Origin: Bryum argenteum
Taxonomy: Eukaryota > Streptophyta > Bryopsida > Bryales > Bryaceae
DNA length: 64,000 bases
Direction of reading: 5' to 3'
Assembly: GCA_037043015.1 (NCBI GenBank)
Contig: CM073324.1
Span: 4,333,413 to 4,397,412, forward strand
Position 1 is the stretch's first letter. Every line of letters begins with the position of its first letter. Below are positions 1 to 64,000 of the stretch, in pieces. A program made the position numbers and the translations under genes. Under the pieces are notes generated by a model. That model made no database searches. It saw nothing but the letters and a program-made list of their open reading frames with translations, and was not told the origin of the DNA.

Positions 1-90
1 TTACAATTCCAGTTTAGAGTTTCTTGTTGGTAGCAAATCCTAATCATACGACAGCGTACATACTATCCCCAAGGGACTTTTAAGGGTTAA
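1..90 (-). mobile_element. TTAA-MITE family A, terminal part
   Basis: This is the end of a family A element that starts before the window. It finishes in AAGGGTTAA, and the whole stretch is an almost perfect inverted copy of 2556-2645. The family is short and non-coding, and its TTAA plus CCCTTAA terminus is of piggyBac type. Confidence 0.7.
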
Positions 91-549
91 CATTTAGTAC
101 TTCATGGTTTTTATAGTTGATATGCAGTACAAGTTCGAAGTGGATATTAAATGAATCATTCCTAAAATATTTGTACATGCTTGAGATTGTACACATTATA
201 CACATACATTCGTATAATTGATTTTATTAACATGGTGTCATGTGAAAATTTAATTAGTGTCATCATGTGCACTTGCAATTGCAAGAATTCGTGTTGTGGC
301 CATGAAATCTAACTCTAATATGATAATGATCACTAAATAAATGTTTTGAACTTTGAAGATTGTTGGTGTTGATGATTTCAAAATGCTACTTATATCATCA
401 TCATAGAGATTTTATTTCATAAAAGATATCATGGGATCATATCGACAAAGTCTTTTTAACCCATTTCATGATATAAATTTTCGTTTTATTGTGTTCACTT
501 TCTCATTTCCAATAGTTCGAAAGTACAATGAATGTATCAACTCTAGAAC
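91..549. other. AT-rich intergenic DNA, nothing recognised
   Basis: No gene, repeat family or structured element was recognised here. The open frame starting at 431 runs into transposon sequence and is judged spurious. Confidence 0.5.
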
Positions 550-1340
550 TTTACCCCTAAATGTCCATAGGTCTTTTCACTCTAAACACATCATTGTGTT
601 TAGAGTGCCATTAGTGAAAATAAATTTGAGTTACCTCGATCTGAACCAAACATCTTGTGATAGACTTAGTCTAGGTCATGTGGGTCAAATTCTGCATCAC
701 GAGGCCTCATAGATTGCGAGATTGTAACATATAGTACTGAAAAAAGATCCCTAAATTCTTCATTTTCACTTTCAAGTGTATATGCTACCAATAGACTCTT
801 GCAATGGTAAAAACTACCCTTGGTTTTACAATAGACTATGAAATCTCAATAACCCCCTTGAACAAAAAAAAAGCAGAAGAAGATACTTGTTGTGCAAATA
901 ATGGCCTTGCAATGGTGAGAACCCAAATTTTAGAAATGAAAAAAAATGTCCAAAACTAGACCCGAGCAGAAAAATGCATGTCATGTATTCCTCACATCTT
1001 AAATGGATCCAACCACAAAAAATTAGATCTATATTAAAATCCAACCCAACAAACAAAGATAAAATCTAATTGTAGATGAAGAAGATATAGCCCCTTTAGA
1101 ATCATCTATATTTCACTTTTTTCATTATGGAAACACTATTGCAGATTTAATGCCAAAAGTAGTTAGATCAAATATCTTCCAACTTGAAAGTTGTTGAAAA
1201 TCATCTTAAGATTATAACTAATGTCTAATGCCAAAGGCAATTATGGAAACCTAATTGAATTTCAGGTAATCGGCTTGCAATGGTAAAACATGCCAAATGT
1301 TTAAATTCCCAAAAATAAAAGTTGTCTTAGTCAGAAGAAC
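550..1340 (+). mobile_element. TTAA-MITE family E, 3'-truncated
   Basis: The element starts with a mutated target (TTTA) then CCCCTAAATGTCC. It carries family E interior phrases: a 'gaggcctcatagattgcgag' block at about 700 and a 'ttgcaatggtaaaa' block. The far terminus is missing. No coding capacity is seen. Confidence 0.55.
578..607. repeat. Perfect short hairpin
   Basis: A 13-base stem (cactctaaacaca and its exact complement) surrounds a TCAT loop. It lies just inside the 5' end of the family E copy and is not shared by the other E copies, so it is probably a local foldback. Confidence 0.6.
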
Positions 1341-1579
1341 ATCAATAAAGTAAAGTGTGTCAATTTTAAGAATCAATTGGTTCGGAACCATATTTTGGTG
1401 ATATATTATAATATTATTTTAGATTTTCCTTCTATAAAAGAGTACTTTATAATTAATTAGACTATCAAATTCCTAAATCAAAAAGTTATAGTGAAGATTT
1501 TGTTAAAACTTAATGTCATAGTTTTATTGTACTGTTATTTTTTGTAATCTTGTAATTTATATCATGATTGAAATAAGTT

Positions 1580-2280
1580 CCAAATTGCTTATAACTAATA
1601 TGAATGGTATTGAAAGGCATTTCCCACCTTTCTAATTGGTATGTGGAAATGCTTTGAGATATTTGAAAATGATAAATAACTTTTTTCTCAAAAGTGCATG
1701 TCACATATGCACTCTGATATTTTGTATATCATGAATAGTATTTGAAAGTGGATACATGATGTAGAATACAAAATCTTAACTCTCACTCTTTTGCCCCTTG
1801 TCTCATGCCTAGTATTTAATGTAATAATGTTATAAAAGGCTAAAGTCACCTTCTTAGTTAGTATGTAGGAATATCTTGCAATATCTAAAACTAATTAGCA
1901 CCAATTTCCTCAAAGAAAATCTGAAATGTGTACTTTAGTATCTTGTATATACAATGACTATGAACATTGTAATAAGCCTATAGAGCGCTAAAATCACCTT
2001 CTTAGTCAGTATGTATAAATGCTTTAAATCTTTTTGGATACTTAGCACCATTTCACTCAAATGTACACGTGATATGGGCACACTTTGATAATTCTTTGTA
2101 GATACAAAATATTGAGCATACTATTAATCCTATATGAAGCTACACCAATCTATATGAGGCTTCACCTACCTTAAAATGTAGGAATACTTGGAGATATATT
2201 TAAATGATCTTAAAACCATTTTTCTCAAACGTGCACCTGACACGCCCTTGTGATATCTTAAGAAAGGAGAATATCAAAGT
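1580..2280. repeat. Diverged long-period tandem repeat, about 4 units
   Basis: Four diverged units each contain a core like 'caccttcttagtnagtatgta' (near 1626, 1848, 1995 and 2163), then 'ctcaaa-gtgcac' and a 'gatattttgtatat' tail. Spacing is about 150-220 bases. The array sits in AT-rich DNA without a gene. Confidence 0.5.
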
Positions 2281-2555
2281 ATTGTAGCAATTATATGAAT
2301 ATATATGTGAAAAACTAATTGAAGATGGGATTTGAAAACAATAGCTCATAAAGTTCAAAAACCGTCCGGTTAAATCACAAAGCAAATTTCATGTAATGTT
2401 GTTTTTGTATTAAAGTAAAACAAATATCTGTATGCAACTGTCTATCAAATGTCACACCAACTTTTACAATGTGTAGATGTAATTGACTGGAAAGCCACAT
2501 TAGAGGTTAAAATATGTACAACGTGACCCTTACAAATAAATATATCCAATTGGTT

Positions 2556-2787
2556 TTAACCCTTAAAAGTCCCTTGGGGATAGTATGTACGCTGTCGTAT
2601 AATTAGGATTTGCTACCAACAAGAAACTCTAAACTGGAATCGTAATAGCTCGCTAGAACAACATTAATTCAAATGTCAACTTCTTTTTGAACTGAAACCC
2701 ATTAAAGGTGTGCATTCACTCCAAATACAACCAAAATACACTGTATTCTACTGGTCGCCACGGCACGCTCAGACCTTTAGGGGTTAA
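2556..2787 (+). mobile_element. TTAA-MITE family A, complete
   Basis: This 232-base element runs from TTAACCCTTAAAAG to CCTTTAGGGGTTAA with TTAA on both sides. Its first 90 bases mirror 1-90. It is non-coding. It is assigned to piggyBac-type MITEs from the target site and CCC terminus; no transposase relationship can be shown here. Confidence 0.75.
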
Positions 2788-4355
2788 GAAAAAAGTATGC
2801 ACAAGGGCAACACTTCCATGAAAAAATAAATAATAATAAATAGTAATTCCAAAGAACTTTCCCATTTGGTGAACACCAACAAACTCCAATCTACACTTAC
2901 AAGTGACGACTAGCCAAGTTTGATCTAAAGAGGGAAATTATACAAAAAATATCCATTGAAAATTACCAAAAAACTGCGAAAATGCTTATTTGCAATGTAC
3001 AATAGAAGTGACTACTAACCAACTATGATCTCAAGAGGCAAACAAAATTTATTGTTTACTTAACACCAACAAATTATAGTAGTATCTGGATAAGATCAAC
3101 CTCGTTAAGATCAACCTCTTCTTAAGAAACGTTGTCCATGTCTCTTTATTATGCAAAGAGGCGTTGTTTCGTTATGGTCAACGCTTGGATAAGATCAACG
3201 TTTTTGTCTGTCCGAAAAACGTTTATGTAATCCAAGCACCACCATATGATGTACACTTACAATGACCACTAGCCAAGTCTTGATCTCATGATGCAAACAA
3301 AAAAATTGTTATTTAATGATACATCACAATCATACTCTCAAACTCTCATCTCAAGAAGCATACAAAAATAACTCTCGTTCAACTCATCACAATCTTGTTG
3401 TGCCATACTTCTCATCCAAAATACCTTTAAAAAAGTTATTAATATCATCTTTCTATGCTACATCCTCAACAAAGTTTTCCAAATCACTTTCATGAACCAA
3501 AGAATGCACAAAGGGACACTTTACTTATGGAGTCATGTTGTACATGGGGACAAAGGACAGCAAAAATCCTCTCAACTTGATTGGTCCATTTCTTGTTATG
3601 TATACAAAATATTGATGTACGCGTATTTTTAAGTATACTTTTGAAACAAAAGAGGTCCAACTAAATTCAAGTTTCTCCAATAATTTCTACATACTACCTG
3701 AAAAGGTAGGTTCAACCTTTTGTAACAACACTAGTGTGGCACGCGTTGTATCAAGGGGTGAAAAGTATAAACCTTACGTCTAGTGCTTCACTATGAACAT
3801 CCTTCTCACATTCCCTTATTGTCGCGTTCCTTTGTTGTTCGTGTTCGAGTGTTGTTGGGTCCCACATAACCATGCTCGTTTTGGACCTTCTTCTGAAATA
3901 CAAGTTGATACCCAACTTAGTTATATACATGGAAATAATATGAGCAAATTTTATGGGCGGGTAATCATCAAGTTCTCTTTTAGACCATTTAGACAATGCC
4001 CGAGAAAAGTTTTGCATGATCTTTGAACATTATGATCTTACAAATGGTACAGATCTAACACCTAGAAATTTATAGAATACTTTTTATAATAGCTAGGTTT
4101 GAAATCCTATTGTTGAAAGTACAAACCATCAATAAAAAATTGAGCATACTTCAATATCCACAAGGTGGTAGAGAATTGTAGTTTTTTTGTTTTGAAGGTT
4201 CAATAAGCACTTCAATTAATAGGGGGTAATGCATAATGTTCGAGTTTGACATGAATCAATTTATTGGAAATTTTACTAAATTCGTCAAAGAACATGTGAA
4301 CAATACTATGACTTCACTTCTTTCATACCACTTTACTTCCTTGTTGCGAACTTGT
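2788..4355. other. AT-rich intergenic DNA with degenerate repeats
   Basis: A phrase resembling 'gtgacnactagccaagttttgatct' followed by 'caaacaaaa' recurs near 2901, 3007, 3261 and 3340. A second short repeat, 'ggataagatcaac', occurs near 3090 and 3190. Neither is assigned to a family, and the overlapping frames near 3751-4026 look spurious. Confidence 0.4.
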
Positions 4356-4622
4356 TTAACCCCTAACTCTCCTTAAAACCCGAAACGGGTTTGGAGGTTC
4401 CCGCAGGAGAAAAACTCAGCCAACTTTGACCATTATAATCTCACAAATGAGGAAGAATGAACAGTTCAAATTTGGTATGTGAGAAGAATGTCAAGTGAAC
4501 TTCGAGATCTTACAGTTGAATCTTTTAAATAATGCTTAGATTGAGATTTTTTGAGCTTAATCTAAAGAAAGGTCAAATTTTGTGACTTAGACCATTTTGC
4601 AACAAGGAGAGTTAGGGGTTAA
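4356..4622 (+). mobile_element. TTAA-MITE family B, copy 1
   Basis: This 267-base element starts TTAACCCCTAACTCTCCTT and ends AAGGAGAGTTAGGGGTTAA, so its ends are ~16-base inverted repeats inside TTAA. The interior carries the family B phrases 'cattataatctcacaaatga' and 'gatcttacagttgaat'. It is non-coding. Confidence 0.85.
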
Positions 4623-4770
4623 CCGTAAACTTTGAAGAGTCATGAATTCTTCATCCAAAGTCTATTCCAGACAACATCACTTGCGGTGTGTCCCAAATCA
4701 AGTTTAGTTTGCGTGGTGAGAACTCCACACCCATCTAAGAATGCATGAAATTACTAGTATATACATGTGT
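4623..4770 (-). mobile_element. TTAA-MITE family E, end fragment
   Basis: The sequence matches the inverted subterminal part of family E ('actttgaagagtcatgaattc', then 'caaatcaagtttagtttg'). It abuts family B directly at a TTAA. Only this end remains. Confidence 0.55.
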
Positions 4771-4929
4771 CCTTCAAACACTAAAATAAAAAGGGAATTG
4801 AAGCCATTGTTAATAAGGTCCCCTTTGTCACGATGGATGAGCTCTTTATTTGGTGCTTTTTGAAAACTATCCCATGCTCTTGGTGCCCTCGTTGATGGCC
4901 CTCACTCCTTTTCAAAAATTTATCATGTC

Positions 4930-5275
4930 CTCTGTTCAGTTGTTCCCGGTTTCGTATGCTTTTTAGAATGCATGTCCTTCATTCCCTTCTTCTCAATTCT
5001 CCGTCTTCTGTTTTCGGTTCTCCATCCCTTGTTTTCTTTTTCATGGTTCTCCATATCCAAACTCTTGTTCCTAGTTCCCATCTATCGATCTTAGTTCCCA
5101 TCCTTTATTCTGGGTTGCCCATCCTCCAACTACCCTTTTTGGTTCCCATCATTCGTTCCTAGTTCCCATCTTCCGTTCTCCATTCCCATCCTCTCTTCCC
5201 GGTTCCTAATTCTTGTCCTATGTTCCCTCGATCTCCCGTTCACTCCTTCTTTGCTCCCATTTTCAAGTTCCACAT
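4930..5275. repeat. Pyrimidine-rich degenerate minisatellite
   Basis: Phrases such as 'gttcccatcctttnttcc' recur about every 20 bases with many substitutions and almost no purine runs. The open frame at 4956-5162 only reflects this composition. Confidence 0.55.
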
Positions 5276-5479
5276 TCCTTGTCCCTTTGGCTCCTTTTTA
5301 TATTATTGGGATTTAATAAGCTCTGAATAACAATTAAATACCACTTACCAAAACTCTTCAAAATCTTTAAAACCCTTTATGCCAAGTATACATGACAAAT
5401 GATGATGACCATGACTATGACCATATATGTATGGATCACCAAGGAAAAATATACACTATTCATTTATATATAGGGAAGA

Positions 5480-5838
5480 GATGACATGCATCTTAGTTAA
5501 GGCGACTCTTGTTTTTGGGTTTTCAAACATGGGGTTTGTTTTACCATAGTAAGCTAATTATGTGCATTTCAGCTTAGATTTTTTTTCTTCTTGTTTTTCA
5601 CTTTTAAATTTCCTTTTGTTGCATAAGTATGACTTTAAGATGAAATTTAACAACTCCATAGTTGGAAGGTCTTTGATTTGAATACACTAGGTGTTGGAAT
5701 TACAATATTATTTATGTACGAAAAATTTGAAAAATTACATGGTATTTGAGGAGTTTTTTCTCCTTAATTCACAATTGGATTCCGAATTCGTTTTTTGGAG
5801 TGAAGTCCAATTTGAATCTAATTTTGTAGTCAAGACCA
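5480..5838 (-). mobile_element. TTAA-MITE family E, partial
   Basis: Inverted family E interior ('cgactcttgtttttgggtttt', 'accatagtaagctaattatgtg'). It abuts the TTAA that begins the next, oppositely oriented E copy, so two E fragments lie back to back. Confidence 0.5.
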
Positions 5839-6290
5839 TTAACCCCTAAACGTTCCAGACTTTTTTTAGCCAAAAATCACATTTTCAAAAAAAGTGTCAC
5901 GGATGAAAATGAATATAAGCTATTTAGATATCAATCGTACAAACTTGTAATAGACTTGTTGTAGGTCATGTGAACCAAAAGTTGAGTCATGAGGCCTTAT
6001 AGATTGCAAGATCATAACATATTAGTGCGCAAAACAAGCTACAAAATTTCATCATTTTCACTTTAGAGTGGAAAATCTACCAACAAAGCTACCCCAATGA
6101 AAAAATCTACAACTACAAAGTTGTTCATCTTCATCTCAATAGTACCCGTATGTAAAAAAAAATCATCAGAATAATTACTTGGCTCAAAAAATACCCTTGC
6201 AATGGTGAAAATTGCCCCAAATATTACAAAGGAATAAGATGTCCAAAACTACACTGGTTCCACAAAAATGAATGCCAAAACTTCCACACA
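5839..6290 (+). mobile_element. TTAA-MITE family E, 5' half
   Basis: The element starts TTAACCCCTAAACGTTCC and continues with family E interior up to another E terminus at 6294. Its own 3' end is not visible. Confidence 0.6.
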
Positions 6291-6293
6291 TAT

Positions 6294-6720
6294 TTAACCC
6301 TTAAACGTCCCCAATGTCGTTTTCTACATTTTAAATGAAGGGCAGAAACTTTGAAGAGCCATAACGCCTTCATCCAAACTCCGTTTTGGATGAAATCACT
6401 TGGATTAGGTCCCAAATCAAGTCTAGTGTGTATGGTAAAACTTTCAGAGCCATACAATCAACTATGAATTAATGGCATGCATTTTAGTGGAGGCGGCTCA
6501 AATATTATTTGAGCCAAGAAATCTTTTGATTCTTTTAGGAGAAATAATACCTCATGATCTTGTAATCTACGAGACCTCATCAGTGAGAATTTGACCCACA
6601 TGACATGCGATAAGTCTATACAAGATTGTATGGTTGAGATTTGAATGATCCACCTTCATTTCTATCTATGGTATTTTTTATGAAAATGTGTATCTTGTCC
6701 CAAAATAGGTTGAGACTAAA
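6294..6720 (-). mobile_element. TTAA-MITE family E, internally deleted
   Basis: The element starts TTAACCCTTAAACGTCCCC, followed by the subterminal palindrome remnant 'atgtcgttttctacat' and the E block 'cttcatccaaactccg'. It then jumps to the opposite end of E near 6530. The terminal TTAA of that end is lost. Confidence 0.55.
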
Positions 6721-7453
6721 GTTTTGGATTGTCATTGAAATGATCAAATTCCACAAATTTAAGGTCAACTAAACTCAAACATACCTTATCCCATCGCACA
6801 ACACATAACATATGAAATATTAATCGTTCAAAGATCTTACACTAACGATAAATAAATTATATTATATTGTTCGTCAAGTCTCCTCATATGTGTAAGAAAC
6901 TAAAATCTCAATCTCCCTCGATGCCTATTTTAAAACATGTATCACAACACTACACTAGGGAACTACGTTCAAACCATTCACAAGCTCACATTTGTTCCAT
7001 CCTTCAACATCGCTTCTTCTCTAAGTAAACCTATTTTTTTCTTCTAACCCCTCGAGGCTCGGTTGGCCGCAAAAAATTCATTAAAAATTCATTAGGTGTA
7101 GCAAGTTTTAAATTATCAACTTGAGGATGGGATGGTAAAAAATTAACCATTAGCCACAATCAAAGTACAATTTTGTTGACTACTCCTCGTTCCTATCATG
7201 CTAAAAGTTGTTGGATTGGTGCAACCAACCTCGTGCATCAAGATTCCATGCACCCCACGATGATTATTTTGGACATTGTCCGACTTAGGATTTCGAGAGG
7301 TCAAACTACCACAACATAAATCTTACTTATGTCACATATACATACATACAAAACCCTACGTTCTATTTTTGATGCACCTAGCAACAACATGTTTCTTCGT
7401 TGACCTTCCCTTCAACTCAAGTTTCTCGATAGTAAAAACGTGACGATTAACCC
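6721..7453. other. AT-rich intergenic DNA, nothing recognised
   Basis: No gene, tRNA or clear repeat is seen. A doubled TTAACCC at 7447-7460 abuts the next element. Confidence 0.45.
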
Positions 7454-7822
7454 TTAACCCTTAAACGTCTAAGGTGACCCGAGGGGTCCTTTTCCAACAG
7501 AATCTTCTCTGTAGCTCTCAATGTACTCAACTTTTCACTTATATTTTGATGTCAAACTGGTCACCTTCTTGTCATGCATTCAAAAAGTGAAATTTTAGAA
7601 CCCAAATCACAATTTGTATGAGTGATTTTGTGCTTTGAAAGGATTGTGGTAGGTAGGTTGGGGTTGTACAATACTTGTAGGAGGTTGCAAGCTCAGCATT
7701 GATTGGATCATTCATGATGCCCAAGTTCAAAAACTGCACTATTCATGATGCTCGAGTCCAAAAGATGCTGTGATCCAATACTGGGCTGCCCAAATCCGTA
7801 TAGCCTGACGTTCAAGGGTTAA
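7454..7822 (-). mobile_element. TTAA-MITE family C, inverted copy 1
   Basis: This 369-base element starts TTAACCCTTAAACGTC and ends GACGTTCAAGGGTTAA. It contains family C blocks ('cttgggcatcatgaatagtgc' type, inverted). With 8077-8445 it forms two facing C copies around a B element. Confidence 0.8.
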
Positions 7823-8080
7823 ATTTCCTTGTTGCAAAACAGTCTAAGTCATAAAATTTGACCTTCGTCTATATTAAGCTGAAAAAATCTCAATCTAAAC
7901 ATTATTTAAAAGATTCAACTGTGAGATCTCAAAGTTCACTTGACATCCTTCTCACATACCAAATTTGAAGTGCTCATTCATCCTCATTTGTAAGATTATA
8001 ATGGTCAAAGTTGGCTCAGTTTTTCTCCCGCGGGAACCTCCAAAAACCCGTTTTCGGTTTTAAAGAAAGTTAGGGGTTAA
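7819..8080 (-). mobile_element. TTAA-MITE family B, inverted copy 2
   Basis: The inverted family B element lies between two C elements. It shares its TTAA with each neighbour and has lost the CCCCTAA of its left end. The right end, AAAGTTAGGGGTTAA, is intact. Confidence 0.8.
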
Positions 8081-8445
8081 CCCTTAAACGTCCATGGGGT
8101 CTGAAACATGCAGCCCAAAATTGGATCACAACATCTTTTGGACTTGGGCATCATGAATAGTGCACTTTTTGAACTTGGGCATCATGAATGGACCAATCAA
8201 TGATGAGCTTGCAACCTCCTACAAGGTTATGAACAACCCCAACCTACCTACCACAATCCTTTTAAAGCACAAAATCATTCATACAAATTGTGATTTGAAT
8301 TGTAAAATTTCACTTTTTGAATGCATCACAAGAAGGTGACCAGTTTGACATCAAAATATAAGTGAAAAGTTGAGTACATTGAGAGCTACATTGCAGATTC
8401 TGTTGGAAAGGACCCCTCGAGTCACCTTGGGCGTATAAGGGTTAA
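8077..8445 (+). mobile_element. TTAA-MITE family C, copy 2
   Basis: This 369-base element runs from TTAACCCTTAAACGTCCATG to GGGCGTATAAGGGTTAA. It is near-identical in reverse to 7454-7822, so the C-B-C block can fold on itself over about 1 kb. Confidence 0.8.
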
Positions 8446-9441
8446 ACTAGTTCTCTAAACAATGGTGTGCGTTGTTTTTGAATTTTTTTTTTTTTTTTTT
8501 TTTTTTTTTGGGTTATGTGGATGTAGCATAAAAGTGCCGGCTTTAGGGTACATGTACCATGATATCCAGTGCATGACAAAATTAGTTGACGGAGGGGGGG
8601 GAGGGGGAGGAGGGTGCCCGGGAGGGGACAAGATATGGAGGGCTAAGTTATGAGGGGGGATGACCACTTGTGCGCGTACAACAACGCTCGCTAGGGGTGT
8701 TGCAACAAAGTGCAGGCAAAAGGCAAAAGATGTGTTGTCCACCACCGTCTTTCTCTCGTAAATTGTGCCGCAGTTTTTTGCATTCTTAAAGCGGTTGTTA
8801 GGCTATGGGTTTTTGCGCCGGGCCTCTTTTCCCTTGTCATGCTATCTTATATGTGATAAGGTGTATGTGCACCTAACCTTGGCTCTTATTATTTGGGTGA
8901 CTTTCAATATGGTTGTGTCTTTTGCACTAACTTAGAAAAATGATACCCCTAAAGCCGGTGGATGTGTGGGAGTTTAGGTATGTACGGTATGATATTATTT
9001 TGGTTTAGATTCTCAAAACTCTTTTTGTTATATGAAGATTTGTATGATTTCTATGTGTGTTCATATCGGATGCAAAAGTTATGAATACTCGTTTATAATT
9101 TTGAGGAGTTTCAACACGGGGACTATGGTGACTTTCAAGAGATATTCTATTGGGGCACCAAATGAAAAGGGCCAAGTATTGCCAACATTTGCATTAAGTC
9201 ATACCTCTTCTAAGTGCCATATCAATTAGAATTTGGTTCCTTTGCTTTGCTTCTCTCCCTTTACGTGAAGAATTGCGACAATGGTTGGGATTTCTATTTT
9301 TAGAAAGTGATACTTACTTGAGACGCAAAATAGCTAGTGTATTGTCAATTTTAAGTATCTCTATGCATTTTAAGGTATATTTTTCACATGAACTACACCT
9401 TACCTACCTTCAGAAATTGGTTGGAGGTGCATAATCAATGT
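8446..9441. other. Intergenic DNA with T-run and G-rich patch
   Basis: A T-run of about 27 (8483-8509) and a G-rich stretch (8591-8635) lie here. Open frames at 8455-8745 and 8462-8653 are made of these runs and are not genes. Nothing else was recognised. Confidence 0.45.
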
Positions 9442-10215
9442 GATTAATGTCCCTAGACGTCCCTAGTGTCGGAAAACAACATTTTGTATAAAGGGCAATT
9501 TTTTTGAAAAGCCATGACTTCTTCATTCAGAGTCTGGTTTGGATGAATTTACTTGGGTTGGGTCACAAGTCAAGTTTAGTTTGCATGGTAAGAATTTCAG
9601 GCCCGTAAAATAAGTTATGAACAAATGGCATGCAATTTAGTAAAGGTAACTTTTTGTTTTTGAGTTTTCAAACATTTGGCATGTTTTACCATTACAAGCC
9701 AATTATATGAGATCATATTAAGTTTTTCATGAATTTTTTGTACATAAGTGTGATCTTTAGATGCACCCCAACAACTTTTCAGTTGGAAGTTATTTAATCC
9801 AGATAACTTTGGAATCGGCTTTGCAATAATGTTTCTACGATGAAAAAAGTTTTTAAAAAATGATCTCTGAAGAGCTATATCTCCTTCATCCACTGTTAGA
9901 TTTTGACTTTATTTTTGGGATGGATTCCAATTATAGTCTAGTTTTAGTGGTCGACACCTTGACCCAATCAAGCATATTTGAACATAAGGCATAGATTTGA
10001 GTGCAAGGGTCTAGTTTTGAACTATTTTCCTTTGTAAAATGTTTTGTAGTTTTCACGAGTGGAAGGCTACTATTTGAGCCAAGATATCCTTTTGATGAAT
10101 TTCTTTTGTACAAAAGTGTGTTTGAGATGAAGATGAACAACTTTCTAGTTCGTGATTTTTTTATTGCAAATTTGATGTTAGACTGTTAGTAGAATTTTCA
10201 CTTCAAAGTGTAGTT
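9442..10215 (-). mobile_element. TTAA-MITE family E, 3'-degenerate
   Basis: The inverted E copy starts with a degraded terminus (TTAATGTCCCTAGACGTCCC) followed by 'tgtcggaaaacaaca', a broken version of the subterminal palindrome. The far end stops at the 'cttcaaagtgtag' block without a TTAA end. Confidence 0.55.
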
Positions 10216-11807
10216 TTCTTTTTACTCAAAGCCTATAGTGCAACTGTTACTTGCAAAGGCGAATCAAAGTTGATTGAAGTTCTTATGCACGTATAATTTT
10301 TTTTTCACCAACTTCAATGACACATATAATCACCCTCTCACCTCATAAGTTCTTGCAATGTATCTCATCAACACGCTTTCATCAAAAAAATTAAAAAATC
10401 AGAAAAATTAATACAAGATACCATAATTGAAAAATTCTATTGTTTTAAGGGCTCGATCAAGGCCGGGTTCTTCCACCTAACAACATGTAACTCTCTTATT
10501 CTTAAGACCACCTCCTAACAACGTGTAACCCTCTTATTTTCAAGGACCTCCTCAACATAGACATAGGAATGTCTTTTTGATAAGACAAGGGTGAAACTAA
10601 AATTGCCTTCCGCGTTCGATTTAAAATGCGTCTATTTCACCTCCACATTATTTTTTATCCCCCATCTTTTATTTTGTTTTAGTAAGGTACTTCACAAACA
10701 CTACACAAAAGTTGTTGATTAGCGTCACGAAAGCCAATCTACATAAATACATTACACATTTTTATTGTTGATCAATATTTTTTACCCTCTATGATGGGAA
10801 TCTTTGGAATCAATACTCTTCGTAATATTTATGTTAAAAATTAAAAAAAAAAAAAAAAAAAAACTTATAGCATTTTTAAATCTCACAATAACATAACATT
10901 AATCAACAACTATGTGTAGTAGAGAACTTGTGTTATACCACGAGTCCCCATCGACTCATAAACAACCATGTATGACTAAGGTTGAGGCACCTAAAACCGA
11001 CTAGGCACCCATAACCAACCAGTAAAGTATTCCAAATTCGCTCACAAGAAACCTCCCCGCCAAGTAGCCATGATACTTAGGTTCATGATTGTAATTTTCT
11101 CAATTGATATGATACATTGATTGGTATTCAAAAAATCAAAAAAAAAATCTAAAATGTTAGTTTCAGCATTATCTGTTTTTAGGTGAACGTACATATCGGT
11201 TAAGTGTATGAGTAACATTTTGGCTTTCAAAATTCATTGTAAATTACAGCAAACATAAAATTTGAAGTTGCATTCCTCGTAACATTTACCTCTCTTTGAA
11301 GGAAAAAGCACCCTCCGTTGATACACCTCCTCTTTTGGTGGGAATTCTCTTAAATGGTCGGTTGACCTTAATTTATGATTGTTTACGACAATGTGGAATA
11401 GTCATAAAACACAATTTTTCCTTCTAAGTAAATGTATTTTTCTTTTTTTTTTGCTTTGTGTTCTACGTTCTTCAAAAACAAGGGGGGCCCATATTTTAAT
11501 GGATCAGCCGGACCACTGAAAGTACTAGTAGCATCCCACATCGCGACCAATCAGCAAGCTCCAAGGGCACCTTCCAACGATGGTTTTGTCGGGGGTGACG
11601 CCGGCTGATGCTCCCGTCCGTCAGCGGTCGTGATAAGGGACCCATAACATAAACCCCAAGTTCATTGTACCCCGCCCCGTCCCCACGGCCTGCACGCCCA
11701 CCTGCCCTGTGCCCGTCGTGCGGAATTGCATCTAATAATATTCTTTAACTCCTAATAAAACACCCTTCCATTGTACGTTCCATACTAAATCACTTCATCA
11801 TGTCACT
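10216..11807. other. AT-rich intergenic DNA, one GC-rich patch
   Basis: A two-unit repeat lies at about 10470-10550 ('cctaacaacgtgtaaccctc'). An A-run is at about 10843-10862. A GC-rich patch at about 11500-11725 (ccggctgatgctcccgtcc, then C-rich pentamers) looks like a decayed mobile-element end but cannot be assigned. Confidence 0.4.
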
Positions 11808-12056
11808 TTAACCCCTAAAGGTTCTTGATGCAAAATTGTAAAAATGGACATTCCCTTACTTCAGGCCTTAAAACTCTCAATCTAAGAATTATTTGGAAGA
11901 TCCAACCGTAGGATCTTGAAGTTAATTCAATCTTCCACTCACTTGCCAAAATTGAACCTTTGATTCTTCTTCATTTGTGAGATCATAATGGTCAAAGTTG
12001 GCTGAATTTTGGACTCCAAAAAGCAGTTTTCGCTTTCCTGGACCTTTAGGGGTTAA
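11808..12056 (-). mobile_element. TTAA-MITE family G, complete
   Basis: This 249-base element starts TTAACCCCTAAAGGTTC and ends GACCTTTAGGGGTTAA. Its interior is related to inverted family B ('atttgtgagatcataatggt', 'gatccaaccgtaggatcttg'), with a different core. It is non-coding. Confidence 0.75.
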
Positions 12057-13806
12057 AAACCCATGTTCTAAACCCGTCTTGGATCTTTGCATTGTGTGTG
12101 GTGTTTTCATCAAATTTGGCTTAAAAAAGTACATCACGCAAATTATACAACCTCTTTCTTGGTTCATGCATGGCGTATTGTATTGGGGCTTGCGTTCACT
12201 TGTGATTGGAGAATGTGTCCACATGTCATGTTTTAAACTCTCATGACATTGGTTGCAAGAGACGTGATGAGGAAGTATGGTTCCGAGTGTACCGAAGATT
12301 GTCGGGTCCGTATGATTTTACTCTCCAATTTGAAGTATTCAAAACTAAATAGAACTATCGTGATGTATCCGTACTTTTGCCGTGTTGAACTTTCTCGGAT
12401 TCTTGGGTACGGTAGTCTCGGACTTTTTTTTGTTAAGTATTTAAATATGAGCAAGAGTTGGCATTTAGTCACAACTAAGCCGAATAAAATGTCAGATTGC
12501 TTGTTAGGATCTGAAAGTTTGAGTTATTTTAAGTTATCCAATATACCAAAGCATGTTAAGGAAGGCCCTTTATGGGGAAATTATCCCCTACAGGTGAGTT
12601 GCCTCAAAACAGCCAAAAACCCTCAAAACAGCCAAAAACCCTCAAAACAGCCCTCTTTTGATGCAAGATGTAATTTTTTGGAATTTTGACAAGTTTTGAA
12701 GTATGTAACCATAGGGACTAGTACTTGACTTATACATGTACATGCATATTAAATTTTAAAAATCAATCTCTTCACCATTTGTGAGATTGTAACATTCAAA
12801 CCTAAATAATTTATTTTTCTCCCATGGTGTAGGATGGCAAAGTAATATTTAGGGGGCCAAAAAAAACCATTTTTGAAAGAGAATTTGACATGTGGCTCTT
12901 CACATTCTTGTTCCTAGGTGTGTTAGGAACATGTCTATGCAGTTTATTTTATCCTCATGGGACCTATAGAACCTAAAGAAATGCTTGATCTTTCACATGG
13001 AGGTTTGTTGAAATTGAAATACAAAGGCCTATTTTCAACAATTGAAAAGGCGTGTAAAGAAATATTAGGTTGAAGATCTGAGTAAGATCATGTCTAACTA
13101 CCTTCTTTACATGTACAAATAACAAACTTGAGAAAAAGTAAAATATCAAAATTTGCCCAACTTCAAAATTGAAATGGTCACCACAAAGCAAACCTTGTAA
13201 TGCCCAATTTTGTAAATTTTTGAAGTTCTTGCGTTTAAATCAATTTTGGGCAGATTTTGAGAATAAACGAGAGTATATACTGGAATGTGGGCAATTTTGG
13301 GCAAATTTCAAATGGTGTTTTTAAACTTTGGCCGTTATTTCTAAACTATGAGGAATTTAGAAGCATGTCATGACTTTTGGGAAAGGTATGGAGAAACTCT
13401 ATTACTAACCAAATGTTCCAACTTCATGAGAGGTGTATTCAATTAGGCACCAGCTGACGAGAAGCAAATTGACCCAATTTGGGTCGGCCTTCACTTTAGG
13501 GGTTAAAGAATGAAATAGCAAGTTACTTAGAAAGAGAGATGGAACTTTCTACCTCTATATTCCCCACAAAAGTTGCTTGCATAGTCACATTTGCTAGAGT
13601 TTGGACTCCTCCTGTAAAATCTTAGGGTTGGGGGTAAGGTGCCACTCTAGTCGGCCCTTATCATTGCGAAAGCATATGTATCATCTACATAAAACCTAGT
13701 TATCAATTTGATATAGGTGATGATAACACAAAGCAAAGAATTCTAGCTAGATGATCTCAAAAACTTCACGGACACTTAAAGTAAGCATGTGAAGATTTCA
13801 AGTATT
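12057..13806. other. Intergenic DNA with isolated element end
   Basis: A 148-residue frame at 12243-12689 has no motif I recognise and ends in a tandem repeat, so it is not called a gene. At about 13490-13506 the phrase CTTTAGGGGTTAA looks like the right end of a TTAA element whose left end I could not find. Confidence 0.4.
12602..12654 (+). repeat. 18-base tandem repeat, about 3 units
   Basis: The unit 'cctcaaaacagccaaaaa' repeats almost exactly, the last unit being partial. Confidence 0.8.
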
Positions 13807-14705
13807 TTAAGCCCTATACGTCCCAACTTATTTTTAACCAAAAAAAGAAGTGTTGTGAATGAAAGTGAAGGTAAACTCAATTGTACAATCTTGTTGTGGA
13901 CCTATTGTAGGTCTTGTGTGCCAAAATTTGCATCATGAAGCCTCATGGGCTTTGAAATCATGACATTTTAGTGCTCAAGAGAGTTTACAAAATATCATCA
14001 TTTTTATTTTAGAGCGGTAATTTTACCAACAAAGCTAATACAATAGGAAAAAGAATCTCAACTAGAAAATTGTTCACCGTAATGTCAAGTATGCCCTTGT
14101 ATCAAAAAATTCAACAAAAACAATCTTGGCTCAAATTAATAGACTTGCAAAGAAACATATTTACAATGAAAAATTAGACCAAAACCCTACCCTTTGCACT
14201 CAAACCTTCGCCTCATCTTCAAATGTCAAGGTTTCTACCACTAAAACTATGCTCCAAAATGAATCCATTCCAAAAAAAGAAGTCAAAATCCGATCGTCAA
14301 TATAGGAGATATAGTTGCTTACAAATCATCTATTTCTTCTTTCTTATATTGTAGAAATGTCATTGCAAACCTTAAACCTAAAGTATATGAATCAAAAATC
14401 TTCCTACTAAAAAGTTATGGTTTTGTCTTAAATTCATACCTACATAAAAGAAATTCATGATAAGCATGTTTTGATTACACATAATTGGACTCCAATGATA
14501 AAACATGCCTAATGTTTGAAAACTCAAAAACAAAATTACCTTCACTAAAATGCATGCCATTCATTTGTACTTCATTGTATAGGTATGAAATTTTTTCCCA
14601 CACAAAGTAGACTCAATTTGAGACACAACCCAAGTGATATCCTGAAAAACTCACGACAAATGAAGACGTTAGCACTCTTCAAAGTTTCTATCTATCATAA
14701 AAAAT
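13807..14705 (+). mobile_element. TTAA-MITE family E, 3'-truncated
   Basis: The element starts TTAAGCCCTATACGTCCC and continues with E interior, including 'gaagcctcatgggctttg' and 'caatgataaaacatgcc'. It stops within the 'cttcaaagtttctatc' block, so the right terminus is missing. Confidence 0.6.
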
Positions 14706-15639
14706 GACCACCCGATGCAACTTAATAGGTTGCTCCAATTCCATGAAAAAAAAAGGCTCCTCAAGGTTTTGTTTCTCAATGAGAAGATCCACCTTCTACA
14801 CACAGAGTGATTTAATTGATCTCTAGCCAAACAATGATTGTTGGACCAAGGCATTTGCTTTGACTCAACTATAATCAAGGAGACCATAAAAACATTATCC
14901 ACTATGAAAAATTTGGCATACTTTGGGGACCTCAAAGATAGTGGTCATTCCTCTTTTTTCAAGGTAGTGTCAAGTCAAACGTGACCAAGAGCAATGTACT
15001 CTCCAATCACAGATTTTAAATGGCCGTGGTCAATCTTCATAAGTCATAGTGTAAAGCGACCCTTAGTCATGTTGTAACATACCATAGTTTCTAATCACCA
15101 ATCAAAAACAATACCACATTGTACTCACTAGACAAAGATCAAATATTTAGGATGCCATTCATGATGGGCAATACTTGTGAACGGGGGAGCAGGTAACCAA
15201 ACCCGGATCTCGCTATCCATGGGTGGGCGGGCGGGCGATTGATCACCACAAGGAAACCTACCACCAGTAAAAACCATCATAATAATAAAAACAAGCCCCC
15301 TCCCCCGTCCCGTCCCGTCCCGTCCCACCCCCGGCGGGTACAATCGGAGGAGGAGGAGTCGTAGTAGATGACTCCACTTCCATGGACGGTGGCGATGGAG
15401 TCATGGCGTAATTTGCGCTAGTGGAGCCGGAAGTTGAAAAGCCTCCCCCGGAAGACCAACAGCCTCCCTCTCTCTCTCTCTTCTTCATCCCCATGCTTAA
15501 GGTACACATACTAGTAACTTACTAGTAACTCACTACTGGTCGTAATAATTTGCCATACCCCCTCCCTTTTTTCCACTTTTTTTTACTGTTGGTTGTACTA
15601 TGGTACTTACCTATGATGTATGAAGACAAAAGGAGTGTG
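14706..15639. other. Intergenic DNA with C-rich pentamer patch
   Basis: Near 15300-15345 the pentamer CCGTC repeats about four times within a GC-rich block that begins near 15180, like a decayed retrotransposon edge. The phrase 'tgtaaagcgaccctta' near 15050 resembles the inverted end of the foldback element at 19818-20321. No gene is called; frames at 15128-15509 follow the C-rich patch. Confidence 0.4.
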
Positions 15640-15980
15640 GTGAATTCATACATCATTTATGAGATGAATAATACAATAATTATTACCACAAAAGAGGTAG
15701 GCATATCTAATCCTCGATCACCACTTGACCCAATATTTATCAAATGTACTTTTTGGTAAGCAAAACTTCTTACACAAGAGTATGGCATTCTTTATTGTGA
15801 GGAGAAAAGTAAAACCTATAGTATGTGAAAATTGAAAGCTAGAAAAGAAAAGAAAGAAGTGAAAGTAGTGTTGTATCTCGCGTGTACATTTGATAGGTAT
15901 ATAAGTATAGCAAAGCACCTACATAGAATAACTTCTCTTAGGTTAAAAGTTTGATATTTGCCCTCCAAAATAATTTGTGT
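15640..15980 (+). repeat. Direct repeat R1 flanking an X-repeat copy
   Basis: About 340 bases ('atacatcatttatgagatga' through 'gttaaaagtttgatatt') recur at 17222-17805. This copy lacks the family A MITE present in the second copy, so it acts as the near-empty site. Confidence 0.65.
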
Positions 15981-15989
15981 CTTGATGAG

Positions 15990-17222
15990 ATTTGATTAAT
16001 TATGTGGGTAGACTAATTAGACAGTTATAAACAAGATCTTACCATTGAATTTCCAAAACAAATTCCCCACATATTTCAAGTGGGACCTGTGTAGGAGGTC
16101 TTTGTTTAGGTGACCTGTGTGGGTTGAAGTTGGGACCATTGAGTTTCAGAGGTCTCTGCTCTAGGGCGTTTGCATGTCAATGTTGCGTGTGTCTTGAGCT
16201 AGTAAAAAGGTTTTCTAAAGCAAGACTTGCCATGTTCTATCCATGGGGTTGATGTTAATTTTTGAAAGGATATCCTTATCCTATTGTTTTTAAATTTGTT
16301 TTCTCAATCACAATCTCAATCACTTTGTTGTGAAGAAATTTCAATCACCCGACAAAGTTACGGTAGTATAGAGTTTCACAAGTAACCCAATTGAGCTAGT
16401 CAAAAGGTTTTTAAAGCAAGACTTGCCACGGGATTGGTGTTGATTTTTGAAAGAATATCCTTATCCTATCATCCGACAAAGTTACGGTAGTATAGATTTT
16501 TACAAGTAACCTAGTTGAGTTAGTCAAAAGGTTTCTAAAGCAAGACTTGCCATCATTTGCCAACGGGGTCCATGTTGATTTTTGTAAGGATATCCTTATC
16601 CTATTGATTTTAGGATTTTTTTCTGAATCACAATCTCATTCACTTTGTTTCAAGGAAATTTTAATCACCTAACAAAGTTACGGTAGTGTGGAGTTTTACA
16701 AGTTACCCACTTGTCAACGTACCTTTTCCCCTTCGTGTTGAGAGTAATTTCTAAAAGCATGAACTCATCAAACTTTGTCTAATCAACCAACTTTGAAAAA
16801 CTCCACCACTTTCAATACTAGAGTAGTTTGAGAACCTAAGAAAGCATTCCAAAAATTCTTAAATAGGTGAAGCTTCTAAGTTGCTAAGAGATTGATCAAC
16901 ATTCCAAGAAGAACTTGCAACACATTCCTGATTATACATGTGATCACTCATTATTAAATTCAACCCTAGACACATTAGAAACACACCATTTTAGATACTC
17001 AGTATATTTTGAATGAACCTAGTATATAGTTACAAATACTTGTCACAATTTCCATTGGATTTTTATTGATATAAACTGTAGAAATTACCAAGTTCAAGTT
17101 ATCCTTGATTTATTCTTCTTAATACCATATCACTCTAACATTTATATTTCATGGAATACCACATGCCAAAATCAACCATACATTCAACAAAAAAACATCG
17201 TCTTCTTAAATCGAAATTCCTC
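15990..17222 (+). repeat. RRP4-upstream repeat (X), copy 1
   Basis: This is a copy of the ~1.2-kb sequence also found upstream of RRP4. Hallmark phrases are 'acaagatcttaccattgaat', 'aagcaagacttgccatg', 'gaaaggatatccttatccta' and 'aagaagaacttgcaacacat'. It lacks the RRP4 exon-1 fragment and is cut at its right end by R2. It is non-coding. Confidence 0.65.
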
Positions 17223-17805
17223 ATATGAATTAATACATCATTTATGAGATGAATACAATATATACCAGAAAGAGAAGTCTTAAACCCTAAACGTCTCAAA
17301 GTACCTTAAGTTTGCGGTTAGTGGAATACAATGTATTTTTCTTGTATTAGAAATGGATCCACACCTTTATTGGGCTTGATCTCAAGAGCAAAGTTGGAAT
17401 ATAAATCTACCCAATTCTAGTGAGCTATTAAAATTCCAATTTAAAGTTTCATGTTGGTAGCAAATGCCACTTATATCTACTATCCCCATGAGTTGTTTAG
17501 GGGTGAAAATAGGCATATCTAAATCCTCACCACTTGACCCAATATCTATCAAATGTACACATGAAACTTTCTTGTAAGCAAATATTCACAAGAGTATGCC
17601 AAGAAGAAAAATAAACGTATATAATGTAAAAATCTACCCCCCCCCCCAAAAAAAAAGAAAAAAAAGAAAACAAAAAAAAAGAAAAAAAAAGAAGTATTGT
17701 ACCCCCCTTGTACATTTGATAGATACATAAGTATAACAAATCACCTACATAGAAAACTTCTCTTATGTTAAAAGTTTGATATTCACCCTCAAAATAATTT
17801 TGAGT
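17222..17805 (+). repeat. Direct repeat R2 containing a family A MITE
   Basis: This is the second copy of R1, interrupted at 17280-17507 by a family A element. R1 and R2 flank the X copy like long direct repeats; either a local duplication or LTR-like ends would explain this. Confidence 0.6.
17280..17507 (-). mobile_element. TTAA-MITE family A in R2
   Basis: This 228-base element runs from TTAAACCCTAAACGTC to TTTAGGGGTGAA, so the right TTAA has decayed to TGAA. It shares 'ttggtagcaaatgcc' and 'actatcccca' with the other A copies. Confidence 0.7.
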
Positions 17806-18354
17806 CCATCGGTAGCGATTGATGGTTTTAAAACAAAAAAGAACACCAAACCCTTGTGGGGTTGGTGTGAATAAAAAATGCCCGTTCAACCTACCCTTGA
17901 TGGAACATAACAACAATGACATAAGACTACTAACCCCTCTCAGGTTGGACACTATTAATATTGTTTTGTCTAATTAGTAGCAATGATGTATGTGACGTAG
18001 AGTAGCGTAGCATGAAGCTATGCGAGCCCCGCGATACATGTAGAGTGAAGGTGGTGCATTACAAAATCTCAAGGAGGGGGGGGGGGGGGTTTGCAGATTC
18101 GAGGGACTCATGATCCATCCTAATGGACCCGGAGTACTTTCATCAATATCCCCTTCTTCTCAATACTTATAATTGCTGGTGATGTTACTCCATGTCTTCC
18201 AGTGTAGTAGAAGCTACACTACCCTAACTTTACATGGTTCGTGCAAACTGGGAAAAAAAACGAGTCTACGCGCATCAATACAAAATTATACGTCCGTAAC
18301 CACACCCGTACGTTTTTGAAGTAAGTGCGTACATTTGAAAGGTGAACTTAATCC
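17806..18354. other. Intergenic DNA with G-run
   Basis: Apart from a G-run of about 15 at 18075-18090, nothing was recognised. The minus frame at 17527-17952 spans a repeat and an A-rich run and is not a gene. Confidence 0.4.
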
Positions 18355-18621
18355 GTAACCCCTAACTTTCCTTGAAACCCGAAACGGGTTTTGGAGGTTT
18401 CCGCAGGAGAAAAATTCAACCAACTTTGACCATTATAATCTCACAAATGAGGAAGAATGAACGGTTCAAATTTAGTATGTGAGAAGAATGTCAAGTGAAC
18501 TTTGAGATCTTACGGTTGAATCTTTTGAAGAATGCTTAGATTGAGATTTTTGAGCTTAATCTAAAGGAAGGTCAAATTTTGTGTCATAGACCGTTTTGCA
18601 ACAAGGAAATTTAGGGGTTAA
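18355..18621 (+). mobile_element. TTAA-MITE family B, copy 3
   Basis: The left target has mutated to GTAA, then CCCCTAACTTTCCTT; the right end is AATTTAGGGGTTAA. The right TTAA is shared with the family E element that follows. Confidence 0.8.
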
Positions 18622-19598
18622 TCTGAAAATGATTTCACTCATTTCTTTTCTACTAAAAAAATACATTTTTAGAAACATGTCGTAGATGAAAATGAAGGGA
18701 AGTTGATCAAATCTCAACCAAACAATCTTGTAGTAGACACATTGTAGAACTACTAATATGTGGGTCACATTTTGAGTCATGAGGCCTCATAAATTGCGAG
18801 CTCGTAACATATTTTCTATTTGAAAATTAATCACAAAATTGTAACATTTTCACTCTTAAGTGAAAATGCTACTAGTAAACATGGTGCAGTGAAAGAAATC
18901 ACCAACTACAAAGATGTTCACATGTATCTTGATAACAACTTTGCCTTTAAAAAAATATCATCAAAAAATGATCTTGCCTTGCAATGGTAAAAACTGCCTC
19001 AAATTTTACAAAAGGGAAAAAGTCTAAAACTAGACTCCTTGCAATAAAATTCATGACATGGCATTCGATGGATTTAAGATTTATACCACTATAACTAGAC
19101 TTGTGTTGGAGTCCAACACGACAAACAAAATTGAAATACAACGGTGGATGAAGGAGAAACAATTTCTCAAAAACCATGCATGTGTATAAATAGTTTCAAT
19201 ATAGACACATCATTGCAAATCCAATACTTAAATGATTCTGAAAAAAATTCTTCCAACTACAAAGTTGTTGGACTTCATCTTAAGATCATACTTATGCAAA
19301 AAAGAAAGTAGAAAGTAGAACACTAAAATAGAATTCACATAATTGGCTTGCAATATTAAAACATGCCCCATGTTTGAAAACCCAAAAATAAGAGCTTCCT
19401 TCACTACAATTCATGCCATTAGTTCATACTTTATTGTATGAGACTACATCTTCTATCACGCAAACTAGACTTGATTTGGAACCTAACCCAAGTAATTTTA
19501 TCCGAAACGACTCCAAATGAAGAAATTGTGACTCTTCAAAGTTGTTGTTTTCCATTCAAAATGTCGATTTTTCGACATTTGGCGTGCTTAAGGGTCAA
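18618..19598 (+). mobile_element. TTAA-MITE family E, nearly full length
   Basis: This ~980-base element follows family B directly. It ends with the subterminal palindrome 'atgtcgatttttcgacat' and GCTTAAGGGTCAA. The interior 'gaggcctcataaattgcgag' block is present. Open frames within it differ between copies, so it is judged non-coding. Confidence 0.7.
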
Positions 19599-19817
19599 GA
19601 TTCTCATAAGTAGAGAGTGAACATTATAAACTTGTGTGTTTCGGATAAGTCTATGCCTCCAACTTAAAAAAACCATGTGCAATTTAATAGAAATCCATAA
19701 GTTTTGATTTAAATTGAGTTACAATACCGTGCTTTAAGCTTTGCACATAATTCACTAGTGCACAAGTGTCCAACGACAACCTGGGATTACACCCCACAAG
19801 TACAAGTCCACCACTCA

Positions 19818-20322
19818 GGGCCGCTTTACACGAGGGGCCAAGCCATTGATGGGGCCAATTCATGGCCAAATCCTTTCTTGGGATTGGTCGAATTCTTGAA
19901 ATTGGCCCGAAGGGCTTTACTTAAGTAGTCAAGGCCAATTTTTTGAAATTAGATTATAATGGGTGGGGAACAAGTTATAACACAGCCCGTGCTTCAAAAG
20001 TTGTGAGATACAAGAATGGAAGGCCAATTCATGGCCTAGAGGCGATTGCTAAATTTCAATACAAAATCATTATTTCACTGGAGTATTTTAATGTGAATAA
20101 ATCAAAAGCATGGAATGAAGCTAATAGTACGAATTGGCCCCATGGCTCTATTTTTCCTTTTAGAAATCGGCCCTAAGGACTTTACACATGGGGGAATTGG
20201 CCCCTACTTTATAAATTGTTTGATGTGTTCTCAAAGTGACCCATGGAGCCAATTGGGCTCAAAATATAAGTGAATTGGCTTGAAGATTTGTTGGCCTTGA
20301 CTTCCCATGTAAAGCGTCCTTT
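19818..20322. mobile_element. Foldback element with GGGCCGCTTTACA ends
   Basis: The left end AGGGCCGCTTTACACGAGGG and the inverted right end (complement AAAGGACGCTTTACATGGG) form an imperfect inverted repeat. The interior is rich in GGCCAATTC or GAATTGGCC in both orientations and could fold. No clear target duplication is seen, so the superfamily is open. The 77-residue frame inside is not called. Confidence 0.5.
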
Positions 20323-20819
20323 AGTATTTAGTATGCCAGCAAGTGTAGAACACCACTTTCCAAAAACCGGCAAGTAATTAAACCTACCGTCTCCACTTCG
20401 ACTCGAGTCAAACCATCCCGCATCATTTGCACTTACGGTAAGATGAGGACCCGAGTATACACACCATTACACCACCTTTCTCCTACGGAGTACTTGTGGA
20501 CACTTTTCTGCTAGTGATTCTAAATAATTTGTATGACTAATCTACAAGCATAATTTCCTACAATCTTTACTTTCTTTTTTCTTTTTTTTCTTTTTTTTCT
20601 TTTTTTCGGTGCATAATCAAGGTAGAATGGTAAAGAATGGAAAATACCAATAATGGATCACTAGACTTATTCACTCAAATGTACATTACAACTATTTTGT
20701 CCGGTTTTCTATGTACCTATAAATAAAATGATAGGTTCCTAGTTTAGGGCACTATTTTAGAAACACTATAAGTCTACTTTCGGTAAAGTGCTCACTGCTT
20801 TTAGTTTTGACTCAATGTA
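20323..20819. other. Intergenic DNA with CT-rich run
   Basis: Only a T-rich run with interspersed C (about 20571-20606) stands out. Confidence 0.4.
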
Positions 20820-21339
20820 AGGTACAATGCTCTTAAACCGCTCGGCACCCCAAAACCGATCAGGCCCCATTCCTAGATTGTAAAAGAACAGATATACCTC
20901 ATTCGTACATTTGAGTATGTGAGCGGTTTAAGGTCATGTACACTTTTGACTTCATAAATTTCTTGCAAATTCAGCTTTTGCTATTTAATTGTGGAAATTT
21001 TCGTCCTCAAAGCCCTTTGGGGGGATACTATGTCAAGTATCTTCAAGGCACTAGTAACTAGGCTAGAAACTAGCGTAGTTATAGTGTCCACCCTCGAGAG
21101 GGGGAAGTAGTATTGTTCCAATTTCCCCTTGTCCGGTGGCCATCGGGATATTAGCATTACGAACAGACACTTCATTCACGCCGGCCCCATGAGAAAGGGA
21201 CCAGAGTTTCTATTTATTTATGGAAATTTTCGCACTCACTCTCCCCCTGTTTCCGCATCCAAGAAAAATTTCAAATAATAGACATGAAGTCACAACCATG
21301 CTGAATCGCTTATTCGAGCGGTTTAAGGGCAGTGTACCT
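20820..21339. mobile_element. TA-flanked MITE, AGGTAC ends
   Basis: The ends are 24-base inverted repeats with two mismatches, starting AGGTACAATGCTC and AGGTACACTGCCC, flanked by TA on both sides. A second copy of the end motif ('gagcggtttaaggtcatgta') lies at about 20921. TA duplication suggests Tc1/mariner-Stowaway type. The block near 21160-21225 recurs at 39765-39825. Confidence 0.65.
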
Positions 21340-21364
21340 TATCTCAATATCTCCTTGACAAAAA

Positions 21365-21880
21365 TTTGTGCATAGACTAGATCTTACGCTTAACCAAAAA
21401 CAATTGTCCACAGATTTCAGATTTGACCTGTGTCTGGGAGGTCACTGTTGAGGTTCTCCTTAAGGAGTTAAAGTTGAGACCATTCATGAAGGATGGAGTT
21501 CTTTAAGGCGGTTGCATGTACATGTGGAGTGTATCTTGAGCTAGTCAAAAAGTTTCTAAAGTGAGACTTGCCAAGATGTGCCCATGGGGTTGGTTTTGAT
21601 TATTGAAAGGATATCCCCATTCAATCATTTTTAGGATATTTTTCTCATTCAATTTGTTTTAGAGAAACTTCAATTTACCAACAATGGTAGAATAGTGTGG
21701 AGTTTACAAGTAACCGAGTTGTCAACGTGCTTTTTTCTCATCTTGTTGAGGGTGACTAGATAGTTATGAACAAGATCTTAGAGTTGAGTTTCCAAAAACA
21801 ATTCTTCAGATATTTTAGATAGCACCGTCAAGGAGGTCATTCTTGAGCAATTCCATGAGGGGTTGGAGTTGGCTATTCTT
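21365..21880 (+). repeat. RRP4-upstream repeat (X), partial copies
   Basis: X phrases occur ('ggagttaaagttgagacc', 'gtgagacttgccaagatg'), followed by a second short start ('acaagatcttagagttgag'). The uninterrupted TTAA at 21460-21463 is the empty counterpart of the family E insertion at 25250. Confidence 0.6.
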
Positions 21881-22179
21881 TGAAACAAAGTGAACAAAAT
21901 GTGATTTAGAAAACAATCCTTTAAAAAATAGGATAAGGATATCCTTTCAAAAAATCAACACCAACTCCATGGGCAGATCATGGCAAGTGTGGCTTTAGAA
22001 GCTTTTTGACTAGCTCAAGATCACTCAACATGGACATGCAAACACCTTAGAGCAAAGACCTCTGAACTCTATACTTCTTGGATGGTCTCAACTTTAACAC
22101 CTTAAGGAGAAGCTTCATTATAGTGACCTCCCAGACATGTCATATCTAAAATCTGTGGACAATATTTCTTTTTGTAAAA

Positions 22180-24150
22180 ACAACATTTGTTTTTATTGGC
22201 AAATTTACTCAATTTGGGCCTCTCTCTCCTCTCCTTTATGGGTCAAAAGATCCAAGATTATTTACTTTTAGCCTAAGATCTAAGTTTGAACTTCACATTT
22301 GTTAACTTACACAAAATGGACACACTTTCACAAGCCTTTGCTCCTCCGGCCTCAATACGGGTTCGTGTGATCCGGGATACATTGATATGGAATGTGAGAG
22401 CTTCGCCACTGAGGCTATAGTCGAGTGTCCAAGCACTCTCACAGAGGGTCATTGCTCACTTTGTAATAGAAAACCTACTCAATGTTCACTTCCTTCCGCA
22501 ATCTTTGCTTGTCCATCATCCTCATTTCCTACACACTTTGACACGCTCTAATTCGATGCGGCAGTGTGAGGGGCCTGATTTCTGTGTTGCTTACAACTCT
22601 ACCGTGGGTGCGGAGAAGAAGCAAGATGCTTGGTTTGCCAGCATGCGCGGCTCATGAGATTCTTGAGAGACCACAAGTCCGCAACAATAGAAAAGCAGAG
22701 CGCAATAATCGATTTTAGAGGCAGTGGTGATGCTCTGTTTACCTGAAGAGCTGGCTACTAACCCTAATTCTTTAAATTCTTTTTCAAACAATCAATGTAT
22801 TGATCAATACAGCATGAACCGCTACGCGTTCTTCTTTCAAGGGCATGAATGTTTGCTGAATGTGTGTTGAAGCAAGACCAAGGACATGATCGGCAAGTAC
22901 ATCACTAATTTCACAGAAATGGAAACTGTCCCGATGGCCCCCTGTCATTCATTCCCTCAATGGATTTCAAGTCCGTCGTGCTTTATTGTTGCGATGAGAA
23001 AACTTTCATAGTTTCGTCTCCCAAACCATCAGCGGCATCGCCTTGGAAACGAAGTGCTCCTGATCATCACTCTTCATATCGTCCTTCACAGAACCCACAA
23101 TACTCAGTTTTGCATGAAGCCCTGTGGCGTATTTGTAATGCACGATACTGCAAGACCACGAGCCTCAATATGTTGCATACGATTGGAAACTTGTTGCTAA
23201 TTGTGTTGAGGAATTCTTTCGATGTGTAACGAGAGAAGTAGGAGATGGGGAAGAAACAGAGGCAGAGTCTCCTGAGAAACCCTAATTAGCTACCATGAGG
23301 GGCCCAAATGTCCTGTCGGTGTACATTCGAGACGAGGAATTTGGATTTAAGAAGATGATGTTTTCTGTTGAATGTATGGTTGATTTTTGGCACGTGGTAT
23401 AGCATGAAATATGAATGTTAGAGTGATAGCATATTAAGAAGAATTAGTTAAGGATAACTTGAACTTGGTAATTTCTAGGATGTTTATTTAGGAATCCAAT
23501 GAAAGTTGGGTGAGAATTGCTCAAATTGTGACAAGTATTTGGTACTAAATACTAGGTTCATCTAAAATATGCTAAGTATCTAAATCGGTGTGTTTGTAAT
23601 GTGTGTGAGAGTCGAGTTTATTGATAAGTGATTAGATCTATAAACAAGAATGTGTTGCAAGTTCTTCTTGGAATGTCGATCAATTTTTTGGCAACTTAGA
23701 AGTTTCACCTATGTAAGAATTATTGAAATGCTTAGGGGGGGGGGGGTTCTCAAACTAATATGGTAATTGAAGTAATGAAGTTTTTCGTAGTTGATAGATT
23801 AGACAAAGATTGACGAGTCCATGGTTTTAGAAATCACTCTCAACACAACAAGGAAAAAGTAAGTTGACAACTGGATTACGTGTAAAACTCTACATTTCCC
23901 TAATTTTTCCGTTGATTGAAATTTCTCTGAAACAAAGTGTATAACATTGTAAATCATAAAACAATCCTAAAAATGATAGGATGAGGATATCCTTTCAAAA
24001 ATCAACATCAACCCCACGGGCAAATCATGGCACGTCTTACTTTAGAAACTTTCTGACTAGCTCAAGATACATTTGCCATGAACATGCAGCTGGCTTAGAG
24101 GAGAGACCTATGAACTCAATCCTCCATAGATGGTCTCAACTTTAACCTCT
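22180..24150 (-). repeat. Left arm of ~2-kb inverted repeat
   Basis: Read in reverse, this arm follows the order of 26498-28490: X repeat, RRP4 exon-1 fragment, then a segment (Q) with 'cactcgactatagcctcagtg'. The arms differ by substitutions and small indels, so the duplication is not brand new. A G-run lies at about 23741-23752. Confidence 0.75.
23011..23300 (-). pseudogene. RRP4 5'-end fragment, antisense copy
   Basis: On the minus strand this matches the RRP4 leader and start of exon 1 (intact gene 29400-29717). It lacks 16 coding bases found in the intact gene after the 'cgtttccaagg' block, which breaks the frame, and all later exons are absent. The copied start codon region is altered ('ttttgcatgaagc' on the plus strand reads as a changed start context). 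It cannot encode RRP4. Confidence 0.75.
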
Positions 24151-24159
24151 TACGGAGAA

Positions 24160-25249
24160 GCTCAAGAGTGTCCCCCTAGGCAAGTTTTCAGTACATTGTG
24201 GAGAATTGCTTTTGAAAATTCAATGCACTGCCAGGGAGGTCATTCTTGAGCTTTTCCATGAGGGGTTGAAGTTGAGACCATTCACAAAGGATTGAGTTCA
24301 GAGGTTTCCGCTCTAAGGCAGCTGCATGTCCACGTTGAGTGTTTCTTGAGCTAGTCAATAAGTTTCTAAAGCGAGACTACCCATGATCTGCTTGTGGGGT
24401 CCATGTTGATGTCGACCCCTCATGGAAAAGCTCAAGAATGACCTCCTAAGCAAGTTTTCAGTACATTAAAATACGTGGAGAATTTTTTTTGGAAATTTGA
24501 TATTAAGGTCTTGTTCATAACTATCTAGTCACCCTCAACACAACGGGAAAAAAGCACGTTGACAACTCGGTAACTTGTAAACTCCACACTATCCTACCTT
24601 TGTCGGTAAATTGAAGTTTCTTTGAAACAAAGTGAATGAGAAAAATATCTTAAAAATGATTGAATGAGGATATCCCTTCAAAAATCAAAACCAACCCCAC
24701 ACGCACATCTTGGCAAAGTCTCACTTAAGAAACTTTTTGACTAGCTCAAGACACACTCGACATGGACATGCAACCGCCTTAAAGAAGAGACCTTTGAACT
24801 CCATCCTTTCTGAATGGTCCCAACTTTAAATCCTAAGGAGAACCTCAATAGTGACCTCTCAGACAGGTCATATCTCAAATTTGTAAACAATTGTTTTTGT
24901 TGAAGCGTAAGATCTAGTCTATCCACAAATTTCCATCAAAGAGATATTGAGACACATTGAGTGAAAACTTAAAAGAACATTTCCTTTTTTGGCAAATCGA
25001 CGCACTTTGGGCTCTCTCTCCTCTCCTCCTTTAGGGGTTATAAGATCCAAGAATATATTTTTCCCTACTAATTTTTATTTTATTTATTCATTTTTTATTT
25101 TTTAACAATAAATGTATTAATCAATACAACATCTACGCGTTATTCTTTCAAGGGCATGAATGTTTGCTGATTAAGTGTTGACGCAAGACCAACGACATTT
25201 GAATAATTTCAGATGTGAACACTCTAGGAGCTCATTGTTGAGCTTCTTC
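24160..25249. repeat. Shuffled X-repeat pieces in inverted-repeat spacer
   Basis: Short X segments lie in alternating orientation (plus near 24220-24420, minus near 24420-24920). A piece of the Q segment follows at about 25085-25200 ('caagggcatgaatgtttgctg'). No gene is seen. Confidence 0.5.
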
Positions 25250-26234
25250 TTAACCCTTAAACGCTCACGATGTCGAAAAACGACATTTTGGATGTACATC
25301 AGGAACTTTGAAGAGCCATATCTTCTTCATCCGAGGTCCGTTTTGGATGAAATCACTTGGATTAGCTTCCAAATCAAGTCTAGTTTGTGTTGTATAATTT
25401 TCAAGCCCATACAATAAAGTATGAAATAATGGAATGCACTTTAGTGAAGACAACTCTTGTTTTTGGGTTTCCAAGCATGGGGCATGTATTACCATTGCAA
25501 GCCAATTATGTGAAATCAAAAATAGTTTTTCATGATTTTTTTTTTTTTTTTTCATGGTCATGATCTTAAGGTGATTCTTAACAACTTCGTAGTGAGAAGT
25601 TTTTTGATCCAAATGATTTTGCTATTGGATTTGCAATGATGTTTTGTCAACAAAATAAGTGAGAAAATGGATGATATTTGAGGAGCTATATCTCCTTCAT
25701 CCACCGTTGGATTTCCACTCAATTTTTTTAGGCCTCCAATTAGAGTCTAGTCTAAGTGGTAGAAACCTTAACAAGATCGAAGATGTTTTGAAGATAAGGC
25801 ATGAAATTGAATGCAAAGGGTCTAGTTTTGGACTATTTTTCCTTTGTAAAATGTTCCGTAGTTTTAACCATTGCATGGCTTTTATTTGAGCCAAGAATTT
25901 TTTTTGATGAATTTTTGTTGAATAAAAGGACTTATTAAGATGAAGGTGAACATCTCTCTTGTTGGTGATTTTTTCATTGCAATAGGTATATTGGTAGCAT
26001 TTCCACCTCAAAGTGAAAATGATGAAATTTTGCAGTTCGTTTTTGATATTAATATGTTATGATCTCCGGATCTATAAGGCCTCATGACTCAAATTTTGGT
26101 ACACATGATCTTCGATAAGTCTATTACAAGTTTGTATGGTTGAGATCTTAATAGCTTCTCTTGATTTTCATCTATGACGATTTCTGTGGAATGTGCTTTT
26201 ATGCTAAAAATAGGCTCGGGCGTGTAGGGGTTAA
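25250..26234 (-). mobile_element. TTAA-MITE family E, full length, in an X repeat
   Basis: This best-preserved E copy is 985 bases, with intact TTAA at both ends. Its termini are TTAACCCTTAAACGCTCACG and (complement) TTAACCCCTACACGCCC. The subterminal palindrome 'atgtcgaaaaacgacat' is perfect. It splits an X repeat exactly at TTAA. A T-run of 16 lies near 25536; no consistent reading frame is seen. Confidence 0.85.
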
Positions 26235-26490
26235 GGGTCTAAAGTTGAGACCATCGATGAAGGATTGGCTTTAGAGGTCTCTGCTCTAAGGCGTTTGCAT
26301 GTCCATGTTGCATGTATTTTGAACTAGTCTAAAGCTTTCTAAAGCAAGACTTGCCATGATCTGCCCACGGGGTTGATGTTGATTTTTGAAAGGATATCCT
26401 CATCTTATCATTCAATCTACCAACAAAATAAGCATAGTGTAGAGTTTCACAAGTAACTCAATTGTTAACGTACTTAAAACCTGTCTAGAA
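26235..26490 (+). repeat. X-repeat piece right of the E insertion
   Basis: It continues the X sequence interrupted at 25249 ('gggtctaaagttgagacc', 'aagcaagacttgccatg'). Confidence 0.6.
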
Positions 26491-26497
26491 GGTTACA

Positions 26498-28490
26498 GTT
26501 GAGCGTCTTCCTAAGGGCTTGAAGTTGAGACCATCTATGAAGAATTGAGTTCAGAGGTTTGTGCTATGAGGTTGTTTCATGTCCACGTTGAGTGTATCTT
26601 GAGCTAGTTAAAAGGTTTTTAAAGCAAGATTTGCCATGATCAGCCCATTGGGCCAATGTTGATTTTTGGTAAGAATATGCTCATTCTATCATTCTTAGAA
26701 TTGTTTTCTGAATTACATCTCATTCACTTTGTTTCAAAGAAATTTCAATCACCTAACAAGATTAGGGTAGTGTAAAGTTTCACAAGTTTCACAAGTATCA
26801 CAAGTATCACAATCGTCAACCAACTTTTTTTCCATCCTGTTGAGGGTGAATCTCTAAAACCATGAACTCGTCAAACTTTGTCTAATCTATTAATTTTGAA
26901 AAACTCCATTACTTCAAATACCATAGTAGTTGGAGAACCCCGTAAGCATTTCAATAAATCTTACTTAGGTAAAACCTCTAAGTTGCTAAGAGCTTGTTGA
27001 GTATTCCAAGAAGAACTTGCAAAAATTCTTGTTTAAACTTTTCATCATTAGTAAAACCATCTCCCATATACATTACAAACACACTATTTTAGATACTCAG
27101 TAGATTTTGAATGAACCTAGTACATAGTAACAAATACTTGTCACAATTTGAGCAATTCTCACCGAACTTTCATTAGATTCCTAAATATACATTGTTCAAA
27201 TTACCAAGTTCAAGTTATCCTTAACTAATTCTTCTTAATATGATATCACTCTAACATTCATATTTCATGCTATACCACATGCCAAAAATCAACCATACAT
27301 TCGACTATAAGCATCGCCTTCTTAAATCCAAATTCCTCGTCTAGAATGTCACCGACAGGAGTCCCTCATGACACATGAGTCCCTCATGTTAGCTAATTAG
27401 GGTTTTTGAGGAGACTCTGCCTCTGTTTCTTCCCCATCTCCTGCTTCTCTCGGTACACATCGAAAGAATTCCTCAACACAATTAGCGACAAGTTTCCAAT
27501 CGTATGCAATTCATTGAGGCTCGTGGTCTCGCAGTGTCGTGCATTACAAATGCGCCACAGGGTTTCATGCAAAAATGAGTAGTGTGGGCTTTGTGAAGGA
27601 CGATATGAAGAGTGATGATCAGGAGCACTTCGTTTCCAAGGCGATGCCGCTGATGGTTTGGAAAACAAAACTATGAAAGTTTTCTCATCGACTTAAAACC
27701 CATTGTGGGAATGACAGGGGGCCATGGTGTCAGTTTCCATTCCTGTGAAATTAGTGATATACTTGCCCATCATGTCCTTGGTCTTGCTTCAACACATGAT
27801 CGGCAAACGTTTTCACCCTTGAAAGAAAAACGCGTAGCGGTCATGGTGTATTGATCAATACATTGATTGTTAAGAAAAAAATTGACCGAATTAGGGTTAG
27901 TAGCCAGCTCTTCAGGTAAACAGAGCATCACCACTGCCTCTAGAATCGATTATTGCGCTCTGCTTTTCTATTGTTGCGGACTTGTGATCGCTCAAGAATC
28001 TCATGAGCCGCGCATGCGCGCAAACCAAGCATCTTGCTTCTTCTCCGCACCCACGGTAGAGTTGTAAGCAACACAAAAATCAGGCCCCTCACACTGCCGC
28101 ATCGAATTAGAGCGTGTCAAATTGTGTAGGAAATGAGGATGATGGACAAGCAAAGATTGCGGAAGGAAGTGAACATTGAGTAGGTTTTTCTATTACAGAG
28201 TGAGCAATGACCCTCTGTGAGAGTGCTTGGACACTCGACTATAGCCTCAGTGGCGAAGCTCTCACGTTCCATATCAATGTATCCCGGATCACATGAACGC
28301 GTATTGAGGCCCGAGCGGCAAAGGCTTGTGAAAGTGAGTCCCTTTTGTGTTTGCTAACAAAGTGGAAGTTCAGACTTAGATCTTAGGCTGAAAAATAAAT
28401 ACTTTTGGATATATTGAGTCCCAAGGGAGAGGAGAGAGAGGCCCAAATTAGGTCGATTTGCCAAAAAAACAAAAGTGTTGTTTTTATAAA
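26498..28490 (+). repeat. Right arm of ~2-kb inverted repeat
   Basis: The order is X repeat (to about 27385), RRP4 fragment (27388-27672), then segment Q (to about 28490). It is the reverse of 22180-24150. Q contains a 66-residue frame at 27867-28067 with a counterpart in the other arm, but it matches no family I know. Confidence 0.75.
27388..27672 (+). pseudogene. RRP4 5'-end fragment, sense copy
   Basis: It matches the RRP4 leader and exon 1 (29405-29717), including the start codon and the first ~22 codons. The same 16-base deletion as in the other arm then shifts the frame. Homology ends before the first splice donor. It keeps the leader telo-box-like AATTAGGGTTTTT. It is a broken copy and gives no exosome subunit. 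Confidence 0.8.
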
Positions 28491-28544
28491 AATTTGAAAC
28501 TTTGTATCAATGTATCTCAAGCTCTGATAAATAAAAATCTGTGA

Positions 28545-29400
28545 CTAGACTAATAAGACTGTTATAAACTAGTTCTTATGGTTGAAGTTCCAGAAATAAT
28601 TGTCTACAATTTCGGATAGGACTTATGTAGGAGGTGTTGTTGTGCTCCTCCTTAAGAGGATCAAGTTGAGACAATTCACGAAGGATGGAGTTCAAAGGTC
28701 TCTTCGCTTAGGCGGTTGCATGTCTATGTTGAGTGTATCTTAATCTAATCAAAAGGTTTCTAAAAGTAAGACTTGCCATGATATGCCCACAGGGTTGATG
28801 TTGATTTTTGAAAGGATATCCTTATACTATCATTTTTAGGATTGTTTTGTCAATCGTATCTCATTCAGTTTGCTTCAAAGAAATTTCAATCAGCTGACAA
28901 GATTAGATTAATGTAGAGTTTTACACGTAACCCACTTGTCAACTTACTTTTTCTCCGTTGTGTTGAGATTGATCTCTAAAACCATGAACTAGTCAAACTT
29001 TGTCGAATCTACCAACTTTGAAAAACTCCATTACTTTAAGTACCATAGTAGTTGGAAAACCCCTCGTTAAGCATTTCAATAATTCTTACATAGGTGAAAC
29101 TTCTAAGTTGCTAAGAGATTGACCAACATCCCAAGAAGAACTTGCAACAAATTCCTCTTTATACATCTGATCACTCATTATAAAAATCAACCCTTAGACA
29201 GATTACAAACACAAAATTTTAGATACTCAGCAAATTTTGAATGAACCCAGTACATAGTAACGAATACTTGTCACAATTTGAGCAATTCTCATCCAACTTT
29301 CATTGACATCAATTATATAAAATGTGGAAACTACCAAGTTCAGATTATCCTTCATTTTATCCAAATTCCTCTTCTAGAGTGTACACCGACAGGACATTTG
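28545..29400 (+). repeat. X repeat directly upstream of RRP4
   Basis: All X hallmarks are present ('tcttatggttgaagttcc', 'aagtaagacttgccatg', 'gaaaggatatccttatact', 'aagaagaacttgcaacaaat'). It runs without a break into the RRP4 leader, so the gene's proximal upstream DNA is itself the repeat that was duplicated elsewhere. Confidence 0.7.
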
Positions 29401-29598
29401 GGCTTCTCATGGTAGCTAATTAGGGTTTTTTGAGGAGACTTTGCCTCTGTTTCTTCCCCATCTCCTGCTTCTCTCGTTACACATCGAAATAATTCCTCAA
29501 TACAATTAGCAACAAGTTTACAATCGTATGCAATACATTGAGGCTCGTGGTCTCGCAGTGTCCTGCATTACAAATGCGCCACAGGGTTTCATGCAAAA
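29400..29598 (+). promoter_or_regulatory. RRP4 leader/proximal promoter with telo-box
   Basis: The region holds AATTAGGGTTTTTT (complement AAAAAACCCTAATT), a telo-box of the kind common near plant ribosome-biogenesis and RNA-processing genes. A tiny upstream frame (ATG CAA AAA TGA) at 29591 overlaps the main start. The transcription start cannot be placed. Confidence 0.5.
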
Positions 29599-32080
29599 AT
29601 GAGTAGTGTGGGCTTTGTGAAGGACGATATGAAGAGTGATGATCAGGAGCACTTCGTTTCCAAGGCTCAGCAGCTGCTGCGCGATGCCGCTGATGGTTTG
29701 GGAAACAAAACTTTTGTCAATGTGGGCGATGTTATTCCCGTTGATCTAGACGCTGGATATCTCAGGTAAGCAGATTCTCACGATTGAGCACCAATTCTGA
29801 TATTGGGTTCTACCTTAATTTTGGAAATGGGACAAGTGAGTGATGGATATTGAGCACCATTTCATGTTTGGGGTTTAGGGTTTAGTGTAAGTTGGAATTG
29901 AGATAGATTCTCTGAATTGATTGATCGATCGATGGGGTACCATTTTATGGGTTGGGTTCTTAGGGTTGAGGCTAAGTTGGAAACGGGGCAGAATGTCTCA
30001 GGTGGTTGATTGATCAAGCGGAATATCAGACAGCATTTCGTGCTTGCGCTTCAGGGTTTAGTGTTTAGGGTACCTTGGAACTGAGATCGAACGTATCAGG
30101 TGATTGATTGATGAAGCGAATTGGGCATCATTTCATGTTCTGGGTTTCTAGGGTTCAGGGGTTAAGCTAATTTTTGAAATAGAGACGGTGATATTCTTGA
30201 CCATTGGGCACCATTTCATGTTTTTAGGGTTTAGGCTAATTTGGAAATGGGATAGGTGATTGATTCATCAAGCAGAGTATTGGGCAGCATCTAATGTTTG
30301 GATTGTAGGATTTTAGTGTAACTTGGAATTGAGACAACAGAACGTCTCAGGTGGATTGATCGAGCGAATTTCATGGTTTGAGTTTTTAGGGTTCAGGGTT
30401 TAAGCTGATTTTGGTGAAATTCCCACTATTTCTGACTGTGATTCAGGGGTCATGGGACGCATCCCGTCAACAATGAGCTTCTAGCGACTTTGTGTGGATA
30501 CGTGGAGCGTGTGAACAAGCTGGTGACGGTGCGGCCCCTTCGAGCCAGGTAATGTTACATTCATTCCATATAAAGCATGCTGAGTAGTGTTTGTGGAGAC
30601 CCTTCTGTAGTTTTCGAGGTTGGAAGCCACAACCCCTTTTCACAACGGGATGTATGAATCGAATCAATCTTCAATTGTAGTTTCATTCTTCAAGCCACAA
30701 TAATATGTTTTGCTACTTCATTTCCGAATGGGAACTTCGAGAGCTTTAGGATCAGTACGAGAGACCAATGATCATGTGTGCTTGGTGTGTCAGGTACAAT
30801 GCAGAGACCGGGGACGTGGTGGTTGGTCGAGTAACTGAGGTATAACAAATTCATGCTTCTTCTTCCTACTTCGAAGTTTTTTGATTCTTCTTTTCTGGCA
30901 TTGACGAATTTGTTTGTACATTCTCGCGTGTTCTCGCAGGTTGGTGGTAATAGATGGAAAGTGGATGTGAATTCAAGAAAAGATGCAGAATTGTTGTTGG
31001 CTGCTGTCAACTTGCCTGGTGGTATACAGGTGAAGCAGCTTTCTAACATCGTATTTTGTTCTAATTTAGTCCTCACCTAGCTGCTGAGTTAGAAACCAGG
31101 TCCATACCTCTGATGATATGAGAACATGAAAGTGGCTTGTGCTTCTTCCTTAATGTTCCCCCGTGTGACTGCAGAGAAGGCGCACAGCTATTGACGAGTT
31201 GAATATGCGAGATTTGTATGTAGAAAATGACCTTATCAGTGTAAGTACTTTGATTCTTCCTAATATTCTATGCCCTAGTATCAATCAAGACCATCAAGAG
31301 TTCATTTAACTTTCCAGCTCTAGTTTGATACATATCGCTACTTTGAAGCTCTCACAGATTTGAAAGTGGCCAATGTTGGCACTTGCTTTCAACCCCTGAA
31401 GCTCTTTATTCTCTCTCTGTACCAAATCCATAAGAGGCTCGATGCAACGATATTAAGATTCTTTGTAACTACCTTTTGCATGAGCACTCATCACAATACT
31501 CCTAATTTTGAGCAGTCTTTACTAAAGTGTGGAGTGTTGATTCCTTTTTCATCAGGCTGAAGTGCAGAGTCTGCATCAAGATGGGTCTCTTCACTTGCAC
31601 ACACGAAGTCTTAAATACGGCAAGGTAACTGGAGTTTCTTTACCATTGAAATGGAAGAGGAATTGTTATGTTCTTATGTGTTGATTGTGTGTATGGCAGC
31701 TAGGAAACGGGCAGCTGGTGAGAGTGGCACCATATTTGATCAAACGGCTGAAACAGCACTTTCACCAGCTGGCGGATCTCGGTGTGGACGTCATATTAGG
31801 TTGCAATGGCTTCATCTGGATAGCTGCCACTTCCGGAAGTAAGGACAATCCCGGGCAATTAGCCACTGGGAATGTGGACTTCGATGCAAGGGAACGAATC
31901 TGCAGGCTTGCGAACTCAGTTCGTGTCTTAGGAGCCCTGGGTCTTGTGATCTCTCCAGACTCCATTCTCCAGACTTACGATGCTAGCCTTGAGTGGGGAT
32001 ACTCTGTGAAGGATATGTTGTCCGCAGATTTCCATGTTAAGCTTGCGGAGAAGGAAGCTCAGCAGCGGACCAGGCGCTAG
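29599..32080 (+). CDS. RRP4: Exosome complex component RRP4
   Basis: RRP4 is a cap subunit of the RNA exosome, the 3'-5' RNA-processing complex of nucleus and cytoplasm; cap proteins bind RNA and guide it into the barrel. Exons are 29599-29765, 30447-30548, 30794-30839, 30940-31029, 31175-31240, 31556-31624 and 31700-32080, all with GT-AG introns. They join in frame to 306 residues, close to the usual size of the family. An N-terminal domain is followed by an S1 domain (about 92-170, starting GDVVVGRVTEVGGNRWKVDV) and a KH domain whose GCNGFIWIA core lies near residues 214-222. The ATG at 29599 starts the conserved reading frame. The gene stands alone: X repeat upstream, nothing recognisable for kilobases downstream. 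Two broken copies of its first exon lie at 23011-23300 and 27388-27672. The assignment is firm; exon edges are by eye. Confidence 0.93.
29780..30425 (+). repeat. Degenerate minisatellite in RRP4 intron 1
   Basis: Seven or so units of about 65-95 bases fill the intron. A unit reads roughly 'gggcaccatttcatgtttgg', then TTTAGGGTTTAGG, then 'taattggaaatgggac' and 'caggtgattgattgat'. Unit starts lie near 29788, 29853, 29937, 30030, 30126, 30209, 30283 and 30368. Plant telomere-like TTTAGGG occurs repeatedly. Confidence 0.7.
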
Positions 32081-34120
32081 ATTAGCATGTTTCTCTCTGT
32101 GAGACTTTGTACACTTTTGAGATCTCTACTGGCAGCATCTACTCCATGCCTGTAGAATTGGCCTGACTTTGGTGTTCTTTCTAGTTTTGCTGCTGTTTAT
32201 TCAGTTGTGATCATTGGAATTGCGAGTTTAGCCTGAAGTGATGGTGAGCATGCTTTCGTAATTGGGGAATCGAAATCTCTTGCAGAATGTTTTAGAACAT
32301 GTTTTAGAACAGAGTCACTTAGTTGTTGTTAGGCTTTTGACCTACGAATGATGCACCAGAATACTTCCTCTTGTTTTGTTTGACATGGTTGGAATGTGTT
32401 TCTTTTTTGGAAAGGACGATTTTTTTATTTGGTTTCGCTCGGCTGGTATAACAAACATTTGGTTGCAAATTTATTGAGACTGATTGGCTGTCTGTCCGAT
32501 GCCCTGTGCAATTGACTTCATTCTTGCCAAGGTGTAGCCACGATTGGGGTCATTTTCAATTTTCCAATTTTATCTTCGTCTTGTTCTTATCCAATGAAAA
32601 GTTGAGCACTGATAGTATGTGGTGCATAACATGAGGATAGGCACTTGTGCATTGAAATTTTGTAACAAGGGTCACAGGTTCTTTACTTTATTAGATACTC
32701 AAATGTCAATTTTTGCAGTTAAGAACGGGTATTTACATCTATGTAGGCATCAAAAAATGAATTGGAAAAAATATGATAGTTATGAACTGTCATTCTTATT
32801 TTTGAAACTCAACAATAAAAAAAAATACTTCTTTTACGTTGCAAACATTCAATTAATCCGAAGTCTGCACATTAGAGGTCTAAGAAGAGGCTCGATAGAA
32901 AGCTCCGAGTGAATTGTTGAAATAAGAATGGGAAATGCTATACAGAACCCGCATCCGTGAACCATCTGGAGAACTTCTTACCAAGAGTCAAGCAAGTTGA
33001 AATGCGACAAAAGTGGAGGAGCAAATTATCAGTTTTCTTTGTAACTTTTGAGAGACCAGTTTCGAATCCAACCATTAGAGGGCGACGAAAGAATTTGGGG
33101 AAAGCCTCAACAAACGGCAATACGCTTGATCAAAAGCGATTGGGTCGATGTTGACTTCGAGAGACTCTGCATGGGAGAGCGGTGAGAGAGTGGGAACAAG
33201 AACGCCACGGTCAGAGCCGTGGCTCTTGTCTCCAACTTACAAGTTCAAGTGGAGACAGAGTTACAAAAAACAAGACACCATGCTCGGAGTGAAATGTTGA
33301 ATCAAGAGTGGGGGCCAATGCTTGTTACGACTCACATCGCTAAGCCATCCAGAGAACGCCGTGAGCAAATTAAAAGTCGACATGACTGCACACCCACAAG
33401 AGATTGGAGGGGAACAACAAATAATACAATTTCTTAATTTCTCGGAGAACGGTTTGCGAGATTAACCCAAGAGCACAAAGGCTCGAAGGCAGCTACTGGT
33501 TTAGATTCAAGCTTCATTAATCTTGGCATTACTTTTATTCTATTGTGATTTTAGTTTGATCAAGTTTCAATAACTGCCACTTGGTTTCATCACATCCACC
33601 AAGCAACTTTTATGCTACCTATTGACTTGTTGATAATCAAATGCTCAAAAACGAAAACACCAACCTTACACAAATGACCTTGTCCACCAAGTAATTTCCA
33701 CTTAGTGAATCTTTCTTTCCGCTCCTGTAATGTAAAATCTTATCATGGAGGAACACATGCAAAATATTCATCTTCTCAAGGAGAATATCTTTTGAAACAA
33801 CATTAATAGTAGTTGATTACAAAGTTCGTAGTTTCTCAGATACAATTGTGATTAAAAGAAAACTGAAAGACTTGGTGCAGCAGTTGAGCTTTCAAATAAA
33901 TCTACAAAGTGTTCCCAAATCATGAATAACATTCCACATCAACAACTTATCATTCTAGTTTCAACTGTCGAATGGATTGAACAACACTTCAAATTGTTCA
34001 ACACTCTGAACATAAAAGTGTCATTTCCAATGCTCGTGCAATGCAAAATATTCTTTGACGATCCTCTGTATCTGACATCAACAATGCTTCTCGTTATTTA
34101 CAACTTTCACGATCTAATTA
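32081..34120. other. RRP4 3' flank and intergenic DNA
   Basis: The RRP4 3'UTR presumably occupies the first few hundred bases. A partial repeat links about 32905-33010 with 33270-33370 ('cgagtgaattgttgaa', 'agagtnaagcaag'). A hairpin at 33192-33226 has a GCCACGG stem with flanking pairing. No gene is recognised. Confidence 0.45.

Positions 34121-34121
<1 letters not shown>

Positions 34122-34216
<95 letters not shown>
34122..34216. repeat. (AT)n microsatellite, about 47 units
   Basis: An uninterrupted dinucleotide run. Tyr-Ile reading frames across it are artefacts. Confidence 0.97.
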
Positions 34217-34219
<3 letters not shown>

Positions 34220-34342
34220 TATGTGATTCTTAAGAAGATGACCCTTTATTTGTCTATAAAGATTCAAATGTTTATCATACACATGGTCACGCTTGAAAAT
34301 CATATGTCACATAATTAAAGTTGTGGCTCACCATGAAAAAGG

Positions 34343-34645
34343 TTAACCCTTAAACGTCCACGGGGTCAGCCCAAAATTGGATCATAACATCTTTTGGACT
34401 TGGGCATCATGAATAGTGCACTTTTTGAACTTGGGCAGCATGAATGAACCAATCAATGATGAGTTGCAACCTCCTACAAGGTTATGTAGGACCTCAACCT
34501 ACCTGCCACAATCCTTTCAAACCACAAATTCACTCATACAAATTGTGATTTGAATTGTAGAATCTCACTTTTAGAATGCATCATAAGAAAGTGATCAGTT
34601 AGACATCAAAATATAAGTGAAAAGTTGAGTCACAGCAGAATCTGT
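34343..34645 (+). mobile_element. TTAA-MITE family C, 3'-truncated
   Basis: It starts TTAACCCTTAAACGTCCACG and follows family C for about 300 bases ('cttgggcatcatgaatagtg'), then loses similarity before the right terminus. Confidence 0.7.
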
Positions 34646-35139
34646 CCACATCATTACACATGCATTCTTGATAAAGGAAACAGAATGAGTTATGATCACT
34701 ACTTTTCTATCTGATTGTTTGAATCTTCACCGACATTTCAGTGCAAGAAGCAAGCACCAAGCAGTCGGTAAAATCGAATACCTTCCTGCTAAGTTGTTGA
34801 TATGGTTTGCATGTGGACAATCTTGAGCACAAAGAGATGAGCAACGTCCATAACAGATTAAAGCAATTCCTCAACTCGAAGTGGACCTGGAGTTTTGACC
34901 TAATTCACGTATACATGTAATGCCCTTAACCTGCACAACAAAACAACATTCGCAATGCGATTTGATATCTAAAGCGCTTTGATACTCATCGATCAAGCTC
35001 CATTTCAGTTCCAGGTCCACGCCAAATGACATTGATTGCAAGGGAGCTTGTTGATTGGAAGTACTCAATGCGGCCAAATCTGATATCAGCAGAAGCACAA
35101 AGACATGAAAAGTGAACACTGAAATCCTTTTGACATTAC
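34646..35139. other. Intergenic DNA, nothing recognised
   Basis: No gene or repeat stands out. The minus frame at 34871-35371 mostly lies here but ends in the G-rich Y repeat and matches no family I know. Confidence 0.4.
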
Positions 35140-35365
35140 TATCTCCCAAAATCTCATTAACGCCCCTGGAGTGCGGGCCGCGAAGCACGTATGAAAATGC
35201 GAAGAAGAGGGGATATGGAAGGGCTCCAACTGGAGGGGTCTTGGGGGTGGGGGTAGGGGGTCTTGGGGGTAGGGGGTCTTGGGGGCGGGGGTCGCGTGGG
35301 CGGGGAGTCTTGGGGAGTGGATTTACCCCATATCGTTTGTAGTTGCTTCCTCCCTTGAAATCTTT
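35140..35365 (+). repeat. G-rich repeat Y, copy 1
   Basis: It has 'ctcccaaaatctcattaacg', 'cgggccgcgaagcac', then GGTCTTGGGGG units and 'ttgtagttgcttcctccctt'. The same order occurs at 46415 and, inverted, at 43878 and 44405. Frames here only reflect G-richness. Confidence 0.65.
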
Positions 35366-35463
35366 CGACATTACTCAATTAAAACTGCTACAAATTATCA
35401 TGGCTCCAATTCCAACCAAGTGTTTTGCATTGAACGTGTTTCTTAACAATAATGGGCGTCCTT

Positions 35464-35668
35464 TTGTTTCATCCCTTTTACCATTGCCCTCTCCACAAAA
35501 ACAATTGCTTCATCCCTTTTACTATTGCCCTCTCCACAAAAACAATTGTTTTATCCCTTTTACTATTGCCCTCTCCACAAAAACAATTGTTTCATCCCTT
35601 TTACTATTGCCCTCTCCACAAAAACAATTGTTTTATCCCTTTTACTATTGCCCTCTCCACAAAAACAA
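35464..35668 (+). repeat. 41-base tandem repeat, five units
   Basis: The five units are nearly identical, each holding 'cccttttactattgccctc' and 'tccacaaaaacaattg'. The period is not a multiple of three, and the frames at 35343-35711 and 35452-35679 are by-products. The high identity implies recent expansion or homogenisation. Confidence 0.93.
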
Positions 35669-36239
35669 TAAACTTTTGACAGTAGAAGTACGTGATTATG
35701 TTCCGGTCTAGAAGTACGTGATTATGTCACTCAAAAATTCATTTTTGATTTATCATGGTCACGACTCTTGGTCCATAGTGTAAAGGGACCCTCATTGAAT
35801 AAGAGGGAAAATTGGTTTAAATTTATCAAGTCAAAATGATTCAAATCCATGATGAAGCAAAAGAGGCAAGTGGAAGAACTCTCTTCAAGGTATAGGTTTC
35901 GAGGTTTGGAGTCAATAACTTTGGAACATGCATACTTTGATCGAAATTATTCCATACAATTTGAAAAATTTGCATGCATGTATAATATTTTTCTTTTCCA
36001 CTCCCTAAGTTCTACACTATGGGCCGATTTACACTATGATGAAGAAGTCCACCTGTCAAGAAATTAAGGAATATTAAGGAAAATCTCAAACATGTTCAGG
36101 TGAAAATGAGGCTCGTAAAATGTGATTGGTCGAAAAATCAATTCTTCACCGACCGGTGGTCATCTCCACCAAACAAACATTTGCACATTGTACACTACAA
36201 TTACTAAAATGCATGTAGTGTTTTCAAAATATCTTGGAT
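35669..36239. other. Intergenic DNA with an element-end-like phrase
   Basis: Near 35773 'tagtgtaaagggaccctca' resembles the inverted end of the 19818-20322 foldback element. Nothing else was recognised. Confidence 0.4.
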
Positions 36240-36345
36240 TAAGCAATCTCTTTTATCAGATGTGAGATGTGAATTAGAATCCACTCCAACAAATGATGTT
36301 GAAATCCAATGATGACGATGGAAGAAGAAAGAAAGAAGAAGGAAA

Positions 36346-36390
<45 letters not shown>

Positions 36391-36602
36391 AGAAGAAGAA
36401 AGAAAGAAAGAAAGAAGAAGAAGAAGAAGAAAGGAGACAACAAAATCGATTTAGATTAGTGGGTTTGCAAAAGTGCAACATGCCCTCATGTTGTACACAT
36501 CACAAGCTACTTACAACAAAATGCATGCCACACCATCTTCATGTGATGTACAATTTATACCACTAAAACTAGACTTAATTTGGTATTTAATCCAACAAAA
36601 TT

Positions 36603-36635
<33 letters not shown>

Positions 36636-36705
36636 ATTAGTTGAAGAAGTCATGATTCTTCAAAATTTTAGTTTGTCATCCAAAATGTCAAATTTCCAAC
36701 ATTGG
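36240..36705 (+). mobile_element. TTAA-MITE family E remnant with A/GAA runs
   Basis: E interior and end blocks ('accactaaaactagactta', 'aatgtcaaatttccaacatt') are interrupted by an A-run of about 38 and GAA-rich repeats (36351-36431), and by an A-run of about 28 (36607-36634). Poly-Lys/poly-Phe frames are artefacts. Confidence 0.5.
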
Positions 36706-36790
36706 ATAGAGCTATGGCTCATTATACTAACCCCGAAAGATCTTTGATACAAATCTTCCTAAATTATCAGGAAAACAAAAAAAAAACAAA

Positions 36791-36819
<29 letters not shown>

Positions 36820-36827
<8 letters not shown>

Positions 36828-37968
36828 CTACTCCAAGCTCAAAGAAACTCAATTCAAGCATTAATCATAAGATCCAACTGTAGGATCTTCAAGTTAACTT
36901 GACCCTTTACTCAAGTGTCAAATTTGAACCGTTAACCCCTAAAAATCCAGGAAAACCGATTCGGTTTTCTAAGATTTCGGGCAGCTCATTTTAAGCATTT
37001 AAATTGATATTTTTGCCTAAGATTTTTATTGGGTGCTCCCCATACAGTAATGTTTCAAAGTCAAATTTTAATTTTATAACCTTCACCTAGAAATTTTAGG
37101 TTTCAAGTCCAAAACGGGCAATTTAAAATAATTTTTTTTATTTTTATTTTTTTTAGAAATATGTTCATTACCAAATTACTATTCAAATTCCAAATTGTCC
37201 GAAGTCAAAAAGTTTACCAATTTTACAAGGGCAGCCTCCAAAACTTTCAAAAACAATCTTCACAATTTCTAGTAATTTTACAATTTTTTCTTTCAAAAAT
37301 TGCCAAAATTCGAGATTTTGGATTTTTTCCAAGATTTTTTTTTTCGAAATTCACATTATCATAAATGCACCTTCTCACCGTCGAGATTTTTCTCAAACTA
37401 AATATATCATATGTGGTGCTTGTTTTACTATATGGTTGTTTTTAGACCTTCTTTCATAAAATATTTTACATTAAGGTCAAAAAGTGGAATTGGTCTCTAG
37501 AATTTTGCATGAGCATAACCAACTTGATTACCTACATGAAAAAAAATGAGGGAAAAATATTTGGAATAACAATCATCAAGTTGCCCTTGGCACCATTTAG
37601 ACAATGCCTCTCACGCAGCGGCAAAAAAAAAGTGTTGGTCAAACTTTGATTGTTATGATCTCACAAATGACAAACATCCAACGGTTGAAATTTTGACCAG
37701 TCCTTTGTATACAAGTTAGGTACAAGATCTTACGGTTCAAAGTCTAAAACTAGAAAAAAAAGTTTCTCCATTTCCCCATCTCCCAACGAAGGTGAAAAAT
37801 GGCAGTTTTTGGTTCTGGAGGTCGAGGAAACCCTTGGATTTTTAGGGGTTAATTCTTCTGCGATTCTGAGATTATAATGGTCAAAGTTAGTTGAATTTTT
37901 TCCCTGCGGTTGAAAAATCCCAAGAAGCCATTTCAACCTTCTTGGATCTTTAGGAAAGTCAAATATGG
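36820..37968 (-). mobile_element. B/G-type TTAA-MITE split by a nested family D
   Basis: The left part ('gatccaactgtaggatcttc' to 'ttgaaccg') and right part ('gattataatggtcaaagtta' to 'cttggatctttagg') are the two halves of one B/G-like element. They are separated by family D exactly at TTAA. An A-run of about 32 (36792-36823) precedes the left part. Confidence 0.7.
36932..37852 (+). mobile_element. TTAA-MITE family D, copy 1 (nested)
   Basis: This 921-base element has TTAACCCCTAAAAATCCAGG at the left and GGATTTTTAGGGGTTAA at the right. It is near-identical to 40060-40992 (inverted) and 48880-49816. A 67-residue frame at 37161-37364 recurs in the copies but looks like low-complexity Phe/Lys sequence, not a transposase. 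Confidence 0.85.
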
Positions 37969-38479
37969 TCATGTCTATAAAGTCTCCTAACGACCTTCAA
38001 GGGTCGTAAAAGACTTAATAATCCATTTTCATCAAAGAAGTTGGAGTAGCTAAGGGGGCAAGTGAAATGACAAGCTCTGGCTCTTTGGGCTGATGATGTA
38101 GCCTTGAGTGACACCCCACTTCCATTTTATGATGGTCACTGCCACTATCAGTCAGTTTGTAGTTAAAAGCATTTGACCATGAAATTGCAGTAAAAATGTT
38201 ACAGTCAAAAATTTATTGTGAAGTGCTCTAACTGGTAAATCAAGTGATATAAGTGGTAAATCCCTTTCCTTGAAGTGCTATAAGTGGTAAATCCCCTTTC
38301 CTTGAAGAGCTATAATAAGTACTCATTTGGGTCTGTGCTAATTAATTGCTATCCACATCTCTACTGTCCTTCTATGGCAGTAAAAACGACTTGCCACACT
38401 AATCAGTTGATTTATGAATCAGATTTTGACTAAAGTAATTGCAGCTATATCTTTCTTGTAGTGTGGTCATTACTCATAC
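37969..38479. repeat. Intergenic DNA with ~31-base tandem repeat
   Basis: At about 38237-38312 the phrase 'ctataagtggtaaatccc' plus 'tttccttgaag' repeats two to three times. Nothing else is recognised. Confidence 0.5.
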
Positions 38480-38747
38480 TTAACCCCTAACTTTTCTTAG
38501 TACCCGAAACGGGTTTTGGAGGTTTCCGCAGGTGAAAAACTCGGCCAACTTTGACCATTATAATCTTACAAATGAGGAAGAATGAACGGTTCAAATTTGG
38601 TATGTGAGAAAAATGTCAAGTGAAATTTGAGATCTTACGGTTGAATCTTGTAAGTGATGCTTAGATTGAGATTTTTTGAGCTGAATCTAAAGGAAGGTCA
38701 AATTTTGTGACTTAGACCGTTTTGCAATAAGGAAATTTAGGGGTTAA
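38480..38747 (+). mobile_element. TTAA-MITE family B, copy 4
   Basis: A complete 268-base copy: TTAACCCCTAACTTTTCTT to AAATTTAGGGGTTAA, both TTAA intact, with the 'cattataatcttacaaatga' interior. Confidence 0.87.
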
Positions 38748-39459
38748 AAGTCACTCGCTATATTTTCCTTTGAGAGGGGGAAAATAGGAAAAGAAATGCA
38801 AAGAAGAAGTAGAAACGTAAGTTTGTTGTACGAGGAGGGGATTTCTTCCAAGGGTGGTACTTGGTCTCGGCAACGGGACAATGTGGGAGGGGGAGGCAGC
38901 AATGGCAATGGTTCTTGCTTACCTCCCTCCCAGAACATGCAATCTCGCTACTCCACGCGTGATCTCGATACAGTGGCCTCCTTAGCAATAAAACAATGTT
39001 GTTCACATTTAACAACAAACTCAAGAGAGAATCATGGGTTCTTTTCAGATAGGAAAAGCAAGGAAGGTGCACATTACGGTGGAAGCTCGCTACTAACGAG
39101 CCTACATTGGTTGCATGAGATTGCTTTTCGTCTCGACAAGCGGCGTCACCTAGTTAGCAAGGCTCAATTCTCTTGGGATATGTAAGGCACGCATACCAAT
39201 AACAATAAGGGAATGATGTCCCGAGGACCTGTGGTGAGTGCAATAAAAGGGCCCGACCCCAACAAATACACCCTACATATCAAAGACACGAGTAGGAGAG
39301 AATGTATTTCCACCGTGCTCTCCATTGGTATTTTTATCAAGAATGCTTGATTCCACTCTGCTTAGTGGAAAATCATATTGGAAGGAGTCATTGAGCTCGG
39401 TGAAAATACCACACTTCTTCAACGGTGAGAGTAAATTCCAAAAATGACCTCAAAATATT

Positions 39460-39504
<45 letters not shown>

Positions 39505-40059
39505 ACAAGAGGAGATGTGTGGTATTTCAACCACAATTTTCACCAAAAATGTCTTGTCTCACGAAGCTTACACGGAAATATAACTACCACACTTGTGCGA
39601 GTACCCAAATATCAAATGAATGTGATGTTTGTATCACCCATAAGTAGATTTAAATTTTGCATTCCTTGGATGACTCTGCAGAGTCCCAAGAGGATGGCAA
39701 CTCTAGAAGGAACTCAAAAACTCCAGGGACACTGATCACAGTTGTGCAAGAGAGCATTACGAAAGCACACTTCATTCATGCCGGCCCCTTAGAAAGGTAC
39801 CGGAGTTTCTATCTATCTATGCAAGAGAGCATTGGTTAGCTTGAGCTCCAAGGATACAGTGTCGGTACACATCATGGTAGAAACGAGGGGAATGATGGAA
39901 AACGCCAAGTGAAACCTCTCCCCCACCCCACTTTTAGGGCCCATTCTCGTGTGAGACCCGTCCCCGTAATTCCACTGTAAAAGCCCTTGAAAAATGATGT
40001 GGCCACCATGGAGGAAAGATTATGAAGGACCATTCACATGCCATATCCAAATTCAACCC
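38748..40059. other. Intergenic DNA with unassigned open frame
   Basis: A 129-residue plus frame at 38796-39185 has mixed, non-repetitive composition and higher GC than its surroundings. I recognise no domain, so it may be a gene fragment or chance. A (TA)n run is at 39464-39502. The block at 39765-39825 repeats 21160-21225. Confidence 0.4.
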
Positions 40060-40992
40060 TTAACCCCTAAAAATCCAGGGGTTTCCTCGACCTCCAGAAC
40101 CAAAAACTGCCATTTTTCACCTTCGTTGGGAGATGGGGAAATGGAGAAACTTTTTTTTCTGGTTTTAGACTTTGAACCGTAAGATCTTGTACCTAACTTG
40201 TATACAAAGGACTGGTCAAAATTTCAACCGTTGGATGTTTGTCATTTGTGAGATCATAACAATCAAAGTTTGACCAACACTTTTTTTTTGCCGCTGCGTG
40301 AGAGGCATTGTCTAAATGGTGCCAAGGGCAACTTGATGATTGTTATTCCAAATATTTTTCCCTCATTTTTTTTCATGTAGGTATTCAAGTTGGTTATGCT
40401 CATGCAAAATTTTAGAGACCAATTCCACTTTTTGACCTTAATGTAAAATATTTTATGAAAGAAGGTCTAAAAACAACCATATAGTAAAACAAGCACCACG
40501 TATGATATATTTAGTTTGAGAAAAATCTCGACGGTGAGAAGGTGCATTTATGATAATGTGAATTTTGAAAAAAAAAATCTTGGAAAAAATCCAAAATCTC
40601 GAATTTTGGCAATTTTTGAAAGAAAAAATTGTAAAATTACTAGAAATTGTGAAGATTGTTTTTGAAAGTTTTGGAGGCTGCCCTTGTAAAATTGGTAAAC
40701 TTTTTGACTTCGGACACATTGGAATTTGAATAGTAATTTGGTAATGAACATATTTCTAAAAAAAAAATTAAAAAAAATTATTTTAAACTGCCCGATTTGG
40801 ACTTGAAACCTAAAATTTCTAGATGAAGGTTATAAAATTAAAATTTGACTTTGAAAATTTTACCACATACACATTACTGCATGTGGAGCACCCAATAAAA
40901 ATCTTAGGCAAAAATATCAGTTTAAATGCTTAAAATGAGCTGCCCGAAATCTCAGAAAACCGAATCGGCTTTCCTGGATTTTTAGGGGTTAA
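40060..40992 (-). mobile_element. TTAA-MITE family D, inverted copy 2
   Basis: A 933-base copy with intact TTAA ends, near-identical to the other two D copies. Its right TTAA is shared with the family C element that follows. The 67-residue frame (40548-40751) is identical to that of copy 3. Confidence 0.87.
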
Positions 40993-41351
40993 ACGCCCAT
41001 GGGGTCTAAAACGGGCAGCCCAAAATTGGATCACAGCATCTTTTAGACTTGGGCATCATGAATAGTGCACTTTTTGAACTTGGGCACCATGAATGAACCA
41101 ATCAATGATGAGCTTGCAACCTCCTACAAGGTTATGTACAACCCCAACCTACCTACCACAATCCTTTCAAACCACAAAATCATACATACAAATTGTGATT
41201 TGAATTGTAAAATTTCACTTTTTGAATGCATCATAAGACGGTGACCAGTTTGACACCAAAATATAAGTGAAAAGTTGATTACAGTGAGAGCTATAGGGAA
41301 GATTCTGTTGGAATCAAGCCCCTCGGGCTTGCTTGGGCGTTTAAGGGTTAA
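40989..41351 (+). mobile_element. TTAA-MITE family C, copy 4
   Basis: It starts TTAAACGCCCATGGGG (terminal CCCT lost where it joins D) and ends TTGGGCGTTTAAGGGTTAA. It is the second element of the three-element chain 40060-41930. Confidence 0.8.
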
Positions 41352-41930
41352 CCCTTAATCGTCACCGGTGACCAAATTGGTCACCAAGGTCATTGTTTTT
41401 GTTTTTCGGGTCCGACACAGTGGTAGGGTGCAAATCTTGTCCAAAGGCACCCCTATTCTTTTGTTTTTCAGAATCCAATGCTCCTTCCCGATCGCCTTCT
41501 TGAGGTTTGTGTGATCCGCACAAAATTGTAGGGGCCACGTGATCCCATGGTCAATGCTCTTTGACTTGGCCTTTCTTTTTATTTTTTTGACGATTTTTGT
41601 TCAAAATAATAAAATATCTTGATCTTTATCCCTATACCATGCTCTATGATGCCAATTTTCAGAAAAAATGACCCAAGGGGGAAAAACCAAAAAAACAATA
41701 TGATATTTCTCACTCATCCAAAACATTTTTTTCTCAACGGTGCCATTTTTTGAGATTCTACCCGATGTGATCAATCTTTTTTGCATTGGTCACATCACCA
41801 AGTTACCTTGATAACCACCGTTTCCGATTCTCAAAATTGTTTTACCTTCAGTGCAGAAATAAGGCCAGAAGACAATGAGGTTGCATTTCTCTCCAATTTG
41901 TGGGAAACAAGGATGTTAATTAAGGGTTAA
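41348..41930 (+). mobile_element. TTAA-MITE family J
   Basis: This 583-base element shares its left TTAA with family C. Ends are TTAACCCTTAATCGTCACC and (complement) TTAACCCTTAATTAACATCC. A near-palindrome 'ggtgaccaaattggtcacc' lies just inside the left end. It is the only copy in the window, and no coding is seen. Confidence 0.7.
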
Positions 41931-41945
41931 GTCCTCCTTTTGAGA

Positions 41946-41979
41946 GAATAGTGGTTCTCCATGTGAGGAACCACTATTC
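41946..41979. repeat. Short perfect hairpin
   Basis: The stem 'gaatagtggttc' pairs with its exact complement across a short spacer. It sits between family J and the TA-flanked MITE. Confidence 0.6.
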
Positions 41980-42031
41980 ATCCTCAAAAAGGCAGAGAAG
42001 GCAAGACGACAAAGCATCCAAATTTGCATTA

Positions 42032-42388
42032 AGGTAGCGACACCCATTCCCGTTACTGTACCCATTTGCGTCAGCATACAGGGCACCTCAATCTGAGTGA
42101 CTTTGATCATTTGTTGAGAACAAATATTACTAAATGCAGTAAAGGTATAGTGGCAGAATTTGCTTCTCCAAGTCACGGAATCAAGGCCATTTAGACACGG
42201 TCAAAATGTGCAAATCAATTTTTGACTTTGGTTATCAAGAACGAACACAAATTTTCCAATAACATGACATTTTCGATACATTTCAGATTAAAATCTAATT
42301 GCCTTTCCCCTGGTGTAATAATTTCTCATACTCCTCATTCAGAAGTATGATAATTAGCTTAAAGCCACGGGAATGGGTGTCGCTACCT
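42032..42388. mobile_element. TA-flanked MITE, AGGTAGCGAC ends
   Basis: This 357-base element has about 22 bases of perfect terminal inverted repeat beginning AGGTAGCGACACCCATTCCC, flanked by TA (42030-42031 and 42389-42390). It is non-coding, of Tc1/mariner-Stowaway type by target site. Confidence 0.8.
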
Positions 42389-42390
42389 TA

Positions 42391-43254
42391 CGTGTTCTAT
42401 TTTTATTTCAAGGGCTTGCCACCTCAATATTATGGGTTCCTGTAAAACTAATTACTGGTTGGGTTGCATGAGAATGGTCTGCGTTTTGAGACCCTCTCAA
42501 TTTTACGGGGACGGGTCTTACATGGGAATGGGCCCTTACTCTATTGTAGTACTTGCTCTCTTACTCTACCTCAAAGGATACTAGCTCTTCACTTCTGCCG
42601 TGGGCATTTCCTTTCAATTCATTCATCAATTTCCTGCCTCTTGGCTTTACTGCAAGCCAAATGTCAATTCCATTTCTCAAATTGGCCACCGCTTCAGGGA
42701 ACACTCCATATTCTGCATTTGATGTACAATTTTGTGAATAGCTGTGAACCTAATAATAATAATAATAATAATAACAAAAAACAAAAAAATAGGTAAAAAA
42801 AATGGGCAGTTTGACAGGAAAGAAACGAAGTAGGTTTAAGAGAAGAGGTTGCAAAATTAGAAAAGAGAGTGAAGGTTGTGCATAGCAATTTTGAATACAA
42901 ATTTGTCATTGTAACTTGTGAAATAATTGCTCGAATCTCATCATGACAAAACATATAGTGAACTTAGCCATGTGAGTGATTTCTATGTATGAACGAAGAA
43001 ATAGAACCATCATATGTGGAGTCTTTTAGAATATCTGAAGTTGGAACTTGTAGGTGTTCCTAAAATGGCTACATTCGAGAATGTTTACAATGAGTACATT
43101 AAAAACTAAGGTTCTTATGTACCTCACCCTGGACTTGATCATGGCTACCTTAGAAATAGTTCCTCATGACTCAACGTTCATGCTATTTGTCAAAATTACA
43201 CATCATGAGGTTTGTCAATTGCACTGGAATTCAAGAAATGCCAATTCAAAAATA
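42391..43254. other. Intergenic DNA with AAT microsatellite
   Basis: An (AAT)n run at about 42751-42773. Frames at 42464-42954 have no recognised motif. Nothing else is seen. Confidence 0.4.
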
Positions 43255-43522
43255 TTAGCCCCTAACTTTCCTTAAAACCCGGAACAAGTTTTGGAGGTTA
43301 CTGCAGGAGAAAAACTCAGCCAACTTTGACCATTATAATCTCACAAATGAGGAAGATTGAACGGTTGAGATTTGGTATGTGAGAAGAATGTCAAGTGAAC
43401 TTTGAGATCTTACGGTTGAATCTTTCAAATAACGCTTAGATTGAGATATGTTGAGCTTAATCTAAAGGAAGGTCGAATTTTGTGACTTAGACCGTTTTGC
43501 AACAAGGAAATTTGATGGTTGA
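43255..43522 (+). mobile_element. TTAA-MITE family B, decayed ends
   Basis: Left end TTAGCCCCTAACTTTCC and right end TTTGATGGTTGA, so both target sites have mutated. The interior is typical B. Confidence 0.75.
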
Positions 43523-43877
43523 GGTTTCCGCATCATAATATTCAGATTGCTACATCACAATATAGCCTCTTCTTTATTTTCTTTTTTGAATTGAAAATGT
43601 GTCATAGGAGGTGCTCCATCAGTGAAAGGAGCAATGGCTAAATGAGATACTGAATGATGAAAATGTCTGTCAAGTAAGGTAACCTGTCTTCTCAGTGGTG
43701 GTGGTGGCAACCTGAGTAAGCAAAAGAATAACAAAACAATTGAGAGAAAATGAGAAGAGAAAGAACTGGCTCAGTTGCAGTGAAACGCACAGCCAGCCAG
43801 CATGTGATGATCAGAGATGGATCAGCCCCGTCCCAGTTTGTTTCATTGAGTGTTATTTAGTACAGTGAGATATACCC
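43523..43877. other. Intergenic DNA, nothing recognised
   Basis: No gene or repeat was recognised. Confidence 0.4.
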
Positions 43878-44450
43878 TTATAGTGAGATAAGACCCCCCG
43901 CCCTCAAGACCCCTGTAGCTGGACTCCTCCCATACCCCCTCTTCTGTGCATTTTCAAGTATGCTTTGCGGCCCCCATTCCAAGGGCGTTACTGAAATTTT
44001 GGGAGATATGGTTGAAGTACCCATAACCACCAGCACCCCCACTATCAACATGTAGGTCTCCCAATAACCGCACCTAGCCTGAACTAGCATTGTCAGAACA
44101 CTCAATTCAAACTGACCAATCAAAACAATCTAAAAGCTGGTGGTTTTGGGTCGAATCATGAATGGAAATTTGTACCAGCTAAGGTGGTTTTTGCATACCC
44201 TATAGGTTGATTACGGGTCCTGCAGTACTTTACTGTTTGAAAATTTGTATTAATTCATGTGTTTTACAAAAAAATATAAAAAAAATTACAAACCTTCCTA
44301 AAAACTATCTTGCCACCCAAAAAAAATTACCCACTATAAATAAACCATTTACAAATGGGCGAATTTTCTTATGTTGGTGGTTATGGGTACTTCAACCTTA
44401 GTGAGATTGAGATTGTTGCATAGTGACCTTCACTATGCAACAACATTAAT
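43878..44450 (-). repeat. G-rich repeat Y, copy 2, split by a TA-MITE
   Basis: Inverted Y ('ccccccgccctcaagacccc', 'tttgcggcccccattcc', 'gaaattttgggaga') is interrupted at a TA by 44010-44397. It resumes with 'gtgagattgagattgttgc', next to the hairpin 'gttgcatagtga' and its complement. Confidence 0.65.
44010..44397. mobile_element. TA-flanked MITE, TGGTTGAAG ends
   Basis: Perfect 23-base inverted ends beginning GGTTGAAGTACCCATAACC, inside TA. The insertion splits repeat Y. The neighbouring Y copy at about 44755 ('gggacatagtgagat') shows the unoccupied TA. Non-coding. Confidence 0.8.
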
Positions 44451-44916
44451 TAACCTAGGTCCTCTCATGCCACGTGGACACCCTTAAGGGGGTGCTACAT
44501 GGCACCCCATGAGTACACTTTATTTCATGAAATTCTATTCTTTGAGGCAAGCCCCAGCCACTTGTACTTGCTCATGGGAGAAAGGAGCTACAAATGATAT
44601 GGGATAAATTTGCTAAGCCAAGACCCCCTGCCCCAAGACCCCCCGCTCCCAAGCCTCTCTGCCCTCAAGACTCCTCCAAGTGGTCCCTCCCATACCCCTC
44701 TTGTCCGGTTTTTAAGCCGAGATTTGCAGCCCGCATTCTAAGGGTTGTTTTGAAATTTTGGGACATAGTGAGATATACCCTCATAGTGAGATGTTGAGAT
44801 GTGAGATTGAGATGTTGCTGCATAGTGACCTTCACTATGCAACAACATTAATTAATTAACCGCATTCTAAGGGTTATTTTGACATTTAGGGACATAGTGA
44901 GATGAGGGTTTACAAA
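44405..44916 (-). repeat. G-rich repeat Y, copy 3 plus mini-copy
   Basis: A near-complete inverted Y (44405-44800) begins with the hairpin 'gttgcatagtga ccttcactatgcaac' and has the C-rich core and 'gaaattttgggaca' end. A shorter version joining only the two ends follows at about 44805-44916. Confidence 0.65.
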
Positions 44917-45244
44917 AGAAGGAAGAAGAATTGTTCAATGATGGGATAGCCATCTGACAAGGCAAAATGAATTAGTGTGAGTTGTTGAATTAGTGTGAGT
45001 TGCTGAATTAGCATGCCAACCTAACCATCCCTTTTTATTTTCTTTGTTCACCTATGTACTTCCTCACCTTCTCCTCATCCCCGAACCATATGAGACAATT
45101 CTCCAATCACCATACCGTACATATCATGTCATACATATCATACCCCTCATCTCACTAGCCAATTAATTAATTGATGAAAAAGCAAATGTGAATTTTGGTG
45201 TCACAATACCCAAACCATGGATCTATATAATCTAGAACACAGAC
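44917..45244. other. Intergenic DNA with short duplication
   Basis: 'gaattagtgtgagttgttg' occurs twice in tandem near 44970-45008. Nothing else is recognised. Confidence 0.4.
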
Positions 45245-45831
45245 TTAACCCCTAACTCTCCTTGAAGCCCAAAATGGGTTTTTGCAATTGGGGACATCCT
45301 AGATGAAGGGGTTAGAAGTAATATTTTTGCCTAAGAGTTTTATTGGGTCCTCCTTATACTGCAACATGTATGTGGTAAAATTTACAAAGTCAAATTCCAA
45401 TTTTTGAGTCTTCTAGGACGATTCTTGGGTGGCGAGCCAAGATGGGGCAGTTTAAAAAAGTAACTTTTTAAAAATTTGTTTTTTGAAACATGTTCATTAC
45501 TAAATCACTACTCAAATTTCAAAGTGACCCAAGTCAAAAAGTTTACCAATTTTACAAGGGCAGCCTCCAAAATTTTCAAAACTTATCTTCGCAATGCCCA
45601 AAAAAACTTGGGAGACAGACTTTGGATGTTACGATCTCTCAAATGGTAAACATCCAACTGTCAATTTTTTGTACAGTAATCAAGCATATTCTTAGGTACA
45701 AGATCTTACGGTTTGGACGTTTTAAAAAAAGAAAAGAAATTGGTTCACACCCCCACGAGTGCTTAGAGGTAGAGAATCGCAGTTTTGAGGTTTCAAGCTC
45801 CCAAAAAACACTAAGGAGATTTAGGGGATAA
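45245..45831 (+). mobile_element. TTAA-MITE family K (B-like start, D-like core)
   Basis: It starts like family B (TTAACCCCTAACTCTCCTTG), then follows a diverged family D interior ('agtttaccaattttacaagg', 'tacaagatcttacggtttgg') and ends ATTTAGGGGATAA. It appears to be a mosaic of B and D. The right target is shared with the next B copy. Confidence 0.65.
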
Positions 45832-46095
45832 CCCTTAAGTTTCCTTAAAACCTGAAACGGGTTTTGGAGGTTCCCGTAGGAGAAAAACTCAGCCAGATTT
45901 GACCATTATAATCTCACAAATGAGGAAGAATGAACGGTTCAAATTTGGTATGTGAGAAGAATGTCAAGTGAAATTTGAGATCTTACGGTTGAATCTTTTA
46001 AATAATTCTTAAGATGAGTTTTTTTAAGCTTAATCTGAGGGAAGGTCAAATTATGTGACTTAGACCGTTTTGCAACAAGGAAATTTAGGGGTTAA
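45828..46095 (+). mobile_element. TTAA-MITE family B, copy 6
   Basis: It starts ATAACCCTTAAGTTTCC (mutated target) and ends AAATTTAGGGGTTAA. It directly follows family K. Confidence 0.8.
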
Positions 46096-46414
46096 CTGAA
46101 CTAGGAGTGAATTTTTTTATTCATTTGATTCACTTTAGAACTCAATAAAAAGGGTATTAGCTAGTATTCATGGTCGTTCAATGTGGATGCCATTGTGACT
46201 TCTTTGAGTTCTCTTATGGCTTAGAAGATGTGAAGATATTTTAATTTTCGGACACATCTGCTACTACGATATCCGAATCGGACATAGTGACGCTTCAATC
46301 TCGTCCAATCTCTATAATATCACACTAGGGAACTTCCTAGGTCCCGTCTTTCTAGCTATGATGTAACCTCTGACTTCTTTATTATCACACTTCCAACCAC
46401 TATGTGGGCTTAAC
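46096..46414. other. Intergenic DNA, nothing recognised
   Basis: No gene or repeat was recognised. Confidence 0.4.
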
Positions 46415-46765
46415 GATCTCCCATAATCTCATTAACGCCCTTAGAATACGGGCCGCGAAGCACCCCTGAAAATGCGGAGAAGAGGGGGTATGGGAGGGGA
46501 CCAGCTGGAGGGGACTTGGGGGCGGGGGTCGTGGGTGAGGGGTCTTGGGGGAGCGGATTTACCCCACATCATTTGTAGCTGCTTCCTCCCTTAGAAAGCA
46601 CAAGAGGGCTGGGGGTTGTGCTAGAAGAATAAAATTTCAATTTTAAGTACACTAATGGGGTCCATGTGGCACCCCTTAAGGAGGTTCATGTGGCAGGAAA
46701 GGCCCAACATTAATTAATTAATGTAAAACTAAGTGAAGATCACTATGCAACAACATCTCACACTC
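46415..46765 (+). repeat. G-rich repeat Y, copy 4, near complete
   Basis: Order: 'cataatctcattaacgcc', 'cgggccgcgaagcac', G-rich core, 'tagctgcttcctccctta', 'ccttaaggaggttcatgtgg', then 'gaagatcactatgcaacaac'. It gives the full length of Y as about 350 bases. Non-coding. Confidence 0.65.
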
Positions 46766-46876
46766 TAATCACATACAAATGTTTGCTCAGTAGAAAAAAT
46801 GTTAAAAACCAAACAAGTTGCAACAAACCCTAATATTGAGGTAACACTATATACCATTTTTAGTGTAGTGCAAGTG

Positions 46877-47148
46877 TTAACCCCTAAACGACCACAGCCA
46901 TCGATTCGGCTTTTACGGTCAAGGCCAAAAGAAATTTACATTCAACTTCAATTGTTATGATCTCACATCCAGTGATGATCCAACGGTTGAAAATTTTCAC
47001 ACTACTACATATGGTAGTCTACTTCAAGATCCTACGGTTGAAGTTATCAGAAATTTCCAAAAATATTGAACGTACCCGCATTAGTACATAGTGGTCAGTG
47101 TTGGGATTTCAAGCTCCCAAAACATCGTGGACCTTTAGAGGTGGGATA
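46877..47148 (+). mobile_element. TTAA-MITE family F
   Basis: It starts TTAACCCCTAAACGACCAC and ends in a decayed GGACCTTTAGAGGTGGGA. The interior carries 'gttatgatctcacatcc', 'gatccaacggttgaaaat' and 'caagatcctacggttgaa', motifs shared with B, D, G and K. Confidence 0.65.
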
Positions 47149-47444
47149 CTGTATGTAAAATAATGGTAAGTTACTAGTATTTGTATGAGCATCATAGTTA
47201 GTGAACTAAGGCACAGGCAAGGATGTGAGCTTCTTGAAGATATGGAAGGACTAACTTATTATTACAATTGAGCCTGGCATGTACTTTAGATGGTCAAAAG
47301 GGGCTTCTTCCCATTTTGTACCGCCCCAGCTGTTACCTGACCTTGCACTAAATAAATATAATCATATCACATGGTATTATCCCCTTAGGATCCCCCAAGG
47401 GGCTAACCAAAATACTCTAACCCCTAGAGCTAGCCACGAGGCCT
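47149..47444. other. Intergenic DNA, nothing recognised
   Basis: No gene or repeat is seen; the phrase TAACCCCTAGAG near 47418 has no partner end. Confidence 0.4.
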
Positions 47445-47712
47445 TTAACCCCTAACTTTCCTTAAAACCCGAAACGGGTTTTTGGAGGTTCCCGCAGGAG
47501 AAAAACTCAGTCAAATTTGACCATTATAATCTCACAAATGAGGAAGAATGAACGGTTCAAATTTGGTATAGTAAAAGAATGTCAAGTGAACTTTGAGATC
47601 TTACGGTTGAATCTTTTAATAATTTCTTAGATAGAGATTTTTTGAGCTTAATCTAAAGGAAGTTCAAATTTTGTGACTTAAACCGTTTGCAACAAGGAAA
47701 GTTAGGGGTTAA
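47445..47712 (+). mobile_element. TTAA-MITE family B, copy 7
   Basis: A complete 268-base copy: TTAACCCCTAACTTTCCTT to AAAGTTAGGGGTTAA with both TTAA intact. Confidence 0.87.
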
Positions 47713-47947
47713 AATTCCTTGTTCCTATGCAAGTAATATACATGATCATACGAATTTTACCCTCATACTTAGAGAAGAGCTTGATTTTTCGCATGGGGTA
47801 TGAGTCAACCCCCATGAAAATAAAGATCCACACTAAGAGGTGCCTTATTCTTTTCCAATTTCCAACAAGGTGGGGATTGCCCAAACTGAACCAATAAAGC
47901 ACATCAATGTAAACACATAATGAGAACTTGGTTAATCTCCTAGTTAC

Positions 47948-48255
47948 TTAACCTTCAAACACCCAAGCAAGCCCGAGGGGCTTTTTATCCTACACGATCT
48001 CATTGTACTCAACTTTTCACTCATATTTTGATGTCAAATTGGTCCCTTTCATATGATGCATTCAGAAAGTGAAATTTTAGAATTCTATAAAGACTAATTT
48101 TGTGCTTTAAAAGGATCGTGATAGGGAGGTTGTGGTTGTACATAACCTTGTAGGAGGTTGCAAGCTCATCATTGATTGGTTACCCAAGTCCAAAAGATGT
48201 TGTGATCCAAGTTCGGGCTGCCCGTTTCAGACCCCTTGGACGTCTTAAGGGTTAA
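47948..48255 (-). mobile_element. TTAA-MITE family C, inverted, internally deleted
   Basis: It starts TTAACCTTCAAACACCC and ends GACGTCTTAAGGGTTAA; 308 bases versus 369 for complete copies. The interior 'aggttgcaagctcatcattg' is shared with C. Confidence 0.75.
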
Positions 48256-48879
48256 TTTTTTTCCCAAGCTGACCACAGACGGGACATAAGCAATCCATCA
48301 AATGGGTCGGTGATCTCAACAAGGATGGTGGTATGATAGAGGCAAAAGAAGGTCACGGTCAGCTTGTCAGCGAAGGGGGTAGCTCGGCTAAAGTGAGCTG
48401 AATGAATGTTGACGATGCAGCAATGAGGCCCATCATCAACCTGTTTTTCTATTGTCAGCAACAACCCAGGCTCGGACATTGCACATCAGATAAGGCAGTG
48501 CAGTGAGCTATGGAGGTGCAATACCTTCTGCCTCTTTGCATTGTGCAATTAAAGAGTTCCCCCTATCCTGAAAGGAGTCTCAATTGCAATGATCGGGAGA
48601 AACCGACGGCTAGTTCATTAGCAGCCGATGGAAATGACCCACTAGTCGGTTGATTCTTGAGAAGACCGATGAAAACTACTAAAGAAATTCTAATCTCAGT
48701 ATAAAATGAGACAATTGCCAGGATAGTTTCACCTAAAACCGGTTCGACAAGGGAACTATAGGATATTAGCCAGTAATAATGAAATTATTTCCCAAACCTT
48801 GCTCAGGTGTGACTTGATATTTGACCCATGCATATCCTTACTCATAAGGTCAGCCCCCCCCCCCCCTATCCCTGAGCAT
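48256..48879. other. Intergenic DNA with unassigned minus frame
   Basis: A 75-residue minus frame (48252-48479) has normal protein-like composition and higher GC than its surroundings. I cannot assign it and note it as a possible captured gene fragment. A C-run of about 13 is at 48854-48866. Confidence 0.4.
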
Positions 48880-49816
48880 TTAACCCCTAAAAATCCAGGA
48901 AAGCCGATTCGGTTTTCTGAGATTTCGGGCAGCTCATTTTAAGCATTTAAACTGATATTTTTGCCTAAGATTTTTATTGGGTGCTCCACATACAGTAATG
49001 TGTATGTGGTAAAATTTTCAAACTCAAATTTTAATTTTATAACCTTCATCTAGAAATTTTAGGTTTCAAGTCCAAATCGGGCAGTTTAAAATAATTTTTT
49101 TTATTTTTTTATTTTTTTAGAAATATGTTCATTACCAAATTACTATTCAAATTCCAATGTGTCCGAAGTCAAAAAGTTTACCAATTTTACAAGGGCAGCC
49201 TCCAAAACTTTCAAAAACAATCTTCACAATTTCTAGTAATTTTACAATTTTTTCTTTCAAAAATTGCCAAAATTCGAGATTTTGGATTTTTTCCAAGATT
49301 TTTTTTTTCAAAATTCACATTATCATAAATGCACCTTCTCACCGTCGAGATTTTTCTCAAACTAAATATATCATACGTGGTGCTTGTTTTACTATATGGT
49401 TGTTTTTAGACCTTCTTTCATAAAATATTTTACATTAAGGTCAAAAAGTGGAATTGGTCTCTAGAATTTTGCATGAGCATAACCAACTTGATTACCTACA
49501 TGAAAAAAAATGAGGGAAAAATATTTGGAATAACAATCATCAAGTTGCCCTTGGCACCATTTAGACAATGCCTCTCACGCAGTGGCAAAAAAAAAGTGTT
49601 GGTCAAACTTTGATTGTTATGATCTCACAAATGAAAAACATCCAACGGTTGAAATTTTGACCAGTCCTTTGTATACAAGTTAGGTACAAGATCTTACGGT
49701 TCAAAGTCTAAAACCAGAAAAAAAAGTTTCTCCATTTCCCCATCTCCCAACGAAGGTGAAAAATGGCAGTTTTTGGTTCTGGAGGTCGAGGAAACCCCTG
49801 GATTTTTAGGGGTTAA
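48880..49816 (+). mobile_element. TTAA-MITE family D, copy 3
   Basis: A 937-base copy with intact TTAA ends, near-identical to 36932-37852 and to the inverse of 40060-40992. The flanks 'gtcagcccccc' and 'ggggggctgac' are inverted copies, so D may sit in the loop of an older foldback. Confidence 0.87.
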
Positions 49817-49998
49817 TAGGGGGGGCTGACATTTTTCCTTACATCAACAAATACAGTAGAAAAATATCTCAAGTGGAATCATGTTTTTGTGAACCATTCT
49901 CGCTTTTCTAGAAATTTCCAAAGTGGGGGGACAAATAGATGCCTGTTATAATCTATCTTTTTACTTACTTTCCCCATGCATGTAAAATGCTTGTTGTG

Positions 49999-50275
49999 TT
50001 AACCCTTATGGATCCTTCAAACCAGAAAGAGTTTCTAATGGTTCCCACATAAAAAAAAATCAACCAACTTTGACCATTATAATCTCACAAATGAAGAAAA
50101 ATCAATAGTTTTAATTGTGAGTAAAATGTTGAGTTAACTTTAAGATCCGACACAATGAGATCCAACGGTTGAGTATCCTAAATAAGACTTAGACTAAAAG
50201 CTTATGGTCTTGAAATAGAAGGAGGTCATTTTTGAGAATTTAGGCAATCTTGCATCAAGCATCTTCAAGGGTTAA
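49999..50275 (+). mobile_element. TTAA-MITE family G-like, copy 3
   Basis: A 277-base element, TTAACCCTTATGGATCC to ATCTTCAAGGGTTAA, both TTAA intact. It shares 'accattataatctcacaaat' and 'gatccaacggttgagt' with B and G. Confidence 0.75.
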
Positions 50276-50339
50276 CAAATTTCCCATGCTAAAAATTGAG
50301 CCACTATTAAGCATCTTATTAAGAATAGTGAAAATAATC

Positions 50340-50774
50340 TTAACCCCTAAACGCCCAAGGGGGGGTAAAGCTCCTAACAATTGGTAATAATGCTGATTTT
50401 TTCAAAACTGCGTAAAAACAAATAAAAGATGAAAATGAAAAATCCAACCGTAGGATCTTCTTTGGAGTATGGCAATCAATATGACCGCCAAGTTGCATGC
50501 CATTTGGAGGTATGGATTTCAAGATCCATGCAAAAAAGGGGTGAAGATCACACCACCAAAACTTTCATGAAAAATCTCTTTCGTCCACTCTCACAAATTG
50601 AGGATCAAGGTTTTTACTATTTATCCAAGGAGGGAGTAGAGTAAACCCACCGAGGAGTTGAGCAAAAAAAACGGCGGATGAAAAATCGATGGGATGAAAG
50701 CGGGGTTGTGCACCAAAGACGGAGCCTCACATCCAGAATGTCGAAAAACGACACTGTGGGCGCTTAAGGGTTAA
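50340..50774 (+). mobile_element. TTAA-MITE family H
   Basis: A 435-base element with TTAACCCCTAAACGCCCAAG at the left and (complement) TTAACCCTTAAGCGCCCAC at the right. The perfect subterminal palindrome 'atgtcgaaaaacgacac' near 50739 is shared with family E. Short frames inside are not called as genes. Confidence 0.75.
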
Positions 50775-51340
50775 ATAGGATAGGTAATTCAATGAGCAGA
50801 CCCATCACATTGGTTGTTACTACAACAATGTTGTACCATATTAATGACTTTGCCTTCAACAACATTAGTGTGCCCTTGGTGCATTGTCACACCAAAAAGA
50901 ATACTTGGAGATTGGTAATTCCTCTGTATGACCCTATCATGAACCAGTCCATGTCCTTGTCTTGAACCTTAATCCTCTCTCTTTCCTAAACACCGACCCT
51001 GCCGCAAACCTTGACCCTATCCCAAACCCTATCTTTACTCTTGTGCCTATCTAACCCGATGTTGTTAAGATAAAAAGGCAAAAAGGCCATCCAATTTACT
51101 ATTTTAATTTTGTAACTTTAGAGAATTTCATCTTTTTGCAATTTTGAGAATTTTTGGTACCATGAATACTTTGAAGTCTCATATCATGCAATGCTTACAT
51201 CGGGTTGGTAATCTAATTGTTAATGGCACTCCTACAAAAATATGGGTTTCCAATGACACCTCCGGCACCAAATGAACAAATAGTCTCCAAGATCTTATTG
51301 ACAACACCACCACCTAACAAATAAAATTCTATCTTAACTC
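50775..51340. other. AT-rich intergenic DNA, nothing recognised
   Basis: No gene or repeat was recognised. Confidence 0.4.
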
Positions 51341-52266
51341 TTTACCCGTAAAGGTCCAAGCATTTTGTAGACCTCGGAAATCAAATTCGCCGTTTTTGAC
51401 CACCTTGACCACTTCGGTATCTTTGACTGTAAGATCTTGAGCCTTACTACTTGCACAAATACCAAATAAAATTTCAACCTTTGGATTTTTACCAACTTTA
51501 AGATCATAATGTTCATAGTTGACTAGATATTTTTTGGGGGGCTTTGCTTGAAAAACATAATCCAAATGGTGTCAAGGGAGACTTGATGATTGTTACTCCA
51601 AACATTTTGCCATATTTTTTTCCATATAGGTAATTAAGTTGGGTCCGCTCATACAAAAATTTAGAAACTCATTCCGCTTATACAATCTTCATGGAAATTA
51701 TTTTAAAGAATGTCTATATACAACAACATAGTAAAACATGCATTGCATATTGGTAATACTTAGTTTAAGAAAAAAATGAACTGCAAGTAGGTGCCTTTCT
51801 GAGCTTTTGAATTTTAAGACTATTTTTTCTTGAAAAAAATCCAAAACCTCAAATTTTGACAAGTTTTGTAAGAAATAATTTTGAAGTTACTAGAAATTGT
51901 GAAGATTTTTTTTGTAATTTTTGGAGGTTACCTTTGTGATTTATTATTATTTATTATTATTTTCATTTTTTTTTTCGACTTAGGTCACTTTAGAACTTGA
52001 ATAATGATTTTGTTGTGAAAATATCTCTCATAAGAAAATAATTTTAAAATCTAAATTTAAATAGCCTTTCCCGGACATGACACCTAAATTTTTTCGATGG
52101 AGGTTTTAGAAGTGGAAATTGGCTTTGTCAATTTTACCACATACACTTTGGAGTACAAGGAGCACCTTGTAAATCATCTAGGCAAAAAAATGACTTTTAA
52201 CTCCTTTATCTAGACTCTTTGAAATTGCGAAAAGCACAATTTGCTTTCTTGGACCTTTAGAAATGA
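51341..52266 (-). mobile_element. Diverged D-like TTAA element
   Basis: Old, inverted family D relative: start TTTACCCGTAAAGGTCC, end TTGGACCTTTAGAAATGA. It keeps D landmarks ('taattaagttgggtccgctc', 'attttaccacatacac') at moderate similarity. Its right end abuts a family E start. Confidence 0.6.
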
Positions 52267-53142
52267 ACCCCTATGCATCCCAACCTATTTTTTTAATCCA
52301 AAATGAAAACTTTTAGAGAAAATAAATCTAAAATTTTCAAATCCCAAAGGTCCAATCTTACAGTAGACTTTCCTAAGTTCACATGGACCAAAATTTGAGT
52401 CGTGAAGCCTCGTAAAGAGATTGTAAGTTTGTAACGTATGGGTACCAAATATAAACCACCAAATTTCTTGAATCCCACTTCAATAACACTCTTAGACTAG
52501 AAAAATACATTAAAATATATATCTTGGCTCAAATAATAGCCTTGCAATTGTGAAAAGTGCTAAAACCTTACAAAGAATTTATTGTCCAAAAATACACCCC
52601 TTGCACTCAAATTCTTGCCTTACCTTCAAAATACATGTGATTAAGTCAAGGTTCGCCACCACTAAAACTACACTTAACGGAATCAATCCCAAAAAATGAA
52701 GTTGAGATCCAACGTAAATGAAGGAGATATTAACTCCTAAAAAATCATTCATGTTTTCCACTTTTTCATCGTAGAAATATTATTGCAGATCCAATAGTAA
52801 AAGTATCTAGATCAAAAATCTTCCAACTACAAAGTCGTTAGATTTCATCTTGAAATCATTCTTATGCAAACAAAAAATCACAAAAAAAATCACATAATTG
52901 GCTTGCAATGGTCAAACATGTTGCATGGTTGAAAACTCAAAAACAAAAGGCCTCTTTGACTAAAATGCATGCCATTTATTCATACTTCATTGTATGAATT
53001 TGCAACTTTTACCACATAAACTAGACTTGATTAGTGACTCAACCCAAGTGATTTCATATTCCGAAGAAGGTATGGCTCTTCAAAATTTCTGTCTTTCATC
53101 AAATTGTGATGATTTCCGACATCAAGGACATTTAGATGTTAA
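52264..53142 (+). mobile_element. TTAA-MITE family E, 879 bases
   Basis: It starts TGAACCCCTATGCATCCC and ends AAGGACATTTAGATGTTAA, so only the right TTAA is intact. The E interior is present in order. The subterminal palindrome is decayed. Confidence 0.65.
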
Positions 53143-53935
53143 AATTTGAGACATTAATTATTTCATAGTTCTTGCATATAAAATCAGTTGAACGCATGTC
53201 TTATTTTCTTGACTTTGAACAGTGTTTGATTTTTGTCATTAAACATTGTTATTACAACAATATTGTACCATTTTAATGAGTTTCCTTCAACAACATAACT
53301 ACATGAATCTCTTTTAGGTCAAAGATTGCATGGCAGAAGCTACAAAAAGCTACACATAGCACGTGAGTAACTAAGGCGTCCTAATCTCATTTGCCCTCTA
53401 GCACAAGCAACATAACCAAAAGTTGAATCAATGTAACTACTATTATTATTGATTTAAGGAAACAATTCAATAGGAGAACATCACTTGATAACATTGTTCT
53501 AAAACCTAATTTTTAATTTCCATGATAACATTGTTCCAACACCTAACGTTTACAGTACAACGTGCAATTATGTTATGTAGAGCTGGCAGCAATGGAAGTT
53601 TGATAGGAAAGTTGCTGACTTTGATGTGATGAGGGAGGGTTATAATAAGCGGTTATCACCCCCAAACTATAATAACTTATTGCAAAAAAGAAGAGGCAAA
53701 AATGAGCGAGTAAAGATGGGTTTAGTTCTTCATTGAGAATCATACTCGATTTTACAACTAACCAAAGTAAAAGAGAGAACTAATTGCTAAACTAAAGGAG
53801 AGAAGAAGAAGAGAAACTTCAACCTATTTAGAGGCGAGCGTGAATAGAGTGTTCGTTCCACGTGTCCTTGGATGTACGCCTGAAGGTCACCGCACCAATG
53901 GCGAGACCACTAACACTATGCTAGTTCTACCTAGC
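53143..53935. other. Intergenic DNA, nothing recognised
   Basis: No gene is seen. A 'taataagcggttatca' / 'tataataacttatt' stretch near 53640-53685 may fold. Confidence 0.4.
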
Positions 53936-54164
53936 CACTACACTAAATAGGTAGATTAGTGTTAGATTTTTATAAGATTTGAAAATATTAAAAGTTTTTA
54001 CTTCTGGTAAAAAGATTTACCAAGAGTATTGATTCCAATACTATGGAAGTATCCCCATCTTAGCCATTGTAGAGGGTAAAAATTTTTTTTACTAACAATG
54101 AAAACTTATAACATGTTTATATAAATTAGTGTATTTAACAATAATCTACCTATTTAGTGTAGTG
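53936..54164. mobile_element. MITE with 23-base perfect inverted ends
   Basis: The ends are 53936-53958 and 54142-54164, beginning CACTACACTAAATAGGTAG. If the outer CACTA is the terminus, CACTA-type transposition is possible; if the ends start at the inner CACTAAATAGG, TA flanks both sides. The superfamily is undecided. Non-coding. Confidence 0.65.
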
Positions 54165-54385
54165 CTCAAGAGATACCGGACATGGAATTCTCCCAAAGGG
54201 CTTTTACATACCCATACAACGAAGTCTAAGAACCCCACCATAGTTGGGTGGACAATGGTGGTGAGCACCACGCTGGCGGCACGGGGAATAAAACCCACAA
54301 ACCGAGAGAACCAAACCAATTGCTTGCATTGTAGGCATGTGATGAGCATGAGGTGCGTGAGTCGTCTCAACAAAAACCATAAATA

Positions 54386-54487
54386 CTCCCTCCGTCCCAT
54401 TTATATTGTCCAATAGGTTCCCTCAAATCTACATTGAGAGGTAGATTCGAGAGAACCTACTGGACAATATAAATGGGACAGAGGGAG
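54386..54487. mobile_element. Stowaway MITE (CTCCCTCCGTCCC), 102 bases
   Basis: Starts CTCCCTCCGTCCCATTTATA and ends in the inverted copy with one mismatch (GGGACAGAGGGAG), flanked by TA at 54384-54385 and 54488-54489. Almost the whole element pairs with itself. It lies about 300 bases upstream of the GC-rich AIR9 leader. Confidence 0.92.
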
Positions 54488-54489
54488 TA

Positions 54490-55154
54490 CCATACATCAC
54501 TTTCAGTAGGTTGGTGAAGCAGAGGTCAAAACCTCAAAATTCTTAAAATTCACATACAGTTTGATACCCTTGCTAATCTGGTATACATACAAAAACAGTA
54601 CATCGTGGTGAAGCTTACAGGTTCCAAATTCAGTACCGGGTACCGCGCCCAATGACGCTGCTACTGCACCGGTACCGTAGCAACGTTATGTATAGTGATG
54701 ATTGAAGCCGAGCCCCGGCAAAGCGTACAATCCCGCCACGTCCCTTCCCCCCCCCCCCCTCCTAGCATCAAGTGCCGAAAGTGTGACCCACCCCCCGGGA
54801 ACATCCCGGGCTCCATTGGGAACATCCCGGAACCGGCCTCGCCATGCTGGGGTACATCCCCCGGGCATCGTAGGGAACATCGCGGGTGGGCCTTGGCCCG
54901 GCCCGGTCAGGTCAGGACTGGCAGCAGGAGGATACCGGATGAAGACGCCTTTGGGGAGTGTCGGGGCCTGCCTGTCGTTCTCCATGGTGCGCACCTCCTC
55001 CTCTGGCATTTGGCCCTGGCAAGCAGCAAGCATCCATCGTGCTGCATCAGGTTTTCAAGCTCGCTTTACGTTTCTGCTGCATTGTCCCCGTTTCCCCCTT
55101 TCGAACAAGCCCCCAGTGCTTTTAATGAGCACTCAGCTCGGACGTTGAGCCAAG
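54490..55154 (+). promoter_or_regulatory. AIR9 upstream region and probable 5'UTR exon
   Basis: GC rises sharply from about 54640. The block 'gggaacatcccgg' repeats near 54798 and 54820, with a variant near 54872. A C-run of about 13 is at 54748-54760. The donor AAG|GTGAGT at 55154/55155 would end the leader exon. The two overlapping long frames here (54695-55174, 54702-55148) are in GC-rich DNA and are not called. Inferred, no transcript evidence. Confidence 0.5.
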
Positions 55155-56427
55155 GTGAGTCGAGTCGGTACTAGTGCTGCTCTCTTCACTCTTTCCCGAT
55201 CGCGATCTGACCCTCCGAATCGATTCTCGCTTACTTCAAGCGCTTCCATGGCAATGTCGCCTCATTATAGCCTTTTCCTTGTCCAGGTGCTGTCGCAAAG
55301 GTCGCCATTTGAAAATGACCGGATCTTGGTCGGCGGCTCGGAAAATAGGCTGCGCGTGAAAGGATCTTACACTCTAATGCGGTAGAGTGATGGAGGACGA
55401 GAATGCTGGCAGGTTTGGGTTTCGCCTTCTCGCTTTTTGTTTTTCGAGCTGAGAGTTCTAGCTTTTGTTACGCTTGTTACATCGCTAGGTTCTTCTTGAT
55501 TACTGATATTGCGAAAGCCTTGCACGGATCCACACACATTGTTGCGTGTTGGAGTATCTAGATGTGTAAGGAGACAGGCATTCTTCTTTTAAGCCAAGTG
55601 ACGAGTGGTCAGAGCAGTTAGAAGTGCAGAGCCTGTTTCTGATTGTACTTGCGGAGTACAGAGCAGTTAAATCTTGGTAGAAGTGCTACGAAAATTACAA
55701 CTCGTGTGAGTTCTTGTCATTATTAGGCGGCATTGTCTTCTCCGTAGCTCCTCTGTTCCCTGAAGACTGTGCGTGAGTTCACAAGAAGCTGGTAGCTTTA
55801 CAGAACGGAGATTGGAAATGTTTAGTGAAGGCTGTGCGATTCTGATAGAATGAACGGAATGAACTTGCAGTGCTATTGCTCATAGTGTTAGGGGTAGCAG
55901 AATCGTTGCATGAGACCAATCATGGAGACGGGAGTGACAAGTTGTGTTAAAGCAGCTGTTGTCCTTCATTTGTCGCTGTGTTCTTGATGAGCTCTAAATT
56001 TCTTATTATGTGCGATGTTCTAAGTGTTCTAAGTTCGGTTATGCCCTCATTTGTAAAATGGCCTGGAACTGTCTTTTCCGTACACAACCCTACGCCGTCA
56101 AGACCCACTCCTTGGTGTTGGAAACTCCTTTGGTCCTCCTTTTGGTGTGGTAGTAGCATATCGACTCACTTACCGGAAGTAGCAAGCGTAACCCTCTGCA
56201 TCTTATCCAGGTACCAACACCTCAAGGTGGCCGTGGAGGATGCTGCAGCTAATAATTTCTGTGACCTGCTCCAATATTAGGCAACTTCATCTTCAAGACT
56301 CTCTGTCCTGGTACTACTTCATTATCTTTGTGCTCTGGCGACTGGTCTTCGAAGTTTCTTAAGTCTAGCTTTGACCCCCCCCTTTTATTTAGTAGTCACT
56401 AACATGTGCTGTATCGTCGAGTTGCAG
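55155..56427 (+). other. Probable AIR9 5'UTR intron
   Basis: The GTGAGT donor and GTTGCAG acceptor, with a good branch-site-like CACTAAC at about 56396, give a 1273-base leader intron. Plants often carry expression-enhancing introns here. No gene of its own is seen; frames at 55155-56280 are short and unconserved in appearance. Confidence 0.5.
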
Positions 56428-56467
56428 ATTGGCTTTGAGATACTTTTTATGTGATCCAGCTGGGACG

Positions 56468-59400
56468 ATGGAGGAGGTTGCATCTGGTGAACCTTTGCAG
56501 CATCACCTTCGCCAGTGGAGTACATCACAGTGCTTCATCCCAAGCATGTCGTCTGAAAATGGAGCTGACGATGAATCAGATTTGGCAGAAGGAAAATCTG
56601 GAATCGAGGACTTGAACGATCAAGACTTGGATGATGGGGATTCTGGCGCATATGCGGAGGATGGGGAGCTCGCAGCGTATGTGGACGATGGGGAGCTTCC
56701 CGCATATGTAGATGTGAAGTCCTCCCTCTCTGCTAGTCCCTCGCTTCCAGACGAGGCTTCTGATATGGATGCGAACAGCATCATTGACGTCAACTACGAA
56801 CCCCTGAGAATGGATAAAGAGGATTCTCCGAAACCAAAGCCTTTAAAGAAGGTGAACACTGCGAGCAAGGTGGCAAATGGCACAGTCAATTCTGTGACGA
56901 GGAGTCATTCCGCAAGAAATAATCAAGGTCCACCATCACCAAAGCCATATTTAAGGTCTTCCTCTTCATTTGCGGCTTCTCGTCGACTTGGGACAGCGAA
57001 TGACAGCAGTGCCAAGACTGGAAATGGGAGTGCAAAGTTGGGGCCGCCCATAGTCTCCGCGACACCGATCATCAAGAGGCGATCAGGAGTTTCAGGCGAA
57101 GGTCGAAGTCAGCCCATAACGAAACGCAGTGCAAGTGAACCATTTACACGACGCAGCTTAGCTGAGCCGATAAGACGCAGCTTAGCAGAGCCGATAAGTA
57201 GGCGCACTTCAATTGGACCGGGCACAACTATCGGTCAGCGCACACCTTCAAAAACAACTGATCCGCGGCGAACTTCCTTGTCTGGTATGATGAATCCAGT
57301 GGGCAATCCTCGAAGGCACTCCCTTTCTGGGGTTACCTCCATGAGCCGGTCTCTTGATCTGTCTTCCTCTTCAGACACCAAGAGCTGGGCCGCACCTGCC
57401 CCAGCTCTGAAGGCCTCAGGTCGACGTGTGAACAACTCAGCAACTTCTTCAGTGTCGAAATCTCCAACTGTATCTGCTCCAGCGCCTTCCTCTCGTTTGA
57501 CATCTTCTACTCAGTCTCTTGAGGGTATCTCCAGGAGGAACAGCTTTTCTGGACAGAGGTCGTCCGTTGAGTCGGGCAAACCTTCTCCCAAAGCCTCTAC
57601 TCCTCCTACGAGACCTCAAACAAGCTCCACTGCAACTTCAAGGGGCTCTTCTTCTTCACCCAGTGGGCCAGTGCAGAAGTCTCCAGTTTCGATGGGTACT
57701 TCTCCTTCAGAAGCACCAAAGAAGAAGCTTACTTCTTCCTCTTCTATCGGGCCGAGACGAACATCGAGCTTTGCAGAGCCAGTTGGTGCTCCCAGGCGGT
57801 CTTCTTCTCCTACGAATTCCAAGACTTCAGAGAGATCACCGACAGTGAGCAGTCAGAGCAAGATGTCCTCTCGCTCCGAGAAAGTATCAAGCTCCACTGC
57901 TACTTCCAAGCGCACCCCTCCTGAGAAGGTGCAGATCAATCATAGCAGAGGCACCAGCAATGGGACCAGCAATGGCACTAGTAATGGCACCAGCAACGGC
58001 AAGTCCCCGAAGCCAGTTCAGAGCAACAGATCTCCAAATGCAAGCCAGACCACAAAGCCTTCGCCGTCACGTGCGAGTCCAAGTCCTAACAGTAATGGAG
58101 GATCGAAGGAAAAGGCTTCTCCACCTACGCAGGCATTTGAAAGAGGACCCAGCATGCTTAGTCGAAGAAAATCCCTAACAATGGACACACGCGACTCACG
58201 TCTGGTTTCTCTTCCACCCGTAGATGTGAAAGCTGGAGACGATGTGAGAATTGATCTTCGGGGTCGGAAAGTGCGAACCTTGGATGGAAACCTTGTTACC
58301 CTCACATCCAAGATGGAGTTTGTATATCTCCGCGACAACAAACTGTCAACACTGAATGGTATCGAGATTTTGCGACGTGTGAAGGTGCTGGACTTGAGCT
58401 TTAATGAGTTCAAGGGCTCAGGGTTCGAACCACTTGCGACCTGTAAGGCTCTCCAGCAGCTCTATCTCGCAGGTAACCAGATTACATCCTTGAGTGACTT
58501 GCCACAGCTTCCAAATTTGGAGTTCCTATCAGTTGCACAGAACAAGATCGAGTCTCTTGACATGGCCCCTCAGCCTCGGCTCCAAGTTCTGGCTGCCAGT
58601 AAAAACAATATCACCACTCTGAAGGACTTCCCACATCTTCCTGCTTTGGAGCACCTTCGTCTGGAAGAAAATCCAATTCTGGAGAGCTTTCATGTGGAAG
58701 CACAGTCCATCCTGCTCGTAGGACCAAGCTTGAAGAAATTCAATGACCGTGACCTTTCTTTGGAGGAACGAGAGCTCGCAAGGATGTACCCTCCCAGCAC
58801 TGCACTCTGTATCCGTGAGGGCTGGGAGCTTTGCGACCCAGAGCAGGCGGCGTCATCGACTTTTCAGTTTCTCCTGTCACAGTGGACCGACAGCATGCCA
58901 CTAGGTTACACTGTGAAGAAAACATGGGTTGGCCTACCGCAAGAGGAGGATCCTTGCCCCTGTGAGTTCTCTTTTGAGAATTTCGATTCTGAAGGGGAGG
59001 AAGCAGAGCTGGTGTTGAAGTACCAGTGGTATGTGGGCGATAAAACTCCTATCAACTTTGTCCCTATCAGTGGAGCAGACTCTGCGAGCTACTGGCCTAA
59101 ACACGACGATGTAGGCAAATGCCTCAAAGTGGAGTGCAGCATTCAGGTGGGAGAGAAGCAGTATCCTCCTGTGTTTGCGATTTCTGCTCCTGTGGCTGCA
59201 GGAAGTAAGTGTCCTAAAGTTATGGGGCTTGAGGTGGAGGGAGAATGTCTCGAAGGTGCTCTTGTCAAAGGCTCCCCTGTTGTAGCCTGGTGTGGTGGTA
59301 CCCCTGGGAAGTCTGTTTCCAGCTGGCTGCGACGCAAGGATCAATCAAGTCCTGTGGCAATCATGGGAGCTGAGGAATCAGAGTATCAGCTCCAACTTGA

Positions 59401-62400
59401 TGATGTGGGGTTTAGCCTCATCTATATGTTCACCCCAGTTACAGAGGAGGGTGTGAAAGGAGAGCCTCAATATGCAACTACCTCTGTCATTCAAGCATCT
59501 CCTCCGAGTGTGAGCGATGTGCGCATTATCGGAAACGCAGTGAACGGGAACGTGATACAAGGAGCGGGAAAATACTTCGGAGGCAAGGAAGGAGCTAGCA
59601 AGTTTGAGTGGCTCAGGGAGAATCTGGACTCCGGAGAGTTCAAGCTTGTGTCGCGTGGAAACTCGGAGTACACATTGACGGATGAAGACGTGGGTCGGCG
59701 CATGATGTTTATGTACACGCCTGTCAATCTCGAGGGGCGAGTGGGTGAACCTCTGACTGCCACAAGTAATACCGTTATGCTCGCTCCGCCCTCCATCGAG
59801 GAACTACGCATAGTTGGCGATTTGAAGGAAGGCAACAAAGTTGCTGTGAGTGCACTCTTCACGGGCGGCACAGAGGGTGCCAGTCGAGTACAGTGGTTCA
59901 AAAAAGGTACCCCCGGGATCCCCACCGATGATTCGCAGATCGAGCCATTGAGTAGTCCCAAAGTGGCAAAGGCGTTTCGAATTCCACTGAACGCGGTGGG
60001 TCACTTCCTGGTCGCTAAGTACACACCCGTCAGGTCGGACAACGAGGTCGGCGAACCAGTATTCGCAATCACCGAAACGATCGTGGAGATGTTACCCCCA
60101 GGATTGACGTTCCTTAATATAGTTGGTGAGTTTGTTGAAGGTGAAACTCTGACAGCTCAATACGGTTACGTGGGAGGCTACGAAGGTGTGAGTCTTTACA
60201 GCTGGTATTTGCACGAGAGTGAGATTGATCCCGGCTCGCCAGTGCCGGAGGCTGAAGGACAGCTTCAGTATCGGATTACTAAGCAAGCTGTGAACAAGCT
60301 CATTTCATTCCGGTGTCGACCTGTGCGTGACGACGGCATCACCGGCGAATGGAAGAGCACTTTCGGCACGGAAAAGATACATGCCGGAACACCCAAGTTG
60401 CTCTCGTTGCATATTCTTGGGGAGCCAATGGAAGGTCATGAGCTTCAGGTGGGAAAGGAGTATTGGGGAGGGGAAGAAGGCATCTGCAAGGTGCAATGGT
60501 TCGTCACGCGGCAGGATGGGACTCAACGTGAGATCAAAGGTGCAGTGCATGAGGCTTACACAATCCAAAGCGAAGACATCGATGGACTTCTCTGCGTTTC
60601 GTGCGAGCCTGTCAGGAGTGATGGTGTGACGGGTCCCATCACCGTCTCCTCCAGCGTGGGACCCGTGGTCCCTGCTCCACCGAGTTGCACTTTTCTGGAG
60701 CTTTGCGGAGTGCCAGTCGAAGGAGGAAGTCTCAGTTTCAAAGCGGCGTACAAGGGCGGGGAGAAAGGGGCCTGCATGCAGGAATGGGTGCGTCACAGTG
60801 TCGATGGTAGTCAAGACACATTAAGTACTTCAAACGTTCTAGACCTTTCCTCTGAAGACGTGGGAAGCAGAATCGAGCTCGTCTTCACACCTGTGAGGAA
60901 AGACGGATCGGTTGGAGACTCAAAGTCGGTACTTTCCGAAGTTGTTGTGGATGGAGAACCTGAAGGCACCGACCTTGTGATATCACAATGCTTCGAAGAT
61001 GTGGAAGTTATACCGCGCAAAGTTTATTTCGGAGGGAAGGAAGGGAAGAGCGAGTACACTTGGTACCGAACGGCTCATCGGCCGAAGAACGGGCAGCTTC
61101 CTGAGGACGCACGGCGACTCCACAGGGAGACTGATGTCTACACTCCAAGTCTTGACGACGTTGGCTCATACTTGGTTCTGCACTGGGTTCCTGTGCGTGA
61201 GGACGGCAAACGCGGCACTCCTATCATTGGCTACAGCAACTTGCCAGTGGCGCCGGCACTACCAGTCGTGAGCAAGGTGAGTGTCCACGAACAATCACCT
61301 GGGACGTATGTTGGTGAGGGAGAGTACTACGGTGGATTAGAAGGTGAGAGCCAGTTCTGCTGGTACCGTCAAACAACTGGCGGCCTTCGTACGGTCATCT
61401 CTGGCGCAGACTCGAAGACCTACATCATTGGCGATGATGACTACACATGCTCTGTGGTCTTTGGCTACACCCCTGTACGCAGCGATGGCGTTGTAGGCGA
61501 GCTTGTGTTATCCGACCCAAGTCCTCTCCTATACCCCGAGGTCCCACGCATCCACAAGCTGGTGCTGAAGGGATCGGCCGTGGAGGGCGAGACTCTCACC
61601 GCATTGGAAGTCATTCCCCGAGGCGAATCCCAGCAACGCTCATGGGAGAAGTACAAGAAAGACGTCAAGTACCAGTGGTCACGGTCCTGGCAACCTGCAA
61701 CTCCAGACCACTTCGAGCCTCTCACAACGCAACGCACATGCTCGTACAAAGTGCGCCTGGAGGATGTGGGCTACACCCTACGATGCGAGGCCATCACTTC
61801 TGATGTATTTGGCAGATCCGCTGAGCCGGCGTTCATCGTAACTGCGCCAGTCACCCCTGGCTTCCCCAAAATCGAGAATCTCGACATCGAGGGACGAGGA
61901 TATCACACCAGCCTTTATGCAGTACGTGGAATCTACAGCGGCGGCAAGGAGGGCAAGAGCATGCTCCAATGGTTCCGTGCCATGGCCGGAAGTCCTGACT
62001 TGATACCGATCTCCGGTGAAGTAGGAAGAATGTATGAAGCGAATGTCGACGACGTTGGGTACAGACTAGTTGCAGTCTACACTCCGGTACGTGACGATGG
62101 CACTGAAGGTGGCCCAGTTTCGGTGTCCACAGATCCCATCATCGTGAACCCCGAGGTTGCGAAAGAAGTGAAGCTGAAGCTGGAGCTCGGAGCGGTGAAG
62201 TTTGAAGCGTTGAAGGATCGAGACCGGTCGCCAATGAAGTCGTCACCGAGGTCCCCACAGCAGCAGCCTCTTGGAAGCTTGGAACGGCGCGTTTTGGATG
62301 TAAATAGGAAGCGGGTGAAGGTGGTGAAGCCGGGGTCCAAAACTCATTTTGCATCGACGGAGATTCGTGGGACGTACGCACCCCCTTTCCATGTGGAAGT

Positions 62401-62563
62401 GTTTCGAAACGACCAGCACCGGGTGAAGATCGTCATCGACACCGACAACGAAGTCGACCTGATGGTGCAGTCACGGCATATCCGCGACATCATTGTACTC
62501 GTCATTCGGGGATTCTCTCAACGCTTCAACACCACCCCTCTCAACTTGCTCCTCAAGATGTAG
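56468..62563 (+). CDS. AIR9: Microtubule-associated protein AIR9
   Basis: AIR9 binds cortical microtubules and marks the preprophase band and the cortical division site in plants. The frame gives 2031 residues from the ATG at 56468; the frame is open further upstream from a TTG at 56429, which is not a plausible plant start. Layout: Ser/Pro/Arg-rich basic region (about 1-585, the microtubule-binding type), leucine-rich repeats (about 590-760, e.g. VYLRDNKLSTLNGIEILRR), then eleven A9 repeats (about 825-1895), each with a GG-EG-S---W block and a DVG-----TPVR-DG--GE block, and a conserved C-terminal domain (about 1922-2031, containing IRDIIVLVIRGFSQRF). Eleven A9 repeats matches what I recall for the Arabidopsis protein, which is shorter (1708 residues); most of the extra length seems to lie in the N-terminal region. 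The coding sequence is one uninterrupted exon. GC is much higher than the flanks. Assignment is firm. Confidence 0.95.
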   Translation: MEEVASGEPLQHHLRQWSTSQCFIPSMSSENGADDESDLAEGKSGIEDLNDQDLDDGDSGAYAEDGELAAYVDDGELPAYVDVKSSLSASPSLPDEASDMDANSIIDVNYEPLRMDKEDSPKPKPLKKVNTASKVANGTVNSVTRSHSARNNQGPPSPKPYLRSSSSFAASRRLGTANDSSAKTGNGSAKLGPPIVSATPIIKRRSGVSGEGRSQPITKRSASEPFTRRSLAEPIRRSLAEPISRRTSIGPGTTIGQRTPSKTTDPRRTSLSGMMNPVGNPRRHSLSGVTSMSRSLDLSSSSDTKSWAAPAPALKASGRRVNNSATSSVSKSPTVSAPAPSSRLTSSTQSLEGISRRNSFSGQRSSVESGKPSPKASTPPTRPQTSSTATSRGSSSSPSGPVQKSPVSMGTSPSEAPKKKLTSSSSIGPRRTSSFAEPVGAPRRSSSPTNSKTSERSPTVSSQSKMSSRSEKVSSSTATSKRTPPEKVQINHSRGTSNGTSNGTSNGTSNGKSPKPVQSNRSPNASQTTKPSPSRASPSPNSNGGSKEKASPPTQAFERGPSMLSRRKSLTMDTRDSRLVSLPPVDVKAGDDVRIDLRGRKVRTLDGNLVTLTSKMEFVYLRDNKLSTLNGIEILRRVKVLDLSFNEFKGSGFEPLATCKALQQLYLAGNQITSLSDLPQLPNLEFLSVAQNKIESLDMAPQPRLQVLAASKNNITTLKDFPHLPALEHLRLEENPILESFHVEAQSILLVGPSLKKFNDRDLSLEERELARMYPPSTALCIREGWELCDPEQAASSTFQFLLSQWTDSMPLGYTVKKTWVGLPQEEDPCPCEFSFENFDSEGEEAELVLKYQWYVGDKTPINFVPISGADSASYWPKHDDVGKCLKVECSIQVGEKQYPPVFAISAPVAAGSKCPKVMGLEVEGECLEGALVKGSPVVAWCGGTPGKSVSSWLRRKDQSSPVAIMGAEESEYQLQLDDVGFSLIYMFTPVTEEGVKGEPQYATTSVIQASPPSVSDVRIIGNAVNGNVIQGAGKYFGGKEGASKFEWLRENLDSGEFKLVSRGNSEYTLTDEDVGRRMMFMYTPVNLEGRVGEPLTATSNTVMLAPPSIEELRIVGDLKEGNKVAVSALFTGGTEGASRVQWFKKGTPGIPTDDSQIEPLSSPKVAKAFRIPLNAVGHFLVAKYTPVRSDNEVGEPVFAITETIVEMLPPGLTFLNIVGEFVEGETLTAQYGYVGGYEGVSLYSWYLHESEIDPGSPVPEAEGQLQYRITKQAVNKLISFRCRPVRDDGITGEWKSTFGTEKIHAGTPKLLSLHILGEPMEGHELQVGKEYWGGEEGICKVQWFVTRQDGTQREIKGAVHEAYTIQSEDIDGLLCVSCEPVRSDGVTGPITVSSSVGPVVPAPPSCTFLELCGVPVEGGSLSFKAAYKGGEKGACMQEWVRHSVDGSQDTLSTSNVLDLSSEDVGSRIELVFTPVRKDGSVGDSKSVLSEVVVDGEPEGTDLVISQCFEDVEVIPRKVYFGGKEGKSEYTWYRTAHRPKNGQLPEDARRLHRETDVYTPSLDDVGSYLVLHWVPVREDGKRGTPIIGYSNLPVAPALPVVSKVSVHEQSPGTYVGEGEYYGGLEGESQFCWYRQTTGGLRTVISGADSKTYIIGDDDYTCSVVFGYTPVRSDGVVGELVLSDPSPLLYPEVPRIHKLVLKGSAVEGETLTALEVIPRGESQQRSWEKYKKDVKYQWSRSWQPATPDHFEPLTTQRTCSYKVRLEDVGYTLRCEAITSDVFGRSAEPAFIVTAPVTPGFPKIENLDIEGRGYHTSLYAVRGIYSGGKEGKSMLQWFRAMAGSPDLIPISGEVGRMYEANVDDVGYRLVAVYTPVRDDGTEGGPVSVSTDPIIVNPEVAKEVKLKLELGAVKFEALKDRDRSPMKSSPRSPQQQPLGSLERRVLDVNRKRVKVVKPGSKTHFASTEIRGTYAPPFHVEVFRNDQHRVKIVIDTDNEVDLMVQSRHIRDIIVLVIRGFSQRFNTTPLNLLLKM
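57140..57200 (+). repeat. Coding duplication in AIR9 N-terminus
   Basis: A 24-base unit encoding RRSLAEPI occurs twice in tandem (residues about 227-243). Confidence 0.75.
57949..58002 (+). repeat. Coding (GTSN)n repeat in AIR9
   Basis: Four copies of a 12-base unit encode GTSN in the Ser-rich region, with synonymous changes between units. Length variation between individuals is plausible. Confidence 0.85.
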
Positions 62564-63700
62564 TAGTGGTTGTTTCCTCCTGGTGTTTGTTGACTGATGC
62601 CTGGCTATAATAGATTTTTGAGCATTAGATAGCCACTGTAACTGTCATTCAAGGGAACTGTCTGCCTTGCAACGGTCTTTTATAACTGTAAGTTCCTAGT
62701 CCAAAGCAGTATTGTTTCCTTTCTGGAAACTTAAATATTCCATCTCATAGGCTCTACAAATAATTTTATTCTTGGCACTTCTCACTTGTCCTTACCTAGA
62801 GACGGGGCATGGGCATTCTATCTGGAATGTTTTCGACTGAATGATAGTTTTTTGTTTCGATCGGGAGGTTACTTTCGTCTATGGGATTGAAGTCCTGGAA
62901 AGTTCGATCATGCTGCATCCCGTTGATACCAGTATTGAAGATCTCGCCAAGTCAAGGCGAGTATGGTACTGTAGTAAACAATCCTGAATGCGTTCGCTCG
63001 TAAAACTGAGACAACGGCTCGGGGTTTCTGGAAGATTTTCGAATAGGGGAACAATTGGGTAAACGATTTTCAGGTAAGTAAACAATCACAAATTATCGAA
63101 GATCTAGCCGAATTAGCCGAATTTGTGATGCGAATGAAATGTGTTTTCAACTACCAGTATCGAAGATCTAGCCGAATGAAATGTTGCAAGTTGGCATGAT
63201 GGAGGTTGAAAACTATGTTTCATTGAAGTGGTCACCTCGGTCCTCTCATTTTAAATAGCTTGTTTCTTTTTACAAGGTCTCACCAACACAACTCTCGTAT
63301 ATACTCGGCGCATTGTATGTTCTCCAAACTGAGATTTGCAAGTGTCTTTGGTTTCCTATTTTTGTGTATAACTTTGTAGATTCTTCAAATGGTTAGCACA
63401 AGAAAATTTTCTCAACAATTTCGTAGGGTTACAAATAACCATGTTGTGTAAATCACAAAAGTTCTTTATTAACGCATTTCCAGCTCGTAAATATCAAGTA
63501 TTGAATTTTCACACTACATGCTTTTTCCATTTATAGATTGTCATCTTGCGTGAGGCTACGCGTTTCGATGAGAAGATAATAGAATAGGGACAAAATAATA
63601 TAGCCAAATTTTAGCTTTCATCAGCTACTGCAACAAACTGAATCAAAACTATTTACTTATTGAAGCCTACACTTCTACTTTCTCAAATTTACATTCAACA
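62564..63700. other. AIR9 3' flank
   Basis: The first few hundred bases are presumably 3'UTR. A 20-base direct repeat 'tatcgaagatctagccgaat' occurs at about 63095 and 63159. No other gene is seen. Confidence 0.5.
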
Positions 63701-63712
63701 GTAGTAATGAAT

Positions 63713-63979
63713 CTAAATGTTGATGTCCAGTTGCAGGCACAATAAGGTACCAAAACCGCAACCTTTAGAAACATTTAGGCTATAATGGTCTCTATGATTG
63801 TTGTATGGACAAGGCCGGATGCATTCGCCATCGCCATTGTGTTTCACGCCTTTTGGCGCACTCTCCACAGCACCTTCTGCTTCCTCAATGCCATCGTCAG
63901 TGAACCTAGTTGTTAAGGTGGTCCTGGATGTTTCAGACAAGTCTCTGTTGGATGAGAGCTGGCAAACTTGATAAGTCAA
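63713..63979 (-). CDS. Possible exon of a minus-strand gene, unassigned
   Basis: The minus frame gives 88 residues with mixed composition (acidic TDDGIEEAEGAVESAP in the middle), and GC over 63810-63960 is raised above the flank. It could be the last exon of a gene continuing past the window, or chance. I recognise no domain and claim no function. Confidence 0.25.
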   Translation of the reverse strand: MTYQVCQLSSNRDLSETSRTTLTTRFTDDGIEEAEGAVESAPKGVKHNGDGECIRPCPYNNHRDHYSLNVSKGCGFGTLLCLQLDINI

Positions 63980-64000
63980 CTATTATAAAACAAGGAACAA

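Follow-up and report, generated by a model that had tools for sequence, protein, structure and literature searches.

The 64-kb window (the whole stretch of DNA that was analyzed, 64,000 bases) contains an AIR9 gene and a dense population of short inverted-repeat elements. The first-pass annotation had described TTAA-flanked repeats with shared CCCYTAA ends in a plant, and both parts of this description were borne out. Exact TTAACCCYTAA and TTARGGGTTAA sites numbered 36 in the window (19 and 17, respectively), whereas first-order Markov sequences (n = 100) averaged 0.1 and never had more than 1, and a chance origin of the ends was rejected. TTAA directly preceded 19 of the 28 CCCYTAA motifs in the window and directly followed 17 of the 28 TTARGGG motifs. 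The assignment of the host to plants is supported by the AIR9 gene and by five matches to the LEAFY family (SAM_LFY) in the genome, the best with an E value of 1.1e-28. Matched TTAACCC...GGGTTAA ends bounded 14 stretches of 232-985 bp, one of which (45245-46095) is actually two abutting elements. The piggyBac-related elements of the window, given without strand, are as follows.

1-90: piggyBac-type MITE truncated by the window edge, right end only; TTARGGGTTAA at 80-90, and 26 terminal bases the same as those of the 2556 left end
2556-2787: 232-bp MITE, TTAA on both sides
4356-4622: 267-bp family MITE; 89% similarity to transposase-bearing element L037 over the left 37 bp
5839-6254: truncated copy, left TTAACCCCTAAACG end intact
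6294-6499: truncated copy, left TTAACCCTTAAACG end intact
7447-8080: 267-bp family MITE, the TTAA within its end hosting 7454-7822; rejoined end equals the family at 47/51 bases
7454-7822: 369-bp class MITE, lying within the end of 7447-8080
8077-8445: 369-bp class MITE; one TTAA serves both it and the preceding element
11808-12056: 249-bp MITE, 70-75% like the 267-bp family
18355-18621: 267-bp family MITE, flanked by GTAA (left) and TTAA (right)
25250-26234: 985-bp family MITE in a local repeat; single TTAA at the site in 2/5 aligned empty paralogs
34343-34630: truncated MITE, left end intact
36932-37852: 921-bp family MITE that inserted into a 267-bp family relative; eight paralogs ungapped across the site, 0/8 with TTAA
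38480-38747: 267-bp family MITE
40053-41351: 369-bp class MITE, its end (TCAACCCTTAA) hosting 40060-40992; rejoined end equals a genome copy at 53/54 bases
40060-40992: 933-bp family MITE nested in 40053-41351; identity 96.3% to the 36932 copy and 98.8% to the 48880 copy
41348-41930: 583-bp MITE, sharing one TTAA with 40053-41351
43255-43513: 267-bp family relative, flanked by TTAG on the left and without an intact right end
45245-45831: 587-bp MITE resembling L037 without its interior; the two L037 ends align with its left 165 bp (69%) and final 241 bp (75%)
45828-46095: 268-bp MITE abutting 45245-45831, ATAA common to both
46877-47142: MITE fragment, with 88% identity between 46916-47142 and the L034 right end
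47445-47712: 267-bp family MITE; 90% similarity to L037 over the left 40 bp
47948-48255: degenerate copy, left TTAACCTTCAAACACCC, right end TTAACCCTTAAGACG
48880-49816: 937-bp family MITE with matches to L040, L024, L032 and L026 in its end regions
49999-50275: 277-bp MITE, ends diverged
50340-50774: 435-bp MITE

Counting DNA related to the matched-end stretches of the window and to transposase-bearing elements fetched from the same genome, piggyBac-related sequence amounted to 16,959 of 64,000 bases (26.5%; 31.5% of positions 1-53142), in line with the earlier estimate of roughly a quarter. The 14 TIR-bounded copies fell into eight clusters, fewer than the ten or more families first proposed, a number that becomes plausible once truncated or degenerate-ended copies (e.g., 46877, 47948 and 49999) are added. 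Ends were also said to be often extended mirror images. Matched inverted ends were indeed found, but the uninterrupted inverted match spans just 15, 14, 16, 15 and 16 bp in the five copies measured (4356, 36932, 40060, 47445 and 48880, respectively), the subterminal parts of the left and right sides are unlike, and the ends are more varied than CCCYTAAACG (CCCCTAAAGATCC, CCCCTAAAAATCC, CCCCTAACTTTCC and others).

A piggyBac profile (PF13843, DDE_Tnp_1_7) gave at least 116 scored matches among 775 candidates in the genome (best 281.6 bits, lowest 241.2), and none in any of 14 control genomes. TTAACCC...GGGTTAA ends, picked by eye, enclosed the transposase in 14 of 20 fetched loci, delimiting elements of 4.5-6.6 kb, while no acceptable end pair was found in the other six. 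The longer same-ended element that the first-pass annotation had suggested looking for is thus present in the same genome. By phmmer these proteins matched the solved structures of Trichoplusia ni piggyBac (6x67, 7.1e-26) and piggyBat (9c0f, 2e-20), and equivalents of the T. ni catalytic triad D268, D346 and D447 (DDD) were identified in 20, 19 and 20 of the 20 transposases, the lone exception being L027, whose domain also carries a stop. PiggyBac is a jumping gene best known from insects, and that of T. ni has CCC ends and a cysteine-rich C-terminus. A cysteine-rich motif was located 3' of the domain in 17 of the 20 loci (in the same frame in 15) and went unmatched in L021, L023 and L025. Termini beginning with CCC occurred both in the window MITEs and in the transposase-bearing elements, which is not an independent criterion because the search pattern already demanded CCC.

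The transposases formed five lineages with 35-48% mutual identity and 23-29% identity to insect and bat piggyBac. The T. ni element has a TTAA target, a 594-aa protein and a length of 2,472 bp (PMC10140906); the plant elements share its TTAA target and a transposase domain with DDD residues, but are longer and 24-29% identical in their transposases. The five stop-to-stop frames scanned were also longer (831-1,186 aa); in them the domain began at residue 368-715, and a Pfam scan gave no match ahead of it. PiggyBat has the same domain at 23-29% identity. Several window MITEs match both ends of transposase-bearing elements, colinear with the element ends. The 232-, 369-, 435-, 583- and 985-bp families matched the 14 elements in short end or inner stretches only, and their direct source was not found among them.

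Since TTAA is palindromic, most copies cannot separate a TTAA that belongs to the element, with an inverted repeat starting TTAACCC and no target duplication, from a TTAA duplicated at the target. The former reading accommodates the TTAA found on both sides of 35 of the 44 candidate end pairs in the fetched DNA, and one candidate pair (L021:1904-2272) has the mirror flanks AATG/CATT. Against it, the 369-bp MITE class included 11 cases of direct ATAA...ATAA flanks and no mirror ATAA...TTAT, and one of three near-identical transposase-bearing copies (L042) is flanked by ATAA...ATAA, the other two by TTAA...TTAA. Likewise, abutting ends had one TTAA in common in five cases versus one in which it was doubled, and a single TTAA was present at the 25250 site in two of five aligned empty paralogs. 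Six of the eight ungapped paralogs had TTCA at the 36932 site, and none had TTAA there. Indels of at least 40 bp between paired copies (L021/L022, L026/L034, L031/L032 and L029/L033) included no TTAA-bounded MITE insertion, and therefore these pairs yielded no empty sites. On the direct ATAA flanks, the empty sites and the TTAA shared at abutments we rejected TTAA as a part of the element, a reading whose probability we regard as negligible. TTAA, rarely ATAA, is the target duplication, as had been claimed from the window.

The MITEs might instead derive from another superfamily with AT-rich targets, such as Stowaway (Tc1/mariner, TA), Tourist (PIF/Harbinger, TWA) or the TTAA-inserting Kolobok and Sola3. 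TTAACCC is readable as TA plus ACCC, and Kolobok and Sola3 also insert at TTAA. Plant Tourist and Stowaway MITEs likewise are short, carry inverted repeats, reach high copy number and have AT-rich targets (PMC10004981), but differ from those of the window in target length, ends and transposase. The four-base direct duplications ATAA...ATAA argue against a target of two or three bases, and Tourist or Stowaway identity was rejected. The PF13843 transposases enclosed by the same kind of ends speak against any other superfamily, which we consider very improbable, and agree with the initial attribution of TTAA plus CCC ends to piggyBac.

We therefore favor, with a probability of about 0.96, the interpretation that these repeats belong to the piggyBac superfamily as non-autonomous MITEs, that they derive, as internally deleted or end-sharing forms, from several transposase-bearing lineages of the same genome, and that they were mobilized in trans. 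The genome holds transposase genes with DDD residues between the same kind of ends, shared termini, target duplications, empty sites and near-identical recent copies. A transposase would recognize the CCCYTAA-type inverted termini and cut the element out, presumably by precise excision, after which the element would be inserted at TTAA (rarely ATAA) with duplication of four bases. Transposases of several of these piggyBac lineages would act on the MITEs in trans, and they may still be active today.

Genome-wide counts, made over an assembly of 258.8 Mb in 25 contigs, gave 9,205 and 7,447 exact matches to the two end types (controls, 7 and 0), so that a single plant genome has no fewer than 16,652 exact ends. 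CCCYTAAACGYCC occurred 6,293 times (control, 515), TTAA plus these same 13 bases 5,636 times (control, 0), and 369-bp class MITEs with exact ends 1,127 times (control, 0). The elements are thus short, present in high copy and share ends with a transposase-bearing element, several families by short end stretches only. Ends whose TTAA is occupied by another inserted element numbered 351 exact cases. Recent movement is indicated by three 5.7-kb copies that share 99.8% identity and lie on three contigs. In L041, the copy read for this feature, the cysteine-rich end lies in a different frame from the long ORF, so these recent copies may have been mobilized in trans.

PiggyBac has been listed among superfamilies present in every taxonomic group studied (PMC4438587), 1,230 copies are tabulated for a fern (PMC6890710), and it is one of seven MITE superfamilies of angiosperms, grouped by ends, targets and interior (PMC10004981). 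Short inverted-repeat MITEs assigned to PiggyBac are also reported in insects. The elements described here are of the same kind, but in their genome ends of this kind also bound elements that carry a transposase. A 2025 paper calls piggyBac occurrences in plants occasional (PMC12732532), and the word is absent from the main text of a 2025 plant-MITE review (PMC12595863). Among the matches listed in the open-access subset of PubMed Central, mostly judged by title, no paper on piggyBac in a moss was found. The initial statement that piggyBac is poorly documented in land plants is accordingly fair, although the superfamily is not absent from them.

Such occasional occurrence (PMC12732532), together with the 99.8% similarity of recent copies, could suggest that the plant acquired piggyBac recently from an animal, fungus or virus. 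On the other hand, five lineages coexist, and their mutual divergence and their distance from the two animal proteins point to long residence or several old arrivals. A pattern-based scan of 2.9 million viral contigs returned 43 pattern matches, none confirmed as a relative, which counts against a recent viral transfer. We consider recent acquisition unlikely.

PiggyBac here is a known superfamily at a scale unusual for a plant, supplying a quarter of the 64-kb window and thousands of exact ends despite its "occasional" label (PMC12732532). We see about even odds that it is a dominant, old and recently active superfamily in what is probably a moss lineage, with MITEs in the thousands and several families side by side, and that published annotations conceal it under other TIR labels. 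If so, the TTAA often built into the ends (CCCTTAA) would make the elements landing sites for each other, and nested or abutting clusters would be commoner than under random choice of TTAA. Where published annotations of mosses give TIR elements a large share, as in Ptychostomum knowltonii (29.13%, with CACTA as the largest part; PMC11704416), a check is worthwhile, and mislabelled piggyBac might, at a guess, be among them. With near-identical copies available in different flanking contexts, a native piggyBac of plants can be put to a direct test, as a tool and as a means to study the spread of these elements in plants.

Exact TTAACCCYTAA or TTARGGGTTAA sites occurred 36 times in the 64-kb window, compared to an average of 0.1 and never more than 1 in 100 first-order Markov sequences, which bears out the TTAA-flanked MITEs with CCCYTAA ends noticed in the first-pass annotation. 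Fourteen matched-end stretches were grouped into eight clusters, and 26.5% of the window was piggyBac-related DNA. Across the assembly (258.8 Mb in 25 contigs), of which the window makes up positions 4333413-4397412 of contig C4, the first end type, TTAACCCYTAAACG, yielded 9,205 matches versus 7 for the control and the second, TTAACCCCTAAMDNTCC, yielded 7,447 versus 0, the two patterns being mutually exclusive at base 13. Likewise, CCCYTAAACGYCC had 6,293 genome matches versus 515 for the control, and 5,636 versus 0 when preceded by TTAA. Exact-end copies of the 369-bp class numbered 1,127 genome-wide (control 0).

The transposase domain PF13843 gave 116 scored matches among 775 candidates in the genome (241-282 bits) and none in 14 control genomes, a weak control since those named are prokaryotes. 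Twenty of the 116 loci (L021-L040) plus three more (L041-L043) were fetched for study. A TTAACCC...GGGTTAA pair was accepted around the transposase in 14 of the 20 loci, with a spacing of 4.5-6.6 kb, and no pair was accepted in L023, L025, L027, L030, L035, and L038. Stop-to-stop frames spanning the domain in the 20 loci measured 469-1,187 aa, with a single stop within the domain in four, and PF13843 was the sole above-cut-off match in the five long frames scanned. TTAACCCC, found 212-223 bp upstream of the domain in L021, L022, and L025, was taken as lying within the gene. The DDD residues were retained, and the closest solved relatives were T. ni piggyBac (insect) and piggyBat (bat), to which the plant transposases are 23-29% identical. 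Identities and a tree separated five lineages, 35-48% identical to one another.

Transposase lineages among the 20 fetched loci
L021, L022, L025, L030, L036
L023
L024, L026, L031, L032, L034, L037, L038, L039, L040
L028, L035
L027, L029, L033

L023 (G000:C3:13763000-13772500), a separate lineage with a 1,008-aa open transposase frame and DDD residues, had no accepted TTAACCC end pair, nor was the cysteine-rich motif matched there; it may be an old copy or a host-adopted gene.

TTAA is the target duplication of these elements. Were it part of the element instead, the direct, non-palindromic ATAA...ATAA duplication flanking L042 would not be expected, nor would the flanks of the 369-bp class, which were direct (ATAA...ATAA) in 11 copies and mirrored (ATAA...TTAT) in none; what speaks for that reading is one pair with mirror flanks, AATG/CATT, among 44 candidate end pairs surveyed within 302 kb of fetched DNA. 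TTAA stood on both sides of 35 of these pairs, direct ATAA/ATAA flanked one (L042), and the remaining pairs had unequal flanks. The mirror-flanked pair (L021:1904-2272) is a 369-bp inverted repeat with CCCTTAAACCG ends and no direct duplication. L041 and L043 are flanked by TTAA...TTAA. At the insertion site of 25250-26234, five ungapped paralogs of the local repeat that hosts it carry TTAA (two), GTAA, CTAA, and ATGA; at that of 36932-37852, hosted by a relative of the 267-bp MITE, TTAA was found in none of eight ungapped paralogs, which carry TTCA (six), TTGA (one), and CTCA (one). With PF13843 transposases between TTAACCC...GGGTTAA ends and TTAA as target duplication, the piggyBac mechanism proposed in the first-pass annotation holds.

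Several MITEs resembled the longer elements. The left 165 bp and last 241 bp of 45245-45831 matched L037 at 69% and 75%, its interior being absent, and the 921-937-bp family was ~71-77% like inner right-end regions of L040, L024, L032, and L037 over 250-340 bp and 77-81% like the left 53 bp of L032. The right end of L034 matched the 46877 fragment at 88% over 237 aligned positions. No two-ended match was found among the 14 elements compared for the 232-, 369-, 435-, 583-, and 985-bp families, several of which had only the outermost 20-40 bp in common with those elements.

CCCTTAA-type ends have an internal TTAA, and nested insertions were found inside the ends of 7447-8080 (by 7454-7822) and 40053-41351 (by 40060-40992) and at L021:8610; rejoining the host end restored the family terminus at 47/51, 53/54, and 53/56 bases. 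TTAACCCTTAACCCYTAAA had 351 genome matches versus 0 for the control, against a rough expectation under random TTAA choice of 25-71 at the window TTAA density, or up to ~110 if the sparser TTAA of the fetched DNA as a whole is used. This excess is a lead only, because composite copying and clustering may explain part of it. Abutting end pairs in the fetched DNA had one TTAA in common in five cases and two TTAA in one.

Recent copies were also identified. L041, L042, and L043 (contigs C4, C8, and C9) share 99.8% identity across 5.7 kb, with 6 gap openings and 1-4 mismatches per pair, and nothing aligned beyond the element at the threshold used. They are more alike than L026 and L034 (99.2% across 5,937 aligned bases, with differing flanks and three large indels). 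The 831-aa frame is the same in L041 and L043 and differs in L042. These copies may depend on others, because the cysteine-rich end of L041 is out of frame with its long ORF.

Elsewhere in the window, AIR9 with ten A9 repeats forms an uninterrupted 2,055-aa frame (56396-62563 +), and a KH_6 domain frame (31685-32080 +; Pfam E 2.5e-14) is presumably an exosome RNA-binding subunit. A dense cluster of inverted-orientation repeats, 76-96% alike over 118-348 bp, spans 19298-29352 and includes repeated, broken reading frames, and a 41-bp tandem repeat (five copies, 96% matches) lies at 35464-35669. SAM_LFY had five genome matches (best E 1.1e-28), which together with AIR9 mark the host as a plant. 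The largest contig seen, C1 (44.1 Mb, 17% of the assembly), held 5/116 piggyBac transposase and 37/150 Copia matches among the best-scoring candidates listed, and 2/86 Ras-family exon matches; that C1 might represent a U or V sex chromosome is a guess.

In the sections of published studies consulted, piggyBac occurrences in plants are termed occasional (PMC12732532), PiggyBac is counted among superfamilies present in all groups studied (PMC4438587), 1,230 copies are tabulated for a fern (PMC6890710), and angiosperm MITE superfamilies include PiggyBac (PMC10004981); the main text of PMC12595863, a review of plant MITEs, never mentions it. The matches listed from an open-access subset of PubMed Central included no paper on moss piggyBac. 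The kind of element is already known; what is new is the host, the scale, the diversity, and the recent copies.
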